DNA from: Arthrobacter sp. NEB 688 | GTDB lineage: Bacteria > Actinomycetota > Actinomycetes > Actinomycetales > Dermatophilaceae | Assembly: GCF_013201035.1 (NCBI RefSeq) | Contig: NZ_CP053707.1 | Location: 3,844,001-3,908,000 of the forward strand | Reading direction: 5' to 3' | DNA length: 64,000 nt | Shown: one piece after another, positions 1-64,000 of the stretch | Layout of the letters: every line of letters starts with the position of its first letter | Position numbering within the stretch: position 1 is the first letter of the stretch | The notes under the pieces: model-generated | Told to the model about the DNA's origin: nothing | Database searches by the model: none | What the model saw: the letters and a program-made list of their open reading frames with translations, nothing else | Position numbers and translations under genes: made by a program

Positions 1-294
1 GCGCGCAGCGACGACGAGGACAACTGCTGGCTCACGTGCGTGGTGCTCGACCCGGAGGCCACGAGGGCCACGGCCGACTCCGTCGTCGCACACCTCGGGG
101 CGGCCGACGTCGAGGCACGGCACCTGTGGAAGCCCATGCACCTGCAGCCGATGTACCGCGACGCGCAGATGGCCGACACGGGAACCTGCGCGGACCTGTT
201 CGCCCGGGGCGTCACGCTGCCCAGCGGCTCCGCGCTCGCCGACGACGACATCGAGCGCGTGGTCGAGGTCTTCACGGAGGCGCTCGCCGGGTGA
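1..294 (+). CDS. DegT/DnrJ/EryC1/StrS-type PLP aminotransferase, C-terminal end (partial)
   Basis: This reading frame is open from base 1 and its start lies outside the window, so only the last 97 residues are present. The tail has the pattern NCWLTCV, then RHLWKPMHLQPMY, then LPSGSAL followed by an acidic helix, which I recognise as the C-terminus of PLP-dependent sugar aminotransferases of the DegT/DnrJ/EryC1 family (PglE-like). These enzymes aminate keto-sugar nucleotides for surface glycans. The PLP-lysine domain is not in the window. The convergent neighbour is a priming sugar transferase, which fits a polysaccharide or glycoprotein locus. The exact sugar substrate cannot be told. Confidence 0.85.
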   Translation, partial: ARSDDEDNCWLTCVVLDPEATRATADSVVAHLGAADVEARHLWKPMHLQPMYRDAQMADTGTCADLFARGVTLPSGSALADDDIERVVEVFTEALAG

Positions 295-301
295 GGCCGG
301 C

Positions 302-946
302 TCAGGCCCCGGGGTCCCGCCTGAAGACGGCGAGGGCGGTCAGGGCCAGGTAGCGCACGTCGCCGCGGAGGGACCACGTCTCGACGTACTCCCGGTTGAT
401 CCGCACCTTCTCCGGCCAGATGACGTCGCGGTTGAAGGCCTCGGGGTCCTCGGCCGCCGCGAGCAGCTCCTCCTCGTGGCGGAAGGCGAGGGAGGCCGGT
501 CCCGTGATGCCCGGACGGACGCTCAGGACCAGCCGGTCCGCTCCCGTCAGCCGGTCCGCCCATCCCATCACGTCCGGCCTCGGGCCGACCAGGCTCATCC
601 GGCCCCGGAGGACGTCCACGAGCTGCGGGAGCTCGTCGATCTTCCACGCACGGAAACGGCGCCCCCACGGCGTGATCCGGGGATCCCCGCTGGTGGTGAC
701 CGAGGTCGTCACCGTGGTGGAGGACCGCATGGTGCGGATCTTGTGGACCCGGACGATCCGCCCGTGCCGCCCCACGCGTTCTTGCGCGAAGACGCCCGAC
801 TCCCCCGTGTCACGACGGGCCACCACGATCGCCGCTGCCGAGAGGGGCGCGGTGACGACGAGCGCGACCCCGCCGACCACGATGTCCATCGCGCGCTTGC
901 CGGCAGCCTGCCGCGTAGTCAGGCCTCCCACTGCGAGGTCAGGCAC
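302..946 (-). CDS. Bacterial sugar transferase (polyprenyl-phosphate glycosyl-1-phosphate transferase)
   Basis: About 214 residues. Near the N-terminus the KRAMD motif precedes a single hydrophobic helix, followed by VFAQERVGRHG, HKIRTM, DELPQL and SLVGPRP. These are the hallmarks of the small (PglC/WcaJ-core) monotopic phosphoglycosyl transferases that move a sugar phosphate from a nucleotide sugar to undecaprenyl phosphate and so begin glycan assembly. I chose the GTG at 946 because it overlaps the stop of the upstream sulfotransferase by 8 bases. A GTG at 931 is a second possibility, and a longer ATG at 1006 would run far into the upstream gene. It is the last gene of a three-gene minus-strand operon with the sulfotransferase and glycosyltransferase. 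Confidence 0.88.
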   Translation of the reverse strand: MPDLAVGGLTTRQAAGKRAMDIVVGGVALVVTAPLSAAAIVVARRDTGESGVFAQERVGRHGRIVRVHKIRTMRSSTTVTTSVTTSGDPRITPWGRRFRAWKIDELPQLVDVLRGRMSLVGPRPDVMGWADRLTGADRLVLSVRPGITGPASLAFRHEEELLAAAEDPEAFNRDVIWPEKVRINREYVETWSLRGDVRYLALTALAVFRRDPGA

Positions 947-1811
947 GGCCGTACTTCGCCAAGGTCTCACCGCCGAGCTTCTCGAGCCGAGCCACCGCCT
1001 CCGCACCCAGGCGCTGGCGACCCTTGCCGACGCTCCTCGCCGAGACCGCGCCGGTGTCGATGTCCGCGAGCAGCTGCGGCCGCTCCAGGAAGTCGAGCAG
1101 GCGTGCGGTCCCCGCCCGCGGGTCCGTCACGAAGTCCTCGTACACGACCTCGATGAGCCGGTCGTCCGGCAGCCCGTCCAGCCCGGCGGCCGCCTGCTCG
1201 ACGCAGCGCTGCCACTGGATGAAGGCGAGCTCCTCGAGCGGGTGCTCACGTTGGAGCCGGCGGTGGTCGTGCGGCCGCGGCCCCCACCACGTCCCCACCC
1301 GCAGGTCGCTCTCGTCCTGCCGCACCTCGCCCCGCAGGCGCTGGGTGACCCGCTTGCGCACGAGCGCGGCCGCGTGCCGGGGAAGGTCCAGCGGCGGGAC
1401 GTACCGGGCCTTGCGCAGGGTGTACCCGAGCTCGAACGGTGCGTTCCAGCGTTGCATCGTCGAGGCCGTCGCATCGATGCCGTCCCGACGGATGAAGATG
1501 TACCGAGCATCCGGGAACAGCGCCCGCGTGAAGGGCACGCGCAGGGACACCGCGCACGTCTTCTCGACGACGATCTCGCTCCGGGTACGGCGCCCGACCC
1601 GGTCGAAGGCCCTGCGCATGAAGGCCGAGAGGTCGGGTGTCGCCCGGTCGATGCCGATCTCGTCGTGGGGCACGTCCAGGTTCCCGTGCTTCCAGAGGAG
1701 GTTGACCTCGTCGCAGTCCCAGGTTCCCAACCCCGGGGCGCTGGTGAGCAGGTCCCGCAGCATGTTCGTCCCGGACCTCGGTGCCCCGACGATGATGACG
1801 TACTCGCTCAT
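939..1811 (-). CDS. PAPS-dependent sulfotransferase family protein
   Basis: About 290 residues. The N-terminal GAPRSGTNMLRDLL motif is the 5'-phosphosulfate-binding loop of sulfotransferases. FIRRDGIDATAS about 110 residues later fits the 3'-phosphate-binding site. The ATG at 1811 overlaps the upstream glycosyltransferase stop in an ATGA, and an upstream in-frame ATG would bury most of that gene's end, so 1811 is preferred. Members move sulfate from PAPS to a hydroxyl or amine. Here the setting between a glycosyltransferase and a priming sugar transferase suggests sulfation of a surface glycan or glycolipid (inference). The acceptor is unknown. Confidence 0.85.
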   Translation of the reverse strand: MSEYVIIVGAPRSGTNMLRDLLTSAPGLGTWDCDEVNLLWKHGNLDVPHDEIGIDRATPDLSAFMRRAFDRVGRRTRSEIVVEKTCAVSLRVPFTRALFPDARYIFIRRDGIDATASTMQRWNAPFELGYTLRKARYVPPLDLPRHAAALVRKRVTQRLRGEVRQDESDLRVGTWWGPRPHDHRRLQREHPLEELAFIQWQRCVEQAAAGLDGLPDDRLIEVVYEDFVTDPRAGTARLLDFLERPQLLADIDTGAVSARSVGKGRQRLGAEAVARLEKLGGETLAKYGRA

Positions 1812-3034
1812 GCCGTCCGCTCCTGCTCGACCCGTCGAGCCGCCGCGACCTCGCCCAGCAGGCCACTCCACCGCTCGAGGAGCCGGTCCTTGGCGAACGT
1901 CCTCTCGTAGTGCTCCCGGACCCGTCGGCACCGGGCCTCGTGCCTCCCGGACGCCAGCTCGTCGAAGGCTTGGGCCATCGCGGACGCCAGCCCCTCGACG
2001 TCACCCGGTTCCACCGCCCAGCCCAGACCCTCGGTCACGGTCGACGAGCCCAGCTCGGTGTCGCCCTCGCAGACGACCAGCAGGGGGAGTCCCTGCTCGG
2101 CGTACGTCGCCGTCTTGCTCGGGTAGGCGTAACGCGCCACCTCGGGAGCGAGGGACACCACGCCCACGTGGGCGCTGCGCATGAGGGCGCGCGCAGCGCT
2201 CGGGGGCCCAGGCGGAAGGACCAGCACCCGGTCCTGCCGGTCGGTCGGGAGCGCCGAGACGGCGCGGTCGACCTCGGTCCGGGCCCGCCCCTCCCCCATC
2301 AGCACCAGCTCGGCGTCGACGTGGGACGGGAGGCGGCCCACGCTGGCGACCAGGTCGGCCAGCCCCTGGAAGCGCCCGAAGTTGCCGGTGAACACGACCC
2401 GCAGCCGTCCGCTCGCCGGCTCGGGGAGCGGACTGGGCTGACCGTCGTCGTCCCCCAGCGAGAAGTTGTTGAGCACCGAGGTCCGATCGGCGAGGCGCGG
2501 GTCGCGCGCCTCGACGGCTCGCCGCATGTCCTCGCTGAGGACGACCACCCGGGAGGCCCGACGCATCGTCGCGGTGTCGAGGCGCAGCAGCAGGCGGTAG
2601 ACCCACGGTCGGGCGAACTCACCGGACAGGCGTCCGATCTCGGGGTGGAGGTCCATGCAGTGGTAGACGAACGCGGCCCGCCGCCACCGGGCGACCAGCG
2701 AGACGGCGACGCCGAGGGTCACCTGGGGCGCCGTCGAGCACGTGATCACGTCCGGCCGCTCGCCGCGCAGCAGACGCAGCGCCACCCCGAGCGGGAAGAC
2801 CACGAGGTTCGCCGGTTGCGCCGGCAGCGGTCCCCCCTCCGCGACGACGGGGACGCGCGAGACGCGCACGCCCCCGACGGTCCGACCACCCCGCCCGTCC
2901 GTACCGGTCGTGCGGGCCGTGACGACCTCGACCTCGTGGCCCCGGGAGACCCAGTCGGTCGCCATCTCCCTCAGGAAGGTGGCGTAGGGAGGGGTGTCCG
3001 GCCAGAAGTAGCGATGGACCGCGCGGATCCGCAC
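1808..3034 (-). CDS. GT4-family glycosyltransferase (WbuB-like)
   Basis: About 408 residues starting at a GTG at 3034, which has a good ribosome site (GGAGGGG, 10 bases upstream). The N-terminus (RYFWPDTPPYATFLREM) is the acceptor-side Rossmann half of GT4 enzymes. The C-terminal half has VFTGNFGRFQGL, LVLMGEGRAR and YPSKTATYAEQGLPLLVV, the nucleotide-sugar half with the conserved glutamate region. The open frame extends upstream to 5515, but that part is antisense to icd and is not coding. It is the first gene of the minus-strand operon and is coupled to the sulfotransferase by ATGA. It likely adds a sugar to a lipid-linked glycan at the cytoplasmic membrane. Confidence 0.88.
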   Translation of the reverse strand: MRIRAVHRYFWPDTPPYATFLREMATDWVSRGHEVEVVTARTTGTDGRGGRTVGGVRVSRVPVVAEGGPLPAQPANLVVFPLGVALRLLRGERPDVITCSTAPQVTLGVAVSLVARWRRAAFVYHCMDLHPEIGRLSGEFARPWVYRLLLRLDTATMRRASRVVVLSEDMRRAVEARDPRLADRTSVLNNFSLGDDDGQPSPLPEPASGRLRVVFTGNFGRFQGLADLVASVGRLPSHVDAELVLMGEGRARTEVDRAVSALPTDRQDRVLVLPPGPPSAARALMRSAHVGVVSLAPEVARYAYPSKTATYAEQGLPLLVVCEGDTELGSSTVTEGLGWAVEPGDVEGLASAMAQAFDELASGRHEARCRRVREHYERTFAKDRLLERWSGLLGEVAAARRVEQERTA

Positions 3035-3160
3035 GCCTGACCAACCCCTCCGTGACGACGCACTGTCGTGGGCGACAGCGTCGGGGACCGAGCATAGCCG
3101 CGCCCGGTCGGCCGTCCGGGCGGGCCGTGGCGGGCGCTGGCCACCCCCGACCGACTCCGC

Positions 3161-5434
<2,274 letters not shown>

Positions 5435-5452
5435 CCGCAGGCACGTCACGCC

Positions 5453-5489
5453 GGAGGCCGGGTCCACCACGACGGTGGGCCCGGCCTCC
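5453..5489 (+). terminator. icd terminator hairpin
   Basis: A 16-bp stem (5453-5468 with 5474-5489, one T-G wobble) closes a 5-base loop 18 bases after the icd stop. There is no U-run, as is common for actinobacterial terminators. Confidence 0.8.
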
Positions 5490-5587
5490 GTCGTCCCCGG
5501 GGCGGGTCGTACCACCCGCGCGACACGTCCCGCCCGACCCTCGACGGACCGGTGCGCCGCGGCCCGTCACGCGCCACACTGGGCGCC

Positions 5588-6403
5588 ATGACCTCTCCCA
5601 CGATGGTGCAGCGGCTCGGCGCCGAGCTGCTCGGCACGTTCTGGCTCGTGTTCGGCGGCTGCGGGTCGGCCGTCTTCGCGGCGACCTACCTCGCCCCCAA
5701 CGTCGTCGCCGGCCAGAGCGTGCAGCTCGGCATCGGCTTCGTCGGGGTCGCGCTCGCCTTCGGCCTCACCGTGATGACGATGGCCTACGCCGTCGGCCAC
5801 GTCTCGGGCGCGCACTTCAACCCGGCCGTGACGATCGGCGTCGCCGTCGCGCGGCGCTTCGAGTGGCGCGACGTGCCGGCCTACGTCGTCACCCAGGTGG
5901 TCGGCGGCCTCCTCGGCGGGCTCGCCGTCTGGGGCATCGCCCGCGGCAAGGACGGCTTCAGCGCCGAGGGCAACCTCGCCGCCAACGGCTTCGGCGAGCA
6001 CTCCCCCGGCGGCTACTCGCTCGTCGCGGTGTTCGTCGCCGAGGCCCTGCTCACCGCTGTGTTCGTCTACGTCATCCTCGGCGCCACCGACTCGCGCGCG
6101 CCCGAGGGCTTCGCGCCCATCGCGATCGGGCTGGCGCTCACGCTGATCCACCTCATCTCCATCCCGATCTCCAACACCTCGGTCAACCCGGCCCGCTCCA
6201 CCGGCGTCGCGTTCTTCAACGGCGCCGGCGCCCCCGGGCAGCTGTGGGTGTTCTGGCTGGCGCCGATCTTCGGCGCGGCCATCGCCGGAGCGACCTTCCA
6301 CCTCATCACCGGCGTCGACCGCCGCGACCGCGACATCTCCGGCGAGATCGAGGCCGAGGACGTCCGCGTCGCCGACGGCGTCGACCCCGACGCCGCCCGC
6401 TGA
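5588..6403 (+). CDS. aqpZ: Aquaporin Z-type water channel (MIP family)
   Basis: About 271 residues with six predicted membrane helices. The two channel signatures are [10 protein letters not shown] (NPA at residues 78-80) and SVNPARSTG (NPA at 200-202). The second region reads NPARS, and the overall layout is that of water-selective AqpZ rather than the longer glycerol facilitators. The ATG at 5588 is preferred because a -10-like CACACT ends 6 bases before it (leaderless). An ATG at 5603 is an alternative, and the 5552 start would add a non-conserved tail. It sits alone between the icd terminator and mdh. The C-terminus is acidic and cytoplasmic. Confidence 0.93.
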
Positions 6404-6477
6404 CCCCGACGGCGGCCGGGCGGGAGTGGCCAACCCCACCCGGCCGCGCCTGCGGGCCGTGGGGGTCGCGCTGATAG

Positions 6478-7512
<1,035 letters not shown>

Positions 7513-7531
7513 GCCCGGGCCGCCCGGCCAC

Positions 7532-7589
7532 CACGCAGAAGATCCCGCCCCTCCGCGACGTGTCGCGGCGGGGCGGGATCTTCTGCGTG
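7532..7589. terminator. Bidirectional terminator between mdh and the antiporter gene
   Basis: A perfect 20-bp stem (7532-7551 with 7570-7589) continues, after one mismatch, into a 7-bp stem (7553-7559 with 7562-7568). This gives a near-continuous 27-bp hairpin in the 87-bp gap between two convergent genes. Confidence 0.85.
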
Positions 7590-7599
7590 AGGGGTGCCG

Positions 7600-8724
7600 C
7601 TACGGGGACATCGAGAGGAAGAGGAAGGCCGCGAGCAGCGTCAGGTGCACCGTGCCCTGCAGGCGCGTCGCCCGCCCCGGGACGACGGTCAGCACGGCCG
7701 CGACCATCGTGATCGACAGCAGGACGATCTGGGTCGGCCCCAGCCCGAGGTGCAGCGGGGTCGGCACCCAGATGGACGCCACCGCGAGGGTCGGGATGGT
7801 CAGGCCGATCGAGGCCATGGCCGAGCCCATCGCCAGGTTGAGCGAGACCTGGATGCGCCCGCGCCGGGCCGCGTTGGCCGCCGCGATCGTCTCGGGCAGG
7901 AGCACGAGCAGCGCGATGACGACACCGACGAACGACACCGGCAGCCCCGCGGCCAGCACCGCCGACTCGATGGCCGGCGACTCGATCTTCGCGAGCCCCA
8001 CGACGCCGACGAGCGAGACCAGCAGCAGCACGAGCGCGGTCAGCGCCTCGCGGTCCGTGGGCGGGTCTGCGTGGTCCTCGTCGTCCGCGGACAGCTGGAC
8101 CGGCTTGCCCTGCTGGGAGACCGGGAGGAAGAAGTCGCGGTGGCGGACGGTCTGGGTGACGACGAACGCCGCGTAGAGGCTGAGCGAGGCGACCGCAGCG
8201 AAGACGAGCTGCGGGCCGGTGAACTCGGGCCCGGGCTGCCCCGTGGTGAACGTCGGCAGCACGAGACACGTCGCGGCGAGGGCGGCCACCGTGGCCAGCG
8301 CCCCGCCGGTGCCCTCGGCGTTGAAGCGGGCGAACCCGAACTGGCGGGCGCCGATGATGATGGACAGGCCCATGATCCCGTTGACGGTGATCATCACCGC
8401 CGCGAAGACGGTGTCGCGGGCCAGCGTCGCCGCCTCGTCACCCCCGCTGAGCATGAGCGTGACGATGAGCGAGACCTCGATGACGGTGACGGCCACCGCG
8501 AGGACGAGCGAGCCGAACGGCTCCCCGACCCGGTGGGCGACCACCTCGGCGTGGTGCACGGCGGCGAGCACCGCGAGGGCCAGGAGGATCGCGACGAGGA
8601 CGACGACGACGGGGCCGATGTCGCGGCCCCACGTCAGGGCGAGGGCGACGAGCGCGACGACCGGGGCGGCCGTCCACGTCCTCGCGGCCATCGGGTGGGT
8701 GCCGGCGGCGGCCACCTCAGCCAC
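7600..8724 (-). CDS. ChaA/CaX-type Ca2+(Na+)/H+ antiporter
   Basis: About 374 residues with roughly eleven hydrophobic segments. Two related halves carry the alpha-repeat-like motifs of cation/proton exchangers: [20 protein letters not shown] in the N-terminal half and [20 protein letters not shown] in the C-terminal half, each with the acidic ion-binding residue. An acidic loop ([14 protein letters not shown]) joins the halves. It should export Ca2+ or Na+ in exchange for protons at the cytoplasmic membrane. The GTG at 8724 overlaps the folD stop by 8 bases (GTGGCTGA), which suggests coupling. An ATG at 8691 is an alternative. Confidence 0.88.
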
Positions 8725-9598
8725 CCCCGGGGTGCACGCCGGCGGCGCGCTCGGCGGCCTCGACGACGTTGGAGAGGAGCATCGCGCGGGTCATCGGCCC
8801 GACCCCGCCGGGGTTGGGGCTGACGAAGCCCGCGACGTCCCACACGTCGTCGGCGACGTCGCCGGCGACCTTGCCCTTGCCGGTCTCCTCGTCGACGATC
8901 CGCGAGACGCCGACGTCGAGCACGGCCGCGCCGGGCTTGACCATCGCGGCCGTGATGATGCCGGGCACGCCGGCTGCCGCGATGACGACGTCGGCCTGGC
9001 GGACCTCGGCGGCGAGGTCGCGGGTGCCGGTGTGGCACAGGGTGACGGTGGCGTTCTCGGAGCGCCGCGTGAGGATGAGCCCGAGCGGGCGGCCGACGGT
9101 CAGGCCGCGCCCGACGACGACGACCTTGGCGCCGGCGATCGGCACGTCGTAGCGGCGCAGGAGCTCGATGCACCCGACCGGGGTGCAGGGCAGCGGCGCG
9201 GGCTCGCCGAGGACGAGCCAGCCGAGGTTGGTCGGATGCAGGCCGTCGACGTCCTTGGCCGGGTCGACCGCGGACAGGATCGCGTTCTCGTCCAGGCCGG
9301 TCGGCTGCTGGACGATGAAGCCCGTGCACGCGGGGTCCTCGTTGAGCTCGCGCACGACCGCGAGGACGTCGTCGAGGGAGGAGGTCGCCGGCAGGTCGCG
9401 GCGGATCGAGTGGATGCCGATCTCGGCGCAGTCGCGGTGCTTGGCGCCGACGTACCACTGGCTGCCGGGGTCCTCCCCGACGAGCACCGTGCCCAGACCG
9501 GGCACGACCCCCCGTTCCGCGAGGGCGGCCACGCGCGCGCGCAGCTCCTCCTTGATCGTCGCGAGGATGGCCTTGCCGTCGAGTGTCGTGGCGGTCAC
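8717..9598 (-). CDS. folD: Bifunctional methylene-THF dehydrogenase/cyclohydrolase
   Basis: About 293 residues. Typical blocks are [18 protein letters not shown] (YVxxK catalytic lysine), GFIVQQPTG (standing for the usual QLPLP), [22 protein letters not shown] (NADP site) and [16 protein letters not shown]. The enzyme interconverts methylene-, methenyl- and formyl-THF and so supplies formyl-THF to the purine genes purN and purH found elsewhere in the window. The GTG at 9598 has GGGAGA upstream. The earlier in-frame ATG at 9655 would add a non-conserved tail. It is the first gene of a two-gene operon with the antiporter. Confidence 0.96.
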
Positions 9599-9675
9599 CC
9601 GCCCAGTCTCCCATCGACACGGGGTGGTCGGCCACGGCGTCCCGAGCGGGTGCACGGCCGGTGCGAGGTCGGGAC

Positions 9676-9716
9676 GGTCGGCGGGGCGGCCCCTCTGCTA
9701 CGCCGCCCCACCGACC
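9676..9716 (-). terminator. Probable terminator of the fdrA-like operon
   Basis: A 15-bp stem with one mismatch (9676-9690 with 9702-9716) lies downstream of the last gene of the minus-strand operon and upstream of folD. A second small hairpin follows at about 9720-9750. No gene is seen in 9599-9827. Confidence 0.55.
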
Positions 9717-9827
9717 CCCGGGCCCGGCCCTCCTCTGTCAGGAGCCGGGCACGGTCGGGGGTTCGGAGGGATGCGCGTCACCGGATGGGCCCCGGCCCGA
9801 ACTTTCCGCGGGACGGGAGGAGCCCGT

Positions 9828-11234
9828 TCAGCGCGGGACGGCCTCCGCGAGGGCCTCGACGGCCTGCGTGAAGCACTGCTCCGGCGGCGTGACGAGCCCG
9901 GCGCCGACCTGCCCGGTGCCCGCGACGCGGCCGGCCATCCCCGTGTTGATCTGGGGCAGCTCGCCGGTGCGGACGACCTTGGTCACGTCGATGCCGACCG
10001 GCGTCCCGCGGAAGCCGAGCACGGGCACCTGGTAGATCGGGTGCTCGCCGACGGTCACCTCGTACATCCGGCGGGTCGCGGCCAGGGCGAACGGCACGTC
10101 GCCCCCGACGAAGCGGACGATGGCGGGCGCCGCGGCCATCGCGAAGCCGCCGATGCCGCCGGTCTCGGTGATCGCCGAGTCGCCGATGTCGGGGTTGGCG
10201 TCGTCGGGTCCGTACTCGCCGAGGAAGAGCCCCTGCGGGGTGTTCGCCGGCCCGGTGAACCAGCGCTCGCCGGTGCCGGAGACGCGGATGCCGAAGTCGG
10301 TGCCGTTGCGCGCCATCGTCGTGACGACGGTCGAGCCGGGGATGCCCTCGGCCGCGAGGGTCGCCAGCTTGCAGGCGGGCATCCCGAGGTTGAGGAAGAA
10401 GTGCTCGTTCGCGCCGGAGAAGCGCACGGCCTCGGCGACCTCGGTCGGGGAGGCGTCGGCGGTGATCATCCCGGGCAGCAGCTCGCGCAGGAGCATGAGC
10501 GAGCCGGCCCGGTTGCGGTTGTGGCCCTCGTCGCCCATCTGGAGCATCTGGGCGACGATCGCGCGGATGTCGATGGGGCCCGTGCTGCGGACGGCCTGGC
10601 GCAGGATCGGGCCGAGGACGTCGCCCATCCAGCGCAGGCGCTCGACGACCTCGGGGCCGTACGCGCCGTAGCGCAGCACCTTGCCCAGGCCCTCGTTGAG
10701 CGAGCACCACGAGGTGTTGTCGTGCACCTCGTCGCGCAGCACGTAGGTCCACATCGACGGGCTGACCACACCGGCCATCGGGCCGACGGCGCCGCGGTGG
10801 TGGCAGGGCTCGAGCTCGAACTCGCCTGCGGCGAGGCGCTGCTCGGCGTCCTCGGCGGTGTCGGCGAGACCCTCGAGGAGGACGGCGCCGATGAGCGCGC
10901 CGCGCAGCGGGCCGGACGCGCGGTCCCACTCGATGGGCGGGCCGGCGTGCAGGAAGGTGCCGCGCTCGAGGCCGAGCGCCTCGGAGGCCGGGGCGACGTC
11001 GACGAGGGTGGCCTCGGCGGCGGTCATCCGGGCGAGCGCGGTGGCGTTGGCCTCCTCGCGGCGCGGGTCGGCCATGACCCGGGCGAGGGCGTCCTCGGTG
11101 CCGGGCATCGGCGGGTGCCAGCCGGCGTCGGTGACGGGCACCGCCTGGTCGCGCAGGGCGTCGGCGAACAGGGCGACCCCGGAGGTCGCGACGACCGGGT
11201 CGGCAGCGAGCAGGCCGCGGAGCGGGGCGGTCAT
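9828..11234 (-). CDS. DUF1116 protein, AllG/YlbE-like subunit of a carbamoyltransferase complex
   Basis: About 468 residues. It belongs to the DUF1116 (YlbE) family, with conserved stretches such as NTSWCSLNEGLGKVLRYG, GDEGHNRNRAG, ANEHFFLNLGMPACK and TMARNGTDFGIRVSGTG. In E. coli the three genes fdrA-ylbE-ylbF (allFGH) are reported to encode oxamate carbamoyltransferase, which phosphorolyses oxalurate to oxamate and carbamoyl phosphate. The same three families occur here in one operon with ATGA overlaps (this ATG at 11234 overlaps the FdrA stop). I infer a carbamoyltransferase of the same chemistry. The substrate may differ, since no allantoin genes are in the window. Confidence 0.85.
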   Translation of the reverse strand: MTAPLRGLLAADPVVATSGVALFADALRDQAVPVTDAGWHPPMPGTEDALARVMADPRREEANATALARMTAAEATLVDVAPASEALGLERGTFLHAGPPIEWDRASGPLRGALIGAVLLEGLADTAEDAEQRLAAGEFELEPCHHRGAVGPMAGVVSPSMWTYVLRDEVHDNTSWCSLNEGLGKVLRYGAYGPEVVERLRWMGDVLGPILRQAVRSTGPIDIRAIVAQMLQMGDEGHNRNRAGSLMLLRELLPGMITADASPTEVAEAVRFSGANEHFFLNLGMPACKLATLAAEGIPGSTVVTTMARNGTDFGIRVSGTGERWFTGPANTPQGLFLGEYGPDDANPDIGDSAITETGGIGGFAMAAAPAIVRFVGGDVPFALAATRRMYEVTVGEHPIYQVPVLGFRGTPVGIDVTKVVRTGELPQINTGMAGRVAGTGQVGAGLVTPPEQCFTQAVEALAEAVPR

Positions 11235-12721
11235 CGGGCACCTCCGAGCAGGGTGACGGCGTGCCGGGTGGCCGCCGCGTTGGACAGGAAGACGGACGCG
11301 CCGCCGGCGGCGAGCGCCTCGGCGCAGCGGCTGCGGCCCTGCGGGTCGGCGTCGGTCCCGGTGAGGGAGACGACGACCGGGAGCGCGCGGCCGGCGGCGT
11401 GGGCGGTCTCGCGGGCGGACCGGATCGCGTCGGCGAGCTCGCCGGCGGGGTCGGGGTGGGCGCCGTGGCCGAGGACGAGGTCGAGGAGGAGGACGCCGCA
11501 GGTCGGGTCCGCCGCCTCGGCGGCGATGCGCTCCATCCGCAGGGTCGGGTCGATCATCGGGTGGGCCCGGCCACGGGTGAGCTCGTCGGCGCCGAAGTCG
11601 ACGACGACGTGGCCCGCGTCGGTGAGGCCGGCGCCGAGCGCCGGCTCGTGGCCGAGGTTGGAGGCGATGGGGCCGAGCGCGTCGGTGGCGACGAGCAGCG
11701 ACTCCTCGGCGAGCGTGCCGCCGCAGAAGAGGCCGCGCAGCGAGGGGCCGACGGGGAGCGTGGCGTCGTCCGGTGCCGCGGTCGTCGCGGGCCACTCGGG
11801 CACGGTGACGCCCTCGGCGGCCAGGGCCTGCTCGACGGCGGCGGTGAGGTCGGGACGGCCGGCACCGAGGGTCGCCCAGTGCACGCGCAGACCGAGGTCG
11901 GCGACCTCCGCGCGCACGGTCTCGAGGACGGCTTCGTCCGGGGGCTTGGAGACGACGAGCACCCACTCGGTGGAGGCGTCCTCGGCGAGGGCGCGCAGGG
12001 CCTGCCGGGTGGAGCGCCCGCCGACGGCGGCCTTGAGGTCGCGGCCACCGACGCCGAGGCAGTGGCTGACGCCGACCCCCGCGGCCTCGAGCAGGCACAT
12101 CGCCTGCTGCGCACCGGTGCCCGACGCGGCGACGATGCCGACGGGGCCCTGGCGCACGACGTTGGCGAAGCCGAGGGCGACCCCGCCGACGAGCGCGGTG
12201 CCGCAGTCGGGGCCCATGACGAGGACGTCAGCGGCGGCCGCCGCGTCCTTGAGCGCGATCTCGTCCTCGACGGACACGTTGTCGGAGAACAGCATCACCG
12301 AGGCGCCGGCGGAGATCGCGTCGTAGGTCTCGGTGACGGCGTGCGCGCCCGGGACCGAGACGACCGCGAGGCCGGCACCCGAGCGGCGGACGGCCGAGCC
12401 GAGGGTCGCCGGCGGCACCTCGTCGGCCGCGCCGGTGTCGGAGGAGGTGGCCGAGAGGGCGCGCAGGGCGTCCTCGACGGCGGCGAGACCGCTCTCGACG
12501 CCGGCCTCGTCGTCCGCGCGGACGGCCACGACGAGGTCGTTCGGCCCGGCGTCGGCCGGCACCTCGAAGCCCATCTGCCCCAGGACGTCGACGTTGAGCT
12601 CGGTGGCCATCGCGACCTGGGCGGCCTGCACCCCCGGGGCGCCGGCGACGCTGCGGGAGACCTGCATGAGGCTCACCGAGTCGTGGTAAGCCCCTCGACG
12701 GAGCTCGACGTGGACGGTCAT
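11231..12721 (-). CDS. fdrA: FdrA/AllF-like acyl-CoA-synthetase-fold subunit of a carbamoyltransferase
   Basis: About 496 residues. FdrA proteins are built from domains related to the succinyl-CoA synthetase subunits. Visible here are VMGPDCGTALVGG, GIVAASGTGAQQAM near residue 200 and SHCLGVGGRDL (the SucD-like Rossmann part), then GLFCGGTLAEE and ASNLGHE in the C-terminal half. The N-terminal 100 residues (ELRRGAYHDSVSLMQVS) are typical of FdrA and separate it from SucD. It overlaps both neighbours by ATGA and should form a complex with them. The probable reaction is transfer of a carbamoyl group between a ureido acid and phosphate. It is not a second succinyl-CoA synthetase. Confidence 0.88.
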   Translation of the reverse strand: MTVHVELRRGAYHDSVSLMQVSRSVAGAPGVQAAQVAMATELNVDVLGQMGFEVPADAGPNDLVVAVRADDEAGVESGLAAVEDALRALSATSSDTGAADEVPPATLGSAVRRSGAGLAVVSVPGAHAVTETYDAISAGASVMLFSDNVSVEDEIALKDAAAAADVLVMGPDCGTALVGGVALGFANVVRQGPVGIVAASGTGAQQAMCLLEAAGVGVSHCLGVGGRDLKAAVGGRSTRQALRALAEDASTEWVLVVSKPPDEAVLETVRAEVADLGLRVHWATLGAGRPDLTAAVEQALAAEGVTVPEWPATTAAPDDATLPVGPSLRGLFCGGTLAEESLLVATDALGPIASNLGHEPALGAGLTDAGHVVVDFGADELTRGRAHPMIDPTLRMERIAAEAADPTCGVLLLDLVLGHGAHPDPAGELADAIRSARETAHAAGRALPVVVSLTGTDADPQGRSRCAEALAAGGASVFLSNAAATRHAVTLLGGAR

Positions 12722-13527
12722 GCGGCGATCCTTCCGGTGGGTGCCAGGACGGCGAGGGTGGCGGCGAGCCCGGTGACGAGGTCGCGGCCGGAGGTGTGCC
12801 CGACGGCGAGGACCGCGGGCAGGAGGGTCGTGACGGCGGCCGCGTCGGCGCGGGCGACCGCGGTGACGAGGGCGACGACGTCGGGGGTGGCCCAGCCGTC
12901 GAGCGCGCCCTCGAGGAGGGCGGCCGAGACCGCCGTGGTCGCGCCGAGGCGGCGGCGGACGGCGGCGGCGAGGTCGGCGTCCGGCATCCCGGCCGCGCGG
13001 CGCAGGAGGAGGGCGCCGGCGAGGGCGTCGTCCCCGCTGGGGGTCAGGCCCGGGCCGCGCCCGACGAGGGAGCGCGTCGCGGGGTCCGGGTCGGTGGCGG
13101 TCGCCGCGGCCGTGACGCCGTCGACGAGCCAGGCGGGTGCGGCGGTGGTGGCGGCCTCGAGCAGGGACGCGACGCGGCCGTCGTCGGGGCCCAGCCGGCC
13201 GGTGGGGACACGCGCCGGGCGCCAGGTGCGCGCGGCGGTGACGGTGACCGACGGCAGGACGACCTCCCCGCCGCCGACGAGGACCGCGGCGCCGGCGTGC
13301 AGACCCGCGGGGTCGAGGGCGTCGACGACGCGCAGCGCCGTGGGGAGGGCGACGGCGTCCGGGCCGAGGACGGGCAGGACGCGCTCGCCCACGCGCAGGT
13401 AGGTGCCGACGCGGCCGGTGGCGAGCACCTCGGCGGTGCGCCGCGGGCCGTGGACGAGGTCGGCGGTGAGCGGCGAGACCGCACCGGCCAGCACGCGGGG
13501 TGCGGCGGGGTGGCGGTCCGAGGGCAT
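12718..13527 (-). CDS. DUF2877 protein, AllH/YlbF-like subunit
   Basis: 269 residues. The DUF2877 signature GRGPGLTPSGDDALAG is at residues 156-170, and HTSGRDLVTGL is near the C-terminus. In E. coli the homologue (YlbF/AllH) is the third subunit of oxamate carbamoyltransferase. It is the first gene of the minus-strand operon, read from a leaderless promoter: a -10-like TAGCGT at 13539-13534 lies 6 bases before the ATG. Only 34 bases separate its ATG from that of the divergent pucR gene. Two copies of the CTGCCAACG-type operator lie upstream, inside the start of pucR. Confidence 0.85.
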   Translation of the reverse strand: MPSDRHPAAPRVLAGAVSPLTADLVHGPRRTAEVLATGRVGTYLRVGERVLPVLGPDAVALPTALRVVDALDPAGLHAGAAVLVGGGEVVLPSVTVTAARTWRPARVPTGRLGPDDGRVASLLEAATTAAPAWLVDGVTAAATATDPDPATRSLVGRGPGLTPSGDDALAGALLLRRAAGMPDADLAAAVRRRLGATTAVSAALLEGALDGWATPDVVALVTAVARADAAAVTTLLPAVLAVGHTSGRDLVTGLAATLAVLAPTGRIAA

Positions 13528-13561
13528 ACCGAGACGCTAGTGACGCCGGTAGAGTGCCCGG
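13528..13561. promoter_or_regulatory. Two divergent leaderless promoters in 34 bp
   Basis: For the plus strand, TAGAGT at 13550-13555 lies 6 bases before the pucR ATG. For the minus strand, TAGCGT at 13539-13534 lies 6 bases before the DUF2877 ATG. The symmetry, with the same spacing on both sides, suggests two leaderless transcripts whose polymerases compete for the same short space. Confidence 0.65.
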
Positions 13562-13612
13562 ATGGTCAGAGTTGCCAACGATGGGCCCGATCGCGCACAG
13601 ACCTTGCCAGCC
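13560..13612 (-). promoter_or_regulatory. Paired candidate PucR operators upstream of the fdrA-like operon
   Basis: Half-site TTGCCAACG is at 13572-13580 (site centre 13570) and a second, TTGCCAGCC, at 13604-13612 (centre 13602), exactly 32 bp apart. Relative to the minus-strand -10 at 13539 the first centre is 31 bp upstream. Both lie within the first 51 bases of pucR, so binding could also obstruct pucR (autoregulation, inference). The same half-site recurs before four other operons. Confidence 0.6.
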
Positions 13613-14920
13613 GTCCCGGCCGGGCAGCCCCTGGACGCCGGCGAGCTCGCCGCCCTCGTCGAGCAGCAGCGCGCCCTCCTCGCCCGCGAGGACGAGGTGC
13701 ACCGCGTCCTCGTCCACGTCGTCCTCGACGGCGGCGGGCTGCCCGAGGTCGCCGCGGCCGTCGCCGGCTTCTTCGGCGGCGCCGCGACGGTGACGACGAC
13801 CGACGGGCGGATGCTGTCGAAGGCGGGCTCGCTCGACGGCGTCGACGACGTGACCCAGCTCGCCTGCTTCGACCGCACCGGGCGCCTCATGGTCGAGGAC
13901 GAGCCCGTCGGCTGGCGGGACCCGGCACGCGGCGCCGACCCGACCCGCGCCTTCGTCCGCATCGTCGCCGGATCCTCGGACCTCGGGATGCTCGGCGCCT
14001 ACTCCCCCGGTCCGGCCCTGTCCCGCACCGACGTCCACATGCTCGAGCGGGCGGCGACCGTGGCGGCGCTGGCCATCACGAAGGAGCAGGCGGTCGCCGC
14101 GGTCGAGGGCAAGTACCGCGCCGAGTTCCTGCGCGACGCCCTCGCCGGGCGCGCCGGCGACCCCGCCGACGTCGCCTCGCACGCCGCCTCGCTCGGGTGG
14201 CGGGTCGACCGGCCGCTCGTCGTCGTCGCGGCCGAGACCGACGAGGACGACTCGGCGACGACCCGCGGCGCCGAGGAGGTGCGCGGGCTGCAGGACCGGT
14301 TCGTCCGGGCCTGGACCCAGGCCGTGCGCTCGCGCGACACCTCGGTGGCGGTCGCGGGGTTCAGCCAGGAGGTCGTCGTCCTCCTGCCCGTCGACGAGGG
14401 CGCCGACACCGAGGCCGTCCTGCGTCCGGTCGCCGAGCTGGCCCGCGTCGTACGCGGCGACGGCGGCGGCGGTCGGCGCACCTTCACGACGGGTGTCTCG
14501 CGGCTCGTCACCTCGCCGGCCGACCTGCCCCGGGCATACGACGAGGCCCTCACCGCCGTGCACGTCGGGCGGCAGGTGCACGGCGACTCCGGGCTCGCGC
14601 ACTTCGACGAGCTCGGCATCTACCGCCTGCTCGCGCTCGTCCCGGACTCGGCCGACCTGCGGCGCTTCGTCACCGAGAGCCTCGGCGAGCTCGCGACCGA
14701 CGACGTGCCCGAGAACGCCGACCTGCGCAACACCCTGTCGGTGCTCATCGACACCAACCTCAACGTCGCCGAGACCGCCCGCCGGCTGTTCTTCCACTAC
14801 AACACGCTGCGCTACCGGATCGCCAAGCTCGAGCGGATGCTCGGCCCGTTCACGACCGACCCGCAGCTGCGCCTGACCCTCGCCCTCGCACTGCGCGTGC
14901 ACCGGATGAAGGGCCTCTGA
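13562..14920 (+). CDS. PucR-family transcriptional regulator
   Basis: 452 residues. The C-terminal 60 residues (LRNTLSVLIDTNLNVAETARRLFFHYNTLRYRIAKLE, read in parts) are the PucR helix-turn-helix. The middle is a GGDEF-like/CdaR-type domain (residues about 180-340), and the N-terminal 170 residues may be a ligand-sensing domain. PucR proteins control purine and related nitrogen catabolism, usually as activators. It is divergent from the FdrA/DUF1116/DUF2877 operon, and candidate binding sites overlap its own first codons. An ATG-proximal -10 suggests leaderless translation. A hairpin repeat at 14937-15005 follows. Confidence 0.9.
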   Translation: MVRVANDGPDRAQTLPAVPAGQPLDAGELAALVEQQRALLAREDEVHRVLVHVVLDGGGLPEVAAAVAGFFGGAATVTTTDGRMLSKAGSLDGVDDVTQLACFDRTGRLMVEDEPVGWRDPARGADPTRAFVRIVAGSSDLGMLGAYSPGPALSRTDVHMLERAATVAALAITKEQAVAAVEGKYRAEFLRDALAGRAGDPADVASHAASLGWRVDRPLVVVAAETDEDDSATTRGAEEVRGLQDRFVRAWTQAVRSRDTSVAVAGFSQEVVVLLPVDEGADTEAVLRPVAELARVVRGDGGGGRRTFTTGVSRLVTSPADLPRAYDEALTAVHVGRQVHGDSGLAHFDELGIYRLLALVPDSADLRRFVTESLGELATDDVPENADLRNTLSVLIDTNLNVAETARRLFFHYNTLRYRIAKLERMLGPFTTDPQLRLTLALALRVHRMKGL

Positions 14921-14936
14921 CCCTCCAGCACTCCCC

Positions 14937-15005
14937 ACTGATTGCGAGCTCCGCCGCTCGACACCCCGCTGGTCGGCGCGTCGAGCGGTGGAACTCGCAA
15001 CAAGT
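14937..15005. repeat. Dispersed hairpin repeat, family A, copy 1 (bidirectional terminator)
   Basis: An imperfect inverted repeat of about 26 bp per arm (begins ACTGATTGCGAG; the opposite arm ends at 15005) lies between the convergent pucR and 15011-15400 genes. A second copy of the same sequence is at 38024-38092, also between convergent genes. Confidence 0.75.
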
Positions 15006-15010
15006 CGGTG

Positions 15011-15400
15011 TCAGGCCGACGTCAGGGCGGCCACGAAGCCGTCGGGGTCCGCGACGGTGAAGGTCGCCCCGGGATGGCGGATGGTCCCCGTCGGGTCGAT
15101 GGCCGGCACCGGCTCGTGGAACGACACGCAGACCCCCTGCTCGCCGTTGGTCGCGAACGTGACGCCGCGGTCGGTGAGCGACAGGTGCGGCGGGCCGGCG
15201 GTCTTGACGAAGGCGTAGCCGCCCGACCGCTCCACCCCCGCCACGTTCGTGAGCGGGGTGTCCAGGCGCCACCACGAGAACCGCGCCCGCAGCCGGCCGT
15301 CCCCCACCTCGACCCACGTCGTCGCCGGCAGCACGCCGAAGGGCAGGCCGGCGAGGCGGTAGCGCGGGTCGAACGCGAAGTCGAAGCGGCGGGTCGTCAT
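15011..15400 (-). CDS. Conserved hypothetical protein
   Basis: 129 residues, soluble, no signal peptide or membrane segment. It begins MTTRRFDFAFDPRYRLAG, and the sequence looks like a beta-rich small domain (many W, V, F alternations) found in actinobacteria, but I cannot name a family or function. It starts at 15400 in an ATGA overlap with the stop of the upstream RNA-ligase-like gene? No: the ATG at 15400 lies upstream, and that gene ends at 15397, so the two are translationally coupled. It is last in this two-gene minus-strand unit, and the repeat at 14937-15005 follows as terminator. Confidence 0.75.
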   Translation of the reverse strand: MTTRRFDFAFDPRYRLAGLPFGVLPATTWVEVGDGRLRARFSWWRLDTPLTNVAGVERSGGYAFVKTAGPPHLSLTDRGVTFATNGEQGVCVSFHEPVPAIDPTGTIRHPGATFTVADPDGFVAALTSA

Positions 15401-15933
15401 CCGTCGACGCTACGGGCGCCCGTCGCGCGGCGGGGCGGGGTGAGCTCCTCGGTCTCGCGCGCCACCGAGTCCCAGCGCCGGGCGGCGACGAACGCCACCT
15501 CGCCCGGCTCGTCGCTGAGCAGCGCGAGCGCCTCCCCCACCTGGGATGCCGACAGTCGCCGGCCGAGCGTGACGTGCGGGACCCACCGTCCGGGCTCGAC
15601 GAGCGGGGAGGACACCGGCGCCAGGCGCTCCGCGAGCGCCCGGTGGAGCGCCAGCAGCCCCGGCGTCACGACGACGAGGCGGGCCAGCACGTACGGCCCG
15701 CGGCCGAAGACCACCGGCGACCCGAGCCGCGTGACGAGCGGCAGCCCGGCCAGGTCGCCGAGCACCGCCTCGGCCCCGGGCCACGCCTCGCTCGTCACGA
15801 GCGTGACGTGCGGCCGGTTGCTCGCACCCCGGTGCCGCGCCTGGCTCGGCAGCCCGCCGTCGGCGAGCGCGCGCCACTCACCCACGACGGCCTCGTCGGT
15901 CGCGGCGTCCGGCAGGATCTCGACCGAGTGCAC
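15397..15933 (-). CDS. 2'-5' RNA ligase/2H phosphoesterase family protein
   Basis: About 178 residues. Two H-x-T motifs (PHVTLV and, about 80 residues later, PHVTLG) define the 2H phosphoesterase fold (LigT/ThpR-like). These enzymes open 2',3'-cyclic phosphates or act on RNA ends. The GTG at 15933 is chosen because the conserved part begins there. The frame extends to 16044 with non-conserved, arginine-rich sequence that would cover the permease operator region. It overlaps the next gene by ATGA. Its link to the flanking catabolic genes is probably only positional. Confidence 0.8.
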   Translation of the reverse strand: MHSVEILPDAATDEAVVGEWRALADGGLPSQARHRGASNRPHVTLVTSEAWPGAEAVLGDLAGLPLVTRLGSPVVFGRGPYVLARLVVVTPGLLALHRALAERLAPVSSPLVEPGRWVPHVTLGRRLSASQVGEALALLSDEPGEVAFVAARRWDSVARETEELTPPRRATGARSVDG

Positions 15934-16013
15934 GCGGCCATCCTCACCTCCGTGACGCGCCCGCGGACACACGCGCGTCACACACCCGACGCCCGGTCGA
16001 GACACCGGAGCCG

Positions 16014-16094
16014 CGAAACGACAGGTTGCCAACGGTCGGGCCATCCGGCTGTCAAAGATTGCTGAGGGTGTCCTCCCACACCGGTCACTAGGTT
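16014..16094 (+). promoter_or_regulatory. Candidate PucR operators and promoter of the uracil permease gene
   Basis: Half-site TTGCCAACG lies at 16026-16034 (centre 16024). A weaker copy, TTGCTGAGG, lies at 16059-16067 (centre 16057), 33 bp downstream. A -10-like TAGGTT at 16089-16094 is 32 bp beyond the second centre. This spacing is the same as at the other operons. The predicted transcript would have a leader of about 55 bases before the ATG at 16157. Confidence 0.6.
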
Positions 16095-16156
16095 CCCGGT
16101 ATCACAAACCCTGTGAGCGGCGTCACCGACGCGGCCCCGGCGAAAGAGGTCACCGC

Positions 16157-17656
16157 ATGTCCCTCGGTCTCGGTTGGAAGGTCAAGGGCGACGGCGCGTC
16201 GCTCGGCCCCGGTGAGGTCGTCGCCCCCGACGAGCGCCTCTCGTGGGGTCGCACCATCGGGCTCGGCGCCCAGCACGTCGTCGCCATGTTCGGCGCCACG
16301 TTCGTCTTCCCGCTGGTCATGGGGCTGAACCCCCAGCTGGCGATCATGATGAGCGGCATCGCGACCATCGCGTTCCTCCTCATCGTCTCGGGCAAGGTCC
16401 CGAGCTACCTCGGCACCTCCGCCTCGTTCGTCGGCGGCGTCGCCGCCGTGCGCGCCCAGGGCGGCGACTCCGCCGAGGTCACCGGTGCGATCCTCGTCGC
16501 GGGCCTCGTCCTCGCGGCCGTCGGCGTCGCGATCCACTTCCTCGGCTCGCGCGTCCTGCACGAGGTGCTGCCGCCGGTCGTCACCGGCGCGGTCGTCATG
16601 CTCATCGGCTTCAACCTGGCCCCGGTCGTCGCCGGCATCTACTGGCCCCAGGACCAGTGGGTCGGCTTCCTGACGATGCTCTTCACGATCGTCGTCGCCG
16701 TCGCCTTCAAGGGCTTCATCGGCCGCGTCGCGATCTTCCTCGCGCTGATCTTCGGCACGCTCCTCTCGTGGATCCTCGACAACACCGTCGGCCAGATCAC
16801 CTCCGTCCTCGGCGGCGCCACCGAGGCGACGACGCACCTGCGCTGGGACACCTCGGGCGTCGGTGACGCCGCGTGGCTCGGCTTCCCGAGCCAGACGATG
16901 ATGGGCGCGGACGGCAAGGAGGTCGTCGGGTGGCACCTGCCGAGCTTCTCGGCCACCGCGATCCTGCTCGTCCTGCCCGCCGTCATCGCCCTCATCGCCG
17001 AGAACACCGGCCACGTCAAGGCCGTCGCCGAGATGACCGGCCACGACCTCGACCCGGTCATGGGCCGCGCCATCGCCGCGGACGGCATCGGCACGGTCAT
17101 CGCGACCTCGGTCGGCGGCTCGCCGACGACCACCTACGCCGAGAACATCGGCGTCATGGCCGCGACCCGCGTCTACTCGACGGCCGCGTACTACGTGGCG
17201 GCGATCGTCGCCCTCCTCTTCGGCCTCTCGCCCAAGTTCGGCGCGCTCGTCGCGTCCGTCCCGGGCGGCGTGCTCGGCGGCATCACGGTCGTCCTCTACG
17301 GGATGATCGGCCTCCTCGGCGCGAAGATCTGGAAGGAGAACGGGGTCGACTTCGGCAACCCGATCAACCTCGTCCCGGTCGCCGCGGGCATCATCATCGG
17401 CATCGGCAACGTCGAGCTCAAGGTGACCGACGACTTCTCGCTCGGCGGCATCGCGCTCGGCACCATCGTCACCGTCGCCGGCTGGCACCTGGCCCGGGCC
17501 CTCGCCCCGGCCGAGCTGCGCCAGGACGCCGAGGGCACGCTCGTCGCGGTCGGCGACCACGTCTACGGCGACAGCGACGGCATCGACGACCTCTACCAGG
17601 ACGGCTACCCCGGCGGCCGCGGCCCGCGCGACCCCGGGCGCGACCACCGTCCCTGA
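16157..17656 (+). CDS. NCS2-family uracil permease (UraA/RutG-like)
   Basis: 499 residues, about 14 membrane segments. Substrate-site motifs are AENTGH (Glu 282) and TTTYAENIGVMAATRVYST (Glu 329). The second is very close to the UraA motif of uracil carriers and unlike the xanthine/urate branch, so uracil (or a related pyrimidine) is the likely substrate. Uptake would be proton-coupled at the cytoplasmic membrane. The ATG at 16157 has AAAGAGG 7 bases upstream. It stands alone: candidate PucR operators lie upstream, and a strong terminator separates it from the molybdenum hydroxylase operon. The C-terminal 40 residues are acidic, then basic, and not conserved. Confidence 0.92.
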   Translation: MSLGLGWKVKGDGASLGPGEVVAPDERLSWGRTIGLGAQHVVAMFGATFVFPLVMGLNPQLAIMMSGIATIAFLLIVSGKVPSYLGTSASFVGGVAAVRAQGGDSAEVTGAILVAGLVLAAVGVAIHFLGSRVLHEVLPPVVTGAVVMLIGFNLAPVVAGIYWPQDQWVGFLTMLFTIVVAVAFKGFIGRVAIFLALIFGTLLSWILDNTVGQITSVLGGATEATTHLRWDTSGVGDAAWLGFPSQTMMGADGKEVVGWHLPSFSATAILLVLPAVIALIAENTGHVKAVAEMTGHDLDPVMGRAIAADGIGTVIATSVGGSPTTTYAENIGVMAATRVYSTAAYYVAAIVALLFGLSPKFGALVASVPGGVLGGITVVLYGMIGLLGAKIWKENGVDFGNPINLVPVAAGIIIGIGNVELKVTDDFSLGGIALGTIVTVAGWHLARALAPAELRQDAEGTLVAVGDHVYGDSDGIDDLYQDGYPGGRGPRDPGRDHRP

Positions 17657-17666
17657 CCGGTCCCCC

Positions 17667-17712
17667 AGCGCGCCCCGCCCGGGCACCGCACCGGGCGGGG
17701 CGCGCTCCTTTT
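17667..17712 (+). terminator. Intrinsic terminator of the permease gene
   Basis: A perfect 16-bp GC-rich stem (17667-17682 with 17691-17706) with an 8-base loop is followed by a TTTT run at 17709-17712. It is one of few hairpins in the window with a T-run. Confidence 0.88.
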
Positions 17713-17791
17713 CCCGGATGACCTCCCCGACCACCCACCCCACCGGCCCCGCCGCCACCGCGGTGCCCACCCGAGAGGCAGGATCGACCAG

Positions 17792-18661
17792 GTGAAGCCC
17801 GCCCCCTTCGTCCACCACGCACCCCGCACGCTCGAGGAGGCGGTCGCCGTCCTCGGTGAGGTCGGGCACGACGGCAAGGTGCTCGCGGGCGGCCAGAGCC
17901 TCATCCCCCTGCTCTCGATGCGCCTGGCCTCCCCCGCCCACCTCGTCGACGTCAACGGCGTCGCCGGCCTCGACGCCGTCGAGGTCACCGACACCCACGT
18001 CCGGGTCGGCGCCCTCGTCCGGCACGCCGGCCTCGAGCGCCACGACGGCGCCGCGGCCGCCCTCCCGCTCCTGCGCCAGGCCCTGCGCAACGTCGCCCAC
18101 CCGGCCATCCGGACCCGCGGCACGACGGTCGGCTCGATCGCCCACGCCGACCCCTCCGGCGAGATGCCGGCCGTCACCGTCCTCACCGGTGGCGTCGTCG
18201 AGGCCGCCGGACCGCGCGGGCGCCGCGAGATCGCCGCCGCCGACTTCTTCACCGGCCCGCTCGAGACCACCCTCGCCGAGGACGAGCTCGTCGTCGCCGT
18301 CCGCTTCGGGCTCCTGCCGGCCGGCACGCGCACGGGCTTCGTCGAGTCCGCCCGCCGCTCGGGCGACTACGCCCTCGCCGGGGTCGCCCTCGCCGTCGGG
18401 ATGGACGGCGACGTGGTCACGTCTGCGACCGCCTCGTTCGTGTCGGTCACCCCCGTCCCCGACGTCCTCGACCTCGGGCCGGCCCTCGCCGGCCGGTCGG
18501 TCGGCGACCTCCCCCTCGACGACGTGGCCGAGCTCGTCCGCTCCCACGTCGGCCCCGAGTCCGACATCCACGCCCCCGCCGACTACCGGCGGATGCTCGC
18601 CGCCGAGCTCACCCGGCGCGTGCTGACCACGACCACCACCCCGACGGAGGGAGCGGCATGA
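17792..18661 (+). CDS. Molybdenum hydroxylase, FAD-binding (medium) subunit
   Basis: 289 residues. AGGQSLIPLL (residues 32-41) and TTVGSIAHADPSGE (from 111) are the two FAD-contact motifs of the CoxM/XdhB family. This subunit passes electrons from the Fe-S centres to an acceptor. It begins with a GTG at 17792, 7 bases after a -10-like CAGGAT (leaderless). It is the first of five overlapping genes (FAD, 2Fe-2S, Mo, CoxG-like, amidase). No clear CTGCCAACG operator pair precedes it; a weak match near 17752 may be chance in GC-rich DNA. Confidence 0.92.
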   Translation: MKPAPFVHHAPRTLEEAVAVLGEVGHDGKVLAGGQSLIPLLSMRLASPAHLVDVNGVAGLDAVEVTDTHVRVGALVRHAGLERHDGAAAALPLLRQALRNVAHPAIRTRGTTVGSIAHADPSGEMPAVTVLTGGVVEAAGPRGRREIAAADFFTGPLETTLAEDELVVAVRFGLLPAGTRTGFVESARRSGDYALAGVALAVGMDGDVVTSATASFVSVTPVPDVLDLGPALAGRSVGDLPLDDVAELVRSHVGPESDIHAPADYRRMLAAELTRRVLTTTTTPTEGAA

Positions 18662-19170
18662 CCGACGCCGCCACGGAGCAGCTGCTGGAGATCACCCTGA
18701 GGGTCAACGGGGTCCGCCGCACGGCGAGCGCCCCCGCGCGCCGCCTGCTGTCGGACTTCCTGCGCCACGACCTCGGCCTGACCGGCACGCACGTCGGCTG
18801 CGAGCACGGGGTGTGCGGCGCGTGCACCGTCCTGCTCGACGGCGAGCCGGCCCGCGCGTGCCTCGTCTTCGCGGTCACCGCGCAGGCGCACGAGGTGACG
18901 ACGGTCGAGGGCATCGGCCACGACCCGGCCAACCTCAGCCCGGTGCAGCAGGCGTTCGCAGAGTGCCATGCCCTCCAGTGCGGCTTCTGCACACCGGGGT
19001 TCATCACCACCATCACCGCCTACCTCGACGAGAACCCCCAGCCGACGCCCGAGGAGGCGCGCGAGGCGATCTCGGGCAACCTCTGCCGCTGCACCGGCTA
19101 CCAGAACATCGTCAAGGCGGTCGTGCGCGCCTCCGAGATCGTCCGCGAGCGCGAGGAGGAGACCCGATGA
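18658..19170 (+). CDS. Molybdenum hydroxylase, 2Fe-2S (small) subunit
   Basis: 170 residues. Cysteines 48, 53, 56 and 68 (GCEHGVCGACTVLLDG) bind the plant-ferredoxin-type cluster. Cysteines 108, 111, 144 and 146 (CGFCTPG, NLCRCTGY) bind the second cluster. All eight ligands are present. It overlaps its neighbours by ATGA on both sides. It relays electrons from the molybdenum site to FAD. Confidence 0.95.
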   Translation: MTDAATEQLLEITLRVNGVRRTASAPARRLLSDFLRHDLGLTGTHVGCEHGVCGACTVLLDGEPARACLVFAVTAQAHEVTTVEGIGHDPANLSPVQQAFAECHALQCGFCTPGFITTITAYLDENPQPTPEEAREAISGNLCRCTGYQNIVKAVVRASEIVREREEETR

Positions 19171-21569
19171 CCACCCGCCAGGTCGGCGAGCCCGTCCAGC
19201 GCCGCGAGGACCCCCGGCTGCTCACCGGCAACGGCCGCTACCTCGACGACCTCGGGCTCGGTGCGCTGCAGGCCGCGTTCGTCCGCAGCCCCCACGCGCA
19301 CGCCCGCGTCGTCGACATCGACATCACCGACGCCTGGGAGCTCGACGGCGTCGAGGCCATCTACACGTGGGAGGACCTCGACGGACGCGTCGGCGAGCCG
19401 CTGCCCGTCCTCATCCCCCACCCCGCCCTGACCCACCCGCGCACCGGCTACTGCCTCGCGAAGAGCGAGGTCAACCACGTCGGCGAGGCCGTCGTCATGG
19501 TCGTCGCCCGCGACCGCTACGTCGCCGAGGACGCCTGCGGTCGCATCCACGTGACGTACGAGACCCTCAAGCCCGTCGTCGGCCTCGAGAACGCCCGCGC
19601 CGCAACGCGGCTCGTGCACGACGACGCCCCGGGCAACGTCGCGGCCAACCTGCTGCAGGAGGTCGGCGACGTCGACTCCGCGATGGCCGCCGCCCCCAAC
19701 ACGCTCACCCTCGAGCTCGAGATCGAGCGCAGCGCCTGCATGCCGATGGAGGGCAAGGGCGTCTACGCCCGCTGGGACGCCGACGACGCGTCGTTGCGCA
19801 TCTACTCCTCGACGCAGACGAGCACCGGCGTCCGGGCCGCCGTCGCGGCGAAGCTCGAGATGCCGCTGGCCAAGGTCGAGGTCGTCACCCCCGACGTCGG
19901 CGGCGGCTTCGGCGTCAAGATCATGCACCCGTGGCCCGAGGAGGTCCTCGTGCCGTGGGCGGCGCGCCGGCTCGGCCGCGACGTCAAGTGGACCGAGGAC
20001 CGCCGCGAGCACTTCGTCTCCAGCGCGCACGAGCGCGGGCAGCTCCAGGAGGTCACCGTCGGCTTCGACGACGACGGCCGCCTGCTCGCCCTCGACGTCC
20101 GCTTCTGGCACGACAACGGCGCCTACACGCCCTACGGGATCATCGTCCCGATCATCACGGCGACGCAGCTGCTCGGGCCGTACAAGCCCGGCGCCTACCG
20201 CGTCGAGTTCTGGTCGCTCTACACCAACACCGTTCTCGTGACGCCCTACCGGGGCGCCGGCCGCCCCCAGGGCTGCTACGCGATGGAGCGGACGATGGAC
20301 GCCATCGCCGCGCACCTCGGCCTGGACCGCACCGAGGTCCGCAGCCGCAACTTCATCCAGCCCGACGAGATGCCCTACGACCAGGGCCTGATGTTCCAGG
20401 ACGGTCGCCCGCTCAAGTACGACTCGGGCGACTTCCCGGCGTCGCTGGCCAAGCTCAAGGACCTCGTCGGCTGGGACGACTTCGCCGCCTACCGCGAGCA
20501 GGCCGCCCGCGAGGGCCGCAGGGTCGGGCTCGGGATCGGCTGCTACGTCGAGGGCACCGGCGTCGGCCCTTACGAGGGCGGGCACGTGCAGGTCGAGACG
20601 AGCGGCCGGGTCAACGTCGCGACCGGCCTGACCACCCAGGGCCAGGGCCACCAGACGGTGCTCGCGCAGATCGTCGCCGACCAGCTCGGGGTGCGCCTCG
20701 AGGACGTCCACGTGACCACCGGTGACACCCGGCGGATGGCGTACGCGGTCGGCACCTTCGCATCGCGCGGCGCCGTGATGTCCGGCAACGCCGTCGCCCT
20801 CGCCGCGAAGGTGGTGCGCGACAAGGCCCTGCGCATCGCCGCCGACGCCCTCGAGGTCTCCGCCGACGACCTCGAGATCGTCGACGGCGTCATCTCGGTC
20901 AAGGGTGCGCCCGGCACGAGCATCGACCTCAAGACCATCGCGGTCATGTCGAACCCGCTGCGCTACGCCTTCGACACCGCGGCGCAGGCGGCCACCCAGT
21001 TCGCCGGCACGTTCGACCCCGACAAGCCGCCGGTCGCCGACGACGACGAGCCCGGGCTCGAGGGGCAGGACTTCTACTCCCCGACCCAGGCGACCTTCGC
21101 CAACGGGATGCACGCGGCCGTCGTCGAGACCGACCCGGTCACCGCCGAGATCCGCATCCTGCGCTACTGCGTCATCCACGACTGCGGCGTCATGGTCAAC
21201 CCCATGATCGTCGAGGGCCAGGTCCACGGCGGTGTCGCGCAGGGCGTCGGTGGCGCGCTCTACGAGCGGATGGTCTACGACGAGGGCGGGCAGCTGCTCA
21301 ACGCCTCGTTCATGGACTTCCTCGTGCCCTACGCCTCCGAGGTCCCGCACGTCGAGACCGACCACCTCGAGACCCCCTCGCCCCTCAACCCCCTGGGGCT
21401 CAAGGGCGCCGGCGAGGCCGGGACCATCCCGGTCACCGCCGTCATCGCCTCGGCCGTCGAGGACGCCGAGGGCTTCCCCATCCGTTCCATGCCGATCAGC
21501 CCCGCCGAGCTGTGGGAGCTGCGCCGGCAGCACTCGTCCGTCCCCGTCGCCCTGGAAGGTGCGTCATGA
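19167..21569 (+). CDS. Molybdenum hydroxylase, molybdopterin-binding (large) subunit
   Basis: 800 residues of the xanthine dehydrogenase/CoxL superfamily. VVTPDVGGGFGVK, TPYRGAGRPQGCYAMERTMD (about residue 360) and LKGAGEAGTIP (catalytic Glu at 750) are present. The AYRCSFR-type loop of true CO dehydrogenase (form I) is absent, so this is a substrate hydroxylase of the form II group. Given the upstream uracil permease and the barbiturase-family gene at 40 kb, I infer hydroxylation of uracil (or thymine) to barbiturate, but a purine or other heterocycle is possible. No XdhC- or CoxDEF-like maturation gene is in the window. Confidence 0.92.
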   Translation: MTTRQVGEPVQRREDPRLLTGNGRYLDDLGLGALQAAFVRSPHAHARVVDIDITDAWELDGVEAIYTWEDLDGRVGEPLPVLIPHPALTHPRTGYCLAKSEVNHVGEAVVMVVARDRYVAEDACGRIHVTYETLKPVVGLENARAATRLVHDDAPGNVAANLLQEVGDVDSAMAAAPNTLTLELEIERSACMPMEGKGVYARWDADDASLRIYSSTQTSTGVRAAVAAKLEMPLAKVEVVTPDVGGGFGVKIMHPWPEEVLVPWAARRLGRDVKWTEDRREHFVSSAHERGQLQEVTVGFDDDGRLLALDVRFWHDNGAYTPYGIIVPIITATQLLGPYKPGAYRVEFWSLYTNTVLVTPYRGAGRPQGCYAMERTMDAIAAHLGLDRTEVRSRNFIQPDEMPYDQGLMFQDGRPLKYDSGDFPASLAKLKDLVGWDDFAAYREQAAREGRRVGLGIGCYVEGTGVGPYEGGHVQVETSGRVNVATGLTTQGQGHQTVLAQIVADQLGVRLEDVHVTTGDTRRMAYAVGTFASRGAVMSGNAVALAAKVVRDKALRIAADALEVSADDLEIVDGVISVKGAPGTSIDLKTIAVMSNPLRYAFDTAAQAATQFAGTFDPDKPPVADDDEPGLEGQDFYSPTQATFANGMHAAVVETDPVTAEIRILRYCVIHDCGVMVNPMIVEGQVHGGVAQGVGGALYERMVYDEGGQLLNASFMDFLVPYASEVPHVETDHLETPSPLNPLGLKGAGEAGTIPVTAVIASAVEDAEGFPIRSMPISPAELWELRRQHSSVPVALEGAS

Positions 21570-22240
21570 AGATCTCCGGTTCGTCCACCCTCGAGTCCCC
21601 GGTCGAGCAGGTCTGGGCCGCCATCCTCGACCCCGCCGTCCTCGCCCGGTGCATCCCCGGCTGCGAGGCCCTGCGCACCGTCGGCGAGGACCGCTACGCG
21701 ATGACGGTGACCGCCGGCGTCGCCGCCATCAAGGGCACCTACCAGGGCGAGGTGGCGCTGACCGACATGGACAAGCCGTCGGCGCTCACGTTGCGCGCCA
21801 ACGGTTCCGGCGCCCCCGGCACCATCGACGCCGACGTCCGGGTCACGCTCTCCCCCGCGGCCAACGGCGGCACCGACCTCTCCTACGACGCCGACGCCAC
21901 CGTCGGCGGCACGATCGGCGGGGTCGGCCAGCGGATGCTCGCCGGCGTCACGAAGAAGATGGCCGGCCAGTTCTTCAGCGCCCTCGACGCCGACATCGCC
22001 GGCGAGGGCCCGGCCACCCCGGTCATCGCCCCGCCCGGCGCCTCCGCCGAGGCCGTCGCCGTCCCGTCCGAGGCCCCCGTCGGCACGACCTTCGTCGGCC
22101 GCGCGGCCTCCGCGCCGGCCGGCGGCGGTGCGGGTGGCGGCGCGGCCTCCGCCCGCGACCTCGTCCTCGCCGGGATGGCCGGCGCGGTCGTCGCCCTCGT
22201 CGGCGTCGCCCTCGGCGCCCGGATCGGGCGGACCCGCTGA
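21566..22240 (+). CDS. CoxG-like SRPBCC protein with C-terminal membrane anchor
   Basis: 224 residues. Residues 1-150 form an SRPBCC (START-like) domain of the carbon-monoxide-dehydrogenase subunit G family (begins MKISGSSTLESPVEQVW). A Pro/Ala/Gly-rich linker follows, and the last 25 residues are a hydrophobic helix ending in Arg-rich sequence, so the protein is probably tail-anchored. CoxG proteins couple molybdenum hydroxylases to the membrane or quinone. ATGA overlap with the large subunit and a 1-base overlap with the amidase place it firmly in the operon. It suggests that the hydroxylase passes electrons to the respiratory chain. Confidence 0.85.
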   Translation: MKISGSSTLESPVEQVWAAILDPAVLARCIPGCEALRTVGEDRYAMTVTAGVAAIKGTYQGEVALTDMDKPSALTLRANGSGAPGTIDADVRVTLSPAANGGTDLSYDADATVGGTIGGVGQRMLAGVTKKMAGQFFSALDADIAGEGPATPVIAPPGASAEAVAVPSEAPVGTTFVGRAASAPAGGGAGGGAASARDLVLAGMAGAVVALVGVALGARIGRTR

Positions 22241-23139
22241 TGCGCGCCTTCACCGCCGCCGCCGTGCAGGTCGCGCCCGTCGCGGCCCCGCTGACGGCCG
22301 ACACGGTCACCGCGAACATCGACCGCTGCGTCGAGTACACGCGTCGCTGCGTCGAGGCGACCGGCGCCGAGCTCGTCGTCCTCCCCGAGTCGTGCACCAC
22401 CGGGTTCACCCCCGGCTGCCCGACCGAGGAGCTGTGGGAGCTCGTCTCCGAGGTCCCCGGCCCGATCACGCAGCGCCTCGCGGACCTCGCCGCCGAGCTC
22501 GGCGTCCACCTCGTGTTCGGCACCTACGAGCGCGGCCCGAGCCCCGAGGTCGTCTACAACGCGTCGGTGCTCGTCGACCCCAGCGGCGAGATCCGCGGCG
22601 TCTACCGCAAGACGCACCCGTTCTGCTCGGAGTCGGTCTCGGGCGGCGGCTGGGTGACCCCGGGCGACACCGTGACGGTCGTCGACACCGAGCTCGGCCG
22701 CATCGGGATGATCATCTGCTTCGACGGCGACTACCCCGAGCTCTCGCGCATCCAGGCGGTGCAGGGCGCCGAGGTCATCGCCCGACCCTCCGCCCTGCTG
22801 CGCTCGGCCGACGTCTGGGAGCTGACCTCCCGGGCCCGCGCCTACGACAACCACGTCTACGTCATCGGCGCCAACGCGACCGGCACCGACGCCGCCGGCG
22901 TGCACTACTTCGGCAACAGCCACGTCGTGACGCCGATCGGGCACATCGCGGCCAAGGCCGCCTCCCACGAGGGATGGGTCTCCGCGCGGCTCGACCCGGC
23001 CGAGGCGCTGGCCTCGCTGACCCCCGGCTCGAACATCGGCCAGGGCTTCGACCACCTGCGCGACCGCAACCTCGACCTCATCCGCAACCACCGCGAGGAC
23101 CTCGAGGCCCCCGCGAAGTCCTCCTTCCCGCACGCCTGA
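22240..23139 (+). CDS. Nitrilase-superfamily carbon-nitrogen hydrolase
   Basis: 299 residues. The catalytic triad is visible: Glu 50 (VVLPES), Lys 124 (YRKTHPF) and Cys 160 (IICFDGDYPE). Members hydrolyse linear amides or N-carbamoyl groups. It is the last gene of the molybdenum hydroxylase operon (ATG at 22240 inside TGATG), so its substrate is probably a product of that pathway. I suggest a malonamate amidase or a ureidomalonase (inference); an N-carbamoyl amino acid hydrolase cannot be excluded. The terminator at 23143-23178 follows. Confidence 0.88.
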   Translation: MRAFTAAAVQVAPVAAPLTADTVTANIDRCVEYTRRCVEATGAELVVLPESCTTGFTPGCPTEELWELVSEVPGPITQRLADLAAELGVHLVFGTYERGPSPEVVYNASVLVDPSGEIRGVYRKTHPFCSESVSGGGWVTPGDTVTVVDTELGRIGMIICFDGDYPELSRIQAVQGAEVIARPSALLRSADVWELTSRARAYDNHVYVIGANATGTDAAGVHYFGNSHVVTPIGHIAAKAASHEGWVSARLDPAEALASLTPGSNIGQGFDHLRDRNLDLIRNHREDLEAPAKSSFPHA

Positions 23140-23142
23140 CGC

Positions 23143-23178
23143 GGTGTCCGGGTCCGGGCGCTCCCGGACCCGGACACC
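23143..23178 (+). terminator. Terminator of the molybdenum hydroxylase operon
   Basis: A perfect 16-bp stem (23143-23158 with 23163-23178) with a 4-base loop starts 4 bases after the amidase stop. Confidence 0.85.
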
Positions 23179-23221
23179 CCCCGTCGGCGTGTCGCGGACG
23201 AATCCGGGGGACACTGGGGGC

Positions 23222-23446
23222 GTGACGTCACGACGCCCCGCGAGCCCGACCACCTATTCCGCACGCAGCCCCTTCCGCCAGGCGGTGGAGGCTCCGGTGG
23301 AGATCTTCGCCGTCGGGGACCGGGTCACGCACGACCGCTTCGGGCTGGGCACGGTGATCGTCCTGGAGTCCGCGGCCGTCCTCGTCGACTTCGGCGCGCA
23401 GCGCGCCCGTGTGACCAGCCCGTTCACGCGCCTCACGAAGATCTGA
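23222..23446 (+). CDS. Small protein resembling the C-terminal tudor-like tail of PcrA/UvrD
   Basis: 74 residues from a GTG at 23222, which lies 6 bases after a -10-like GACACT (leaderless). The first 30 residues are basic and low in structure. The rest contains VGDRVTHDRFGLGTVIVLE, which matches the tail of the PcrA helicase encoded at 57 kb (PGDKVTHDTYGLGSVV). In PcrA this tail binds RNA polymerase. A stand-alone version might do the same, but this is inference. It ends with a basic Ser/Thr-Arg-Leu stretch. It sits alone between a terminator and a repeat. Confidence 0.7.
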   Translation: MTSRRPASPTTYSARSPFRQAVEAPVEIFAVGDRVTHDRFGLGTVIVLESAAVLVDFGAQRARVTSPFTRLTKI

Positions 23447-23757
23447 CGCCCCGGGAGCCCACGCTCCCCCCGGGCCCCACCGGCCCCACCCGCCTCACGA
23501 GCCTCGACGTGTCGGGGTGACCCGGAACGTCCACGAGACCCCGGTTCCGAACCGGGGTCTCGTGGACGTTCCGGGGTCTCGAGCCCCCCGTCGGCCCGCG
23601 CACGCCGGGGCCGGCCGCCCGTGCCGGAGCGCGACCCCGCACCGTCCCCACCCCGCCCCGCACCTCCCGGCGGCCCCTCCCCGAACCCGATAGGGTCGCC
23701 GGACACGACGGCGCGCACCGCGACGCCGCGGGACCCGGGGGCGGAAGGACACGACGG
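23447..23757. other. Intergenic region with one large hairpin; no gene seen
   Basis: 311 bp between the small PcrA-tail-like gene and nfeD. It holds the family B hairpin at 23522-23574. The rest is GC-rich without a convincing coding frame. The nfeD gene has a ribosome site (GGAAGGA) but no clear promoter. Confidence 0.6.
23522..23574. repeat. Dispersed hairpin repeat, family B, copy 1
   Basis: A perfect inverted repeat with 25-bp arms (23522-23546 with 23550-23574) and a 3-base loop. The core GTCCACGAGACCCCG recurs in copy 2 at 25957-25995, and both are preceded by TCGGGGTGACCC. It may act as a terminator. Confidence 0.8.
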
Positions 23758-24255
23758 ATGCAGGTCACGATGCTCGTCATCGGAGGGGTCGGCATCCTCC
23801 TGCTCGTCGTCTCGCTCGTCCTCGGCGACCTCGTCGACGGCTTCCTCGACGGCATCGGGCCGGATGCGCTCTCGGGCCTCGCCGTCGCGGGGTTCCTCGC
23901 GGCCTTCGGGTTCGTCGGGGCGCTCGTCCTCGACGCCGGCGCGTCGAGCGGCGTCGCCATCGGGGCCGGCGTCGTCGCGGGCGTCGCGGCCGGTGGCGGA
24001 GCGGGGTGGGCCAGCAGCCGCCTGATGCGCGGCGGGGACGAGGCGACCGTCCGCACGGCCGGCCTCGTCGGGCTGACCGGCACCGTCGTCGAGCCCGTCC
24101 CGGCCGAGGGCTACGGGATGGTCAGCGTCGTCGCCGCGGGCCACATCACGCGCCTCAACGCCCGCGCGGGCGAGCCGCTGCCGAGCGGCGCCGCCATCGT
24201 CGTCACCGGGGTCCTCAGCCCCACGGCCGTCACCGTCGCCCGCCGGGCGGACTGA
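23758..24255 (+). CDS. NfeD-like membrane protein
   Basis: 165 residues. Three hydrophobic segments (about residues 5-25, 40-60 and 66-86) precede a C-terminal OB-fold-like domain (GLTGTVVEPVPAEGYGMVSV and following). This is the short NfeD1b-type protein that lacks a protease domain and pairs with flotillin. The ATG at 23758 has GGAAGGA upstream. The flotillin gene follows 109 bases downstream. The pair is linked to membrane microdomain organisation. Confidence 0.82.
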   Translation: MQVTMLVIGGVGILLLVVSLVLGDLVDGFLDGIGPDALSGLAVAGFLAAFGFVGALVLDAGASSGVAIGAGVVAGVAAGGGAGWASSRLMRGGDEATVRTAGLVGLTGTVVEPVPAEGYGMVSVVAAGHITRLNARAGEPLPSGAAIVVTGVLSPTAVTVARRAD

Positions 24256-24364
24256 CCCGCCACCCCGCACCCACGCGTCGGCCGGAACCGGGGGACCGTC
24301 CGCCGCGTCCATGTCGTCACCCCACAGACCTGGGTGCCGTGGGCGCCCGGAAAGGCCAGGCACC

Positions 24365-25918
24365 ATGTTCGGGCTAGACGTCTCGACCGGGCTCATCTCG
24401 GTTCTCGGGCTCGTCCTCCTCGTCGTCCTCACCGGTCTCGTCATCGCGTCGCGCTACCGCGTGGCCGGGCCGAACGAGGCGTTCATCGTCACCGGGCGCA
24501 AGGGCAAGGAGGTGCGCAACCCCGAGACGGGCGAGATCTCCACCGACCTCTCGGGCCAGAAGGTCGTCATGGGCGGCGGCATCTTCGTCGTCCCGTTCGT
24601 CCAGCGGCTGCACATCCTCGACCTCTCGAGCCGCCGCATCATGGTCCAGATCCGGGGCGCGGTGTCGGGACAGGGCGTCAAGCTCAACCTCGACGGCGTG
24701 GCCATCGTCAAGGTCGGCGGCAACGAGGACTCGATCCGCGCCGCGGCGCAGCGCTTCCTCGCCCAGCAGGGCGAGATCGAGACCTTCACCCAGGAGACGC
24801 TCGCCGGCTCGCTGCGCTCGATCGTCGGCTCGCTCACCGTCGAGCAGATCATCCGCGACCGCGCCGCCTTCGCGCAGCGGGTCGCCGACGAGGCCGAGTC
24901 GTCGCTGACCGGTCAGGGCCTGGTCCTCGACACCTTCCAGATCCAGGACATCACCGACGACGGCACCTACCTCTCCGACCTCGGGCGCCCGGAGTCGGCG
25001 AAGGTCGGACAGCTCGCGGCCATCGCCGAGGCCAACGCCCGGCAGGCCGCCGAGCAGGCGCGCATCGTCGCCGAGCAGGAGATCGCGGTCAGCCAGCGGC
25101 AGCTCGCGCTCAAGCAGGCCGAGATCAAGGCCGAGACGGACGCCGCGCAGGCGCAGGCCGCCGCGGCCGGGCCGCTCGCGCAGGCCGACCGCGACCAGGC
25201 CATCCTCACCGAGCAGGAGAAGGTCGCCGTCCGGCAGGCCGCGCTCAAGGAGCGCCAGCTCGACACCGAGGTCCGCAAGCCGGCGGACGCCGCGCGCTAC
25301 CGCGTCGAGCAGGAGGCCGAGGCCTCGCGCAACGCCGCGATCGCCGAGGCCGAGGCCCGCAAGGCCGCGAGCATCGCCGCCGCGCAGGCCGACGCCGAGA
25401 AGGCGCGCCTGACCGGTGAGTCCGAGAAGGCCCGACGCTCCGCCCTCGCCGACGCCGACGCCATCGAGGGCTCGCGGCGCGGTGAGGCCGACAAGGCGCT
25501 CCGTGTCGCTCAGGCCGAGGCCACCCGGGCCGAGGGCGAGGCGCAGGCCTCGGCCATCCTCGCGACCGGCCAGGCCGAGGCGGAGGCGATGAACAAGCGC
25601 GCCGACGCCTTCGCCCGGTACAACGAGGCCGCCGTGCTCCAGATGCTCGTCGAGGTGCTGCCGCAGGTGGCCCGCGAGGTCGCGGCCCCGATGGCGGCCA
25701 TCGACAAGCTGACCGTCGTCTCGACCGACGGCGCGGCCGCGCTGCCGAAGCAGGTGACGGACAACCTGACCCAGACGATGGCGATGCTCGAGAACACCAC
25801 GGGCGTCGACCTCCAGGCGCTGCTCCAGCGCTTCACGGCCTCGGCGACGGCAGGCGCCTCGGCTCCCGCCGCGACCGACGGCGAGGTCGTGCGCAGCGAG
25901 GCGTCCCCGACGGCCTGA
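24365..25918 (+). CDS. Flotillin-like SPFH-domain protein
   Basis: 517 residues. One N-terminal membrane helix (about residues 8-30) is followed by an SPFH/PHB domain (residues about 35-215: GPNEAFIVTGRKGKEV, VPFVQRLHILDLSSRR). A long Ala/Glu/Gln-rich coiled coil with repeated AEAEARKAA-type heptads covers about residues 220-420, and an oligomerisation tail follows. It scaffolds membrane microdomains in partnership with NfeD encoded upstream. The ATG at 24365 has GAAAGG 8 bases upstream. The frame extends upstream to 24311 without conservation. Confidence 0.92.
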   Translation: MFGLDVSTGLISVLGLVLLVVLTGLVIASRYRVAGPNEAFIVTGRKGKEVRNPETGEISTDLSGQKVVMGGGIFVVPFVQRLHILDLSSRRIMVQIRGAVSGQGVKLNLDGVAIVKVGGNEDSIRAAAQRFLAQQGEIETFTQETLAGSLRSIVGSLTVEQIIRDRAAFAQRVADEAESSLTGQGLVLDTFQIQDITDDGTYLSDLGRPESAKVGQLAAIAEANARQAAEQARIVAEQEIAVSQRQLALKQAEIKAETDAAQAQAAAAGPLAQADRDQAILTEQEKVAVRQAALKERQLDTEVRKPADAARYRVEQEAEASRNAAIAEAEARKAASIAAAQADAEKARLTGESEKARRSALADADAIEGSRRGEADKALRVAQAEATRAEGEAQASAILATGQAEAEAMNKRADAFARYNEAAVLQMLVEVLPQVAREVAAPMAAIDKLTVVSTDGAAALPKQVTDNLTQTMAMLENTTGVDLQALLQRFTASATAGASAPAATDGEVVRSEASPTA

Positions 25919-25934
25919 TGCATCCGCACCCCGA

Positions 25935-25995
25935 CTTCTCGGGGTGACCCCGAGAAGTCCACGAGACCCCGCCTCCGAGCCGGGGTCTCGTGGAC
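25935..25995. repeat. Dispersed hairpin repeat, family B, copy 2
   Basis: Two adjoining perfect inverted repeats: 25935-25944 with 25948-25957, and 25957-25971 with 25981-25995. The second arm pair is the same 15-base core (GTCCACGAGACCCCG) as copy 1 at 23522-23574. Only one of the two hairpins can extend fully at a time. It lies just after the flotillin stop and probably terminates transcription. Confidence 0.8.
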
Positions 25996-26059
25996 GTTCC
26001 GGGGTGTCGGGCGGAGCGGGCACGGATTCCTCCCGGTCCGCAGCACCTAGGCTGCCCGG

Positions 26060-26764
26060 ATGGGGCGGAGGGTGCTGCGGTGGTCGGTCGGCGTCGTCGT
26101 CGTGCTGGCGCTCGTCGTCGTGGCCGGCTGGGCCGGCTTCCGCTGGGTGCTCCCCGGCTACCGGCCCGGCCTGGCGGCGGGCGAGCGCTACGGCATCGAC
26201 GTCTCCGCGCACCAGGGGCCCGTCGACTGGGCCGCGGTGGCGGCCGACGACGTCGACGCCGTCTACCTCAAGGCCAGCGAGGGCGGCACGTTCGAGGACC
26301 CGCGCTTCGCGGAGAACTGGGCCGGGGCGCGGGCGGCCGGCCTCGAGGTCGGCGCGTACCACTTCTTCACGCTCTGCAAGGACGGCGACGAGCAGGCGCG
26401 CAACCTCCTGGGCCGCCTGCGCGAGGTCGGCGCGGACGACACCGCGCTCCCGCCGGTGGTCGACCTCGAGCTGAGCGGCAACTGCGCCGCCCGTCCGGCG
26501 CCGGAGGTCGTCGAGCAGCGGCTGACCGACCTCGTCGTGGCGCTCGAGCGCGACACCGGGCAGCGCGTCACCCTCTACGCCCTCGACGACTTCACGAGCC
26601 GCTACCCGCTGCCGGAGGACCTGCGCGAGCGCGAGCGGTGGGAGCGGCGCCTGCTCCTGCGCCCCTCGAGCGACGGCTGGGCCTGGTGGCAGGTGAGCAG
26701 CCGGGCGCGCATCGACGGCATCGACGGCCCGGTCGACCTCGACGTCGTCGCCGCGCGTCCCTGA
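26060..26764 (+). CDS. Glycosyl hydrolase family 25 (lysozyme-type) protein
   Basis: 234 residues. An N-terminal signal-anchor helix (residues about 8-28) is followed by a GH25 domain with GIDVSAHQGPVDW, YLKASEGG, GAYHFFTLCKDG and PPVVDLELSG, which contain the catalytic acidic residues. It should cleave the glycan strand of peptidoglycan outside the membrane. A -10-like TAGGCT at 26048-26053 lies 6 bases before the ATG, so the transcript is probably leaderless. It stands alone between repeat B copy 2 and the HyuA promoter. Confidence 0.9.
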   Translation: MGRRVLRWSVGVVVVLALVVVAGWAGFRWVLPGYRPGLAAGERYGIDVSAHQGPVDWAAVAADDVDAVYLKASEGGTFEDPRFAENWAGARAAGLEVGAYHFFTLCKDGDEQARNLLGRLREVGADDTALPPVVDLELSGNCAARPAPEVVEQRLTDLVVALERDTGQRVTLYALDDFTSRYPLPEDLRERERWERRLLLRPSSDGWAWWQVSSRARIDGIDGPVDLDVVAARP

Positions 26765-26786
26765 ACCCGCATCGGCCCCCCATCTC

Positions 26787-26866
26787 GCTTGGCGAGGATG
26801 GCCGTCGAATCGGCGTTCCGTCGGCAGCATCTGCCAACGCGGGGGCCACCCCCGGACGGGTTTGAT
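26787..26866 (+). promoter_or_regulatory. Candidate PucR operators and leaderless promoter of hyuAB
   Basis: An inverted repeat has left half CGTCGGCAG at 26819-26827, a 3-base centre, and right half CTGCCAACG at 26831-26839 (centre 26829). A degenerate copy is centred 32 bp upstream at 26797 (core TTGGC). A -10-like TTTGAT at 26861-26866 lies 32 bp after centre 26829 and 7 bases before the HyuA ATG. Confidence 0.65.
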
Positions 26867-26873
26867 CGTCCCC

Positions 26874-28985
26874 ATGACCGACGGGCACCGCAGACGCATC
26901 CGGGTGGGCATCGACACCGGGGGCACGTTCACCGACGTCGTCGCCGTGGACGAGGACTCCGGGGAGGTCGTGACCACCAAGACCCCCAGCACCCCCTCGA
27001 ACCCGGCCGACGGGTTCATCTCCGGGATCGAGAAGATCCTCGGGGTCATGGGGGCCTCGGGCCACGACCTCACGGCCGTCTCGCACGGCACGACGGTCGC
27101 GACGAACAAGCTCCTCGAGGGCAAGGTCGAGCGCCTGGGCTTCATCACGACCGAGGGCTACGAGTTCATGCTCGAGATCGCCCGCCAGGCCGTGCCCGAC
27201 GGCTACGGCAACTCCTACTTCTGGGTCAAACCGCCGCGCATCGTGCCCGCCGACGCTGTCCGCACCGTCCGGGGACGCCTCGACGTCACCGGCGCCGAGG
27301 TGCGGCCGTTCTCGGAGGAGGACGCCGTGGCCGCCGCCCGCTTCTTCCGCGACCGCGGCATCACGACGATCGGCGTCTGCTTCCTGCACGCCTACGCCAA
27401 CGACGAGCACGAGCTCGCGATGCGCGAGGTCCTGCGCCGCGAGCACCCCGAGGCCGTCGTCTCCATCAGCAGCGAGGTGCTGCGCGAGTACCGCGAGTAC
27501 GAACGGGCGATGACCACGCTCGTCGACGCCGCCGTCAAGCCGAACGTCAGCCGCTACGTGACGAACATCCACGAGCGCCTCGACGGGTTCACCGGCGGGC
27601 GTCCGGTGCCGTTCTACGTCATGAAGTCCAACGGCGGCGTGCTGTCGGCCGACGAGGTCGTGCACCAGCCGATCACGACGGTGCTGTCCGGCCCGGCCGC
27701 CGGCGCGCTCGGCGCCGCGCTCATCGCCGAGAAGGCGGGCTTCCACAAGGTCCTCACCTGCGACGGCGGCGGCACGTCGACCGACGTCTCGGTCGTCCTC
27801 GACGGCGAGCCGACGCTGACCACCGAGGGCTCGGTCGGGGCCTACCCCAGCAAGATCCCGATGATCGACGTCGTCACGGTCGGGGCGGGCGGCGGCTCGA
27901 TCGCCTGGGTCTCCCCCGAGGGCACGCTCAAGGTCGGCCCCCACTCGGCCGGCGCCGACCCGGGCCCGCTCTGCTACGGCCGCGGCGGCACCGAGCCGAC
28001 GATCACCGACGCGCACGTCGTGCTCGGGCGCATCCCCCCGCACCTGCTCGGTGGCGAGATCCCCCTCGATGTCGACGCCGCTCGCGCGGGCCTGGTCGAC
28101 CTCGCCGGCAAGCTCGGGCTCGACCTCGAGACCTGCGCGACGGGCATCCTCGAGATCTCGGCGTGGAACCAGGCCAACGCGCTGCGCCAGGTGTCGGTCA
28201 AGCGCGGCCTCGACGTCCGCGACTTCATGCTGACGACGTTCGGCGGCTCGGGCTCGCTCCTCGCGTGCCGGCTGGTCGACGTCCTCGACCTCGCCGGGGC
28301 CGTCGTCCCGCAGAACCCGGGCAACCTCAGCGCCTTCGGCCTGCTGACCGTCGACGTGCGCAACGACTACGTGCAGACGCACGTGGCCCGCCACGACGGC
28401 ATCGACCTCTCCTCCGTCGCCGGGGTGCTCGACTCGCTGACCGCCAAGGGCGCCGCCGCGCTGACGGCCGAGGGCTTCACGCCCGAGCAGCACGAGTTCG
28501 TCCGCACCGCCGACCTACGCTACTTCGGGCAGGCCTACGAGGTGCGCGTGCCGGCCGGCAACGGCCCGGTCGACGACGCGTGGGCCCAGGAGGTCGCGAC
28601 GCGCTTCCACGACGAGCACCGCCAGCTGTACGGCTACGACTTCCGCGACGACCCGACGCAGCACGTCGAGTGGGTCAACCTGCGCGTCACCGGTGTCGGC
28701 CCGATCACTCGCCCCGAGCTGCGTCCGCTGGCCGCGCGCGAGGAGTCGCAGCCGAGCGGTGACGGGCTGCCCGCCCAGCGCTCGGTGCGCCCCGTCTGCT
28801 TCGACCCCGAGGCCGGCTACGTCGACACCCCGGTGCTGTGGCGCCCCGACCTGCGGGCCGGCGACTCCTTCAGCGGGCCGGCCATCGTCGAGGAGTTCGG
28901 CTCGACCGTCCCCGTCCACCCCGGCTTCGCCGTCCGCGTCGACACCTGGGGCAACCTCGTCATCACCCAGGAGGCGACCCGATGA
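26874..28985 (+). CDS. hyuA: Hydantoinase/oxoprolinase family protein, subunit A
   Basis: 703 residues. The N-terminal RVGIDTGGTFTDVV is the ATP-binding signature of the HyuA/acetone-carboxylase-beta/oxoprolinase family. SHGTTVATNKLLEGK, KSNGGVLS and GGGSTS-like TCDGGGTSTDVS follow. Members hydrolyse cyclic amides (hydantoins, 5-oxoproline, N-methylhydantoin) or carboxylate ketones at the cost of ATP. The ATG at 26874 is preferred to the TTG at 26862 because the -10 element overlaps the latter. It overlaps HyuB by ATGA. The operator upstream ties it to the heterocycle regulon, but the true substrate is not clear. Confidence 0.9.
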   Translation: MTDGHRRRIRVGIDTGGTFTDVVAVDEDSGEVVTTKTPSTPSNPADGFISGIEKILGVMGASGHDLTAVSHGTTVATNKLLEGKVERLGFITTEGYEFMLEIARQAVPDGYGNSYFWVKPPRIVPADAVRTVRGRLDVTGAEVRPFSEEDAVAAARFFRDRGITTIGVCFLHAYANDEHELAMREVLRREHPEAVVSISSEVLREYREYERAMTTLVDAAVKPNVSRYVTNIHERLDGFTGGRPVPFYVMKSNGGVLSADEVVHQPITTVLSGPAAGALGAALIAEKAGFHKVLTCDGGGTSTDVSVVLDGEPTLTTEGSVGAYPSKIPMIDVVTVGAGGGSIAWVSPEGTLKVGPHSAGADPGPLCYGRGGTEPTITDAHVVLGRIPPHLLGGEIPLDVDAARAGLVDLAGKLGLDLETCATGILEISAWNQANALRQVSVKRGLDVRDFMLTTFGGSGSLLACRLVDVLDLAGAVVPQNPGNLSAFGLLTVDVRNDYVQTHVARHDGIDLSSVAGVLDSLTAKGAAALTAEGFTPEQHEFVRTADLRYFGQAYEVRVPAGNGPVDDAWAQEVATRFHDEHRQLYGYDFRDDPTQHVEWVNLRVTGVGPITRPELRPLAAREESQPSGDGLPAQRSVRPVCFDPEAGYVDTPVLWRPDLRAGDSFSGPAIVEEFGSTVPVHPGFAVRVDTWGNLVITQEATR

Positions 28986-30973
28986 CCGCCGTCCCCACCA
29001 CCCCCGACCCGTTCGTCGACCTCGAGGCCTACCTCGCGAGCGAGCCGGCCAACCCCGGCGGGCTGCCGACGACCTACGAGCACGGCGGTCGCCTCACCCC
29101 CGAGGGCAGCGCCGTCGACCCGGTGCTCGTCGAGATCGTCCAGGGCACCCTGGCCAGCGTCGAGATGGAGGTCGAGACCGCCATCGCGCGCACCTCGCGC
29201 TCCCCCATGATCCGCGACGCCCACGACTTCCGGGCCGGCATCCACGACCGCCAGCTGCGCAAGCTGACCGGTCGCTCGTACTCGGCTCTCGTGCATCCGA
29301 TCGTGCGCGACTTCCCGCTGGACGAGATGCACGAGGGCGACGTCTTCTTCCACAACGACGTCTACGAGTCGGAGGGCGGCATCGGCCACCTGCCCGACCT
29401 GTGCGTCACCGTGCCGGTCTTCCACGAGGGCGAGGTCGTCGCGTTCGTCCAGGCCTTCGGCCACCACGACGACATCGGCGGCGCCTGCCCGGGCTCGATG
29501 CCCAGCGGCGCGCAGAGCGTCTTCGAGGAGGGCCTGTCGGTCCCCCCGATCAAGCTGTGGGACAGCGGGGTCCCGAACAAGGCGGCCCTGCGGATCATGA
29601 CCCGCAACAGCCGGATGCCCGACAGCCTCGCGGCCGACCTCGACGCCGAGTGCTCCGCCTGTCTCATGGGCGCCCGCCGGCTCGGCGAGCTCTTCACCCG
29701 CTACGGGCGCGAGACCGTCGAGGCCGCGTTCGACGCCATCCTCGACGCGACGACCGAGACCTACCGCCGCGAGATCCTCGACAAGATCCCGGACGGCTCG
29801 TACGTCTGGGAGGACTACGCCGAGCACGACGGCGTCGACGAGCCGATGCTGCACACGCAGCGGATCACGCTGACCAAGACCAGCACCGGCGGCCCCGGCC
29901 CCGGTGACGGCGGCCCGCGCCTCATCATCGACTTCACCGGCACGAGCGCCCAGGCCAAGGGCCCGATCAACCACTGCGGCGACTACGTCGGCGGCAACTT
30001 CCTCAAGAAGTGGCTGGCGCCGATCCTGCGCAACCTCGCCGACACCCCCGAGCGGATGGCCGAGCTCGACGTCAACGAGGGCGTCGTGCCGCTCATCGAG
30101 ATGCGCTTCCCGGAGAAGGGGACCCTGCTGACGCCGGTCTACCCCGCGCCGACGAACGCCCGCACCTTCGTCATCCTGCGCCTGCTCGGCGTGCTCGCCG
30201 GCGTCGTCGCCAAGGCGGTCGACGGCCGGATGCCCGCCGACCAGGAGACCATCCGGTACACGGGCGTCTACGGCAAGGACCGCGACGGCAACGACTACCT
30301 CATGCGCGAGGTGCTCGGCGGCGGCTCCGGCGGCCGCTACTACGCCGACGGCGAGGACACGATCCACGTCGTCCCGGACAGCCGCAACCTGCCGACCGAG
30401 TTCACCGAGAGCCGTTTCCCCTTCCGCGTCGAGCGGCTCGGGCTCGCGGTCGACTCCGGCGGCGCCGGTCGGTACCGCGGCGGCCTCGGCTACGAGAAGC
30501 AGATCCGGATGCTCCAGGACGCGCACTTCATGTCCATCGCGGACCGCTCGATCCTCGCCTGCTGGGGCGTCAAGGGCGGCAAGGCCGGCCGGCCCTTCGA
30601 GGTGACCATCGACCTCGGTGGCCCGACCGAGCGCACCGTCGACGCCCTCGCCGACGCCGAGCCGGTCAAGGCCGGCCAGGTGATCCGGATCCGGACGACC
30701 GGTGGCGGCGGCTGGGGCGACCCGCTCGAGCGCCCGTACGACGAGGTCGAGCGCGACCTGCGCTGGGGCAAGGTGTCGTTCGACGGCGCCCGGTCCGACT
30801 ACGGCGTCGTGGCCTCCGGCACCAAGGACGAGCCGGTCGTCGACGTGGCCGCCTCCGACGCCCTGCGCGCCGAGCGGCGCGCGGCGCGCGGCGAGGAGCC
30901 GTTCTTCGACCGCGGCCCCGGCTACGCGCAGCTGGCCGGCGGCGCCGGCGCGGCGGACGTCGACTGGCTCTGA
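28982..30973 (+). CDS. hyuB: Hydantoinase/oxoprolinase family protein, subunit B
   Basis: 663 residues. The HyuB signature region includes SRSPMIRDAHDFRAGI, GDVFFHNDVYESEGGIGHLPD, FGHHDDIGGACPGSMP and DFTGTSAQAKGPINH. GTGGGGWGD-like RTTGGGGWGDPLERP is near the C-terminus. It forms the partner subunit of HyuA in ATP-dependent cyclic-amidase or carboxylase complexes. It overlaps HyuA by ATGA and the next gene by TGATG. The metal-like His-rich stretch (GHHDDIGG) is intact. Confidence 0.9.
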   Translation: MTAVPTTPDPFVDLEAYLASEPANPGGLPTTYEHGGRLTPEGSAVDPVLVEIVQGTLASVEMEVETAIARTSRSPMIRDAHDFRAGIHDRQLRKLTGRSYSALVHPIVRDFPLDEMHEGDVFFHNDVYESEGGIGHLPDLCVTVPVFHEGEVVAFVQAFGHHDDIGGACPGSMPSGAQSVFEEGLSVPPIKLWDSGVPNKAALRIMTRNSRMPDSLAADLDAECSACLMGARRLGELFTRYGRETVEAAFDAILDATTETYRREILDKIPDGSYVWEDYAEHDGVDEPMLHTQRITLTKTSTGGPGPGDGGPRLIIDFTGTSAQAKGPINHCGDYVGGNFLKKWLAPILRNLADTPERMAELDVNEGVVPLIEMRFPEKGTLLTPVYPAPTNARTFVILRLLGVLAGVVAKAVDGRMPADQETIRYTGVYGKDRDGNDYLMREVLGGGSGGRYYADGEDTIHVVPDSRNLPTEFTESRFPFRVERLGLAVDSGGAGRYRGGLGYEKQIRMLQDAHFMSIADRSILACWGVKGGKAGRPFEVTIDLGGPTERTVDALADAEPVKAGQVIRIRTTGGGGWGDPLERPYDEVERDLRWGKVSFDGARSDYGVVASGTKDEPVVDVAASDALRAERRAARGEEPFFDRGPGYAQLAGGAGAADVDWL

Positions 30974-31815
30974 TGCCCACCGGCCCGGTCCTCGTCGTCG
31001 GCTCCGCCGGCAAGACGGGCCGGGCCGTGTGCGCTGCCCTGCTCGCGCGGGGCGCGCAGGTGCGGGCGGCCGTGCGACCCGGCCGCGAGGCGTCGGCCCC
31101 GGCGGGCACCGAGCCCGTGGGGGTCGACCTCGCGGACGGTCACGGTCTGCGCCCCGCGCTCGACGGCTGCTCGGCCGCCTACCACCTGGCGCCCAACGTC
31201 CACCCGGACGAGGTCGGCATGGCCCAGCGGGTGGCCGCCGCCGCGCGCGGCGTCGGGCTGCCGCACCTCGTCTTCCACTCGGTGCTGCACCCCGACGACG
31301 CCCGGATGCCGCACCACCTGCACAAGCTCGCCGCGGAAGAGGTTCTGCGCGAGGCGCATCCGGGCACGCTCGTCGTGCTGCGGCCGTCGGCGTACCACGA
31401 GAACCTCCTGCCGCAGGTCCTCGACGGCGCGGTCGCCCTCCCCTACTCCGCCGACACCCCGTTCACGACGGTCGCCCTCGCGGACGTCGCCGAGGCCGCG
31501 GCCACCGTGCTGCTCGACCCGGCTCGCGACGGTGAGGTGCACGACCTCGTCGGCCCGGAGGTCCTCACCACCCGCGAGATGGTGGCGCAGGCCGAGCGGG
31601 TGCTGGGCCGCCCGGTCGGGCTGACCGTCAGTTCGCCCGCCGCGTGGGCGGCCGGCCCGGGCGCCGACCTCCCGACCGCCGCCCGTGAGGCGCTCACGGC
31701 GATGTTCGCCGCCTACGACGAGGACGGCCTCGTCGGCGACCCCGCCGACCTCACCGCGCTGCTCGGCCGGCGCCCCACGTCGTGGTCGGACACGCTCCGG
31801 GCCGCCGCGCGCTGA
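30973..31815 (+). CDS. NmrA-like/atypical SDR NAD(P)-binding protein
   Basis: 280 residues. VLVVGSAGKTGRAVCAALLARG is the dinucleotide-binding loop (residues 6-17 carry the glycines). The absence of the YxxxK dyad in its usual place and the overall pattern (HLVFHSVLHPDD, RPSAYHENLL) fit the NmrA/atypical SDR group. Its role in the hyu operon is unknown; it could be a redox sensor or a reductase. It overlaps HyuB in TGATG, so it is co-translated. A bulged hairpin at 31830-31886 follows. Confidence 0.8.
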   Translation: MPTGPVLVVGSAGKTGRAVCAALLARGAQVRAAVRPGREASAPAGTEPVGVDLADGHGLRPALDGCSAAYHLAPNVHPDEVGMAQRVAAAARGVGLPHLVFHSVLHPDDARMPHHLHKLAAEEVLREAHPGTLVVLRPSAYHENLLPQVLDGAVALPYSADTPFTTVALADVAEAAATVLLDPARDGEVHDLVGPEVLTTREMVAQAERVLGRPVGLTVSSPAAWAAGPGADLPTAAREALTAMFAAYDEDGLVGDPADLTALLGRRPTSWSDTLRAAAR

Positions 31816-31829
31816 CCCTCCCGCCGGCG

Positions 31830-31886
31830 ACGACCGCGGGTGCGGACGCGACCGGCGGACCGGCCACGCCCGCACCCGCGGGTCGT
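31830..31886. terminator. Bidirectional terminator after the hyu operon
   Basis: A 12-bp perfect stem extended by four more pairs after a one-base bulge (31830-31845 with 31870-31886) lies between the convergent NmrA-like and M36 peptidase genes. Confidence 0.7.
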
Positions 31887-31897
31887 GGGACGGGGCG

Positions 31898-34810
31898 TCA
31901 GCGCCGGAAGACCTGCACCTCCGAGATGCCGACCTTCTCCGCGCCGCTGTAGCTCGTCGCGCAGTCGGTGGCGTTCGCCGGGTCGTCGTCCTGCTCACCG
32001 GCGTACGCCGGCCCACCCTGGCACTGGTTCGCGACGGCCACGAAGCGCAGGTGCGTCGCCGCGGTCTGCGGGATGTCGAACGAGCGCATCTTGAGCGCGG
32101 GCGCCGTCGGCCGCGGCACCCCGGCGGGGAACGCGTCGGCCGGGGAGGTCCACACCGGGCGGTAGTCGGCGTCGCGCGAGCAGTCGACCCGGCCCCTGGC
32201 GTCGCAGGCGAGGACCTGGAACTGGCGCAGGGCCTGGAAGCGGCCGACGACCGTCGGCTCCGGCAGCGAGCTCACCTGGACCCGACGGACGACCTGGCGG
32301 CCCCCGGCGAGGTCGACGGTGAAGGCCTTCTGCGCCGCCGTGGGGCGGTCGACCGTCGTCGCGGTCGTGCCCTCGTCGTCGTCGACGAGCTTGCCGAGGT
32401 TGACGCCCTCGCCGAGCACCGTGGCCCCACGGGTCGAGCTGGCGAGGTTGTCGCGCAGCTTGACCGGGAGGTTGCGGGTCTGGTTCGCCCGGGCGGTCAG
32501 GCTGACCCGCGCCTGCCCGTGACCCTTGGCCCACGCGGTGTACGTCCGCTCGCCCGGGGCGATCGAGAACGTGTCACCGAGCGCCGTCGCCGGGTCGGTG
32601 TCCGCCACCGGGCGCGAGCGAGCGGTGTACTCGCCGACGTAGAGCTTCGCACCGACGACCGGGCGACCCTCCTCGTCGACCGGGCTGAAGCGCAGCGTCG
32701 CGTCCTTGGCGTACGCCGAGGCGAAGCTCGGCACCGGCTGGGTGTCGTTCGAGCCCGCCGAGGTCGCCCCCTGGCCGAGGCCGCGCGCGGCGAAGGCGTT
32801 CCACAGGAGGTCCTGGTTGGCCCCGCCGAAGCGCAGCAGGTCGGCGGCGAGCATCCGGTCACGGGCGTCGACCATCGAGACGGCGCCGCTCGGCATGAGC
32901 AGCCACGAGTCGAAGACCAGCTGGATCCAGCGTCGGTTGCCCGGGCACTGCGTGGCGGCGAGCTCGCCGTCGGCACAGGCCTTCTGCGTCGCGGCGTCCC
33001 CGAGCCCGTAGCGACCGATGAACGCCGCCCGGATGTCGTTGTTCGTCGCGGACCAGATCTCGCCGTCGGCGTGGACCTGCGGGCCGGTGAGGTCGTAGCC
33101 GACGTTGGAGTAGTTGAGCGGGCTCTGCCCCATGTTGTAGTTCCGGATGCCCTGCTGCGCGTTGCCGGTGACGTAGGCGCCCATCGGGGTCGCCTCGCCG
33201 CCGAGCGGCGCGTAGCCGTTCTCCTGCAGGTACTCCATCGCCATGAGGTCCGACCAGCTCTCGCCCATGCCGCCGGCCTGGAGACCGGAGAGGCCCTGGA
33301 CCGGGCCGCCCGCCATCCGGTTGCTGATGGCGTGGCCGTACTCGTGGCCGATGACCGACATGTCGAACGAGCCGTCGACGCACGGGGCGTAGAACGAGCC
33401 CGCGACCGGCTGCCAAATGTACATGTTGGAGTACACGGTGCCGCCGTCGCCGAGGGTCAGCTGGTTCGCGTTGTTGCGCAGGCCGACCTGGGCACCGGAC
33501 TGCGCGCGGCCGACCTCCGGGTCACCGCCGGTGCCGCCCTTGCCGTAGTTGTCGCGCTGCAGGTTCCACGCCGACTCGGTGAAGCCCAGCCGGTAGGACC
33601 AGTCGTGCATCCGGTTGTGCATCGCGAAGAGGTTGGCCGTCGCCGCGTCGATGTCGTTGCGGGTCGGGCTCGTGTACGCGGCCGGGTCGCACTTGCTCGT
33701 CTGCCAGACGTTGGTCCAGTCGTAGACGTAGCTGCGGTCGGCCTTGGGGGTCGCCGTGAGCCCGGGCGTCGTGCGCCACTGCTCGTACGTCAGCGCGTTG
33801 TTGCCGTTCGTCGTGAAGGTGCTGACGTCGGTCGAGGGGTCGACGTCCCAGGCCTTCGGCGACGCCGGGCTCGCGACGACCTCGTCGCAGCCCTCGGCGG
33901 CGACCCAGCAGAAGGTGCTGCGGGTGTCGGTCGAGGACCGGTCGGTGCGCGGCGTGCCGGTGAACACCTTCCAGCGCGGGTTGTCGCTGTCGGCGTCGAC
34001 GAGGTTCTCGCGGGCGATGACCTTCCCGGTCACCGCGTCGACATGGATGCTGTACGCGGTCTCGGCGTCGACGACCATCTCGACGCGGAACGCGCGCCGG
34101 GGGTCCTTGCCCGGTATCGGGACCGCCACCTCCTCGGTGCGCTCCGAGACGAGCCCGCCGGCGTCGGCGCCGACGCTGCGGGCGGCGGCCGCGATCGCGT
34201 CCGCCTTCGAGACCTTCGCCGCGGCGGGGGCGGCGGCATCGGGGGTGAAGGTCGAGCTGACGTAGCGGACCGACCCGTTCTGCACCGCGACCGAGACCAT
34301 GCCGTCGAGGCCGGCGGAGACGCCGCCGAAGGTCTGGCGCAGGAGGACGACGGTCGCGTCGCCGATGCGGTTGGTGCCGACCAGCTCGACGTCCTCGAGC
34401 TGGGCGCTCGTCAGCCCGAAGGCCGCGCGCTCCCCGGCGAGGAAGTCGCGGGCAGCGGTCTCGGGGTCCTTCGCGAGGCCGCGGGCGACCGGTGAGGTGC
34501 CGTCGAGGACGTAGGTCGACGGTGCGCCGAAACGGTTCCAGGTCACCGCCTTCGCACCGGACGCGCGTCCGGTGTCCGTGGACCGCTGCGCCGACGAGCG
34601 CTGCGCCGACGACGGCGCCGCCGTCCCGGTGCGGGTGTCGAGGTCGGGCAGGCCGTGGTCGTGGTCGCTCTCGCCGGGCGGCGTCGACACGATGTCGGCG
34701 GGGGCCTCCTCGGCGGCCGCCGCCTGCTGGGCGGTCACCGCCAGGCTCAGCGCGACGGCGGCGGTCAGGCCGGTCGCGACCGCGCGGGTCGCTGGGTTCC
34801 TGCGTCTCAT
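31898..34810 (-). CDS. Secreted M36 (fungalysin) family metalloprotease
   Basis: 970 residues. The signal peptide is at residues 1 to about 33 (RRR, hydrophobic core, AxA). A propeptide (about 35-290) with FTP- and PepSY-like stretches follows. The catalytic zinc site is VIGHEYGHAISNR with the downstream glutamate in GGMGESWSD. The C-terminal 250 residues hold a carboxypeptidase-regulatory-like and a discoidin-like (F5/8 type C) region. The ATG at 34810 has GAGGAG 7 bases upstream. The frame runs on to 35839 without coding character. It digests proteins outside the cell and may feed the amino-acid and peptide uptake seen elsewhere (inference). Confidence 0.92.
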   Translation of the reverse strand: MRRRNPATRAVATGLTAAVALSLAVTAQQAAAAEEAPADIVSTPPGESDHDHGLPDLDTRTGTAAPSSAQRSSAQRSTDTGRASGAKAVTWNRFGAPSTYVLDGTSPVARGLAKDPETAARDFLAGERAAFGLTSAQLEDVELVGTNRIGDATVVLLRQTFGGVSAGLDGMVSVAVQNGSVRYVSSTFTPDAAAPAAAKVSKADAIAAAARSVGADAGGLVSERTEEVAVPIPGKDPRRAFRVEMVVDAETAYSIHVDAVTGKVIARENLVDADSDNPRWKVFTGTPRTDRSSTDTRSTFCWVAAEGCDEVVASPASPKAWDVDPSTDVSTFTTNGNNALTYEQWRTTPGLTATPKADRSYVYDWTNVWQTSKCDPAAYTSPTRNDIDAATANLFAMHNRMHDWSYRLGFTESAWNLQRDNYGKGGTGGDPEVGRAQSGAQVGLRNNANQLTLGDGGTVYSNMYIWQPVAGSFYAPCVDGSFDMSVIGHEYGHAISNRMAGGPVQGLSGLQAGGMGESWSDLMAMEYLQENGYAPLGGEATPMGAYVTGNAQQGIRNYNMGQSPLNYSNVGYDLTGPQVHADGEIWSATNNDIRAAFIGRYGLGDAATQKACADGELAATQCPGNRRWIQLVFDSWLLMPSGAVSMVDARDRMLAADLLRFGGANQDLLWNAFAARGLGQGATSAGSNDTQPVPSFASAYAKDATLRFSPVDEEGRPVVGAKLYVGEYTARSRPVADTDPATALGDTFSIAPGERTYTAWAKGHGQARVSLTARANQTRNLPVKLRDNLASSTRGATVLGEGVNLGKLVDDDEGTTATTVDRPTAAQKAFTVDLAGGRQVVRRVQVSSLPEPTVVGRFQALRQFQVLACDARGRVDCSRDADYRPVWTSPADAFPAGVPRPTAPALKMRSFDIPQTAATHLRFVAVANQCQGGPAYAGEQDDDPANATDCATSYSGAEKVGISEVQVFRR

Positions 34811-34952
34811 CCGGATGCTCCTCGGTGTGGGGTCGCCACGGGATGCACCGGGTTCCGCGGTCCACCGGGTCCCGGCGGACGACGGCCCCTGCCCGGCCCC
34901 GTCGCGTGCCGTCCACCCAACCCGCTGGGGCTCCTGAGAAGAACCTGTGAGA

Positions 34953-34967
34953 GACCAAGTCTTGGTC
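34953..34967 (-). promoter_or_regulatory. Inverted repeat at the probable -35 region of the M36 protease gene
   Basis: A perfect 7-1-7 inverted repeat, GACCAAG, one base, CTTGGTC. On the minus strand TTGACC (-35-like) overlaps it, and a -10-like CAGGTT lies 16-17 bases further on. It is a candidate operator of unknown regulator. Confidence 0.5.
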
Positions 34968-35002
34968 AAGTCTTCGTCAGCACGCGGGTCGACCCGTCGC
35001 CG

Positions 35003-35082
35003 GACTGGCAGAAGGTGCCAGCGGATCGGCCGATCCACGGGCTCAGGACGACGATGGGCGCCTCGGTGACGGCGGCTAGGTT
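35003..35082 (+). promoter_or_regulatory. Candidate PucR operator and promoter of the CoA transferase operon
   Basis: An inverted repeat has left half GACTGGCAG at 35003-35011, a 3-base centre, and right half GTGCCAGCG at 35015-35023. This is the same architecture as the hyu and carbamate kinase operators, with two to three changes per half. A -10-like TAGGTT at 35077-35082 is 64 bp after the centre, equal to the upstream position at the permease gene. No second site is seen 32 bp downstream. Confidence 0.5.
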
Positions 35083-35143
35083 GACGAGACGCCGACGCGC
35101 CACCCCTGCGGCGCACCGCCCCGAGCACCGAGGAGCCCCACCC

Positions 35144-36352
35144 GTGACCGGACCCCTGGACGGCATCACCGTCGTCGACCTCTCGCGCGCTCTCGCCGGC
35201 CCGCACGCCGCGATGCTCCTCGGCGACATGGGGGCCCGCGTCGTCAAGGTCGAGTCGCCGACCGGTGACGACACACGGGGATGGGGCCCGCCGTTCGTCG
35301 GCCCCGAGGACGACCCCGTGTCGACGTACTTCCTCTCGTGCAACCGCAACAAGGAGTCGATCGTCCTCGACCTCAAGTCCGACGACGGCCGCGAGACCCT
35401 GACGCGCCTCGTGCGGCACGCGGACGTGCTCATCGAGAACTTCCGGCCGGGTGTCCTCGACCGGCTCGGCTTCGACGTCGAGCGCCTGCACGGGCTCAAC
35501 CCCGGGCTCGTCGTCCTCGCGATCAGCGGGTTCGGGCACGACGGGCCGGAGGGCGGCCGCCCCGGCTACGACCAGATCGCCCAGGGCGAGGCCGGCCTCA
35601 TGTCGGTCACCGGCACCGGGCCCGAGGAGCCGCAACGTGTCGGGGTGCCGATCGGCGACCTCCTCGCCGGGCTGCACGGCGCGTTCGGTGTCGCGACGGC
35701 GCTGCGCGAGCGCGAGCTGACCGGCCGCGGGAGGGTCGTGCGCACGTCGCTGCTCGCGTCCGTCGTCGGCGTCCACGCCTTCCAGGGCACCGCGTACACC
35801 GTTGCGGGGCAGGTCGGCCGGGCGCAGGGCAACCACCACCCGTCACTCGCCCCCTACGGACTCTTCCACGCGAGCGACGGCCCCGTGCAGGTGGCCGTGG
35901 GTTCGCAGGGGCTCTGGGTGCGCTTCGCCGAGGCCTTCGGCATCGACCCCGCCGACCCCCTGCTGGCGACCAACTCCGTCCGCGTCGGCAACCGCGCGCA
36001 CCTCGTCGAGGTCATCGACGCGGCGTTCGCGCAGTGGCGCGCCGAGGACCTGCTCGCCCGGCTGGCCGAGCTCGGCATCCCGTCGGGCAAGGTGCGCTCC
36101 ATCGACGAGGTCTACGACTGGGAGCAGACCCGCTCGCAGGGGCTCGTCATCGACGTCGAGCACCCGGTGCTCGGGCGCATCGAGCTGCCCGGCCCACCGA
36201 TCCGGTTCGACGACAACGCCTTCGCCGGCGGTCGTGACACGCACCAGCCGCCCCCCGGGCTCGGCGAGCACGACGCCTCGGTCCGCGCCTGGCTCGACGA
36301 GGCCGACGAGGCCGACGCGGCGCACGACGCACCCGCGGGAGACGGTCGATGA
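35144..36352 (+). CDS. Class III (CaiB/BaiF) CoA transferase
   Basis: 402 residues. GPLDGITVVDLSRALAGPHAAMLLGDMGARVVKVESPTGDD is the family's N-terminus (read in parts), with the catalytic aspartate expected at about 165 (PGYDQIAQGEAG). These enzymes move CoA between carboxylic acids. The GTG at 35144 has GAGGAG 8 bases upstream. It overlaps the carboxyltransferase gene by ATGA. With an upstream operator of the heterocycle regulon, malonate or a related dicarboxylate is a plausible acceptor (inference). Other acids cannot be excluded. Confidence 0.9.
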   Translation: MTGPLDGITVVDLSRALAGPHAAMLLGDMGARVVKVESPTGDDTRGWGPPFVGPEDDPVSTYFLSCNRNKESIVLDLKSDDGRETLTRLVRHADVLIENFRPGVLDRLGFDVERLHGLNPGLVVLAISGFGHDGPEGGRPGYDQIAQGEAGLMSVTGTGPEEPQRVGVPIGDLLAGLHGAFGVATALRERELTGRGRVVRTSLLASVVGVHAFQGTAYTVAGQVGRAQGNHHPSLAPYGLFHASDGPVQVAVGSQGLWVRFAEAFGIDPADPLLATNSVRVGNRAHLVEVIDAAFAQWRAEDLLARLAELGIPSGKVRSIDEVYDWEQTRSQGLVIDVEHPVLGRIELPGPPIRFDDNAFAGGRDTHQPPPGLGEHDASVRAWLDEADEADAAHDAPAGDGR

Positions 36353-37848
36353 CCGTCGAGGCGCGGCCGCGCCGCCCCGGTGCCCACGAGCTGCTCGGCG
36401 CGGTGCTCGACGAGGGCAGCTTCGTCTCGTGGGACGAGGCGCCCGTGACCGTCACCGAGCCCGGCAGCGAGTACGCCCTCGAGCTGGCCGCCGCCGCCGA
36501 GCGTGCCGGCACCGACGAGTCCATCGTCACCGGGGAGGGCCGGATCGGGGGCCACCGGGTCGCCGTGGTCGTCGGAGAGTTCCGCTTCCTCGCGGGGTCC
36601 ATCGGCCGGGCCGCCGCCGAGCGGGTCACCGCCGCGTTCGAGCGCGCCACCGTCGAGCGGCTGCCGCTGTTCGCCGCACCGTCGTCCGGCGGGACGCGGA
36701 TGCAGGAGGGCACGCCGGCCTTCGTGACGATGGTGAAGATCAGCGGCGCCGTCGCGGCGTTCAAGGCCGCGCGGCTGCCGTACATCACCTACCTGCGGCA
36801 CCCGACGACCGGCGGCGTGCTCGCGTCGTGGGGCTCGCTCGGGCACGTGACCGTCGCCGAGCCGGGCGCGACCATCGGCTTCCTCGGGGCCCGCGTCTAC
36901 GAGGCGCTCTACGGCGAGCCGTTCCCGCCGGACGTCCAGGTCGCCGAGAACCTCTACGCGCACGGGCTCCTCGACGCCGTGCTGCCGGTCGAGGCGCTGA
37001 CCGAGATCGCCGCGCGGTTCCTCGACATCCTCGCGGCGCCGCGCGAGCTGACGCCCGTGCCCGACGTGCCGAAGGAGCCGCTGGCCGACGTCCCGGCCTG
37101 GGAGTCGGTGACGCGTTCGCGGCGCCCGGAGCGTCCAGGCATCCGCGCCCTGCTGCGGCTCGGCGCCTCCGACGTCCTGCCGCTGTTCGGCACCGGTGCC
37201 GGCGAGTGGGACCGCAGCCTCTTCCTCGCGCTGGCGCGCTTCGACGGCGCGACGTGCGTCGTCCTCGGGCAGGACCGCCGGGCCGAGGCGCTCGAGGCGC
37301 CGCTCGGGCCGTCCGGCCTGCGGGTCGCCCGCCGCGGGATGAAGCTCGCGACCGAGCTCGGGCTCCCGCTCGTCAGCCTCATCGACACCGCCGGCGCGGC
37401 CCTGTCGAAGGAGGCCGAGGAGGGCGGGATGGCCGGCGAGATCGCCCGGTGCATCGCCGAGCTCGTCACCCTCCCGGTCCCGACCGTGTGCGTCCTGCTC
37501 GGTCAGGGCACCGGCGGTGGGGCGCTCGCGCTCATGCCGGCCGACCGCGTGCTCGCCGCGCAGCACTCGTGGCTCTCGCCGCTGCCGCCCGAGGGCGCCT
37601 CCGCCATCCTCCACCGCACGACCGAGCGGGCGCCGGAGCTCGCCGACCAGCAGCGGGTGCGCTCGCTCGACCTGCTGGCCGCCGGCATCGTCGACCGTGT
37701 CGTGGCGGAGCATCCCGATGCCGCGGACGAGCCCGAGGCGTTCTGCCGCCGGCTCGCCCAGGCGGTCCGGCACGAGCTCGCCGAGCTCGCACCGCTCGAC
37801 GACACCGACCGCCTGGCCGCCCGGCACGCCCGCTGGCGCGCCCTCTGA
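36349..37848 (+). CDS. Fused carboxyltransferase (AccD/AccA-like) protein
   Basis: 499 residues. Residues about 1-240 resemble the beta half of acetyl-CoA carboxylase carboxyltransferase (APSSGGTRMQEG, YLRHPTTGGVLASW) and about 260-490 resemble the alpha half (SLIDTAGA, GQGTGGGALALMPADRVLA). No zinc-finger Cys motif is seen in the N-terminal half, and no biotin carboxylase or BCCP gene is nearby. It could run a carboxylation or, like the related MdcD/MdcE subunits, decarboxylate malonyl thioesters. Next to a CoA transferase, the second option would take malonate to acetyl-CoA (inference). Confidence 0.85.
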   Translation: MTVEARPRRPGAHELLGAVLDEGSFVSWDEAPVTVTEPGSEYALELAAAAERAGTDESIVTGEGRIGGHRVAVVVGEFRFLAGSIGRAAAERVTAAFERATVERLPLFAAPSSGGTRMQEGTPAFVTMVKISGAVAAFKAARLPYITYLRHPTTGGVLASWGSLGHVTVAEPGATIGFLGARVYEALYGEPFPPDVQVAENLYAHGLLDAVLPVEALTEIAARFLDILAAPRELTPVPDVPKEPLADVPAWESVTRSRRPERPGIRALLRLGASDVLPLFGTGAGEWDRSLFLALARFDGATCVVLGQDRRAEALEAPLGPSGLRVARRGMKLATELGLPLVSLIDTAGAALSKEAEEGGMAGEIARCIAELVTLPVPTVCVLLGQGTGGGALALMPADRVLAAQHSWLSPLPPEGASAILHRTTERAPELADQQRVRSLDLLAAGIVDRVVAEHPDAADEPEAFCRRLAQAVRHELAELAPLDDTDRLAARHARWRAL

Positions 37849-37863
37849 CCCGCCGGTCGCCCT

Positions 37864-37923
37864 CCGAGAGGAGGGAACACGCAGAGCTCCGTGGCCCGGC
37901 GCCTGCGCGTTCCCTCCCCTCGG
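37864..37923. repeat. Hairpin after the carboxyltransferase gene (first of three)
   Basis: 21-bp arms with two mismatches (37864-37884 with 37903-37923), 15 bases after the stop. It is probably the operon terminator. Confidence 0.7.
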
Positions 37924-37945
37924 CGCCTGGTGACATCCACTGAGT

Positions 37946-38000
37946 GCCCATCCGCCACCCCGGGAGCCCCGATCCGGGCCGGATCAGGTGGCGGATGCGC
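37946..38000. repeat. Second hairpin in the 260-bp convergent gap
   Basis: 14-bp arms with one mismatch (37946-37959 with 37987-38000), core ATCCGCCACC, enclosing a smaller GC-rich hairpin. Confidence 0.65.
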
Positions 38001-38023
38001 AAGAAGTGCCGCCAGACCTCTCC

Positions 38024-38092
38024 ACTGATTGCGAGTTCCGCCGCCGACACGCCGCGTTGACGGCGGGTCGAGCGGCGGAACTCGCAATCAGT
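38024..38092. repeat. Dispersed hairpin repeat, family A, copy 2
   Basis: Perfect 20-bp arms (38024-38043 with 38073-38092) beginning ACTGATTGCGAG. It matches copy 1 at 14937-15005 in both arms while the loops differ. It separates the carboxyltransferase gene from the convergent DMT transporter gene. Confidence 0.8.
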
Positions 38093-38108
38093 CGGGAACT
38101 GCCGGGCG

Positions 38109-39044
38109 TCAGGCGACGGGGAGGGCGTCCTCCGCGCGGTCGGGCGCGACGACGGACGGTCGGCGCGAGCGCTGCTCGTTGAGCGCCAGCCCGACGACCG
38201 CCGCGAGCACCACGCCGAAGCCGACCCACTGCGTCGGGCTCGGGGTCGCGCCGAGCCACACGACGCCGACGAGCGCCGCCGACAGCGGGAAGGCGAGCTC
38301 GGCGAGGGTCGCCCGCGACGCCGGCGTCCGCCCGAGCGCGCGGTAGTACAGGACGAGCGCGAGCAACCCGGGCACGAGGGCCAGCAGGAGGATGTTGACG
38401 ACGGCGTCCGACCCGAGCGCGACCGGGGTGCCGGTCAGCGCAGCCGTCGCGGCGAGCGTGACGAGCCCGAACGCGAAGCGCAGCGCGGTGAGGTCCGAGA
38501 AGCGCAGCTCGGCGGACGCCGCGCGCCCGAGCACGGTGCCGGCGGCCCACAGCGCCGCGGCCCCGACGGCGAGCAGGGCGGCCGTGGCGCTCGAGAGGCT
38601 GACGGCCAGCGGGTCGGGGAAGGCGAGCAGCCAGGCGCCGACGAGCGCGGGCACGGCGAAGACGGCGTAGACCGGCCGCAGCCGCTCCCCCAGCAGCACG
38701 GCCGCGAGCGCGATGGCGATGAGCGGCTGCAGCTTCTGGAGCACCTGCGGCGTGATGGGGTCGCCGGTGCGGAAGGCCGCGGTGAACAGCGTCGTCGCGA
38801 GGGCCGACGAGCCGGCGCCGATGACGACGACGCTCACCTGCGTGCGCCGTGAGACCGCCCGCAGCCGGCGCACCGCCGGCACGAGCCACGGCAGCGTGAG
38901 CACGACGAGGACGAGGTGCTCCCACAGGACGACGGCGAGCGCGGGGTACTCCTGCGCGAGCGGGCCGCGCCACAGCGAGGACAGGCCCCAGAGGGAGGCT
39001 GCGAGGGCGACGAGCCAGGTGCGGTCGGACGTCCGGTCGGTCAT
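38109..39044 (-). CDS. DMT-superfamily (EamA) transporter
   Basis: About 311 residues with ten hydrophobic segments in two EamA repeats (LWGLSSLWRGPLA at the start, ALWAAGTVLGRAA in the second half). Such proteins export or import small metabolites; the substrate is unknown. The ATG at 39044 is preferred to the frame's first ATG at 39137 because the extension is Gly/Arg-rich and would cover the operators of the divergent carbamate kinase operon. Those operators lie within its upstream region, so it might share regulation, but that is only positional. Confidence 0.85.
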   Translation of the reverse strand: MTDRTSDRTWLVALAASLWGLSSLWRGPLAQEYPALAVVLWEHLVLVVLTLPWLVPAVRRLRAVSRRTQVSVVVIGAGSSALATTLFTAAFRTGDPITPQVLQKLQPLIAIALAAVLLGERLRPVYAVFAVPALVGAWLLAFPDPLAVSLSSATAALLAVGAAALWAAGTVLGRAASAELRFSDLTALRFAFGLVTLAATAALTGTPVALGSDAVVNILLLALVPGLLALVLYYRALGRTPASRATLAELAFPLSAALVGVVWLGATPSPTQWVGFGVVLAAVVGLALNEQRSRRPSVVAPDRAEDALPVA

Positions 39045-39130
39045 GGACACAGCGTGGACCACCGCCACCCGGCGTCCACCACCGGCCCCGGCGGATGTCG
39101 AGGGGCGAGACGGACCCCACCAGCGCGCGA

Positions 39131-39198
39131 CTGCCAACGACGGGCCGGTCCTTGGGCAGAACCTGCCAACGCATCGCCGCCTCCCCGCTCCCTAGGGT
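39131..39198 (+). promoter_or_regulatory. Paired candidate PucR operators and promoter of the carbamate kinase operon
   Basis: Half-site CTGCCAACG is at 39131-39139 (centre 39129). A fuller inverted repeat, left half CTTGGGCAG 39151-39159 and right half CTGCCAACG 39163-39171 (centre 39161), lies exactly 32 bp downstream. A -10-like TAGGGT at 39193-39198 is 32 bp after the second centre. This is the clearest example of the paired layout. Confidence 0.7.
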
Positions 39199-39246
39199 CG
39201 GTCTCCCGGGCACCCCGCCCGGCCGACGACGGAAGCGAGGTGACGC

Positions 39247-40182
39247 ATGCGGGTCCTCCTGGCCCTCGGCGGCAACGCCATGACCGGCCCCGACGGCAGC
39301 GCCACCCCGGCCGCGCAGATCGCCGCGGTGACCGAGGCGATGGGCGCCGCCGCCCGCCTCGTCGCGGCCGGCCACGAGGTCGTCGTCACCCACGGCAACG
39401 GCCCGCAGGTGGGCAACCTGCTCGTGAAGAACGAGCTCGCCGCGCACGTCGTCCCGCCGGTGCCGCTCGACTGGTGCGGCGCCCAGACGCAGGGGACCCT
39501 CGGCTTCACGATCCTCGACGCGCTCGACGCCGCCCTCGCCGCGGCGGGCACCCCCAGGCCCGTCGCGGCCCTCGTCACCCGGACCCTCGTCGACCGCGAC
39601 GACCCCGGCTTCACGCACCCGACGAAGCCCGTCGGCCGCTACGTCGACGCCGACGCCGCCGCGCGCATGGTCGAGCACGGCCAGGTCTGGGAGGACCGCG
39701 GCGAGCGCGGCTGGCGACGGGTCGTCGCGAGCCCCGAGCCGCTCGAGGTCCTCGACGTCCCGGCCGCGCGCACCCTCCTCGACGCGGGCTACGTCGTCGT
39801 CACGGCGGGCGGCGGCGGCATCCCCGTCGTCCGCGACGCCGACGGCACGCTGCGCGGGGTCGAGGCCGTCATCGACAAGGACCTCACCGCCGCGCTGCTC
39901 GCCCGCTCGCTCGGCGCCGACGTCCTCGTCATCGCCACCGACGTCGACCACGCCGCCGTCGGCTTCGGCACCCCGCAGCAGCGCGACCTCGGCCGGGTCA
40001 CCCTCTCCGAGCTGCACGACCTCGCCGCCACCGGTGAGTTCGCGTCCGGCTCGATGGGCCCCAAGGTCGAGGCCGTCGCCCGCTTCGTCGCCGCCGGAGG
40101 ACCGCGCGGCGTCATCACCTCGCTCACCCACATCACCGACGCCGTCGACGGCGGCTTCGGCACCGTCGTCGAACCCGACTGA
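39247..40182 (+). CDS. arcC: Carbamate kinase
   Basis: 311 residues, normal length. LALGGNAM, THGNGPQVGNLL, HPTKPVGRY, TAGGGGIPVV, VIDKDLTAALLA and SMGPKVEA are all typical. It converts carbamoyl phosphate and ADP to ATP, CO2 and ammonia. It is paired in an operon with a ring-opening amidohydrolase, 12 bases downstream, instead of with arginine deiminase genes. Hence the carbamoyl phosphate probably comes from heterocycle breakdown, possibly via the FdrA/DUF1116/DUF2877 complex encoded at 10-13.5 kb (inference). The ATG at 39247 has GGAAGCGAGG upstream. Confidence 0.95.
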   Translation: MRVLLALGGNAMTGPDGSATPAAQIAAVTEAMGAAARLVAAGHEVVVTHGNGPQVGNLLVKNELAAHVVPPVPLDWCGAQTQGTLGFTILDALDAALAAAGTPRPVAALVTRTLVDRDDPGFTHPTKPVGRYVDADAAARMVEHGQVWEDRGERGWRRVVASPEPLEVLDVPAARTLLDAGYVVVTAGGGGIPVVRDADGTLRGVEAVIDKDLTAALLARSLGADVLVIATDVDHAAVGFGTPQQRDLGRVTLSELHDLAATGEFASGSMGPKVEAVARFVAAGGPRGVITSLTHITDAVDGGFGTVVEPD

Positions 40183-40194
40183 GAGGAACATCCC

Positions 40195-41322
40195 GTGCCC
40201 GACGCCATCGAGGTCCGCAAGGTCCCCCTGCACAACGTGTCCGACGCCTCCGAGCTCGGCAAGCTCATCGACGCCGGCGTCATGGAGGCCGACCGCGTCA
40301 TCGCCGTCATCGGGAAGACCGAGGGCAACGGCGGGGTCAACGACTACACGCGCATCATCGCCGACCGCGCCTTCCGCGAGATCCTCGTGCAGAAGGGCGC
40401 CGACCCGGCGAAGGTCAAGGAGATCCCGATCGTCTGGTCGGGCGGCACCGACGGCGTCATCAGCCCCCACGCCACCGTCTTCGCGACCGTCCCCGCCGAG
40501 CAGGCGCCGCAGACCGACGAGCCGCGCCTCACCGTCGGCTTCGCGATGAGCGAGCAGCTGGCCCCCGAGGAGATCGGCTACCTGCCGATGGTCGAGAAGG
40601 TCGCCGCCGCGGTCGAGGTCGCGATGGAGCGGGCCGGCATCAGCGACCCGGCCGACGTCCACTACGTCCAGACCAAGACGCCGCTTCTGACCATCCACAC
40701 CATCCGCGACGCGAAGTCCCGCGGCCAGAAGGTCTGGACCGAGCACACGCACGAGTCGATGGACCTCTCCAACGGCTGCACCGCGCTCGGCATCGCCGTC
40801 GCCCTCGGCGAGATCGAGATGCCGACCGACGCCGACGTCATGCACAACCGCGACCTGTACTCCTCGGTCGCGTCCTGCTCCTCGGGCGTCGAGCTCGACC
40901 AGGCGCAGGTCGTCGTCGTCGGCAACGCCCGCGGGGTCGGCGGTCGCTACCGCATCGGTCACTCCGTGATGACCGACGCGCTCGACCAGGACGGCATCTG
41001 GGCCGCCATCAAGGACGCCGGGCTCGACCTGCCGGAGCGCCCGCACCGCAGCGACCTCGACGGCCGCCTCGTCAACGTCTTCCTCAAGTGCGAGGCCAGC
41101 CAGGACGGCACCGTCCAGGGCCGCCGCAACGCGATGCTCGACGACTCGGACGTGCACTGGCACCGCCAGATCAAGTCCTGCGTCGGCGGCGTCACCGCGT
41201 CGGTCACCGGCGACCCGGCCGTCTTCGTCTCCGTCTCGGCCGCCCACCAGGGCCCCGAGGGCGGCGGCCCGGTCGCGGCGATCATCGACCTCGGCGAGGA
41301 GCCCACCGGCTACCGCGCCTGA
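40195..41322 (+). CDS. Ring-opening amidohydrolase, barbiturase/cyanuric acid hydrolase family
   Basis: 375 residues in three repeats, as in AtzD and barbiturase. The serine motifs are [12 protein letters not shown] (Ser 82), SCSSGVEL (Ser 230) and [15 protein letters not shown] (Ser 348). The partner lysines fall at about 41 (GKTEGNGG), 161 (QTKTPLL) and 298 (FLKCEAS). The family opens barbiturate to ureidomalonate or cyanuric acid to carboxybiuret. With a uracil permease, a molybdenum hydroxylase and no triazine genes in the window, barbiturase is the better guess, but the two activities cannot be separated with certainty by eye. GTG start at 40195 with GAGAGGAA upstream. Confidence 0.9.
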
Positions 41323-41337
41323 CGCACCCCCCGTACC

Positions 41338-41374
41338 GGAGCCGGCCCTGCTCCCCTGCCGCAGGGTCGGCTCC
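41338..41374 (+). terminator. Terminator of the carbamate kinase operon
   Basis: 14-bp arms with one mismatch (41338-41351 with 41361-41374), 16 bases after the stop of the ring-opening hydrolase. Confidence 0.7.
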
Positions 41375-41424
41375 CGCGCGTCCAGGGGCCGCATGACCTG
41401 ACCCGGCGTGGGTACGGGAGGAGG

Positions 41425-42183
41425 GTGAGCCTCTCCCCCCTGACCGCACCTCCCCCTGTACCGCCGCCCGGCCTCCTCGCCCCCTCGCGGGTCCACGACC
41501 TCGCCACCGCTCCGGACGCCGCCGTCGTCGACGCACTGGCCGAGATGGTCGCGCATCCCGACTACCCCTGTCTCGGAGCGCGATCGGTGTTCCGACGGGG
41601 CGCCGTGACCCCCCACGTCCTCGACGACCTGACGGACGCGCGCCCCGGGGGCTCGCTCGACGAGCTCGGCCGCCGGCTGCGCGACTTCGCGGCCGGCGCC
41701 GACCCCGAGGGCGACCTCGCCTCGTTCGTCGCCTGCTTCCGGGCGCCGCGGGCCGACGAGCGCGGGTTCGAGGAGCAGCTGTGGGCCGCCCTGCGCCACC
41801 TCCAGGCCCACGACGACCGCCCGTGGCCCGGCCACGTCGCGGCCGACCCGGGCGACCCGCACTTCGCCTTCAGCCACGGGGGCACGCCGTTCTTCGTCGT
41901 CGGCCTGCACCCCGGCGCCTCGCGCATCGCCCGCCGCGCACCGCTGCCGACGCTCGTCTTCAACCTCCACGACCAGTTCGAGCGGCTGCGCGAGGACGGG
42001 CGCTACGCGCGGATGCGTGACACGATCCGACGGCGCGACACCGACCTGCAGGGCGGCGTCAACCCGATGGTCGCCGACCACGGCGCGGCGTCCGAGGCCC
42101 GCCAGTACTCCGGTCGCGCGGTGCCCCCGGACTGGACCCCGCCCTTCACCGCCCACCCCGCCCCGTCCGAGGAGCCCGCATGA
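41425..42183 (+). CDS. YqcI/YcgG-family protein
   Basis: 252 residues. Family blocks are YPCLGARSVFRRG, FFVVGLHPGASR, VFNLHDQFERLR, IRRRDTDLQG, NPMVADHG and SEARQYSGR, with a conserved Cys and several His, perhaps a metal or heme-like site. The function of the family is not established. It overlaps the DUF1989 gene by ATGA, and this pairing is frequent in actinobacteria. It starts at a GTG after GGGAGGAGG. It follows the barbiturase operon by about 100 bases and a terminator, so it is a separate transcript. Confidence 0.85.
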   Translation: MSLSPLTAPPPVPPPGLLAPSRVHDLATAPDAAVVDALAEMVAHPDYPCLGARSVFRRGAVTPHVLDDLTDARPGGSLDELGRRLRDFAAGADPEGDLASFVACFRAPRADERGFEEQLWAALRHLQAHDDRPWPGHVAADPGDPHFAFSHGGTPFFVVGLHPGASRIARRAPLPTLVFNLHDQFERLREDGRYARMRDTIRRRDTDLQGGVNPMVADHGAASEARQYSGRAVPPDWTPPFTAHPAPSEEPA

Positions 42184-42854
42184 ACCCCGCCCGCACCCGC
42201 TTCCCCCGCGCGACCGCGGCGCCGCCTTACGCCGGTGGCGCCGACGGGCCCGCGGACGGCTGGCTGCGCATCGCCCCGCAGACCGGGGTCGCCGTCGAGC
42301 TCGCGCCCGGCGACCGGCTGACCCTCCTCGACCCGCTCGGCGAGCAGGTGAGCGACCTCTACCTCGTGCGCTCCGACGACCGCGCCGAGCAGTTCTCGTC
42401 CGGGCGGACGACCGACTTCGGCAACAGCATCTACGTCTCCACCGGGTCGCTGCTCTGGAGCAACCGTTCGACGGTGCTCGCCGAGGTCGTCGACGACACC
42501 GTCGGGGTCCACGACCTCACGCTCACGCCGTGCAGCCAGGCGACGTTCGACATCCTCTACCCCGACCTCGACGGCGGGCCGCACCCCAGCTGCTTCGCGA
42601 ACATCGTCGGGGCCCTCGCGCCGGTCGGCGTCGACGCCGACCGGGTCGGGGTGACGCTCAACGTGTTCATGGACGTGTGGACCGACGGCCGCGGCGAGCT
42701 GCACATCGACCCGCCGCCGACGCGTCCGGGCGACCGGTTCACCATCGAGGCCCGCGAGCCGGTCCTGGCCGCCGTCACCGCCTGCTCGGCGGAGAAGTCC
42801 AACAACGGCCGCTGCACCCCGATCGACTACCGGGTCGAGCGCGCCACCCGCTGA
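42180..42854 (+). CDS. DUF1989 (urea-carboxylase-associated) family protein
   Basis: 224 residues. LAPGDRLTLLDPLGEQVSDLYL, GNSIYVSTGSLLWSN, DLTLTPCSQATFDILYP and NVFMDVWTDGRGEL are typical. The paired DUF1989 proteins that go with urea/guanidine carboxylase act as carboxyguanidine deiminase. Here a single copy is paired with a YcgG-type protein and no carboxylase is nearby, so a different amidine, urea or N-carboxy substrate is possible. It could serve the nitrogen released by the ring-opening pathway just upstream (inference). Confidence 0.85.
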   Translation: MNPARTRFPRATAAPPYAGGADGPADGWLRIAPQTGVAVELAPGDRLTLLDPLGEQVSDLYLVRSDDRAEQFSSGRTTDFGNSIYVSTGSLLWSNRSTVLAEVVDDTVGVHDLTLTPCSQATFDILYPDLDGGPHPSCFANIVGALAPVGVDADRVGVTLNVFMDVWTDGRGELHIDPPPTRPGDRFTIEAREPVLAAVTACSAEKSNNGRCTPIDYRVERATR

Positions 42855-42868
42855 CCCCCGGCCCCTTC

Positions 42869-42922
42869 CGCGAACGTGTGTGAACTCGCCGGACTTTCCC
42901 GGCGAGTTCACACACGTTCGCG
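42869..42922. repeat. Dispersed hairpin repeat, family C, copy 1
   Basis: Perfect 24-bp arms (42869-42892 with 42899-42922) with a 6-base loop, beginning CGCGAACGTGTGTG. A related copy is at 43591-43646. It lies 14 bases after the DUF1989 stop. Confidence 0.8.
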
Positions 42923-42991
42923 GGAGAGCGGGGGTCGGACGAACGGACCGTCCGCGGCCGGAGCGCCTGCGGGGCAGGACCTCCCGCGTCG

Positions 42992-43576
42992 ATGCTGGCC
43001 CGCGTGACCCCGCCGCCTCCTGCGCCCCTCCCGTCGTCCGCCACCGCGGCCGGCTCGGGCCTCGCCCGGCCCCCGCTGGTCCCGACCGTGCCGCCCGTGG
43101 TCGCCGTGCGGCCGACGTCCGCGAGGGCCCTGCGCCACGTCGCGCTCGGGGTCCTCGCGTTCTTCGCCGGGGGCATCCTCGGGCTGCCCGCGGCCACCCG
43201 GTCCCTCGCCCCGGCGGCCGGGACCGCAGTCGGGGTGGCGTCGATGGCCCTCGCGGCCGCCGGCGTCGTGCTGCTCCTGCGGCGGTGGGGACGCTCGCTC
43301 GTCGCCGAGATCGAGCTCGGCTACACGACGTCGCGACCGCGGACGGCCTCGTGGTGGCTCCGCAACGGCCCGAAGCGCGGGCGCTCGGTCGTCTGGGACC
43401 TCGCGGGGCTCTGGTTCCTCCGGCCCTCCGGCGAGGTCCGGGCCGCGCCCCTTCCGACGCCGCACCCCCCGGGGTGGTACGCCTCGCCGCGCGACCCCGC
43501 CCGGCTCGAGCTGTGGACCGGCTGCCAGTGGAGCGGCCTCCTCGGCGCCCGGACCGACGGCCTCCTCCCCCGCTGA
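42992..43576 (+). CDS. Hypothetical membrane protein with DUF2510-like C-terminus
   Basis: 194 residues. A Pro-rich N-terminus is followed by two hydrophobic helices (about residues 48-68 and 73-97). A basic stretch and a C-terminal motif PPGWYASPRDPARLELWTG...W match the short DUF2510 pattern found in many actinobacterial membrane proteins. No function can be assigned. The ATG at 42992 and a GTG at 43004 are both possible starts. It lies between two family C hairpins. Confidence 0.65.
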   Translation: MLARVTPPPPAPLPSSATAAGSGLARPPLVPTVPPVVAVRPTSARALRHVALGVLAFFAGGILGLPAATRSLAPAAGTAVGVASMALAAAGVVLLLRRWGRSLVAEIELGYTTSRPRTASWWLRNGPKRGRSVVWDLAGLWFLRPSGEVRAAPLPTPHPPGWYASPRDPARLELWTGCQWSGLLGARTDGLLPR

Positions 43577-43590
43577 CGCCTCCGCCCCTT

Positions 43591-43646
43591 CCACGAACGT
43601 GTGTGGAGAACGTCGGCATGCCGACGGTTTTCACCCACGTTCGTGG
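43591..43646. repeat. Dispersed hairpin repeat, family C, copy 2
   Basis: A 56-base imperfect palindrome centred on GCATGC near 43619, with outer arms CCACGAACGTGTGTG and its complement. The outer arms resemble copy 1 at 42869-42922; the inner arms differ. It is probably a terminator of the gene that ends at 43576. Confidence 0.75.
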
Positions 43647-43684
43647 GGGGGTCGACGGGGGTCGCCGCGCGCTAGATTCCGCTC

Positions 43685-44470
43685 GTGGACATGGACGAGG
43701 AACAGCCCGAGGAGGAGATCGACGAGGCCTTCGAGCGGCTGCTCGAGGAGGGTCGCGACCGGCTCGAGCGACCCCTGTGGACGCTACTGCCGACCGGCCT
43801 GCTCGGCGGCATCGACGTCGGCGTCGGCATCCTCGCCTACCTCGTCGTCAAGCACGAGACCGGCAACCAGCTGCTCGCCGCGCTCGCGTTCTCGGTCGGC
43901 TTCGTCGCACTGCTGCTCGCGCAGAGCGAGCTGTTCACCGAGAACTTCCTCGTCCCCGTGACGACGGCCGTCGCCGAGAAGGGCAACTGGGGCCGGCTGC
44001 TGCGCCTCTGGGCCGTCACCCTCGTGACGAACATCGCCGGGGGCACGGTGATCATCTGGGTCATCCTCGTCGCGCGGCCCGACCTCGCGGAGGTGACCCG
44101 CGAGACCGGCGAGCACTACGCCGAGCTCGGCGTCAGCGCCAAGAGCTTCATGCTCGCCGTGCTCGGCGGCCTCGTCATCACGCTCATGACCCGGATGCAG
44201 AACAGCACCGACAGCATGGGCGTGAAGATCGTGCCGGCCATCCTCTTCAGCGCCGTGCTCGTCGGCGCCGAGCTCTTCCACGCCGTGCTCGACCAGATCC
44301 TCATCATCGGCGCGGCGATCGCCGGCTCCGACATCACCATCGGGCAGTTCCTCGTCGCCCTCGTCTGGGCGAGCCTGGGCAACATCGTCGGCGGCGTCGG
44401 CTTCGTCACCTTCCTGCGGCTCGTGCGCTCCGCGCCGAGGGTCGAGCGCGAGCGGTCGGCGACGACCTGA
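43685..44470 (+). CDS. Formate/nitrite transporter (FNT) family protein
   Basis: 261 residues. An acidic N-terminus is followed by six membrane segments. The repeats LPTGLLGGIDVGVGILAYLV and GIQFL-like FLVALVWASLGNIVGG fit the YfdC-like branch of FNT channels. It may pass formate, nitrite or other small acids; the central histidine is expected but I cannot place it with certainty. A GTG start follows a -10-like TAGATT by 6 bases (leaderless). It is convergent with purH. Confidence 0.82.
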   Translation: MDMDEEQPEEEIDEAFERLLEEGRDRLERPLWTLLPTGLLGGIDVGVGILAYLVVKHETGNQLLAALAFSVGFVALLLAQSELFTENFLVPVTTAVAEKGNWGRLLRLWAVTLVTNIAGGTVIIWVILVARPDLAEVTRETGEHYAELGVSAKSFMLAVLGGLVITLMTRMQNSTDSMGVKIVPAILFSAVLVGAELFHAVLDQILIIGAAIAGSDITIGQFLVALVWASLGNIVGGVGFVTFLRLVRSAPRVERERSATT

Positions 44471-44498
44471 CCCGCGCCCGCCCCCGGAGGCGGACCCG

Positions 44499-46124
44499 TC
44501 AGTGCGCGAAGTGGCGGGTCCCGGTGAAGTACATCGTCACGCCGGCGGCCTGGGCAGCCGCGACGACCTCCGGGTCGCGCATCGACCCGCCGGGCGCGAC
44601 GACGGCGCGGACGCCGGCGTCGAGCAGCACCTGGAGGCCGTCGGCGAACGGGAAGAACGCGTCCGACGCGGCGACCGCCCCGCGGGCCCGCTGCGCACCG
44701 GCGCGGGAGACCGCGAGGTGGCAGGAGTCGACCCGGTTGACCTGGCCCATCCCGATACCGACCGACGCGCCGTCCTTCGCGAGGAGGATGGCGTTGGACT
44801 TGACCGCCCGCACGGCCCGCCAGGCGAACTGCAGGTCGGCCAGCGTGCGCTCGTCGACGGCGTCGCCGGACACCAGGCGCCAGTGGGCGGCGTCGTCCCC
44901 GCCCGTCGTGGCGCCCCCGTCGTCGGTGACCACGGCGTCGACCGCGTCGCGCACCTGCACGAGCAGCCCGCCGGAGACCGCCCGGAGCTCGACCGGGTCG
45001 GCGAAGCGCTCGACGCCCTCGGGCAGGCGCAGCAGGCGACGGTTCTTCTTCTCGCGGAGGATCTCGAGGGCGTCGTCGTCGAACGACGGCGCGACGATGA
45101 CCTCGCTGAAGACGTCGTTCGTCGCGAGCGCCATCTCGCGGGTCACCGGCCGGTTCGTCGCGATGATGCCGCCGAAGGCCGACACCGGGTCGCAGTCGTG
45201 GGCGGCGGTGTACGCCTCGGCGACGGTCTCGCCGACGGCGATGCCGCAGGGGTTCGCGTGCTTGATGATGGCGACCGTCGGCTGGTCGCCGTGGTCGTAC
45301 GCGGCGCGCAGGGCGGCATCCGCATCGACGTAGTTGTTGTACGACATCTCCTTGCCGGCCAGCTGCTCGGACTGCGCCAGGCCCGGCCGCGAGTGCGTGT
45401 AGAGCGCCGCGCGCTGGTGCGGGTTCTCGCCGTAGCGCAGCACCGCGGACTTCTCCCAGGTCGCGCCGGTCCACGCCGGGAAGCCGGTGCCGTCGGAGGT
45501 GTCGGCGTAGGCGTTGCCCATCCACGAGGCGACGGCGACGTCGTAGCTCGCGGTGTGCACGAACGCCTCCGCCGCGAGGCGCTTGCGCTGGGCCAGGGTG
45601 AAGCCGCCGGAACGGACGGCCTCGAGCGCGACCCCGTAGGCCGCGGGATCGGTGACGACCGCGACGCTCGGGTGGTTCTTCGCCGCGGCGCGCACCATCG
45701 AGGGGCCACCGATGTCGATCTGCTCGACGCACTCGTCCGGCGTCGCGCCGGAGGCCACGGTCTCCAGGAACGGGTAGAGGTTGACGACGACGAGCTCGAA
45801 GGCCTCGACCCCGAGGTCCTCGAGCTGCGCCAGGTGGTCGGGCTTGCGGGTGTCGGCGAGCAGGCCGGCGTGCACGCGCGGGTGGAGGGTCTTGACGCGC
45901 CCCTCGAGGCACTCGGGGAAGCCGGTCAGCTCCTCGACGCGGGTGACGGGCAGGCCGAGCGACTCGATGAGCGCGGCGCTGCCACCGGTCGAGACGAGGA
46001 CGACGCCGGCGTCGTGCAGGCCCTGCACGAGCTCGGGCAGGCCGGTCTTGTCGTAGACGGAGACGAGGGCGCGACGCACGGGACGGACGTCCTGGGTCGG
46101 GCCGGGGGCGGAGACGGATGCCAT
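44499..46124 (-). CDS. purH: AICAR formyltransferase/IMP cyclohydrolase
   Basis: 541 residues. The N-terminal MGS-type domain ([36 protein letters not shown]) is the cyclohydrolase. The C-terminal part has [36 protein letters not shown] and the end [13 protein letters not shown] (AICAR transformylase). It catalyses the last two steps of IMP synthesis. The ATG at 46124 has GAGGAG upstream. The next frame ATG at 46232 lies within the ZTP riboswitch and is not used. Expression should respond to ZMP/ZTP through that riboswitch. It needs formyl-THF from folD. Confidence 0.97.
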
Positions 46125-46149
46125 GACGGGCTCCTCGGGGTCGACGGTG

Positions 46150-46228
46150 TCGTTCCCGGAGCACCCAGGCGGGCGATGCCCCGACTGCAGACTTCCCGGT
46201 GGTGACCCACCCGCGCCAGTCGTCGCCA
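46150..46228 (-). promoter_or_regulatory. ZTP (pfl) riboswitch leader of purH
   Basis: On the minus strand the leader begins near 46224, just after a -10-like TAGAGT (46236-46231). It shows GACTGGCGC, then ACCACCGGGAAG, then CCCGCCTGGGTGC (complement of 46161-46173). These are the conserved blocks of the pfl motif, including the 3' CCGCCTGGG pseudoknot part. Pfl RNAs bind ZMP/ZTP and often precede purH. No poly-U terminator is seen, so control may be translational through the GAGGAG ribosome site. Confidence 0.8.
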
Positions 46229-46265
46229 TCACTCTAGCGACGACGGCGCGACCCCTGAAATCTCC

Positions 46266-46329
46266 GGTCGAACGACGAGAACATGCCGTCGGACGCCGGC
46301 CCGGCGCGGCAGGTCCTCGTCGTTCGACC
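46266..46329 (-). terminator. Terminator downstream of the oxidoreductase gene
   Basis: Perfect 14-bp arms (46266-46279 with 46316-46329) around a GC-rich loop, just after the 46343 stop. It separates the DUF6350-purN transcript from the purH promoter. Confidence 0.7.
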
Positions 46330-46342
46330 GACGGACCTTCGG

Positions 46343-46768
46343 TCAGCGGGCGTAGGGCGACGGGGGCAGCGGGTCGGGCCAGGACCCGCCGAGCACCCGG
46401 TCGACCTCGAGGACGACGACGACCCGCTCGGGGTTGGGCCGCGGCGGGCGGTAGCGGACGGCGTAGCGCTCCTCGGCGTCACGGACGGCGTCGGCGTCCT
46501 CGACCACCCGCGTCACCCCCTCGAAGGTGACCCACCGACGCCCCTCGACCTGGCTGAGGGACGCCCGCCGGCCCGCGCGCGCCTGGAGCACCTTGGCGCT
46601 CGAGCGGCCGGCGATGACCCGGGCCACGAGGAGGTCCTCGTCCCACGTGAAGCCGACGGGCACGGTGTGCGGGCTGCCGTCGCGGCGCAGCGTCGTCAGC
46701 GTCGCGAGGTGCCGCTCCCGCAGGAAGGCGAGGACGTTGGGCGCGAGCGCGTCGGGGGTCAGCGCCAC
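46343..46768 (-). CDS. PPOX-class F420/FMN-dependent protein
   Basis: About 141 residues. [30 protein letters not shown] and the later [16 protein letters not shown] form the split-barrel fold of pyridoxamine-phosphate-oxidase-like proteins (F420-dependent TIGR03618-type). The GTG at 46768 overlaps the purN stop by 10 bases, so it is translated as part of the DUF6350-purN operon. The frame's ATG at 46936 would lie deep inside purN and is not used. Substrate unknown. Confidence 0.8.
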
Positions 46769-47361
46769 GAGCGGTCCCGGGCCAGCGACGTGAGGACCTC
46801 GACGAGCATGGCGCGCTCCTGCTCCTTGATGCGTTCGTGCAGCGACCCCTCGTCGTCGCCCGGCGCGACCCGGACGGCCCGCTGGTCGATGATCGGGCCG
46901 GTGTCGACCCCCGCGTCGACCCAGTGGCAGGTGCAACCCGTGACGACCACGCCGTGGGCCAGCGCGTCGCGGACGCCGTGCGCGCCGGGGAAGCTCGGCA
47001 GCAGGGCGGGGTGGGTGTTGACGACCCGGAAGGCCTCGAGGAAGACCGGCCCGAGCACCTTCATGAAGCCGGCCGAGACGACGAGGTCGGGCTCGTGCGC
47101 GGCGACGAGCCGGGTCAGGTCGGCGTCCCAGTCGGCGCGCGAGTCGTGGTCGGGGACACGGCAGACGAAGGTCGGGATGCCCCGCTCCTGCGCCCGGCCG
47201 ACGCCCCGGGTGCCGTCACGGTCCGCCCCGACGACGACGACCTCGAAGGACGCCCCGGCGGCCCCGGCGGCCTCGGTGGCGTCGAGGACCGCCTGGAGGT
47301 TCGTGCCCGACCCGGAGACGAGGACCGCCAGCCGCAGCGGGCGCCCCACCGCCGCGCTCAC
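46759..47361 (-). CDS. purN: Phosphoribosylglycinamide formyltransferase
   Basis: 200 residues. VLVSGSGTNLQAVLDA (phosphate loop), NTHPALLPSFPGAHG (His catalytic region) and GCTCHWVDAGVDTGPII (Asp) are present. It moves the formyl group of 10-formyl-THF to GAR in purine synthesis. The GTG at 47361 overlaps the upstream DUF6350 gene in GTGA. The long extension of the frame to 48237 is antisense-free shadow of that gene and not real. Confidence 0.96.
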   Translation of the reverse strand: MSAAVGRPLRLAVLVSGSGTNLQAVLDATEAAGAAGASFEVVVVGADRDGTRGVGRAQERGIPTFVCRVPDHDSRADWDADLTRLVAAHEPDLVVSAGFMKVLGPVFLEAFRVVNTHPALLPSFPGAHGVRDALAHGVVVTGCTCHWVDAGVDTGPIIDQRAVRVAPGDDEGSLHERIKEQERAMLVEVLTSLARDRSWR

Positions 47362-48599
47362 CGGCGCAGCCGCCAGGCGTCGCGCAGGACGAAGAGCACC
47401 GCGCCGACGACCAGCCAGGCGAGCGCGGACAGGGCCATCTCGAGGGCCGGGGCGCCGACCGACGAGAGCCGGTAGGCCCCGAGCGACCCGCCGCCGACGG
47501 CGTCGAGCAGGCCGATGGACAGCGCCGTCACGCAGCACGCGGAGACGGCGACGACGAGCTTGGTGCGCAGCCGGGCGAGGCGCGCGACGGTCGCGAGCGC
47601 CCGGCGGCCCACCCACGCCCCGGCGAGGACGAGGGCGAGCACGCAGACGACCCCGACGAGGCCGGGGAAGCGCCCCGGCTGGGGCAGCGCGCCGAAGGCG
47701 GGGACCATCGGCAGCAGGCCGGTCTCGGAGCCGTCCCAGGTGACCGAGGCACCCTCGACGACCGAGAAGCCGGGGCCCGCGACGAACGAGACGACCCAGA
47801 GGCCCAGGTTGGCCAGGCCGGCCAGCTGCGCGGCGAGCAGCACGGCCGAGCCGACGCCGGAGGGGGCGAGGTCGGACTCGATCGACACCACGCGCGGCCA
47901 GGCGAGCAGCACCGCGAGGAGGACGGCGACCATCCCGACCATGACGAGCAGGCCCGCGCCCGCGAGGCCGGGGCCGACCGAGCGGCGGATGCTGTCGGGC
48001 AGCGGGAGGGTCAGGCGGGGGCCGAGGACGTCGGGGTCGTCGCGGCCGACCGCGCGCAGCGCGTACCCGAGCCCGACGAGCGGGACGAGGACGGCGGGCA
48101 GGAGGAGCGTCCAGGGGCGGGGCGGCAGGGGGCCGTCGGCGGCCACCACCCAGCCGACCCCGACGACGAGCGCGTACCCGGCCCACCAGGCGCCGACGGC
48201 GGCGGCGAGGGGGCGCGGCAGCAGGCCGGCCCACCACTCGCCCTCGCTGCTGACGCGGACCATCGCCTCGCGCGCGCCCATCCGGGCGAGGAGGACGAGC
48301 AGGCCGAGGAGCAGGAGGGGGGTGAGGGCGATGGTCGCCGTCCCGACCCCGAGGTGCGCCCCGCCGGCGAGCAGCCAGAACGAGGCGCCGACCGCCGTCG
48401 CGGACGAGCCGCCGGCGCTCGAGAGCGGGTCAGCGGCCCAGGCCGCCAGCACGGGCCCGACGACGAGCAGCGCCGACACGAGCCCGGTCGCGACCCCGAT
48501 CAGCCCCGAGCGCCGCCAGCCGGGCGCCAGCGGGTGGGCGTGGCCACCGGCGGGCTCGGTGCCGGCCGGTGAGGACGTGGAGCGGTCCGTGACGGTCAT
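47358..48599 (-). CDS. DUF6350-family integral membrane protein
   Basis: About 413 residues with about ten membrane segments and no soluble domain. The family is typically encoded directly upstream of purN in actinobacteria, as here. Function unknown, perhaps transport or cell-envelope related. The ATG at 48599 is chosen since the preceding frame (to 48773) is Arg/Pro-rich and crosses the divergent promoter region. Confidence 0.85.
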   Translation of the reverse strand: MTVTDRSTSSPAGTEPAGGHAHPLAPGWRRSGLIGVATGLVSALLVVGPVLAAWAADPLSSAGGSSATAVGASFWLLAGGAHLGVGTATIALTPLLLLGLLVLLARMGAREAMVRVSSEGEWWAGLLPRPLAAAVGAWWAGYALVVGVGWVVAADGPLPPRPWTLLLPAVLVPLVGLGYALRAVGRDDPDVLGPRLTLPLPDSIRRSVGPGLAGAGLLVMVGMVAVLLAVLLAWPRVVSIESDLAPSGVGSAVLLAAQLAGLANLGLWVVSFVAGPGFSVVEGASVTWDGSETGLLPMVPAFGALPQPGRFPGLVGVVCVLALVLAGAWVGRRALATVARLARLRTKLVVAVSACCVTALSIGLLDAVGGGSLGAYRLSSVGAPALEMALSALAWLVVGAVLFVLRDAWRLRR

Positions 48600-48787
48600 C
48601 GCGGACCAGTCTGCGGCACCGCGCACCGGCATCGGTGGTGCCGCGCCGGGCGCCACCCCGGTGGACGGCGCGACCCGGGCGCGGCGTCGCCCCCGGACGA
48701 GCCTGCCCACGAAGAGGTCGCGGGATCGGGCATCCTGCCGGGGGTGCTCGTGCGTCGGGTGGGGTGAGGGCACCGGAGGGAGGGGTC

Positions 48788-49312
48788 ATGCGCGCGGACC
48801 GGGCGGCCGAGTTCGACGAGTTCTACCGCGGGACGGTGCACCGTGTCGTGCACCTCGTCTACGCCTCGACGGGGGACCTGGGGCTGGCACAGGACTGCAC
48901 CCAGGAGGCGTACGCCCGGGCGTGGACGCAGTGGCGCTCGGTCTCCGCGATGCGCGACCCGCTCGCGTGGGTCCGCACCGTGGCGCGGCGGCTGGCCATC
49001 AGCCAGTGGCGACGGCACCGCGCCCACGAGCGCGCGCTCGCCCGGCACGGCGCGCCGCCGCCGACCCCGCCGCCCACGCCCGACCGCGTCGCGGTGCTCG
49101 ACGCCCTGGCCCACCTGTCGACCCCGGTGCGGGAGGCGCTCACCCTGTACTACCTCGCCGACCTCAGCGTCGAGCAGGTGGCCGACGAGCTCGGCGCCCC
49201 GCTCGGCACCGTCAAGGCGCGGCTGCGCCGGGGGCGCCACCAGCTGGAGGCCCTCCTCGCGCCCGACGGCGACGGCGCCCTCCCCCACGCCCAGGAGGCC
49301 GACCGTGGCTGA
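48788..49312 (+). CDS. ECF-type RNA polymerase sigma factor
   Basis: 174 residues. Region 2 (FDEFYRGTVHRVVHLVYASTGDLGLAQDCTQEAYARAW) is residues about 8-45 and region 4 (LSTPVREALTLYYLADLSVEQVADELGAPLGTVKARLRRGR) about 105-150. The ATG at 48788 has GGGAGGGG just upstream. The downstream gene overlaps its stop by 8 bases and encodes a membrane protein, as expected for a sigma/anti-sigma pair. The target promoters are unknown. Confidence 0.9.
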   Translation: MRADRAAEFDEFYRGTVHRVVHLVYASTGDLGLAQDCTQEAYARAWTQWRSVSAMRDPLAWVRTVARRLAISQWRRHRAHERALARHGAPPPTPPPTPDRVAVLDALAHLSTPVREALTLYYLADLSVEQVADELGAPLGTVKARLRRGRHQLEALLAPDGDGALPHAQEADRG

Positions 49313-50093
49313 CCACCCGCGCACCCCGGACCACGACGACGTCCGCCGGGCGCTCCTGCTCCTCGCGGCCGACGTCGACGCGCTCGACCTCGCGGAGCCG
49401 GCCGCGCTGCGGCACGGGGCCGGCCGCGCCCGGCGCCGGGTGCTCGTCGTCGGGGCCGTCGCGGCGTCGCTCCTCCTCGTCGCGCTCGCCGGGGGGCTCG
49501 GCCTCCTCGGGCGCGGCGGCGACGACCGGCTGCCGGCCGGTCCCTCTCCCGCCGTCACCGGCTCCCCCTCACCGGCGTCGAGCACGCGGGGCCCGTCCGG
49601 CGACGACCGGACCACCGGTACCGACGTCCTCGGCGACGACGGCTCGCTCGGCCCCTTCCGCGTCGGGATGGACGAGGCGACCGTCCGGCAGGCCATCGCG
49701 TCCGCCGGGCTCGAGGACTCGGTCCGGGTCGCGGCACGCGAGCTGGGCGGTGGGGTCATCGACCGCGTGCTCCTCCAGGAGGGGGCGCAGACCGGTGTCG
49801 GTGACGGCGACGTCATCGGCACCTTCGACCGGGAGACCGGCCGGCTGTCGGTGCTGGTCGCCCCGGCGACGGCGCGCATCCGCGGCCTGGGCGTGGGCTC
49901 GCCGGTCGGGGCGTTCGAGGACGCCTTCCCCGGTCAGGTCCACACCGACGAGACCTCCAGCGTCTACCTGCTCGACCTCGAGGGCGGGGTGCGCCTGCAG
50001 CTCGGGCGCCCCTCGTCGTTCCTCGACCGCAGCGCCGTGTCCGCCGTCGTCGTCCTGCCCCCGATGGCGCCGACGTTCCCGTACTTCCGCTGA
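49305..50093 (+). CDS. Single-pass membrane protein, probable regulator of the ECF sigma factor
   Basis: 262 residues: a short cytoplasmic N-terminus (about 40 residues), one membrane helix (about 42-64), a Pro/Ser/Thr-rich linker and an extracellular domain with FRVGMDEATVRQAI and related repeats. No HxxxCxxC zinc anti-sigma motif is present, so a classic ZAS domain is missing. Translational coupling to the sigma gene (GTGGCTGA overlap; AGGAGG upstream) suggests an anti-sigma or sensor role (inference). Confidence 0.75.
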   Translation: MADHPRTPDHDDVRRALLLLAADVDALDLAEPAALRHGAGRARRRVLVVGAVAASLLLVALAGGLGLLGRGGDDRLPAGPSPAVTGSPSPASSTRGPSGDDRTTGTDVLGDDGSLGPFRVGMDEATVRQAIASAGLEDSVRVAARELGGGVIDRVLLQEGAQTGVGDGDVIGTFDRETGRLSVLVAPATARIRGLGVGSPVGAFEDAFPGQVHTDETSSVYLLDLEGGVRLQLGRPSSFLDRSAVSAVVVLPPMAPTFPYFR

Positions 50094-50125
50094 CGCCCGC
50101 CGGGCCACCGGTCGAGGCAAGTGGA

Positions 50126-50187
50126 GTCGAGGGAACAGGACACGCCGCCGGCGACGGGGCGCGGGCGGCGTGTCCTGCTCGCTCGAC
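50126..50187. terminator. Bidirectional terminator between the sigma operon and sucD
   Basis: A perfect 14-bp stem (50136-50149 with 50164-50177) is extended, across a 4x4 internal loop, by 6 bp (50126-50131 with 50182-50187). It lies between convergent genes. Confidence 0.8.
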
Positions 50188-50225
50188 GGGGTGGGCCCGT
50201 CGGCGGGGGTGGTGCGGTGGGGGCG

Positions 50226-51119
50226 TCAGCCGGCGAGCGACTCCATGATCTCGCGCATCAGCTGGGCGGCCTCGGACGGCGTCTTGCCGACCTTGACCCC
50301 GGCGGCCTCGAGGGCCTCCTTCTTCGCCTGCGCCGTGCCGGACGAGCCGGACACGATGGCGCCGGCGTGGCCCATCGTCTTGCCCTCGGGGGCCGTGAAG
50401 CCCGCGACGTAGCCGACGACCGGCTTGGTCACGTGGTCCTTGATGTACGCCGCCGCGCGCTCCTCGGCGTCGCCGCCGATCTCGCCGATCATGACGATCG
50501 CGTCGGTCTCGGGGTCGTTCTCGAAGGCCTCGAGGCAGTCGATGTGCGTCGTCCCGATGATCGGGTCGCCGCCGATGCCGACGGCGGACGAGAAGCCGAA
50601 GTCCCGCAGCTCGTACATCATCTGGTAGGTCAGCGTGCCCGACTTCGAGACCAGGCCGATGCGGCCGCCGCCCGAGATGTCGGCCGGGATGATGCCGGCG
50701 TTGGACTGGCCGGGGCTGATGAGGCCGGGGCAGTTCGGGCCGATGATCCGGGTGCCGCCCTTGTCGGCGGCGTAGTTGTGGAACTCCGCGGTGTCCTTGA
50801 CCGCGACGCCCTCGGTGATGACGACGAGCAGCGGGATGCCCGCGTCGATCGCCTCGATGGCTGCGGCCTTGGTGAAGGCGGCGGGGACGAACGCGACGCT
50901 GACGTCGGCGCCCGTCTTCTCCATCGCCTCGGCGACCGTGCCGAAGACGGGGACGGACACGCCGCCCTCGAACTCGACGTCGGTGCCGGCCTTGCGGGGG
51001 TTGACGCCGCCGACGACGGCGGTGCCGGAGCGCAGCATCCGCTGCGTGTGCTTCATGCCCTCGGAGCCGGTCATGCCCTGGACGATGACCTTGGAGTCCG
51101 CGGTGAGGAAGATGGCCAT
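50226..51119 (-). CDS. sucD: Succinyl-CoA synthetase (ADP/GDP-forming), alpha subunit
   Basis: 297 residues. [20 protein letters not shown] (CoA site), [30 protein letters not shown] and [13 protein letters not shown] (phospho-histidine) are typical. With SucC it converts succinyl-CoA to succinate with substrate-level phosphorylation. It follows sucC by 34 bases with an AGAGAGAA ribosome site. It is the last gene of the operon. Confidence 0.97.
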
Positions 51120-51153
51120 GGGTGTCTGTTTCTCTCTTCTCGCTCGCTCGGGG

Positions 51154-52332
51154 TCAGTTCTGGGAGGCCAGCTCGGCGGCCTTGCGCGCCGCGCCGTCCA
51201 TCGTCTCCTCGATGAGGACGAGCGGGTGGTTGCGCTCGGCGAGGATGCGGCGGCCCTCCTCGACGTTGTTGCCGTCGAGGCGGACGACGAGCGGCTTCGT
51301 GGCCTCGTCGCCGAGGGCGTCGAGCGCGCCGACGATCCCGTTGGCGACCGCGTCGCACGAGGTGATGCCGCCGAAGACGTTGACGAAGACCGACTTCACC
51401 TGCTCGTCGCCGAGGATGATGTGCAGCCCGTTGGCCATGACCTCGGCCGAGGCGCCGCCGCCGATGTCGAGGAAGTTGGCCGGCTTCTGGCCGCCGAACT
51501 CCTCACCGGCGTACGCGACGACGTCGAGGGTGCTCATGACGAGCCCCGCGCCGTTGCCGATGATGCCGACCGAGCCGTCGAGCTTGACGTAGTTGAGGCC
51601 CTTCTCCTTGGCCGCGGCCTCGAGCGGGTCGGCGGCGGCGGAGTCCTCGAGGGCCTCGTGGTCGGGGTGGCGGAAGTCGGCGTTCGCGTCGAGCGAGACC
51701 TTGCCGTCGAGGGCGACGATCTCGCCGTCCTCCGTCTGCACGAGGGGGTTGACCTCGACGAGCGTGGCGTCCTCGTCGCGGTAGACCGCCCAGAGGGTCT
51801 TGAGGACCGGCTCGATCTTCGTGGCGACCTCGCCCTCGAAGCCGGCGGCCTCGACGATCTCGCGGGCCTTGGCGTCGTCGATGCCGACGTTGGGGTCGAC
51901 GGCGACGCGCGCGAGGGCCTCGGGACGCTCGACGGCGAGCTGCTCGATCTCCATCCCGCCCTCCTTGCTGCACATCGCGAGGTAGGTGCGGTTCGCGCGG
52001 TCGAGCAGGATCGAGAAGTAGTACTCCTCGGCGATCCGGGCGCCCTGCGCGACCATCACGCGGTGCACGGTGTGGCCCTTGATGTCCATGCCGAGGATGG
52101 CGCGCGCGTGCTCCTGCGCCTCGTCGGCGCTCTTGGCGACCTTGACGCCGCCGGCCTTGCCGCGCCCGCCGGTCTTCACCTGAGCCTTGACGACGGTGAC
52201 GCCGCCGCTCGCGGTGCCGATGCGCTCGGCCGCCTCCCTCGCCTCCTCGGGCGTGGTGGCGACGGCCCCTGCGAGCACGGGGACACCGTGCTTCTCGAAC
52301 ATGTCACGGGCCTGGTACTCGAAGAGGTCCAC
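51154..52332 (-). CDS. sucC: Succinyl-CoA synthetase, beta subunit
   Basis: 392 residues. The ATP-grasp domain begins [56 protein letters not shown] and [10 protein letters not shown] are typical. The GTG at 52332 with GAGGAC upstream is chosen; the frame extends to 52956 without conservation. A -10-like TACGCT (52381-52376) gives a leader of about 37 bases. It is the first gene of sucCD. Confidence 0.97.
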
Positions 52333-52490
52333 GAGGCGATCCGTCCTCACTGTCGGCGAAAGTGGTCCGCAGGGCAGCGTATCCGCGCCGCGTCGGGACA
52401 CCGAACCCGAGGCGTCCGATGGGGGCAATCTCACGCCGGGCGGCCCGCTCACGCGCCGACCGGCGGCGGTCCCCCGCGTCGTGGACGCCG

Positions 52491-52526
52491 CGAGGGCGGC
52501 CCGACCTGGTGGTCGGACCGCCCTCG
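52491..52526 (-). terminator. Terminator of the M4 protease gene
   Basis: 16-bp arms with one mismatch (52491-52506 with 52511-52526) and a 4-base loop, 19 bases after the protease stop and upstream of the sucCD promoter. Confidence 0.75.
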
Positions 52527-52544
52527 TCGGTCGGTGGCGTCGGG

Positions 52545-54602
52545 TCAGCTGACCGCGACCGAGGTGTCGTCGACGACGAACGAGGTCTGCAGCGAGGAGT
52601 CCTCGGTGGCGGTGAACTTCACCGTCACCGCCTTGCCCTTGTAGGGCAGCAGGTTGAAGGACTTCTGCACGTACGAGCTGTTCTTGTTCGCGTTGGAGTA
52701 CGTCGCGAGCGTCGTCGTCACGCCTCCCACCACGACCTGCGGCTTCATCGTGTCGTAGGCCGCGGTGCTCGTCTCGGCCGTGTCGATGCGCACCCAGAAC
52801 GACAGGGTCGCGGCGGTCGCGGTCGACGGGATGGTCACCGTCTGCTGCTCGGTCTCGGTGCCGGTCGCGCCGTTGCCGCCGAGCCACATCTTCCAGCTGC
52901 CGGTGCGGGCCGGGCGGCCGGTGTTGTTGGTGATCGGGCCGGCCGTGCCGGTCCACACCGTGGCGCCGGACTCGAAGCCCGCGTTCTGGAGCAGGTTGCC
53001 GCTCGTGGGCGGCGGGGTGGTCGTGCCACCGCCGCAGCTCTGCGTGCCGGCCGGGACCGAGATGGCCGAGAAGGCGCTCTCGACGGCGGTGCAGACGGCC
53101 GTGTTGGTCGGGAAGAGCTCCTTGGCCGACGCGATCGCGCCCTCACGGGCCGCCGCGTAGTTGCTCGTCGAGGTCAGCTTGGTGGCCAGGGTGCGGTACC
53201 AGACCTTCTCGATGTTCGAGCGGCCGCCGCCGGTCACGGTCGAGCCGTTGCAGGTGGGGCTGTTGTACGAGACACCGTTGACGGTCTTGGCGCCCGAGCC
53301 CTCGGAGGCGAGGAAGAACCAGTGGTTGAGCGGGCCCGAGGAGTAGTGCGGGTCGAGGTTCTTCGTGCTCGTCGTCCAGCAGTCCTGGCTCGCGCCGTCC
53401 TTGCTCGGCTTGTCCATGTAGCGCAGCGGGGTGCCGTTGCCGTTGATGTTGATCTTCTCGCCGATGAGGTAGTCGCCCGGGTCGGCGGAGGAGTTCGCGT
53501 AGAACTCGACGGCGGTCCCGAAGATGTCCGAGGTCGCCTCGTTGAGGCCGCCGGCGTCGCCCGTGTAGGCCAGGCCCGCCGTGTTCTCGGTGACGCCGTG
53601 GCTCATCTCGTGGGCGGCGACGTCGATGCTCGTCAGCGGGTGGGTGTTGCCCGTGCCGTCGCCGTACGTCATCTGGGTGCCGTCCCAGAAGGCGTTGACG
53701 TAGGCGTTGCCGTAGTGGACGCGGCTGCGGGCGCCGCGGCCGTCGTTCCAGATGCCGGCGCGACCGAGGACGTTGTTGTAGTAGTCGTAGGTCTTCTCGG
53801 CGCCGTACTCGGCGTCGACGGCGGCCGTCTGGCGGTTGGACGCGGTGCCGTCGCCCCAGACGTTGTCGGCGTCGGTGAACTGCGTGCCGGCCGCGGTCGA
53901 GCTCGTCGACCCGTTGAGGTCGGTCGTGTAGTTGCCGTGGCTGTCCTTGAGCAGCCACGAGGACCCGCTCTGCGTCGTGTTGAGCGTCACCGTGCCCGAG
54001 TACATCGAGTTGCCGGTGCCGTTGACGATCTCGTCCCAGCTGGAGACGACCGCGCCGGTGTTCGCGTCGACGATCGTGTGCAGGCGGCTCGGGGTCTGGT
54101 CGGCCTTGACCCCGGTCGTCACGACGTCGTAGGCGAGTCGGGGGCTGCCCGAGCCCGCCCAGACCACGAGCTCGCCCTGGCTCTTCTCGCCGGAGGCCTT
54201 CGAGCGCTCGGCGCCGGTCGTGACCGCCGCGCTCTTCGCGAGCTTCGGGGTCGTCGACGGGGCGGCGACGGACGTGCGGCCGGCGTTGTAGCGGACCTCC
54301 TCGAGGGAGCCCTTGGCGCTCTTCTCGACGACGAGGTCGCCGCCGACGACGCGCAGGCCGTTCCAGGTGCGGTCGTAGCGCGTGTGCGTCGTCCCGTCCT
54401 TGTCGGTGACGACCGACCGCGGGACGAGCTTCTCGGCCGTGGCGAGCCCGAGGGCGGCGTGGTCGGAGCCCGCGGCGGCCGCGGCGGAGGTGGAGGCCGG
54501 GGTGGCGGCGGAGGGGGCGCCGACGGCGCTGGCGGAGGTGCTGCCGGCGACGATCGTCGCGAGGGCGGCGCCGAGGGCCAGGCCGGTGGTGAGTCGTCTC
54601 AC
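52545..54602 (-). CDS. Secreted M4 (thermolysin) family metalloprotease
   Basis: 685 residues. Signal peptide 1 to about 26, FTP and PepSY propeptide (about 45-195), then the M4 catalytic domain with [18 protein letters not shown] (zinc HExxH) and [12 protein letters not shown] (third ligand Glu). A Pro/Thr linker is followed by a C-terminal beta-sandwich (about 545-685) of the carbohydrate-binding/P-domain-like type. It starts at a GTG at 54602 with AAGGAG upstream. It acts outside the cell. Together with the M36 protease it gives a secreted proteolytic set. Confidence 0.95.
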
Positions 54603-54660
54603 GGTCGGGGATCTCCTTGGGGAGGGGTGTGCACCCGTGTTCGGGCACGGGTGGAAACAT

Positions 54661-54694
54661 CCAACTCGGTTGGCCTGCGAGACAAGAGCTCTTG
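54661..54694 (-). promoter_or_regulatory. Two palindromes upstream of the M4 protease gene
   Basis: CCAACTCGGTTGG (54661-54673) and CAAGAGCTCTTG (54683-54694) are perfect palindromes with centres about 21.5 bp apart, two helical turns. They lie in the divergent gap before the protease and the lipase-like gene. They are candidate operators; the regulator is unknown. Confidence 0.5.
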
Positions 54695-54839
54695 CGAAGA
54701 ATTGACCATCCCTCCGGAACTCTTTACCGGTCCGGGGCAGGACCTTGACCTAGCCGAGGGCCCGGCTGTGAGGCCCGCTCCCCCACCGGTCGCCGGCGAC
54801 CTTCCCCCGTGGTAGCGCCGCGCCTACAGTGAGCCCGCG

Positions 54840-55769
54840 ATGAGCGACCCCCAGCAGCCGCGCGGTGCGTCCACCCCCGAGCCCTCGGAGCCCGCCCCGC
54901 GGGCCCCGCAGGCGTGCCGCGCGCTGCTCGGTGGCCTGCGAGCGCTCGCCGACCCCGCCGTCCTCGCCGGTGCGGCCGTGGAGACCGCCTGGCTCGGGGC
55001 ACACCTCACGACGTGGCCGCTCGGGCTCGTCGGCTCCGGCCGCTCCGCCGGCGGCCCGGCCTACCGTCTCGAGCACCTGCCCCCGGTGCAGCGCGGGATG
55101 CTCGTCGCCGACGTCGAGGCCGCCGGGACGCCGATCCTGCTCGTGCACGGGATCGTCAGCAACCGGTCGGTCTTCACGGTGCTGCGGCGCGGGCTCACCC
55201 GCCGCGGCTTCTCGAACGTCTTCGCGATGAACTACTCCTCGGTGGCGACCGACGTCCGCACGGCGGCCCTGCGGCTGGCCGACGAGGTCGAGGCCGTCTG
55301 CGAGCAGACCGGCTTCGAGCGCATCCACGTCATCGGCCACAGCCTCGGCGGCCTCGTCGCCCGCTACTACGTGACGCGCCTCGGCGGGGACGAGCGGGTG
55401 CACACCCTCGTGACGCTCGGCACCCCGCACGAGGGGACGTGGGCGGCGTACGCGCTGCCGATGCGCCTCATGCGGCAGATGCGCCCGGGCAGCGGCCTGA
55501 TGCGCGAGCTCGCCCGGCCGGTGCGCGGCTGCCGCACCCGCTTCCTCGCGTACTGGTCCGACAGCGACGCCGCGATCGTGCCGCAGCGCTCGGCCGCCCT
55601 GCGCCACCCGGACCTCTCGGCCCGCTCGGTGCGGCTGCACGGCGCGGGGCACCTGACCCTGCCGATGCTCGGCGAGGTCGTGCACGGCATCTCGGGCGCC
55701 CTGACCCAGCTCGACGCCGACGGCAGCACCGTGCGGCAGGGGGTCGTGCCGCTCTCCCGCCGCGGCTGA
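54840..55769 (+). CDS. Alpha/beta-hydrolase (lipase/esterase-like)
   Basis: 309 residues. ILLVHGIVSNRS forms the oxyanion region and VIGHSLGGLVARYY the nucleophile elbow (GHSLGG). A catalytic His is expected in HGAGHLTLPM, and an Asp in YWSDSDAAIVP. The first 50 residues are Pro/Ala-rich with a hydrophobic stretch, so it may be membrane-associated. A -10-like TACAGT at 54825-54830 lies 9 bases before the ATG. The substrate (lipid or ester) is unknown. Confidence 0.88.
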   Translation: MSDPQQPRGASTPEPSEPAPRAPQACRALLGGLRALADPAVLAGAAVETAWLGAHLTTWPLGLVGSGRSAGGPAYRLEHLPPVQRGMLVADVEAAGTPILLVHGIVSNRSVFTVLRRGLTRRGFSNVFAMNYSSVATDVRTAALRLADEVEAVCEQTGFERIHVIGHSLGGLVARYYVTRLGGDERVHTLVTLGTPHEGTWAAYALPMRLMRQMRPGSGLMRELARPVRGCRTRFLAYWSDSDAAIVPQRSAALRHPDLSARSVRLHGAGHLTLPMLGEVVHGISGALTQLDADGSTVRQGVVPLSRRG

Positions 55770-55770
55770 C

Positions 55771-55950
55771 CCCGCACGTGCGGGGTTGTCGCTGTCCGGA
55801 GCGCGGGCCGACCACGAAAAGCCCGCACGTGCCGGGTTATCGCGGTCCGGGACGCGGTCCGACCACGAAAAGCCCGCACGTGCGGGGTCGTCGCGATCCG
55901 GGAGGCCCGCCCGCCACGAAAAGCTCGCACGTGCGGGGTCGTCAGCGTCG
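55771..55950. repeat. 51-bp tandem repeat, three full copies and one partial
   Basis: Units at 55771-55821, 55822-55872 and 55873-55923, then a 27-base partial at 55924-55950. Each begins with a palindrome, CCCGCACGTGCGGG in units 1 and 3, with one- or two-base changes in the others, and ends CCACGAAAAG (CGACCACGAAAAG in two). The middle of each unit varies. The period equals 17 codons. It could be a set of terminators or protein-binding sites, or a simple minisatellite. Confidence 0.85.
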
Positions 55951-56090
55951 AAGATGCCGGTCGACCGGTCCCTGAGACCGCTCACAGCAGGGTCCGGGGC
56001 CCCGCGCGGCAGCGTTTGCGCAGGTCAGCCACCCGGACCTGACATCGATGTCGACAGCACGGCTCCCGTCGTCCACACCCCCGAGTTTGT

Positions 56091-56114
56091 GTCACGGAAT
56101 GGTCACGGTACGGT
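56091..56114 (+). promoter_or_regulatory. MtrA-like direct repeat and promoter of the M23 peptidase gene
   Basis: GTCACG occurs at 56091-56096 and again at 56102-56107, 11 bp apart in the same orientation, as in MtrA boxes before cell-wall hydrolase genes in actinobacteria. A -10-like TACGGT at 56109-56114 follows. MtrA itself is not in the window. Confidence 0.65.
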
Positions 56115-56166
56115 GGTGCGGCCCCGCCAGGCCCCTGCCGTCGACACCCCCGAGGTCCCCCCCGTC

Positions 56167-56943
56167 GTGAGTTCCCGGTCGTACACCGGGCGTCACTACG
56201 CCGGACGCCACCGCGTCCAGCGTCGCGCCCGCACCCCCCGCGCCCTGAGCCCCGGGTTCGTCCTCCCGACGGTCGCCGCCGCCGGCCTCGTGGTCACCGC
56301 CACCGGGGCGAGCATGGCCGAGTCCTCGCCGCAGCCCTTCGAGCTGACGAGCACGCAGACGGCCATGGTCCGCACGCAGCAGGCGTCCGACGCCGAGACC
56401 GGCGCCGAGCTGGCCAACCGCCGCCAGGACGCGAGCATCCAGTCCGCCGCCCTCCAGGGCCGCGCGGAGGCCAAGGTCCGCGCGGCGCGCGCCGCCGAGC
56501 GCAAGGCGGCGCAGGTCGCCAAGGCCCGGGCCGCGGCCGAGAAGCAGGCCAAGAAGTGGGTCCGCCCGATCGGCCTGTGGAACATCACCTCCGGGTACGG
56601 CTGGCGCTGGGGCAAGACGCACGACGGCATCGACCTCGGCGCCCCCACCGGCACCCCGCTCTCGGCGATGTCCAAGGGCACGGTCATCAAGGCCGGCTGG
56701 GAGGACAGCTTCGGCTACAAGGTCGAGATCAAGTACTGGGACGGCAGCATCTCCTGGTACGGCCACATGAGCCGCATCGACGTCATGACCGGCCAGGAGG
56801 TCATGCCGGGCGACCGCGTCGGCCTCGTCGGCAACACGGGCCACTCGTTCGGCTCGCACCTGCACCTGGAGTTCCAGGAGACGACCGCCAGCGACACCCC
56901 GATCGACCCGGTGCCCTGGCTCAAGGACCACGGCCTCTGGTGA
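56167..56943 (+). CDS. Secreted M23-family peptidase (LytM-like)
   Basis: About 258 residues. A basic start and hydrophobic core (about residues 28-50) form a signal peptide. An Ala/Lys/Glu-rich coiled coil (about 70-135) precedes an M23 domain with THDGIDLGAPTGTPL, GNTGHSFGSHLHLEF and the expected zinc ligands His, Asp and HxH. It should cut peptidoglycan cross-links. The GTG at 56167 is chosen because the MtrA-like promoter ends at 56114 and the earlier frame overlaps it and the tandem repeat. Regulation by MtrAB is likely (inference). Confidence 0.88.
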   Translation: MSSRSYTGRHYAGRHRVQRRARTPRALSPGFVLPTVAAAGLVVTATGASMAESSPQPFELTSTQTAMVRTQQASDAETGAELANRRQDASIQSAALQGRAEAKVRAARAAERKAAQVAKARAAAEKQAKKWVRPIGLWNITSGYGWRWGKTHDGIDLGAPTGTPLSAMSKGTVIKAGWEDSFGYKVEIKYWDGSISWYGHMSRIDVMTGQEVMPGDRVGLVGNTGHSFGSHLHLEFQETTASDTPIDPVPWLKDHGLW

Positions 56944-56982
56944 CCCCCGGTGCCGCCCTGCGCGGCACCCCTGCTCGACCGA

Positions 56983-57009
56983 CGACCCCGGCGCATGCCG
57001 CCGGGGTCG
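56983..57009. terminator. Bidirectional terminator between the M23 gene and pcrA
   Basis: A perfect 11-bp stem (56983-56993 with 56999-57009) with a 5-base loop lies between the convergent genes. Confidence 0.7.
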
Positions 57010-57021
57010 CGGCGTCCGCGG

Positions 57022-59454
57022 CTACAGCTTCTCGAGGGGCGCGAAGCGCAGGACGAACCGCTTGACCCCGAGCTCGCCGCCGAAGTCGACCTCGGCCTGC
57101 GTCTTCTCGCCCTCGCCGAGCGTGCGCACGACCGAGCCGAGCCCGTAGGTGTCGTGGGTGACCTTGTCACCGGGCGAGAGCTGGATGAGCGGCCGGTTGC
57201 CCGGCGAGCGCACGCCCGGACGGGCGGCGAGGGTCGCGACGGCGGGCCGCTGGTCGCGGCGCCCGACGGCAGCGGCCCCGGAGAGCTCGCGCTCCCACTC
57301 GAGGAGCTCGGCCGGGATCTCGTCGAGGAAGCGCGAGGGCGGGTTGTACTGCGGTGAGCCCCAAGCGGATCGGACGGCCGCCCGCGAGAGGTGCAGGCGC
57401 TCGCGCGCCCGGGTGATGCCGACGTAGGCGAGCCGGCGCTCCTCCTCGAGCTCCTTGGCGTCGCCGAGGCTGCGCAGGTGGGGGAAGGTGCCGTCCTCCA
57501 TCCCGGTGAGGAAGACGACGGGGAACTCCAGGCCCTTGGCCGTGTGCAGGGTCATGAGGGTGACCACGCCCTGCTCCTCGGCCTCGGCGCTGTCGGGGAT
57601 CTCGTCCGCGTCGGCGACGAGGGAGACCCGCTCGAGGAAGTCCTCGAGGCTGATGACCTCGCCGGTCTCGCGGCGTGAGTCGTCGAACTCGCGCGCGACG
57701 GCGACGAGCTCGGCGAGGTTCTCGACCCGGGTCTCGTCCTGCGGGTCGCGGCTGTCGCGCAGCTCGGTGAGGTAGCCGGTGCGGTCGAGGATCGCCTCGA
57801 GGAGGTCGGCGACGCCGTTCTCCTCGTCGTCGCGGACCCGGCCGAGGTCCTCGAGGATCTGGGTGAAGCCGCGGATGGCGGCGACCGACCGGGTGGCGAT
57901 GCCCGGCGCGTCCTCGGGGCGCCCGAGGGCGGCGACGAACGGGATGCGCTCGCGCTCGGCGAGGGCCGCGACGCACGCCTCGGCGCGGTCGCCGATGCCG
58001 CGCTTGGGCACGTTGAGGACTCGGCGCAGGTTGACCGTGTCGGTGGGGTTGGAGAGCACGCGCAGGTAGGCGAGCGCGTCCTTGACCTCGCGGCGCTCGT
58101 AGAACCGGGTGCCGCCGACCACCTTGTAGGGCAGCCCGACCCGGACGAACACCTCCTCGAGCGCCCGGCTCTGCGCGTTCGTGCGGTAGAACACGGCGAC
58201 GTCGCCGGGGCGGGCCTCGTGCGCGTCGGTCAGCCGGTCGATGGTGCGGGCGACGAACGACGCCTCGTCGTGCTCGTTGTCGGCGACGTAGCCGATGATC
58301 CGCGCGCCGTCGCCGCTGTCGGTCCAGAGGTTCTTCGGGCGACGGCCCTCGTTGCGGGCGATGACCGCGTTGGCCGCCCGCAGGATGGTCTGGGTCGAGC
58401 GGTAGTTCTGCTCGAGGAGGATGGTCCGCGCCTGCGGGTAGTCCTCCTCGAACTCCTCGATGTTGCGGATGGTCGCGCCGCGGAAGGCGTAGATGGACTG
58501 GTCGGCGTCACCGACGACGACGAGCTCGCTCGGCTCGACGCCGTGCTCGGTGCGCGTCTCGTCCGAGCCCACGAGCTCCTTGACCAGCTGGTACTGCGCG
58601 TGGTTGGTGTCCTGGTACTCGTCGACCATCACGTGGCGGAAGCGGCGCCGGTAGTGCTCGACGACGTCGGGGAAGGCCTGGAACATGTGGACCGTCGTCA
58701 TGATGAGGTCGTCGAAGTCCATGGCGTTGGCCTGTCGCAGCCGCCGCTGGTACTCGCTGTAGGCCTCGGCGAGGACCTGCTCCTGGTGGGTGCCCTCCTG
58801 CGCCACGCGGCTGGCGAAGGTCTCCTCGTCGACGAGCTCGTTCTTGAGGTTGGACACCTGGTGGCCGAACGCGCGCGGGTTGTAGCGCTTGGGGTCGAGG
58901 TCCATGTCGCGCAGGACCATCGCCATGAGCCGCTGGCTGTCGGCGGCGTCGTAGATGGAGAACTGCGAGCGCATCCCGACCTTGTCGGCCTCACGGCGCA
59001 GGATGCGCACGCACGCGCTGTGGAAGGTCATGACCCACATCGCCTTGGCGCGCGGGCCGACGAGGTCGGAGACCCGCTCGCGCATCTCGGCGGCGGCCTT
59101 GTTCGTGAAGGTGATCGCGAGGACCTGGCCGGGCTGGACGCCGCGGTCGGCCAGGAGGTGGGCGATGCGGTGGGTGAGCACCCGGGTCTTGCCCGAGCCG
59201 GCGCCGGCGACGATGAGCAGGGGCGGGCCCTCGTGGAGGACGGCCTCGCGCTGCTGCGGGTTGAGCCCCTCGAGCAGCGCCGCGGCGTCGAGGCGGCGGC
59301 CGGGGCCGCCGTCGGGCCCGCGCCCCTCGGCGGCCGCCTGCGCCCACGTCGGGACACCCGCGGCGTCGACGAGGGCCGCCCGGGCGCTCGCGTGGGTCGC
59401 GGGGTCGGTGGGGTGGGACTGGCCGAAGTCGAGGCCGTCGAACAGGGTGCTCAT
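57022..59454 (-). CDS. pcrA: UvrD/PcrA-type DNA helicase
   Basis: 810 residues. NPQQREAVLHEGPPLLIVAGAGSGKTR (Walker A), MVDEYQDTN (Walker B), VVVGDADQSIYAFRGA, LLEQNYRS, TLHTAKGLEFPVV and YVGITRARERL give the full set of SF1A helicase motifs. The C-terminal tail LSPGDKVTHDTYGLGSVVRTLG is the tudor-like RNA polymerase-binding region. It unwinds DNA in repair and restart. The ATG at 59454 (MSTLFDGLDF) is chosen; the frame extends to 60165 as a shadow. A -10-like TACGGT (59570-59565) gives a leader of about 100 bases that contains direct repeats. Confidence 0.96.
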   Translation of the reverse strand: MSTLFDGLDFGQSHPTDPATHASARAALVDAAGVPTWAQAAAEGRGPDGGPGRRLDAAALLEGLNPQQREAVLHEGPPLLIVAGAGSGKTRVLTHRIAHLLADRGVQPGQVLAITFTNKAAAEMRERVSDLVGPRAKAMWVMTFHSACVRILRREADKVGMRSQFSIYDAADSQRLMAMVLRDMDLDPKRYNPRAFGHQVSNLKNELVDEETFASRVAQEGTHQEQVLAEAYSEYQRRLRQANAMDFDDLIMTTVHMFQAFPDVVEHYRRRFRHVMVDEYQDTNHAQYQLVKELVGSDETRTEHGVEPSELVVVGDADQSIYAFRGATIRNIEEFEEDYPQARTILLEQNYRSTQTILRAANAVIARNEGRRPKNLWTDSGDGARIIGYVADNEHDEASFVARTIDRLTDAHEARPGDVAVFYRTNAQSRALEEVFVRVGLPYKVVGGTRFYERREVKDALAYLRVLSNPTDTVNLRRVLNVPKRGIGDRAEACVAALAERERIPFVAALGRPEDAPGIATRSVAAIRGFTQILEDLGRVRDDEENGVADLLEAILDRTGYLTELRDSRDPQDETRVENLAELVAVAREFDDSRRETGEVISLEDFLERVSLVADADEIPDSAEAEEQGVVTLMTLHTAKGLEFPVVFLTGMEDGTFPHLRSLGDAKELEEERRLAYVGITRARERLHLSRAAVRSAWGSPQYNPPSRFLDEIPAELLEWERELSGAAAVGRRDQRPAVATLAARPGVRSPGNRPLIQLSPGDKVTHDTYGLGSVVRTLGEGEKTQAEVDFGGELGVKRFVLRFAPLEKL

Positions 59455-59639
59455 CTCGGGAGCCAGCCTACGTCGCGGGGCCGACACCGCGGACATGGGT
59501 GGACCCCCGGAGCGCTCGATCGGTGCAGGGGTTCCGATCGGTGCGACCCGGGGGTCTTGTCCCCACCGTAGGGCCACGAGGAGCACGGCGTCTAGGGTTT
59601 GTCCAAGGAGATTTCCGCAGGTCGGAACAATCCCGCCGC

Positions 59640-60362
59640 TCAGGACCGCCGACGGTTGCCGGACCCGTCGAGGACGGAGCGGGCCCGGGCCCACCACGAG
59701 CGGCGGTCGGCCGGCGAGCGCGGCATCGACTGCGCCCCCGGTGAGGGCAGCGTGAAGGACAGCACCATCCCGCCGAGCCCCACCGCCAGCATCAGCCACC
59801 GCGGGACGGGGAAGAGGACCGGACCGTCGCCGTCCGGCCCCAGGACCCGCTGCACCACGACGAGGACGACCACGATGAGCACGGCCCAGGTGAGCACGTC
59901 GACGGCGGGGTCCAGCAGCGACCGCCGCTTCCCGACCCGGCGACCCGCCCGCCGCTCCAGCCACAGCCCCACCGTCCACGGCTGCACCGCGCCGGCCACC
60001 GCCGTCCCGATCACCATCGACACGAGGAACGGGGTCACCGGGACCGCGCCGGCCCACGCCACGGGCGAGGTGAACGCGGCGACGGCCAGCCAGAAGCCCG
60101 GGAACCCCACGGCGCTGGCGAGCACCAGGGCGAGCACGCGGCGGACCCCCGGCGGCCGGGCCCACTGCGCGGCGTAGTCGGTGGGCTGCCCGAACGCCTC
60201 GACGGGGTCCTCGTGGGTGGCCTCGACGTGGGCGAGGACGTCCTGGACGACGACGCGCACCCTCGCCTCCGGCAGGCCGGCGAGCCGCAGCTGGCTCGCG
60301 AGCACCCGGCAGTACTCCAGCACGTCGACGCGCATCCCGTCGACCGGTCGCATCCCCTCCAC
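59640..60362 (-). CDS. HAAS/DUF1700-like membrane protein, partner of PadR
   Basis: 240 residues. An N-terminal helical signalling domain (about 70 residues: DVLEYCRVLASQLRLAGLP and following) is followed by four hydrophobic segments. Such proteins are usually encoded directly downstream of a PadR regulator, as here. The GTG at 60362, 1 base after the PadR stop, has GGAGG 6 bases upstream. An ATG at 60353 is also possible. Function unknown, possibly membrane stress sensing. Confidence 0.78.
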   Translation of the reverse strand: MEGMRPVDGMRVDVLEYCRVLASQLRLAGLPEARVRVVVQDVLAHVEATHEDPVEAFGQPTDYAAQWARPPGVRRVLALVLASAVGFPGFWLAVAAFTSPVAWAGAVPVTPFLVSMVIGTAVAGAVQPWTVGLWLERRAGRRVGKRRSLLDPAVDVLTWAVLIVVVLVVVQRVLGPDGDGPVLFPVPRWLMLAVGLGGMVLSFTLPSPGAQSMPRSPADRRSWWARARSVLDGSGNRRRS

Positions 60363-60363
60363 G

Positions 60364-60714
60364 TCAGACCTCCAGCGCTCTCGTCATCCGGTCGGCGAAG
60401 GACGTCCAGCCGTCCCGGCCCGCCACGAGGACCTCGTGCCCCCGGGGCGTCAGCGCGAAGTAGCGCCGCGCCGGCGCCCCCTCGGCCACCGACCACTCGC
60501 TGCGCACGAGGCCGTCGTCCTCGAGCCGCCCGAGCAGCGGGTAGAGGGTCCCCCCGCGCAGCCCGGGGAGGCCGGCCTCGGCGAGCGAGCCCAGGAGCGC
60601 GTACCCGTAGGCCGACCCCTCGCGCGCGAGCACGGCGAGGACCGCGAGGTCGAGGACCCCCTTGAGCCACTGGCTCTCGCGGTCCGGCCGCGGCGACTGC
60701 CCCACGAGCCACAT
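60364..60714 (-). CDS. PadR-family transcriptional regulator
   Basis: About 116 residues. QWLKGVLDLAVLAVLAREGSAYGYAL and LRGGTLYPLLGRLEDDGLVRSE are the winged helix of PadR, and a C-terminal helix follows. The ATG at 60714 with GAGG 4 bases upstream is preferred to the frame's first ATG at 60741. A palindrome ACCTAGGT at 60723-60730 sits directly upstream and may be its own operator. The effector is unknown. Confidence 0.88.
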   Translation of the reverse strand: MWLVGQSPRPDRESQWLKGVLDLAVLAVLAREGSAYGYALLGSLAEAGLPGLRGGTLYPLLGRLEDDGLVRSEWSVAEGAPARRYFALTPRGHEVLVAGRDGWTSFADRMTRALEV

Positions 60715-60823
60715 CGTCCTCGACCTAGGTAGGACCGTCAACTAGTCGGTGATGCGACTGTCGCGCACCCCGAGGTCGCGCGGGACGGCCCGGGTGTCGG
60801 CGCGAGGCCCTAGCGTGGGGTCC

Positions 60824-61813
60824 ATGGCCTCGCGCAAGGGTGAGTTCGGGGAGCCCGTCGTCCTCGACGTCGACGGGTTCGACGTGCGCGTGTCCAGCCC
60901 CGAGCGCGTCTACTTCCCCGCCCGCGGCGAGACCAAGCTCGACCTCGTGCAGTACTACCTGTCGGTGGGCGAGGGCATCGTCAACGCCCTGCGCGAGCGC
61001 CCCTGCATGCTCCACCGCTTCCCCGACGGCCTGGCGGGGCCGAAGGTGCACCAGAAGCGCCTGCCCCGGGGCGCGCCGCCGTGGGTCGAGACCGTCCGGC
61101 TGCACTTCCCGCGCTACGGCCTGCACGCCGACGAGCTGTGCGTCACCCGCCTCGCCGACGTCGCCTGGGCCTGCCAGATGAGCACCGTCGAGTTCCATCC
61201 CTGGAACAGCCGGCGCGCCGACACCGAGCAGCCCGACGAGTGGCGCATCGACCTCGACCCGATGCCCGACGCCCCCTTCTCCCGCGTGCGTCGCGCCGCG
61301 CACGTCGCGCACGAGGTCCTCGACGAGCTCGGGGCGGTCGGCTGGCCGAAGACGAGCGGCGGCCACGGCCTGCACGTCTACGTCCGCATCGCGCCCGAGC
61401 ACGGGTTCACCGACGTCCGCCGCGCCGCGCTGGCCTTCGCCCGCGAGGTCGAGCGGCGCATCCCGGACGACGTGACGACGACCTGGTGGCGCAAGGACCG
61501 CGACCCCTCGGCCGTGTTCGTCGACTACAACCAGAACGCCCGCGACCACACGATCGCCGCTGCGTACTCGGTGCGCGGCAACCACATCGGCACCGTGTCG
61601 GCCCCGTTGCGCTGGAGCGAGGTCGACGACGCCGAGCCCGACGACTTCACCATCGCGACGATGCCCGCCCGCTACGCCGAGCTCGGCGACCTCCACGCGG
61701 GCATCGACGACGCCGTCTTCGACATCGCCCCCCTCCTCGAGTGGGCGGAACGAGACGAGGCGGACGGCGCGCCGGCTCCCCCGGAGCCCGAGGACGACAC
61801 CGGGAAGCCCTGA
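60824..61813 (+). CDS. LigD-type DNA polymerase/primase domain protein (NHEJ)
   Basis: 329 residues. SSPERVYFPARGETKLDLVQYYL, CMLHRFPDGLAG, EFHPWNSRR, DLDPMPDAPF (metal-binding Asp-x-Asp) and SGGHGLHVYVRI are typical of the archaeo-eukaryotic primase-like polymerase domain of LigD. The ligase and nuclease domains are absent, as in many actinobacteria where they are separate genes. It adds nucleotides during non-homologous end joining. A -10-like TAGCGT ends 7 bases before the ATG (leaderless). No ku gene is in the window. Confidence 0.9.
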   Translation: MASRKGEFGEPVVLDVDGFDVRVSSPERVYFPARGETKLDLVQYYLSVGEGIVNALRERPCMLHRFPDGLAGPKVHQKRLPRGAPPWVETVRLHFPRYGLHADELCVTRLADVAWACQMSTVEFHPWNSRRADTEQPDEWRIDLDPMPDAPFSRVRRAAHVAHEVLDELGAVGWPKTSGGHGLHVYVRIAPEHGFTDVRRAALAFAREVERRIPDDVTTTWWRKDRDPSAVFVDYNQNARDHTIAAAYSVRGNHIGTVSAPLRWSEVDDAEPDDFTIATMPARYAELGDLHAGIDDAVFDIAPLLEWAERDEADGAPAPPEPEDDTGKP

Positions 61814-62256
61814 TGGACCTCGTCGTGCCGCCGGGACCCGGTGTGCCGCAGGGCCTCACGGTGCCCGGCGCCGACCTCGTCGAGCGCTTCTCCCGCGCCT
61901 CCGGCCCCGGCGGCCAGGGCGTCAACACCACCGACAGCCGGGTGGAGCTCGAGCTCGACCTCGCGGTGCTCACCGGCCTCTCGGACGCCCAGCGCCGCCG
62001 GCTCGCGCGCGCTCTGGTGGCCCGGCTCGTCGAGGGGCGGCTCGTCGTCACCGCCTCCGAGCACCGCCAGCAGCGGCGCAACCGGGCCGCCGCGCGGGAG
62101 CGGATGGCGGCCCTGCTGCGCGAGGCGCTCGCCCCGCCACCCCCGGCCCGACGGGCGACCCGGCCGACCCGCGGCTCGGTCGAGCGCCGGCTCGACGCCA
62201 AGCGCCGGCGGGCCCTGACAAAGGCCGCGCGGGGGCGGCAGCGACCCGAGGGCTGA
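61813..62256 (+). CDS. arfB: Alternative ribosome-rescue factor (peptidyl-tRNA hydrolase)
   Basis: 147 residues. RASGPGGQGVNTTDSRVEL holds the GGQ catalytic motif, and a long basic C-terminal tail (RRRALTKAARGRQRPEG) is the part that enters the empty mRNA channel. It releases peptides from stalled ribosomes without a stop codon. It overlaps the preceding polymerase gene by one base (TGATG). Confidence 0.92.
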   Translation: MDLVVPPGPGVPQGLTVPGADLVERFSRASGPGGQGVNTTDSRVELELDLAVLTGLSDAQRRRLARALVARLVEGRLVVTASEHRQQRRNRAAARERMAALLREALAPPPPARRATRPTRGSVERRLDAKRRRALTKAARGRQRPEG

Positions 62257-62325
62257 CCTGCGCGATTCGGCCATCCGGCGGGGCCGGGGTTACGGTCGAC
62301 GGGTTTGTCCAGAGGAAGGCACCCG

Positions 62326-63822
<1,497 letters not shown>

Positions 63823-63850
63823 GGCACCGTCGTCGGGCGCGTCCGGCCGC

Positions 63851-64000
63851 TCAGCCGAGCGTGCCGACGAGCCCGACGACCTCCTCCGCGCAGCCCCACG
63901 ACAGCGTGACGCCGGCGCCCCCGTGCCCGACGTTGGTCACGACCGGGCGGCCGCCGACGACGTGGACGCGCAGGTCGACGGCCGGCGCGACCGGCCGCAG
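63851..64000 (-). CDS. D-amino-acid-oxidase-like FAD protein, C-terminal end (partial)
   Basis: Only the last 49 residues are in the window; the frame is open to base 64000. VVTNVGHGGAGVTLSWGCAEEVVGL matches the conserved C-terminal FAD motif of D-amino acid oxidase/DAO-family enzymes (GHGGAG and the following WGCA). It would oxidise a D-amino acid or glycine to the imino acid. The N-terminal FAD loop lies outside, so identity is not certain. Confidence 0.75.
   Translation of the reverse strand: MRPVAPAVDLRVHVVGGRPVVTNVGHGGAGVTLSWGCAEEVVGLVGTLG

What the first reader, a model, noticed from the sequence alone, without database searches (positions are those of the whole stretch)
9828..42854. 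A possible energy-conserving oxidative uracil pathway spread over five operons
The window holds a UraA-type permease, a molybdenum hydroxylase, a barbiturase-family ring opener, the FdrA/DUF1116/DUF2877 set (oxamate carbamoyltransferase in E. coli), carbamate kinase, a nitrilase-fold amidase, a class III CoA transferase and a carboxyltransferase. Uracil to barbiturate to ureidomalonate is the known oxidative route of some actinobacteria, which is described as ending in hydrolysis to urea and malonate. Ureidomalonate is oxalurate with one extra CH2, so an AllFGH-like enzyme could split it with phosphate to malonamate and carbamoyl phosphate. Carbamate kinase would then make ATP, the amidase would give malonate, and the CoA transferase and carboxyltransferase would give acetyl-CoA. 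The gene families are seen; the order of steps and the substrates are inference.
Basis: partly seen in the sequence, partly recalled or inferred. Interest (0 to 1): 0.93.

Follow-up and report, generated by a model that had tools for sequence, protein, structure and literature searches.

The report
Uracil breakdown that saves ATP
This actinobacterium carries a linked set of genes, largely shared with dozens of relatives, that is predicted to oxidise uracil to barbiturate and would save the energy of the last carbamoyl bond as ATP, where the textbook Rhodococcus route releases urea.

Summary
The ring opener is a true barbiturase, by nearest solved structure and by all five published specificity residues. 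Comparative genomics supports the interpretation. In 246 genomes sampled from the phylum, all 14 with a barbiturase-type gene also have AllG; the 2 with a cyanuric-acid-type gene do not. Of 49 named barbiturase genomes, 45 have AllG; the other 4 are all Rhodococcus, the same 4 of 80 loci that lack carbamate kinase near barbiturase. R. erythropolis, where the urea-forming route was described, otherwise keeps the set and has an amidase beside barbiturase. In distant genomes most of the set forms one compact cluster. All five window operons carry a shared upstream motif, whole or half. Urease is absent from most AllG genomes, and the E. coli oxalurate-forming enzyme was not recognised in any of 59. 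Best reading: a phosphorolytic, ATP-yielding branch of oxidative uracil catabolism. The AllFGH substrate (ureidomalonate) and product (malonamate) are inferred, not assayed. I found no paper describing it in the library searched.

The parts
9828..11234 (-). AllG-like subunit (DUF1116) of the predicted ureidomalonate carbamoyltransferase
   Evidence: PF06545 325 bits, cut-off 27; 48% identical to E. coli AllG; barbiturase-linked clade 99/94
11231..12721 (-). AllF-like subunit (FdrA)
   Evidence: PF00549; NF004760 387 bits, below its cut-off 433; 37% identical to E. coli AllF; E. coli FdrA structure 3dmy 217 bits
12718..13527 (-). AllH-like subunit (DUF2877)
   Evidence: PF11392 86 bits, cut-off 25; 38% identical to E. 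coli AllH over 108 residues
13604..14920 (+). PucR-type regulator, candidate regulator of the set
   Evidence: GGDEF_2 and HTH_30
16157..17656 (+). NCS2 nucleobase permease, predicted uracil uptake
   Evidence: PF00860; RutG model 351 bits, below its cut-off 759; 68-69% identical to permeases beside barbiturase in R. erythropolis
17792..18661 (+). Molybdenum hydroxylase, FAD subunit
   Evidence: PF00941, PF03450
18658..19170 (+). Molybdenum hydroxylase, 2Fe-2S subunit
   Evidence: PF01799, PF00111
19167..21569 (+). Molybdenum hydroxylase, large subunit; predicted uracil dehydrogenase
   Evidence: NF040766 1540 bits; loop PYRGAGR; nearest solved structure quinoline 2-oxidoreductase, 460 bits
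21566..22240 (+). CoxG-like protein, predicted accessory to the molybdenum enzyme
   Evidence: PF06240
22240..23139 (+). Nitrilase-fold amidase; predicted malonamate amidase
   Evidence: PF00795 171 bits; same place after CoxG in relatives; nearest structures are Nit-type amidases
26862..28985 (+). HyuA, ATP-dependent cyclic-amide hydrolase family; role unsettled
   Evidence: PF01968, PF05378; N-methylhydantoinase structure 488 bits
28982..30973 (+). HyuB, partner of HyuA
   Evidence: PF02538 457 bits
35144..36352 (+). Class III CoA-transferase; predicted malonate activation
   Evidence: PF02515 391 bits; 66% identical to a gene two places from barbiturase in R. erythropolis
36349..37848 (+). 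Fused carboxyltransferase; predicted malonyl-CoA decarboxylation
   Evidence: PF01039, PF03255; 60% identical to an R. erythropolis gene in the same locus
39247..40182 (+). Carbamate kinase
   Evidence: NF009007 302 bits, cut-off 266; immediately upstream of barbiturase in 75 of 80 named loci
40195..41322 (+). Barbiturase
   Evidence: Barbiturase 5hwe 693 bits; residues N193 H323 K327 V347 S348
13573..13580 (+). TGCCAACG, motif half between allH and pucR
16027..16034 (+). TGCCAACG, motif half before the permease
26823..26839 (+). GGCA-N5-TGCCAACG before hyuA
35007..35019 (+). GGCA-N5-TGCC before the CoA-transferase
39132..39139 (+). TGCCAACG, first site before carbamate kinase
39155..39171 (+). 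GGCA-N5-TGCCAACG, second site before carbamate kinase

Best explanation
The window encodes a barbiturase, a carbamate kinase, an AllFGH-type complex and a molybdenum hydroxylase, which together likely form an ATP-yielding branch of oxidative uracil breakdown. The permease would import uracil and the molybdenum hydroxylase would hydroxylate it to barbiturate. Barbiturase opens the ring to ureidomalonate, the reaction known for its family. The AllFGH-like complex would split ureidomalonate with phosphate into carbamoyl phosphate and malonamate, as E. coli AllFGH splits oxalurate into carbamoyl phosphate and oxamate. Carbamate kinase would turn carbamoyl phosphate and ADP into ATP, ammonia and CO2. 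The nitrilase-fold amidase would free the second ammonia and malonate, and the CoA-transferase and carboxyltransferase would carry malonate to acetyl-CoA. Shown: gene identity, linkage, co-occurrence, the Rhodococcus contrast and the motif. Inferred: the substrates of all enzymes other than barbiturase, and what binds the motif.
For: Barbiturase identity. 14 of 14 barbiturase-type genomes in the phylum sample have AllG, 0 of 2 cyanuric-acid-type. AllG in 45 of 49 named barbiturase genomes; the 4 without are Rhodococcus, which also lack carbamate kinase near barbiturase. Carbamate kinase within 10 kb of barbiturase in 76 of 80 loci, immediately upstream in 75. AllG within 45 kb of barbiturase in 39 of 45 named and 11 of 14 sampled genomes. 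Compact clusters in distant genomes. Own AllG clade. An amidase after CoxG in 18 of 20 places, of two unrelated families, and an asparaginase in two other clusters. AllD over its cut-off in 0 of 59. Urease alpha absent in 10 of 14 and 37 of 45 AllG genomes. Shared motif.
Against: No assay exists. In Actinomycetes AllFGH is usually 17-45 kb from barbiturase, not in its operon; 5 of 45 have it on another contig and 1 at 2.1 Mb. Urease is present in 8 of 45 (one partial) and 4 of 14. The Rhodococcus contrast is one lineage. Amidases 41-54% identical to the Rhodococcus one occur in 5 of 13 AllG genomes tested, so some could hydrolyse ureidomalonate. No amidase was seen after CoxG in G060 or G094. 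Three genomes have AllFG, HyuAB and the Mo enzyme without barbiturase, so AllFGH may also serve another ring opener. The motif was absent from the few PucR, UraA and MoFAD upstream regions testable in relatives (0 of 6, 0 of 5, 0 of 6).
Confidence: 0.78

Rival explanations
1. The textbook hydrolytic route operates: an amidase in the cluster is the ureidomalonase giving urea and malonate, and AllFGH with carbamate kinase serve another pathway such as purine-derived oxalurate.
For: R. erythropolis has an amidase directly after barbiturase, and amidases 41-54% identical to it occur in 5 of 13 AllG genomes tested. E. coli AllFGH acts on oxalurate (PMC11326118 passages). 12 of 59 genomes have weak AllD-family relatives.
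Against: AllD over its cut-off in 0 of 59 and no match in the window genome. Urease missing in most of these genomes and urea carboxylase over its cut-off in none of the 14 barbiturase+AllG genomes tested. The amidase family changes between lineages, while AllFGH and carbamate kinase stay. AllG follows barbiturase-type, not cyanuric-acid-type, ring openers.
Confidence: 0.12
2. AllFGH serves mainly the product of HyuAB (for example a thymine-derived 5-methylbarbiturate or a hydantoin), while barbiturase feeds another route.
For: Three f9 genomes have the Mo enzyme, HyuAB and AllFG with no AtzD-family gene. HyuB is within 10 kb of barbiturase in 52 of 80 loci. HyuA is nearest to N-methylhydantoinase among solved structures.
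Against: Carbamate kinase lies directly beside barbiturase in 75 of 80 loci. R. erythropolis has HyuAB without AllG. Several compact clusters with AllFGH and barbiturase show no HyuAB in the stretch fetched (L025, L026, L031), though HyuAB elsewhere in those genomes was not searched for.
Confidence: 0.08
3. It is a cyanuric acid / biuret pathway, with AllFGH acting on a biuret-type compound.
For: NCBIfam NF052395 (cyanuric acid amidohydrolase) is over its cut-off, 471 against 360 bits. allFGHK lie beside biuret and triuret genes in comammox bacteria (PMC12625717 passages).
Against: All five specificity residues are barbiturase-type; barbiturase is the best structure by 380 bits; the two genomes with cyanuric-acid-type residues lack AllG and the Mo subunit match. 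No biuret-hydrolase (isochorismatase-type) or allophanate-hydrolase domain appeared among the 30 window proteins scanned with Pfam.
Confidence: 0.02

Closest known systems
Oxidative pyrimidine pathway of Rhodococcus erythropolis (barbiturase, ureidomalonase; Soong et al. 2001, 2002, known here through PMC3758960 passages and recall)
   Same: Barbiturase (85% identical), Mo hydroxylase, CoxG, NCS2 permeases, PucR regulators, CoA-transferase, carboxyltransferase and HyuAB are all in the R. erythropolis locus
   Different: Rhodococcus has no AllG, no carbamate kinase near barbiturase, and an amidase directly after barbiturase; the route here would be phosphorolytic and yield ATP
E. coli oxamic transcarbamylase AllFGH with carbamate kinase AllK (PMC11326118 passages; PMC9843812 seen in search listing only)
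   Same: Same three subunit families and a carbamate kinase; the same bond type would be split, since ureidomalonate is oxalurate with one more CH2
   Different: AllF 37%, AllG 48%, AllH 38% (over 108 residues) identical; separate AllG clade; linked to barbiturase, not to allantoin genes; no recognised AllD
allFGHK beside triuret/biuret genes in comammox bacteria (PMC12625717 passages)
   Same: AllFGHK placed next to a ureide-degrading gene set
   Different: No barbiturase or Mo hydroxylase is mentioned in the passages seen; there the substrate is proposed to be oxalurate
Ureidoglycine carbamoyltransferase of Rubrobacter xylanophilus (PMC4016543 passages)
   Same: Phosphorolysis replaces hydrolysis in a nucleobase pathway, with carbamate kinase next door
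   Different: ATCase-type enzyme, unrelated to AllFGH; purine pathway

Membership tests
Barbiturase (EC 3.5.2.1) | Bar-type residues Asn, His, Lys, Val, Ser/Ala at AtzD positions 195, 321, 325, 345, 346 | tested here: met
   N193 H323 K327 V347 S348; published rule read in PMC3758960 section 12, residues by alignment
Barbiturase (EC 3.5.2.1) | Closer to solved barbiturase than to cyanuric acid hydrolases | tested here: met
   693 bits against 313 or less for the other six chains matched
Barbiturase (EC 3.5.2.1) | Hydrolyses barbiturate | not testable with these tools
   needs an assay
Oxamic transcarbamylase (AllFGH) | All three subunit families adjacent | tested here: met
   PF06545, FdrA-type and PF11392 genes overlap end to end at 9828-13527
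Oxamic transcarbamylase (AllFGH) | NCBIfam FdrA subfamily NF004760 cut-off | tested here: not met
   387 bits against cut-off 433
Oxamic transcarbamylase (AllFGH) | Genomic source of oxalurate (AllD) | tested here: not met
   TIGR03175 over cut-off in 0 of 59 genomes, no match in the window genome; E. coli control over it
Oxamic transcarbamylase (AllFGH) | Carbamoyl transfer between oxamate and carbamoyl phosphate | not testable with these tools
   needs an assay
Rhodococcus-type oxidative pyrimidine pathway | Barbiturase, Mo hydroxylase, permease, CoA-transferase and carboxyltransferase together | tested here: met
   same families in the R. erythropolis locus
Rhodococcus-type oxidative pyrimidine pathway | Amidase orthologous to the one beside Rhodococcus barbiturase (candidate ureidomalonase) | tested here: not met
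   no match at E 1e-60 in the window genome
Aerobic CO dehydrogenase (label of NF040766) | Active-site loop AYXCSFR with cysteine (motif recalled as the form I mark; papers using it seen in a search listing only) | tested here: not met
   loop reads PYRGAGR
Catabolic carbamate kinase | Carbamate kinase family cut-off | tested here: met
   NF009007 302 bits, cut-off 266; the equivalog TIGR00746 is missed, 339.5 against 358

The most novel reading that the evidence does not exclude
Outside Rhodococcus, oxidative pyrimidine breakdown is one energy-conserving regulon. A new enzyme, ureidomalonate carbamoyltransferase (this AllFGH clade), feeds carbamate kinase. The family labelled CO dehydrogenase group 5 is the uracil dehydrogenase. 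HyuAB open 5-methylbarbiturate so that thymine enters the same phosphorolytic route. The urea-forming textbook pathway is the Rhodococcus exception.
Probability: 0.45. Interest if true: 0.9.

Novelty: new variant of a known kind. Interest (0 to 1): 0.83.

Why it matters
It would add a substrate-level ATP step to a pathway known only as hydrolytic, and explain how actinobacteria without a recognised urease could recover both uracil nitrogens. It gives candidate genes for uracil dehydrogenase, for the Rhodococcus ureidomalonase (the amidase beside barbiturase) and for a new carbamoyltransferase activity, and would correct database labels (CO dehydrogenase, cyanuric acid hydrolase). It can be tested directly in relatives such as Janibacter, Terrabacter or Nocardioides.

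Tried and rejected
Cyanuric-acid reading: rejected by residues, structure scores and absence of AllG from the two cyanuric-acid-type genomes. CO dehydrogenase reading of the Mo subunit: loop and nearest solved structure disagree. HyuAB as tied to AllFGH: dropped after R. erythropolis proved to have HyuAB without AllG. The longer motif CTGCCAACGNNNGGGCC with 3 mismatches was no better than chance (27 found, 22.3 expected); the shorter TGCCAACG and the palindrome held. One of the 4 palindrome matches in the window (19075-19087) lies inside the 2Fe-2S gene and was not counted. The urea carboxylase search matched in all 19 genomes, mostly through the biotin-carboxylase part, so only the over-cut-off match was used. 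My gene caller missed Rhodococcus genes (lower GC), so tblastn was used there. Structure prediction was not used.
Full report
WHAT IS THERE. The window (64 kb, 73.9% GC) lies in a one-contig, 4.08 Mb genome given as 100% complete. It is an actinobacterium: the nearest named relatives of its barbiturase are from a Dermatophilaceae bacterium (91%) and Phycicoccus (90%).

THE RING OPENER IS A BARBITURASE. NCBIfam would label it cyanuric acid amidohydrolase (471 bits, cut-off 360), but the solved barbiturase 5hwe scores 693 bits against 313 or less for the other six chains matched. The five positions that separate the two activities (PMC3758960, section 12 read) read N, H, K, V, S, the barbiturase type. 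Of 96 family members aligned (window, 13 further sampled genomes with AllG, G049, G181 and 80 named loci), 94 carry NHKV plus S, G or A, and 2, G049 and G181, carry the cyanuric-acid type RTRGG. The published rule names Ser or Ala at the last place; 6 members have Gly there.

CO-OCCURRENCE. In 246 genomes drawn evenly from the phylum, the AtzD family occurs in 16, AllG in 33 and both in 14 (Fisher p 3.6e-12). The two AtzD-positive genomes without AllG are the two with the cyanuric-acid signature, so 14 of 14 barbiturase-type genomes have AllG. With a strict threshold (E 1e-300, which may drop matches just over the model's cut-off), the Mo subunit family NF040766 occurs in 18 of 246: all 14 of these, plus G013 and three f9 genomes that have AllFG and HyuAB genes but no AtzD-family match. 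All 18 have AllG.

LINKAGE. In f16 genomes (the barbiturase of G009 is identical to one from Egicoccus sp., and relatives are named Nitriliruptoraceae) and in f47 genome G114, barbiturase, permease, carbamate kinase, AllF, AllG and the Mo hydroxylase lie in compact runs, in several with AllH and with a PucR gene beside barbiturase. In others the set is split by contig ends or further genes. Carbamate kinase was seen in the window or the fetched stretches of 12 of the 14 (not G094 or G244). AllG and barbiturase share a contig, 6-44 kb apart, in 11 of 14. In 80 named loci, carbamate kinase lies within 10 kb of barbiturase in 76 and immediately upstream in 75. AllG is present in 45 of 49 named genomes (50 of 80 handles given, one not held) and on the same contig within 45 kb of barbiturase in 39 of 45 (5 other contig, 1 at 2.1 Mb).

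THE RHODOCOCCUS CONTRAST. The 4 of 49 genomes without AllG are all Rhodococcus/Rhodococcoides, and they are the 4 of 80 loci without carbamate kinase. R. erythropolis, where barbiturase was characterised and the urea-forming pathway is reported (PMC3758960 passages; the original papers were not seen), otherwise carries the set: PucR, permeases, CoA-transferase, carboxyltransferase, barbiturase (85%), the three Mo hydroxylase subunits, CoxG, HyuA and HyuB. Directly after its barbiturase is an amidase-signature gene, 78-100% identical across the four Rhodococcus and without a match at E 1e-60 in the window genome. So one module, AllFGH plus carbamate kinase, appears swapped for one amidase. Against this: 5 of 13 AllG genomes tested do hold amidases 41-54% identical to it, and the contrast rests on one lineage.

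THE SECOND AMIDE. If AllFGH splits ureidomalonate with phosphate, malonamate remains and needs an amidase. The gene after CoxG in the named loci is an amidase-signature gene in 15, a nitrilase-fold gene in 3 and an unassigned opposite-strand gene in 2 of 20; one of these 2 belongs to a second CoxG gene in L101. In two f47 genomes an asparaginase-type gene lies in the cluster or beside carbamate kinase. In R. erythropolis HyuA follows CoxG directly. The amidase tree keeps the Rhodococcus barbiturase-adjacent type apart from the CoxG-adjacent types (several long branches; one Jatrophihabitans gene sits after barbiturase and groups with neither). An amidase was not seen after CoxG in G060 or G094, and in some genomes the fetched stretch ends before it.

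UREA AND OXALURATE. Urease alpha is not found in the window genome; it is absent from 10 of 14 sampled and 37 of 45 named AllG genomes (one of the 8 positives is partial) and present in 4 of 4 Rhodococcus (Fisher p 0.002, not corrected for kinship). Urea carboxylase is over its cut-off only in G049 of 19 genomes. AllD, the ureidoglycolate dehydrogenase of E. coli, is over its cut-off in 0 of 59 barbiturase+AllG genomes; 12 of 59 have weaker family relatives, the window genome none. Neither urea use nor a recognised oxalurate supply explains the genes well.

THE ALLFGH CLADE. The proteins are 37, 48 and 38% identical to E. coli AllF, AllG and AllH (AllH over 108 residues). The 24 barbiturase-linked AllG rows given (the 14 sampled genomes and 10 of the 30 named loci held) form one group (99/94) apart from E. 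coli AllG and from AllG of genomes without barbiturase (midpoint root, few outgroups).

THE MO HYDROXYLASE. NF040766 calls it CO dehydrogenase, but the loop is PYRGAGR and the nearest solved structure is quinoline 2-oxidoreductase (460 bits; CO dehydrogenases 334-401). Its linkage to barbiturase in both the Rhodococcus and the AllFGH types makes it the best candidate for uracil dehydrogenase. That the gene of that enzyme is unassigned is recalled.

SHARED MOTIF. The window holds TGCCAACG five times (1.05 expected, 0 of 100 shuffles reach five), each upstream of a pathway operon: allHFG/pucR, permease, hyuAB and twice before carbamate kinase-barbiturase. Three of four GGCA-N5-TGCC sites lie before hyuA, the CoA-transferase and carbamate kinase (1.27 expected). 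In the named loci the palindrome lies upstream of hyuA in 26 of 35, carbamate kinase in 25 of 67 and the CoA-transferase in 7 of 33, against 16 of 731 other genes. It was rare or absent before barbiturase (2 of 36), amidase (0 of 18), nitrilase (0 of 4), PucR (0 of 6 and 0 of 1), UraA (0 of 5) and MoFAD (0 of 6). The motif was first seen by eye in the window and then tested in relatives, which are not independent. That PucR binds it is inference.

LITERATURE. Searches on barbiturase/ureidomalonase, FdrA/DUF1116/carbamate kinase, oxidative pyrimidine, uracil dehydrogenase, malonamate/ureidomalonate and combinations listed no paper that joins barbiturase with AllFGH or carbamate kinase. The library lacks most subscription journals. 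Seen as passages: PMC12625717, PMC11326118, PMC4016543, PMC4051656, PMC3758960 (and its section 12). PMC9843812 and the CO dehydrogenase papers were seen in search listings only.

VERDICT. What remains open is chemistry: the AllFGH substrate, the amidase substrate, the role of HyuAB and the fate of malonate.

Noticed in passing
window 19167-21569: NCBIfam NF040766 labels this Mo subunit aerobic CO dehydrogenase, but its loop is PYRGAGR and it occurs with AllG in 18 of 18 sampled genomes that have it; the label looks wrong.
   Followed up: yes
window 40195-41322: NCBIfam NF052395 and many public records name barbiturases of this type cyanuric acid amidohydrolase, against their specificity residues.
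   Followed up: yes
window 26862-30973: HyuA-HyuB travel with the cluster also in R. erythropolis, and in three f9 genomes with AllFG but no AtzD-family match (L045, L047, L048); a second ring opener, perhaps for the thymine branch.
   Followed up: partly
L093:12768-13991: A class III aminotransferase sits between the amidase and the permease in the R. erythropolis barbiturase locus.
   Followed up: no
window 41587-42854: A YqcI/YcgG-family gene (NCBIfam GntA-type heme N-hydroxylase) and a DUF1989 gene follow barbiturase; among the 80 named loci the pair was seen only in L091.
   Followed up: no
window 30973-31815: An NmrA-like NAD-binding protein gene follows HyuB; a relative is near barbiturase in 35 of 80 named loci. 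Function unknown.
   Followed up: no
window 31898-34810: A fungalysin-type M36 metallopeptidase gene lies between the HyuAB and CoA-transferase operons on the other strand.
   Followed up: no
L046 (G013): AllF-AllG-AllH beside a permease, a cyclase-family (PF04199) gene and an OCD/mu-crystallin gene, in a genome without an AtzD-family match; perhaps another ureide substrate.
   Followed up: no
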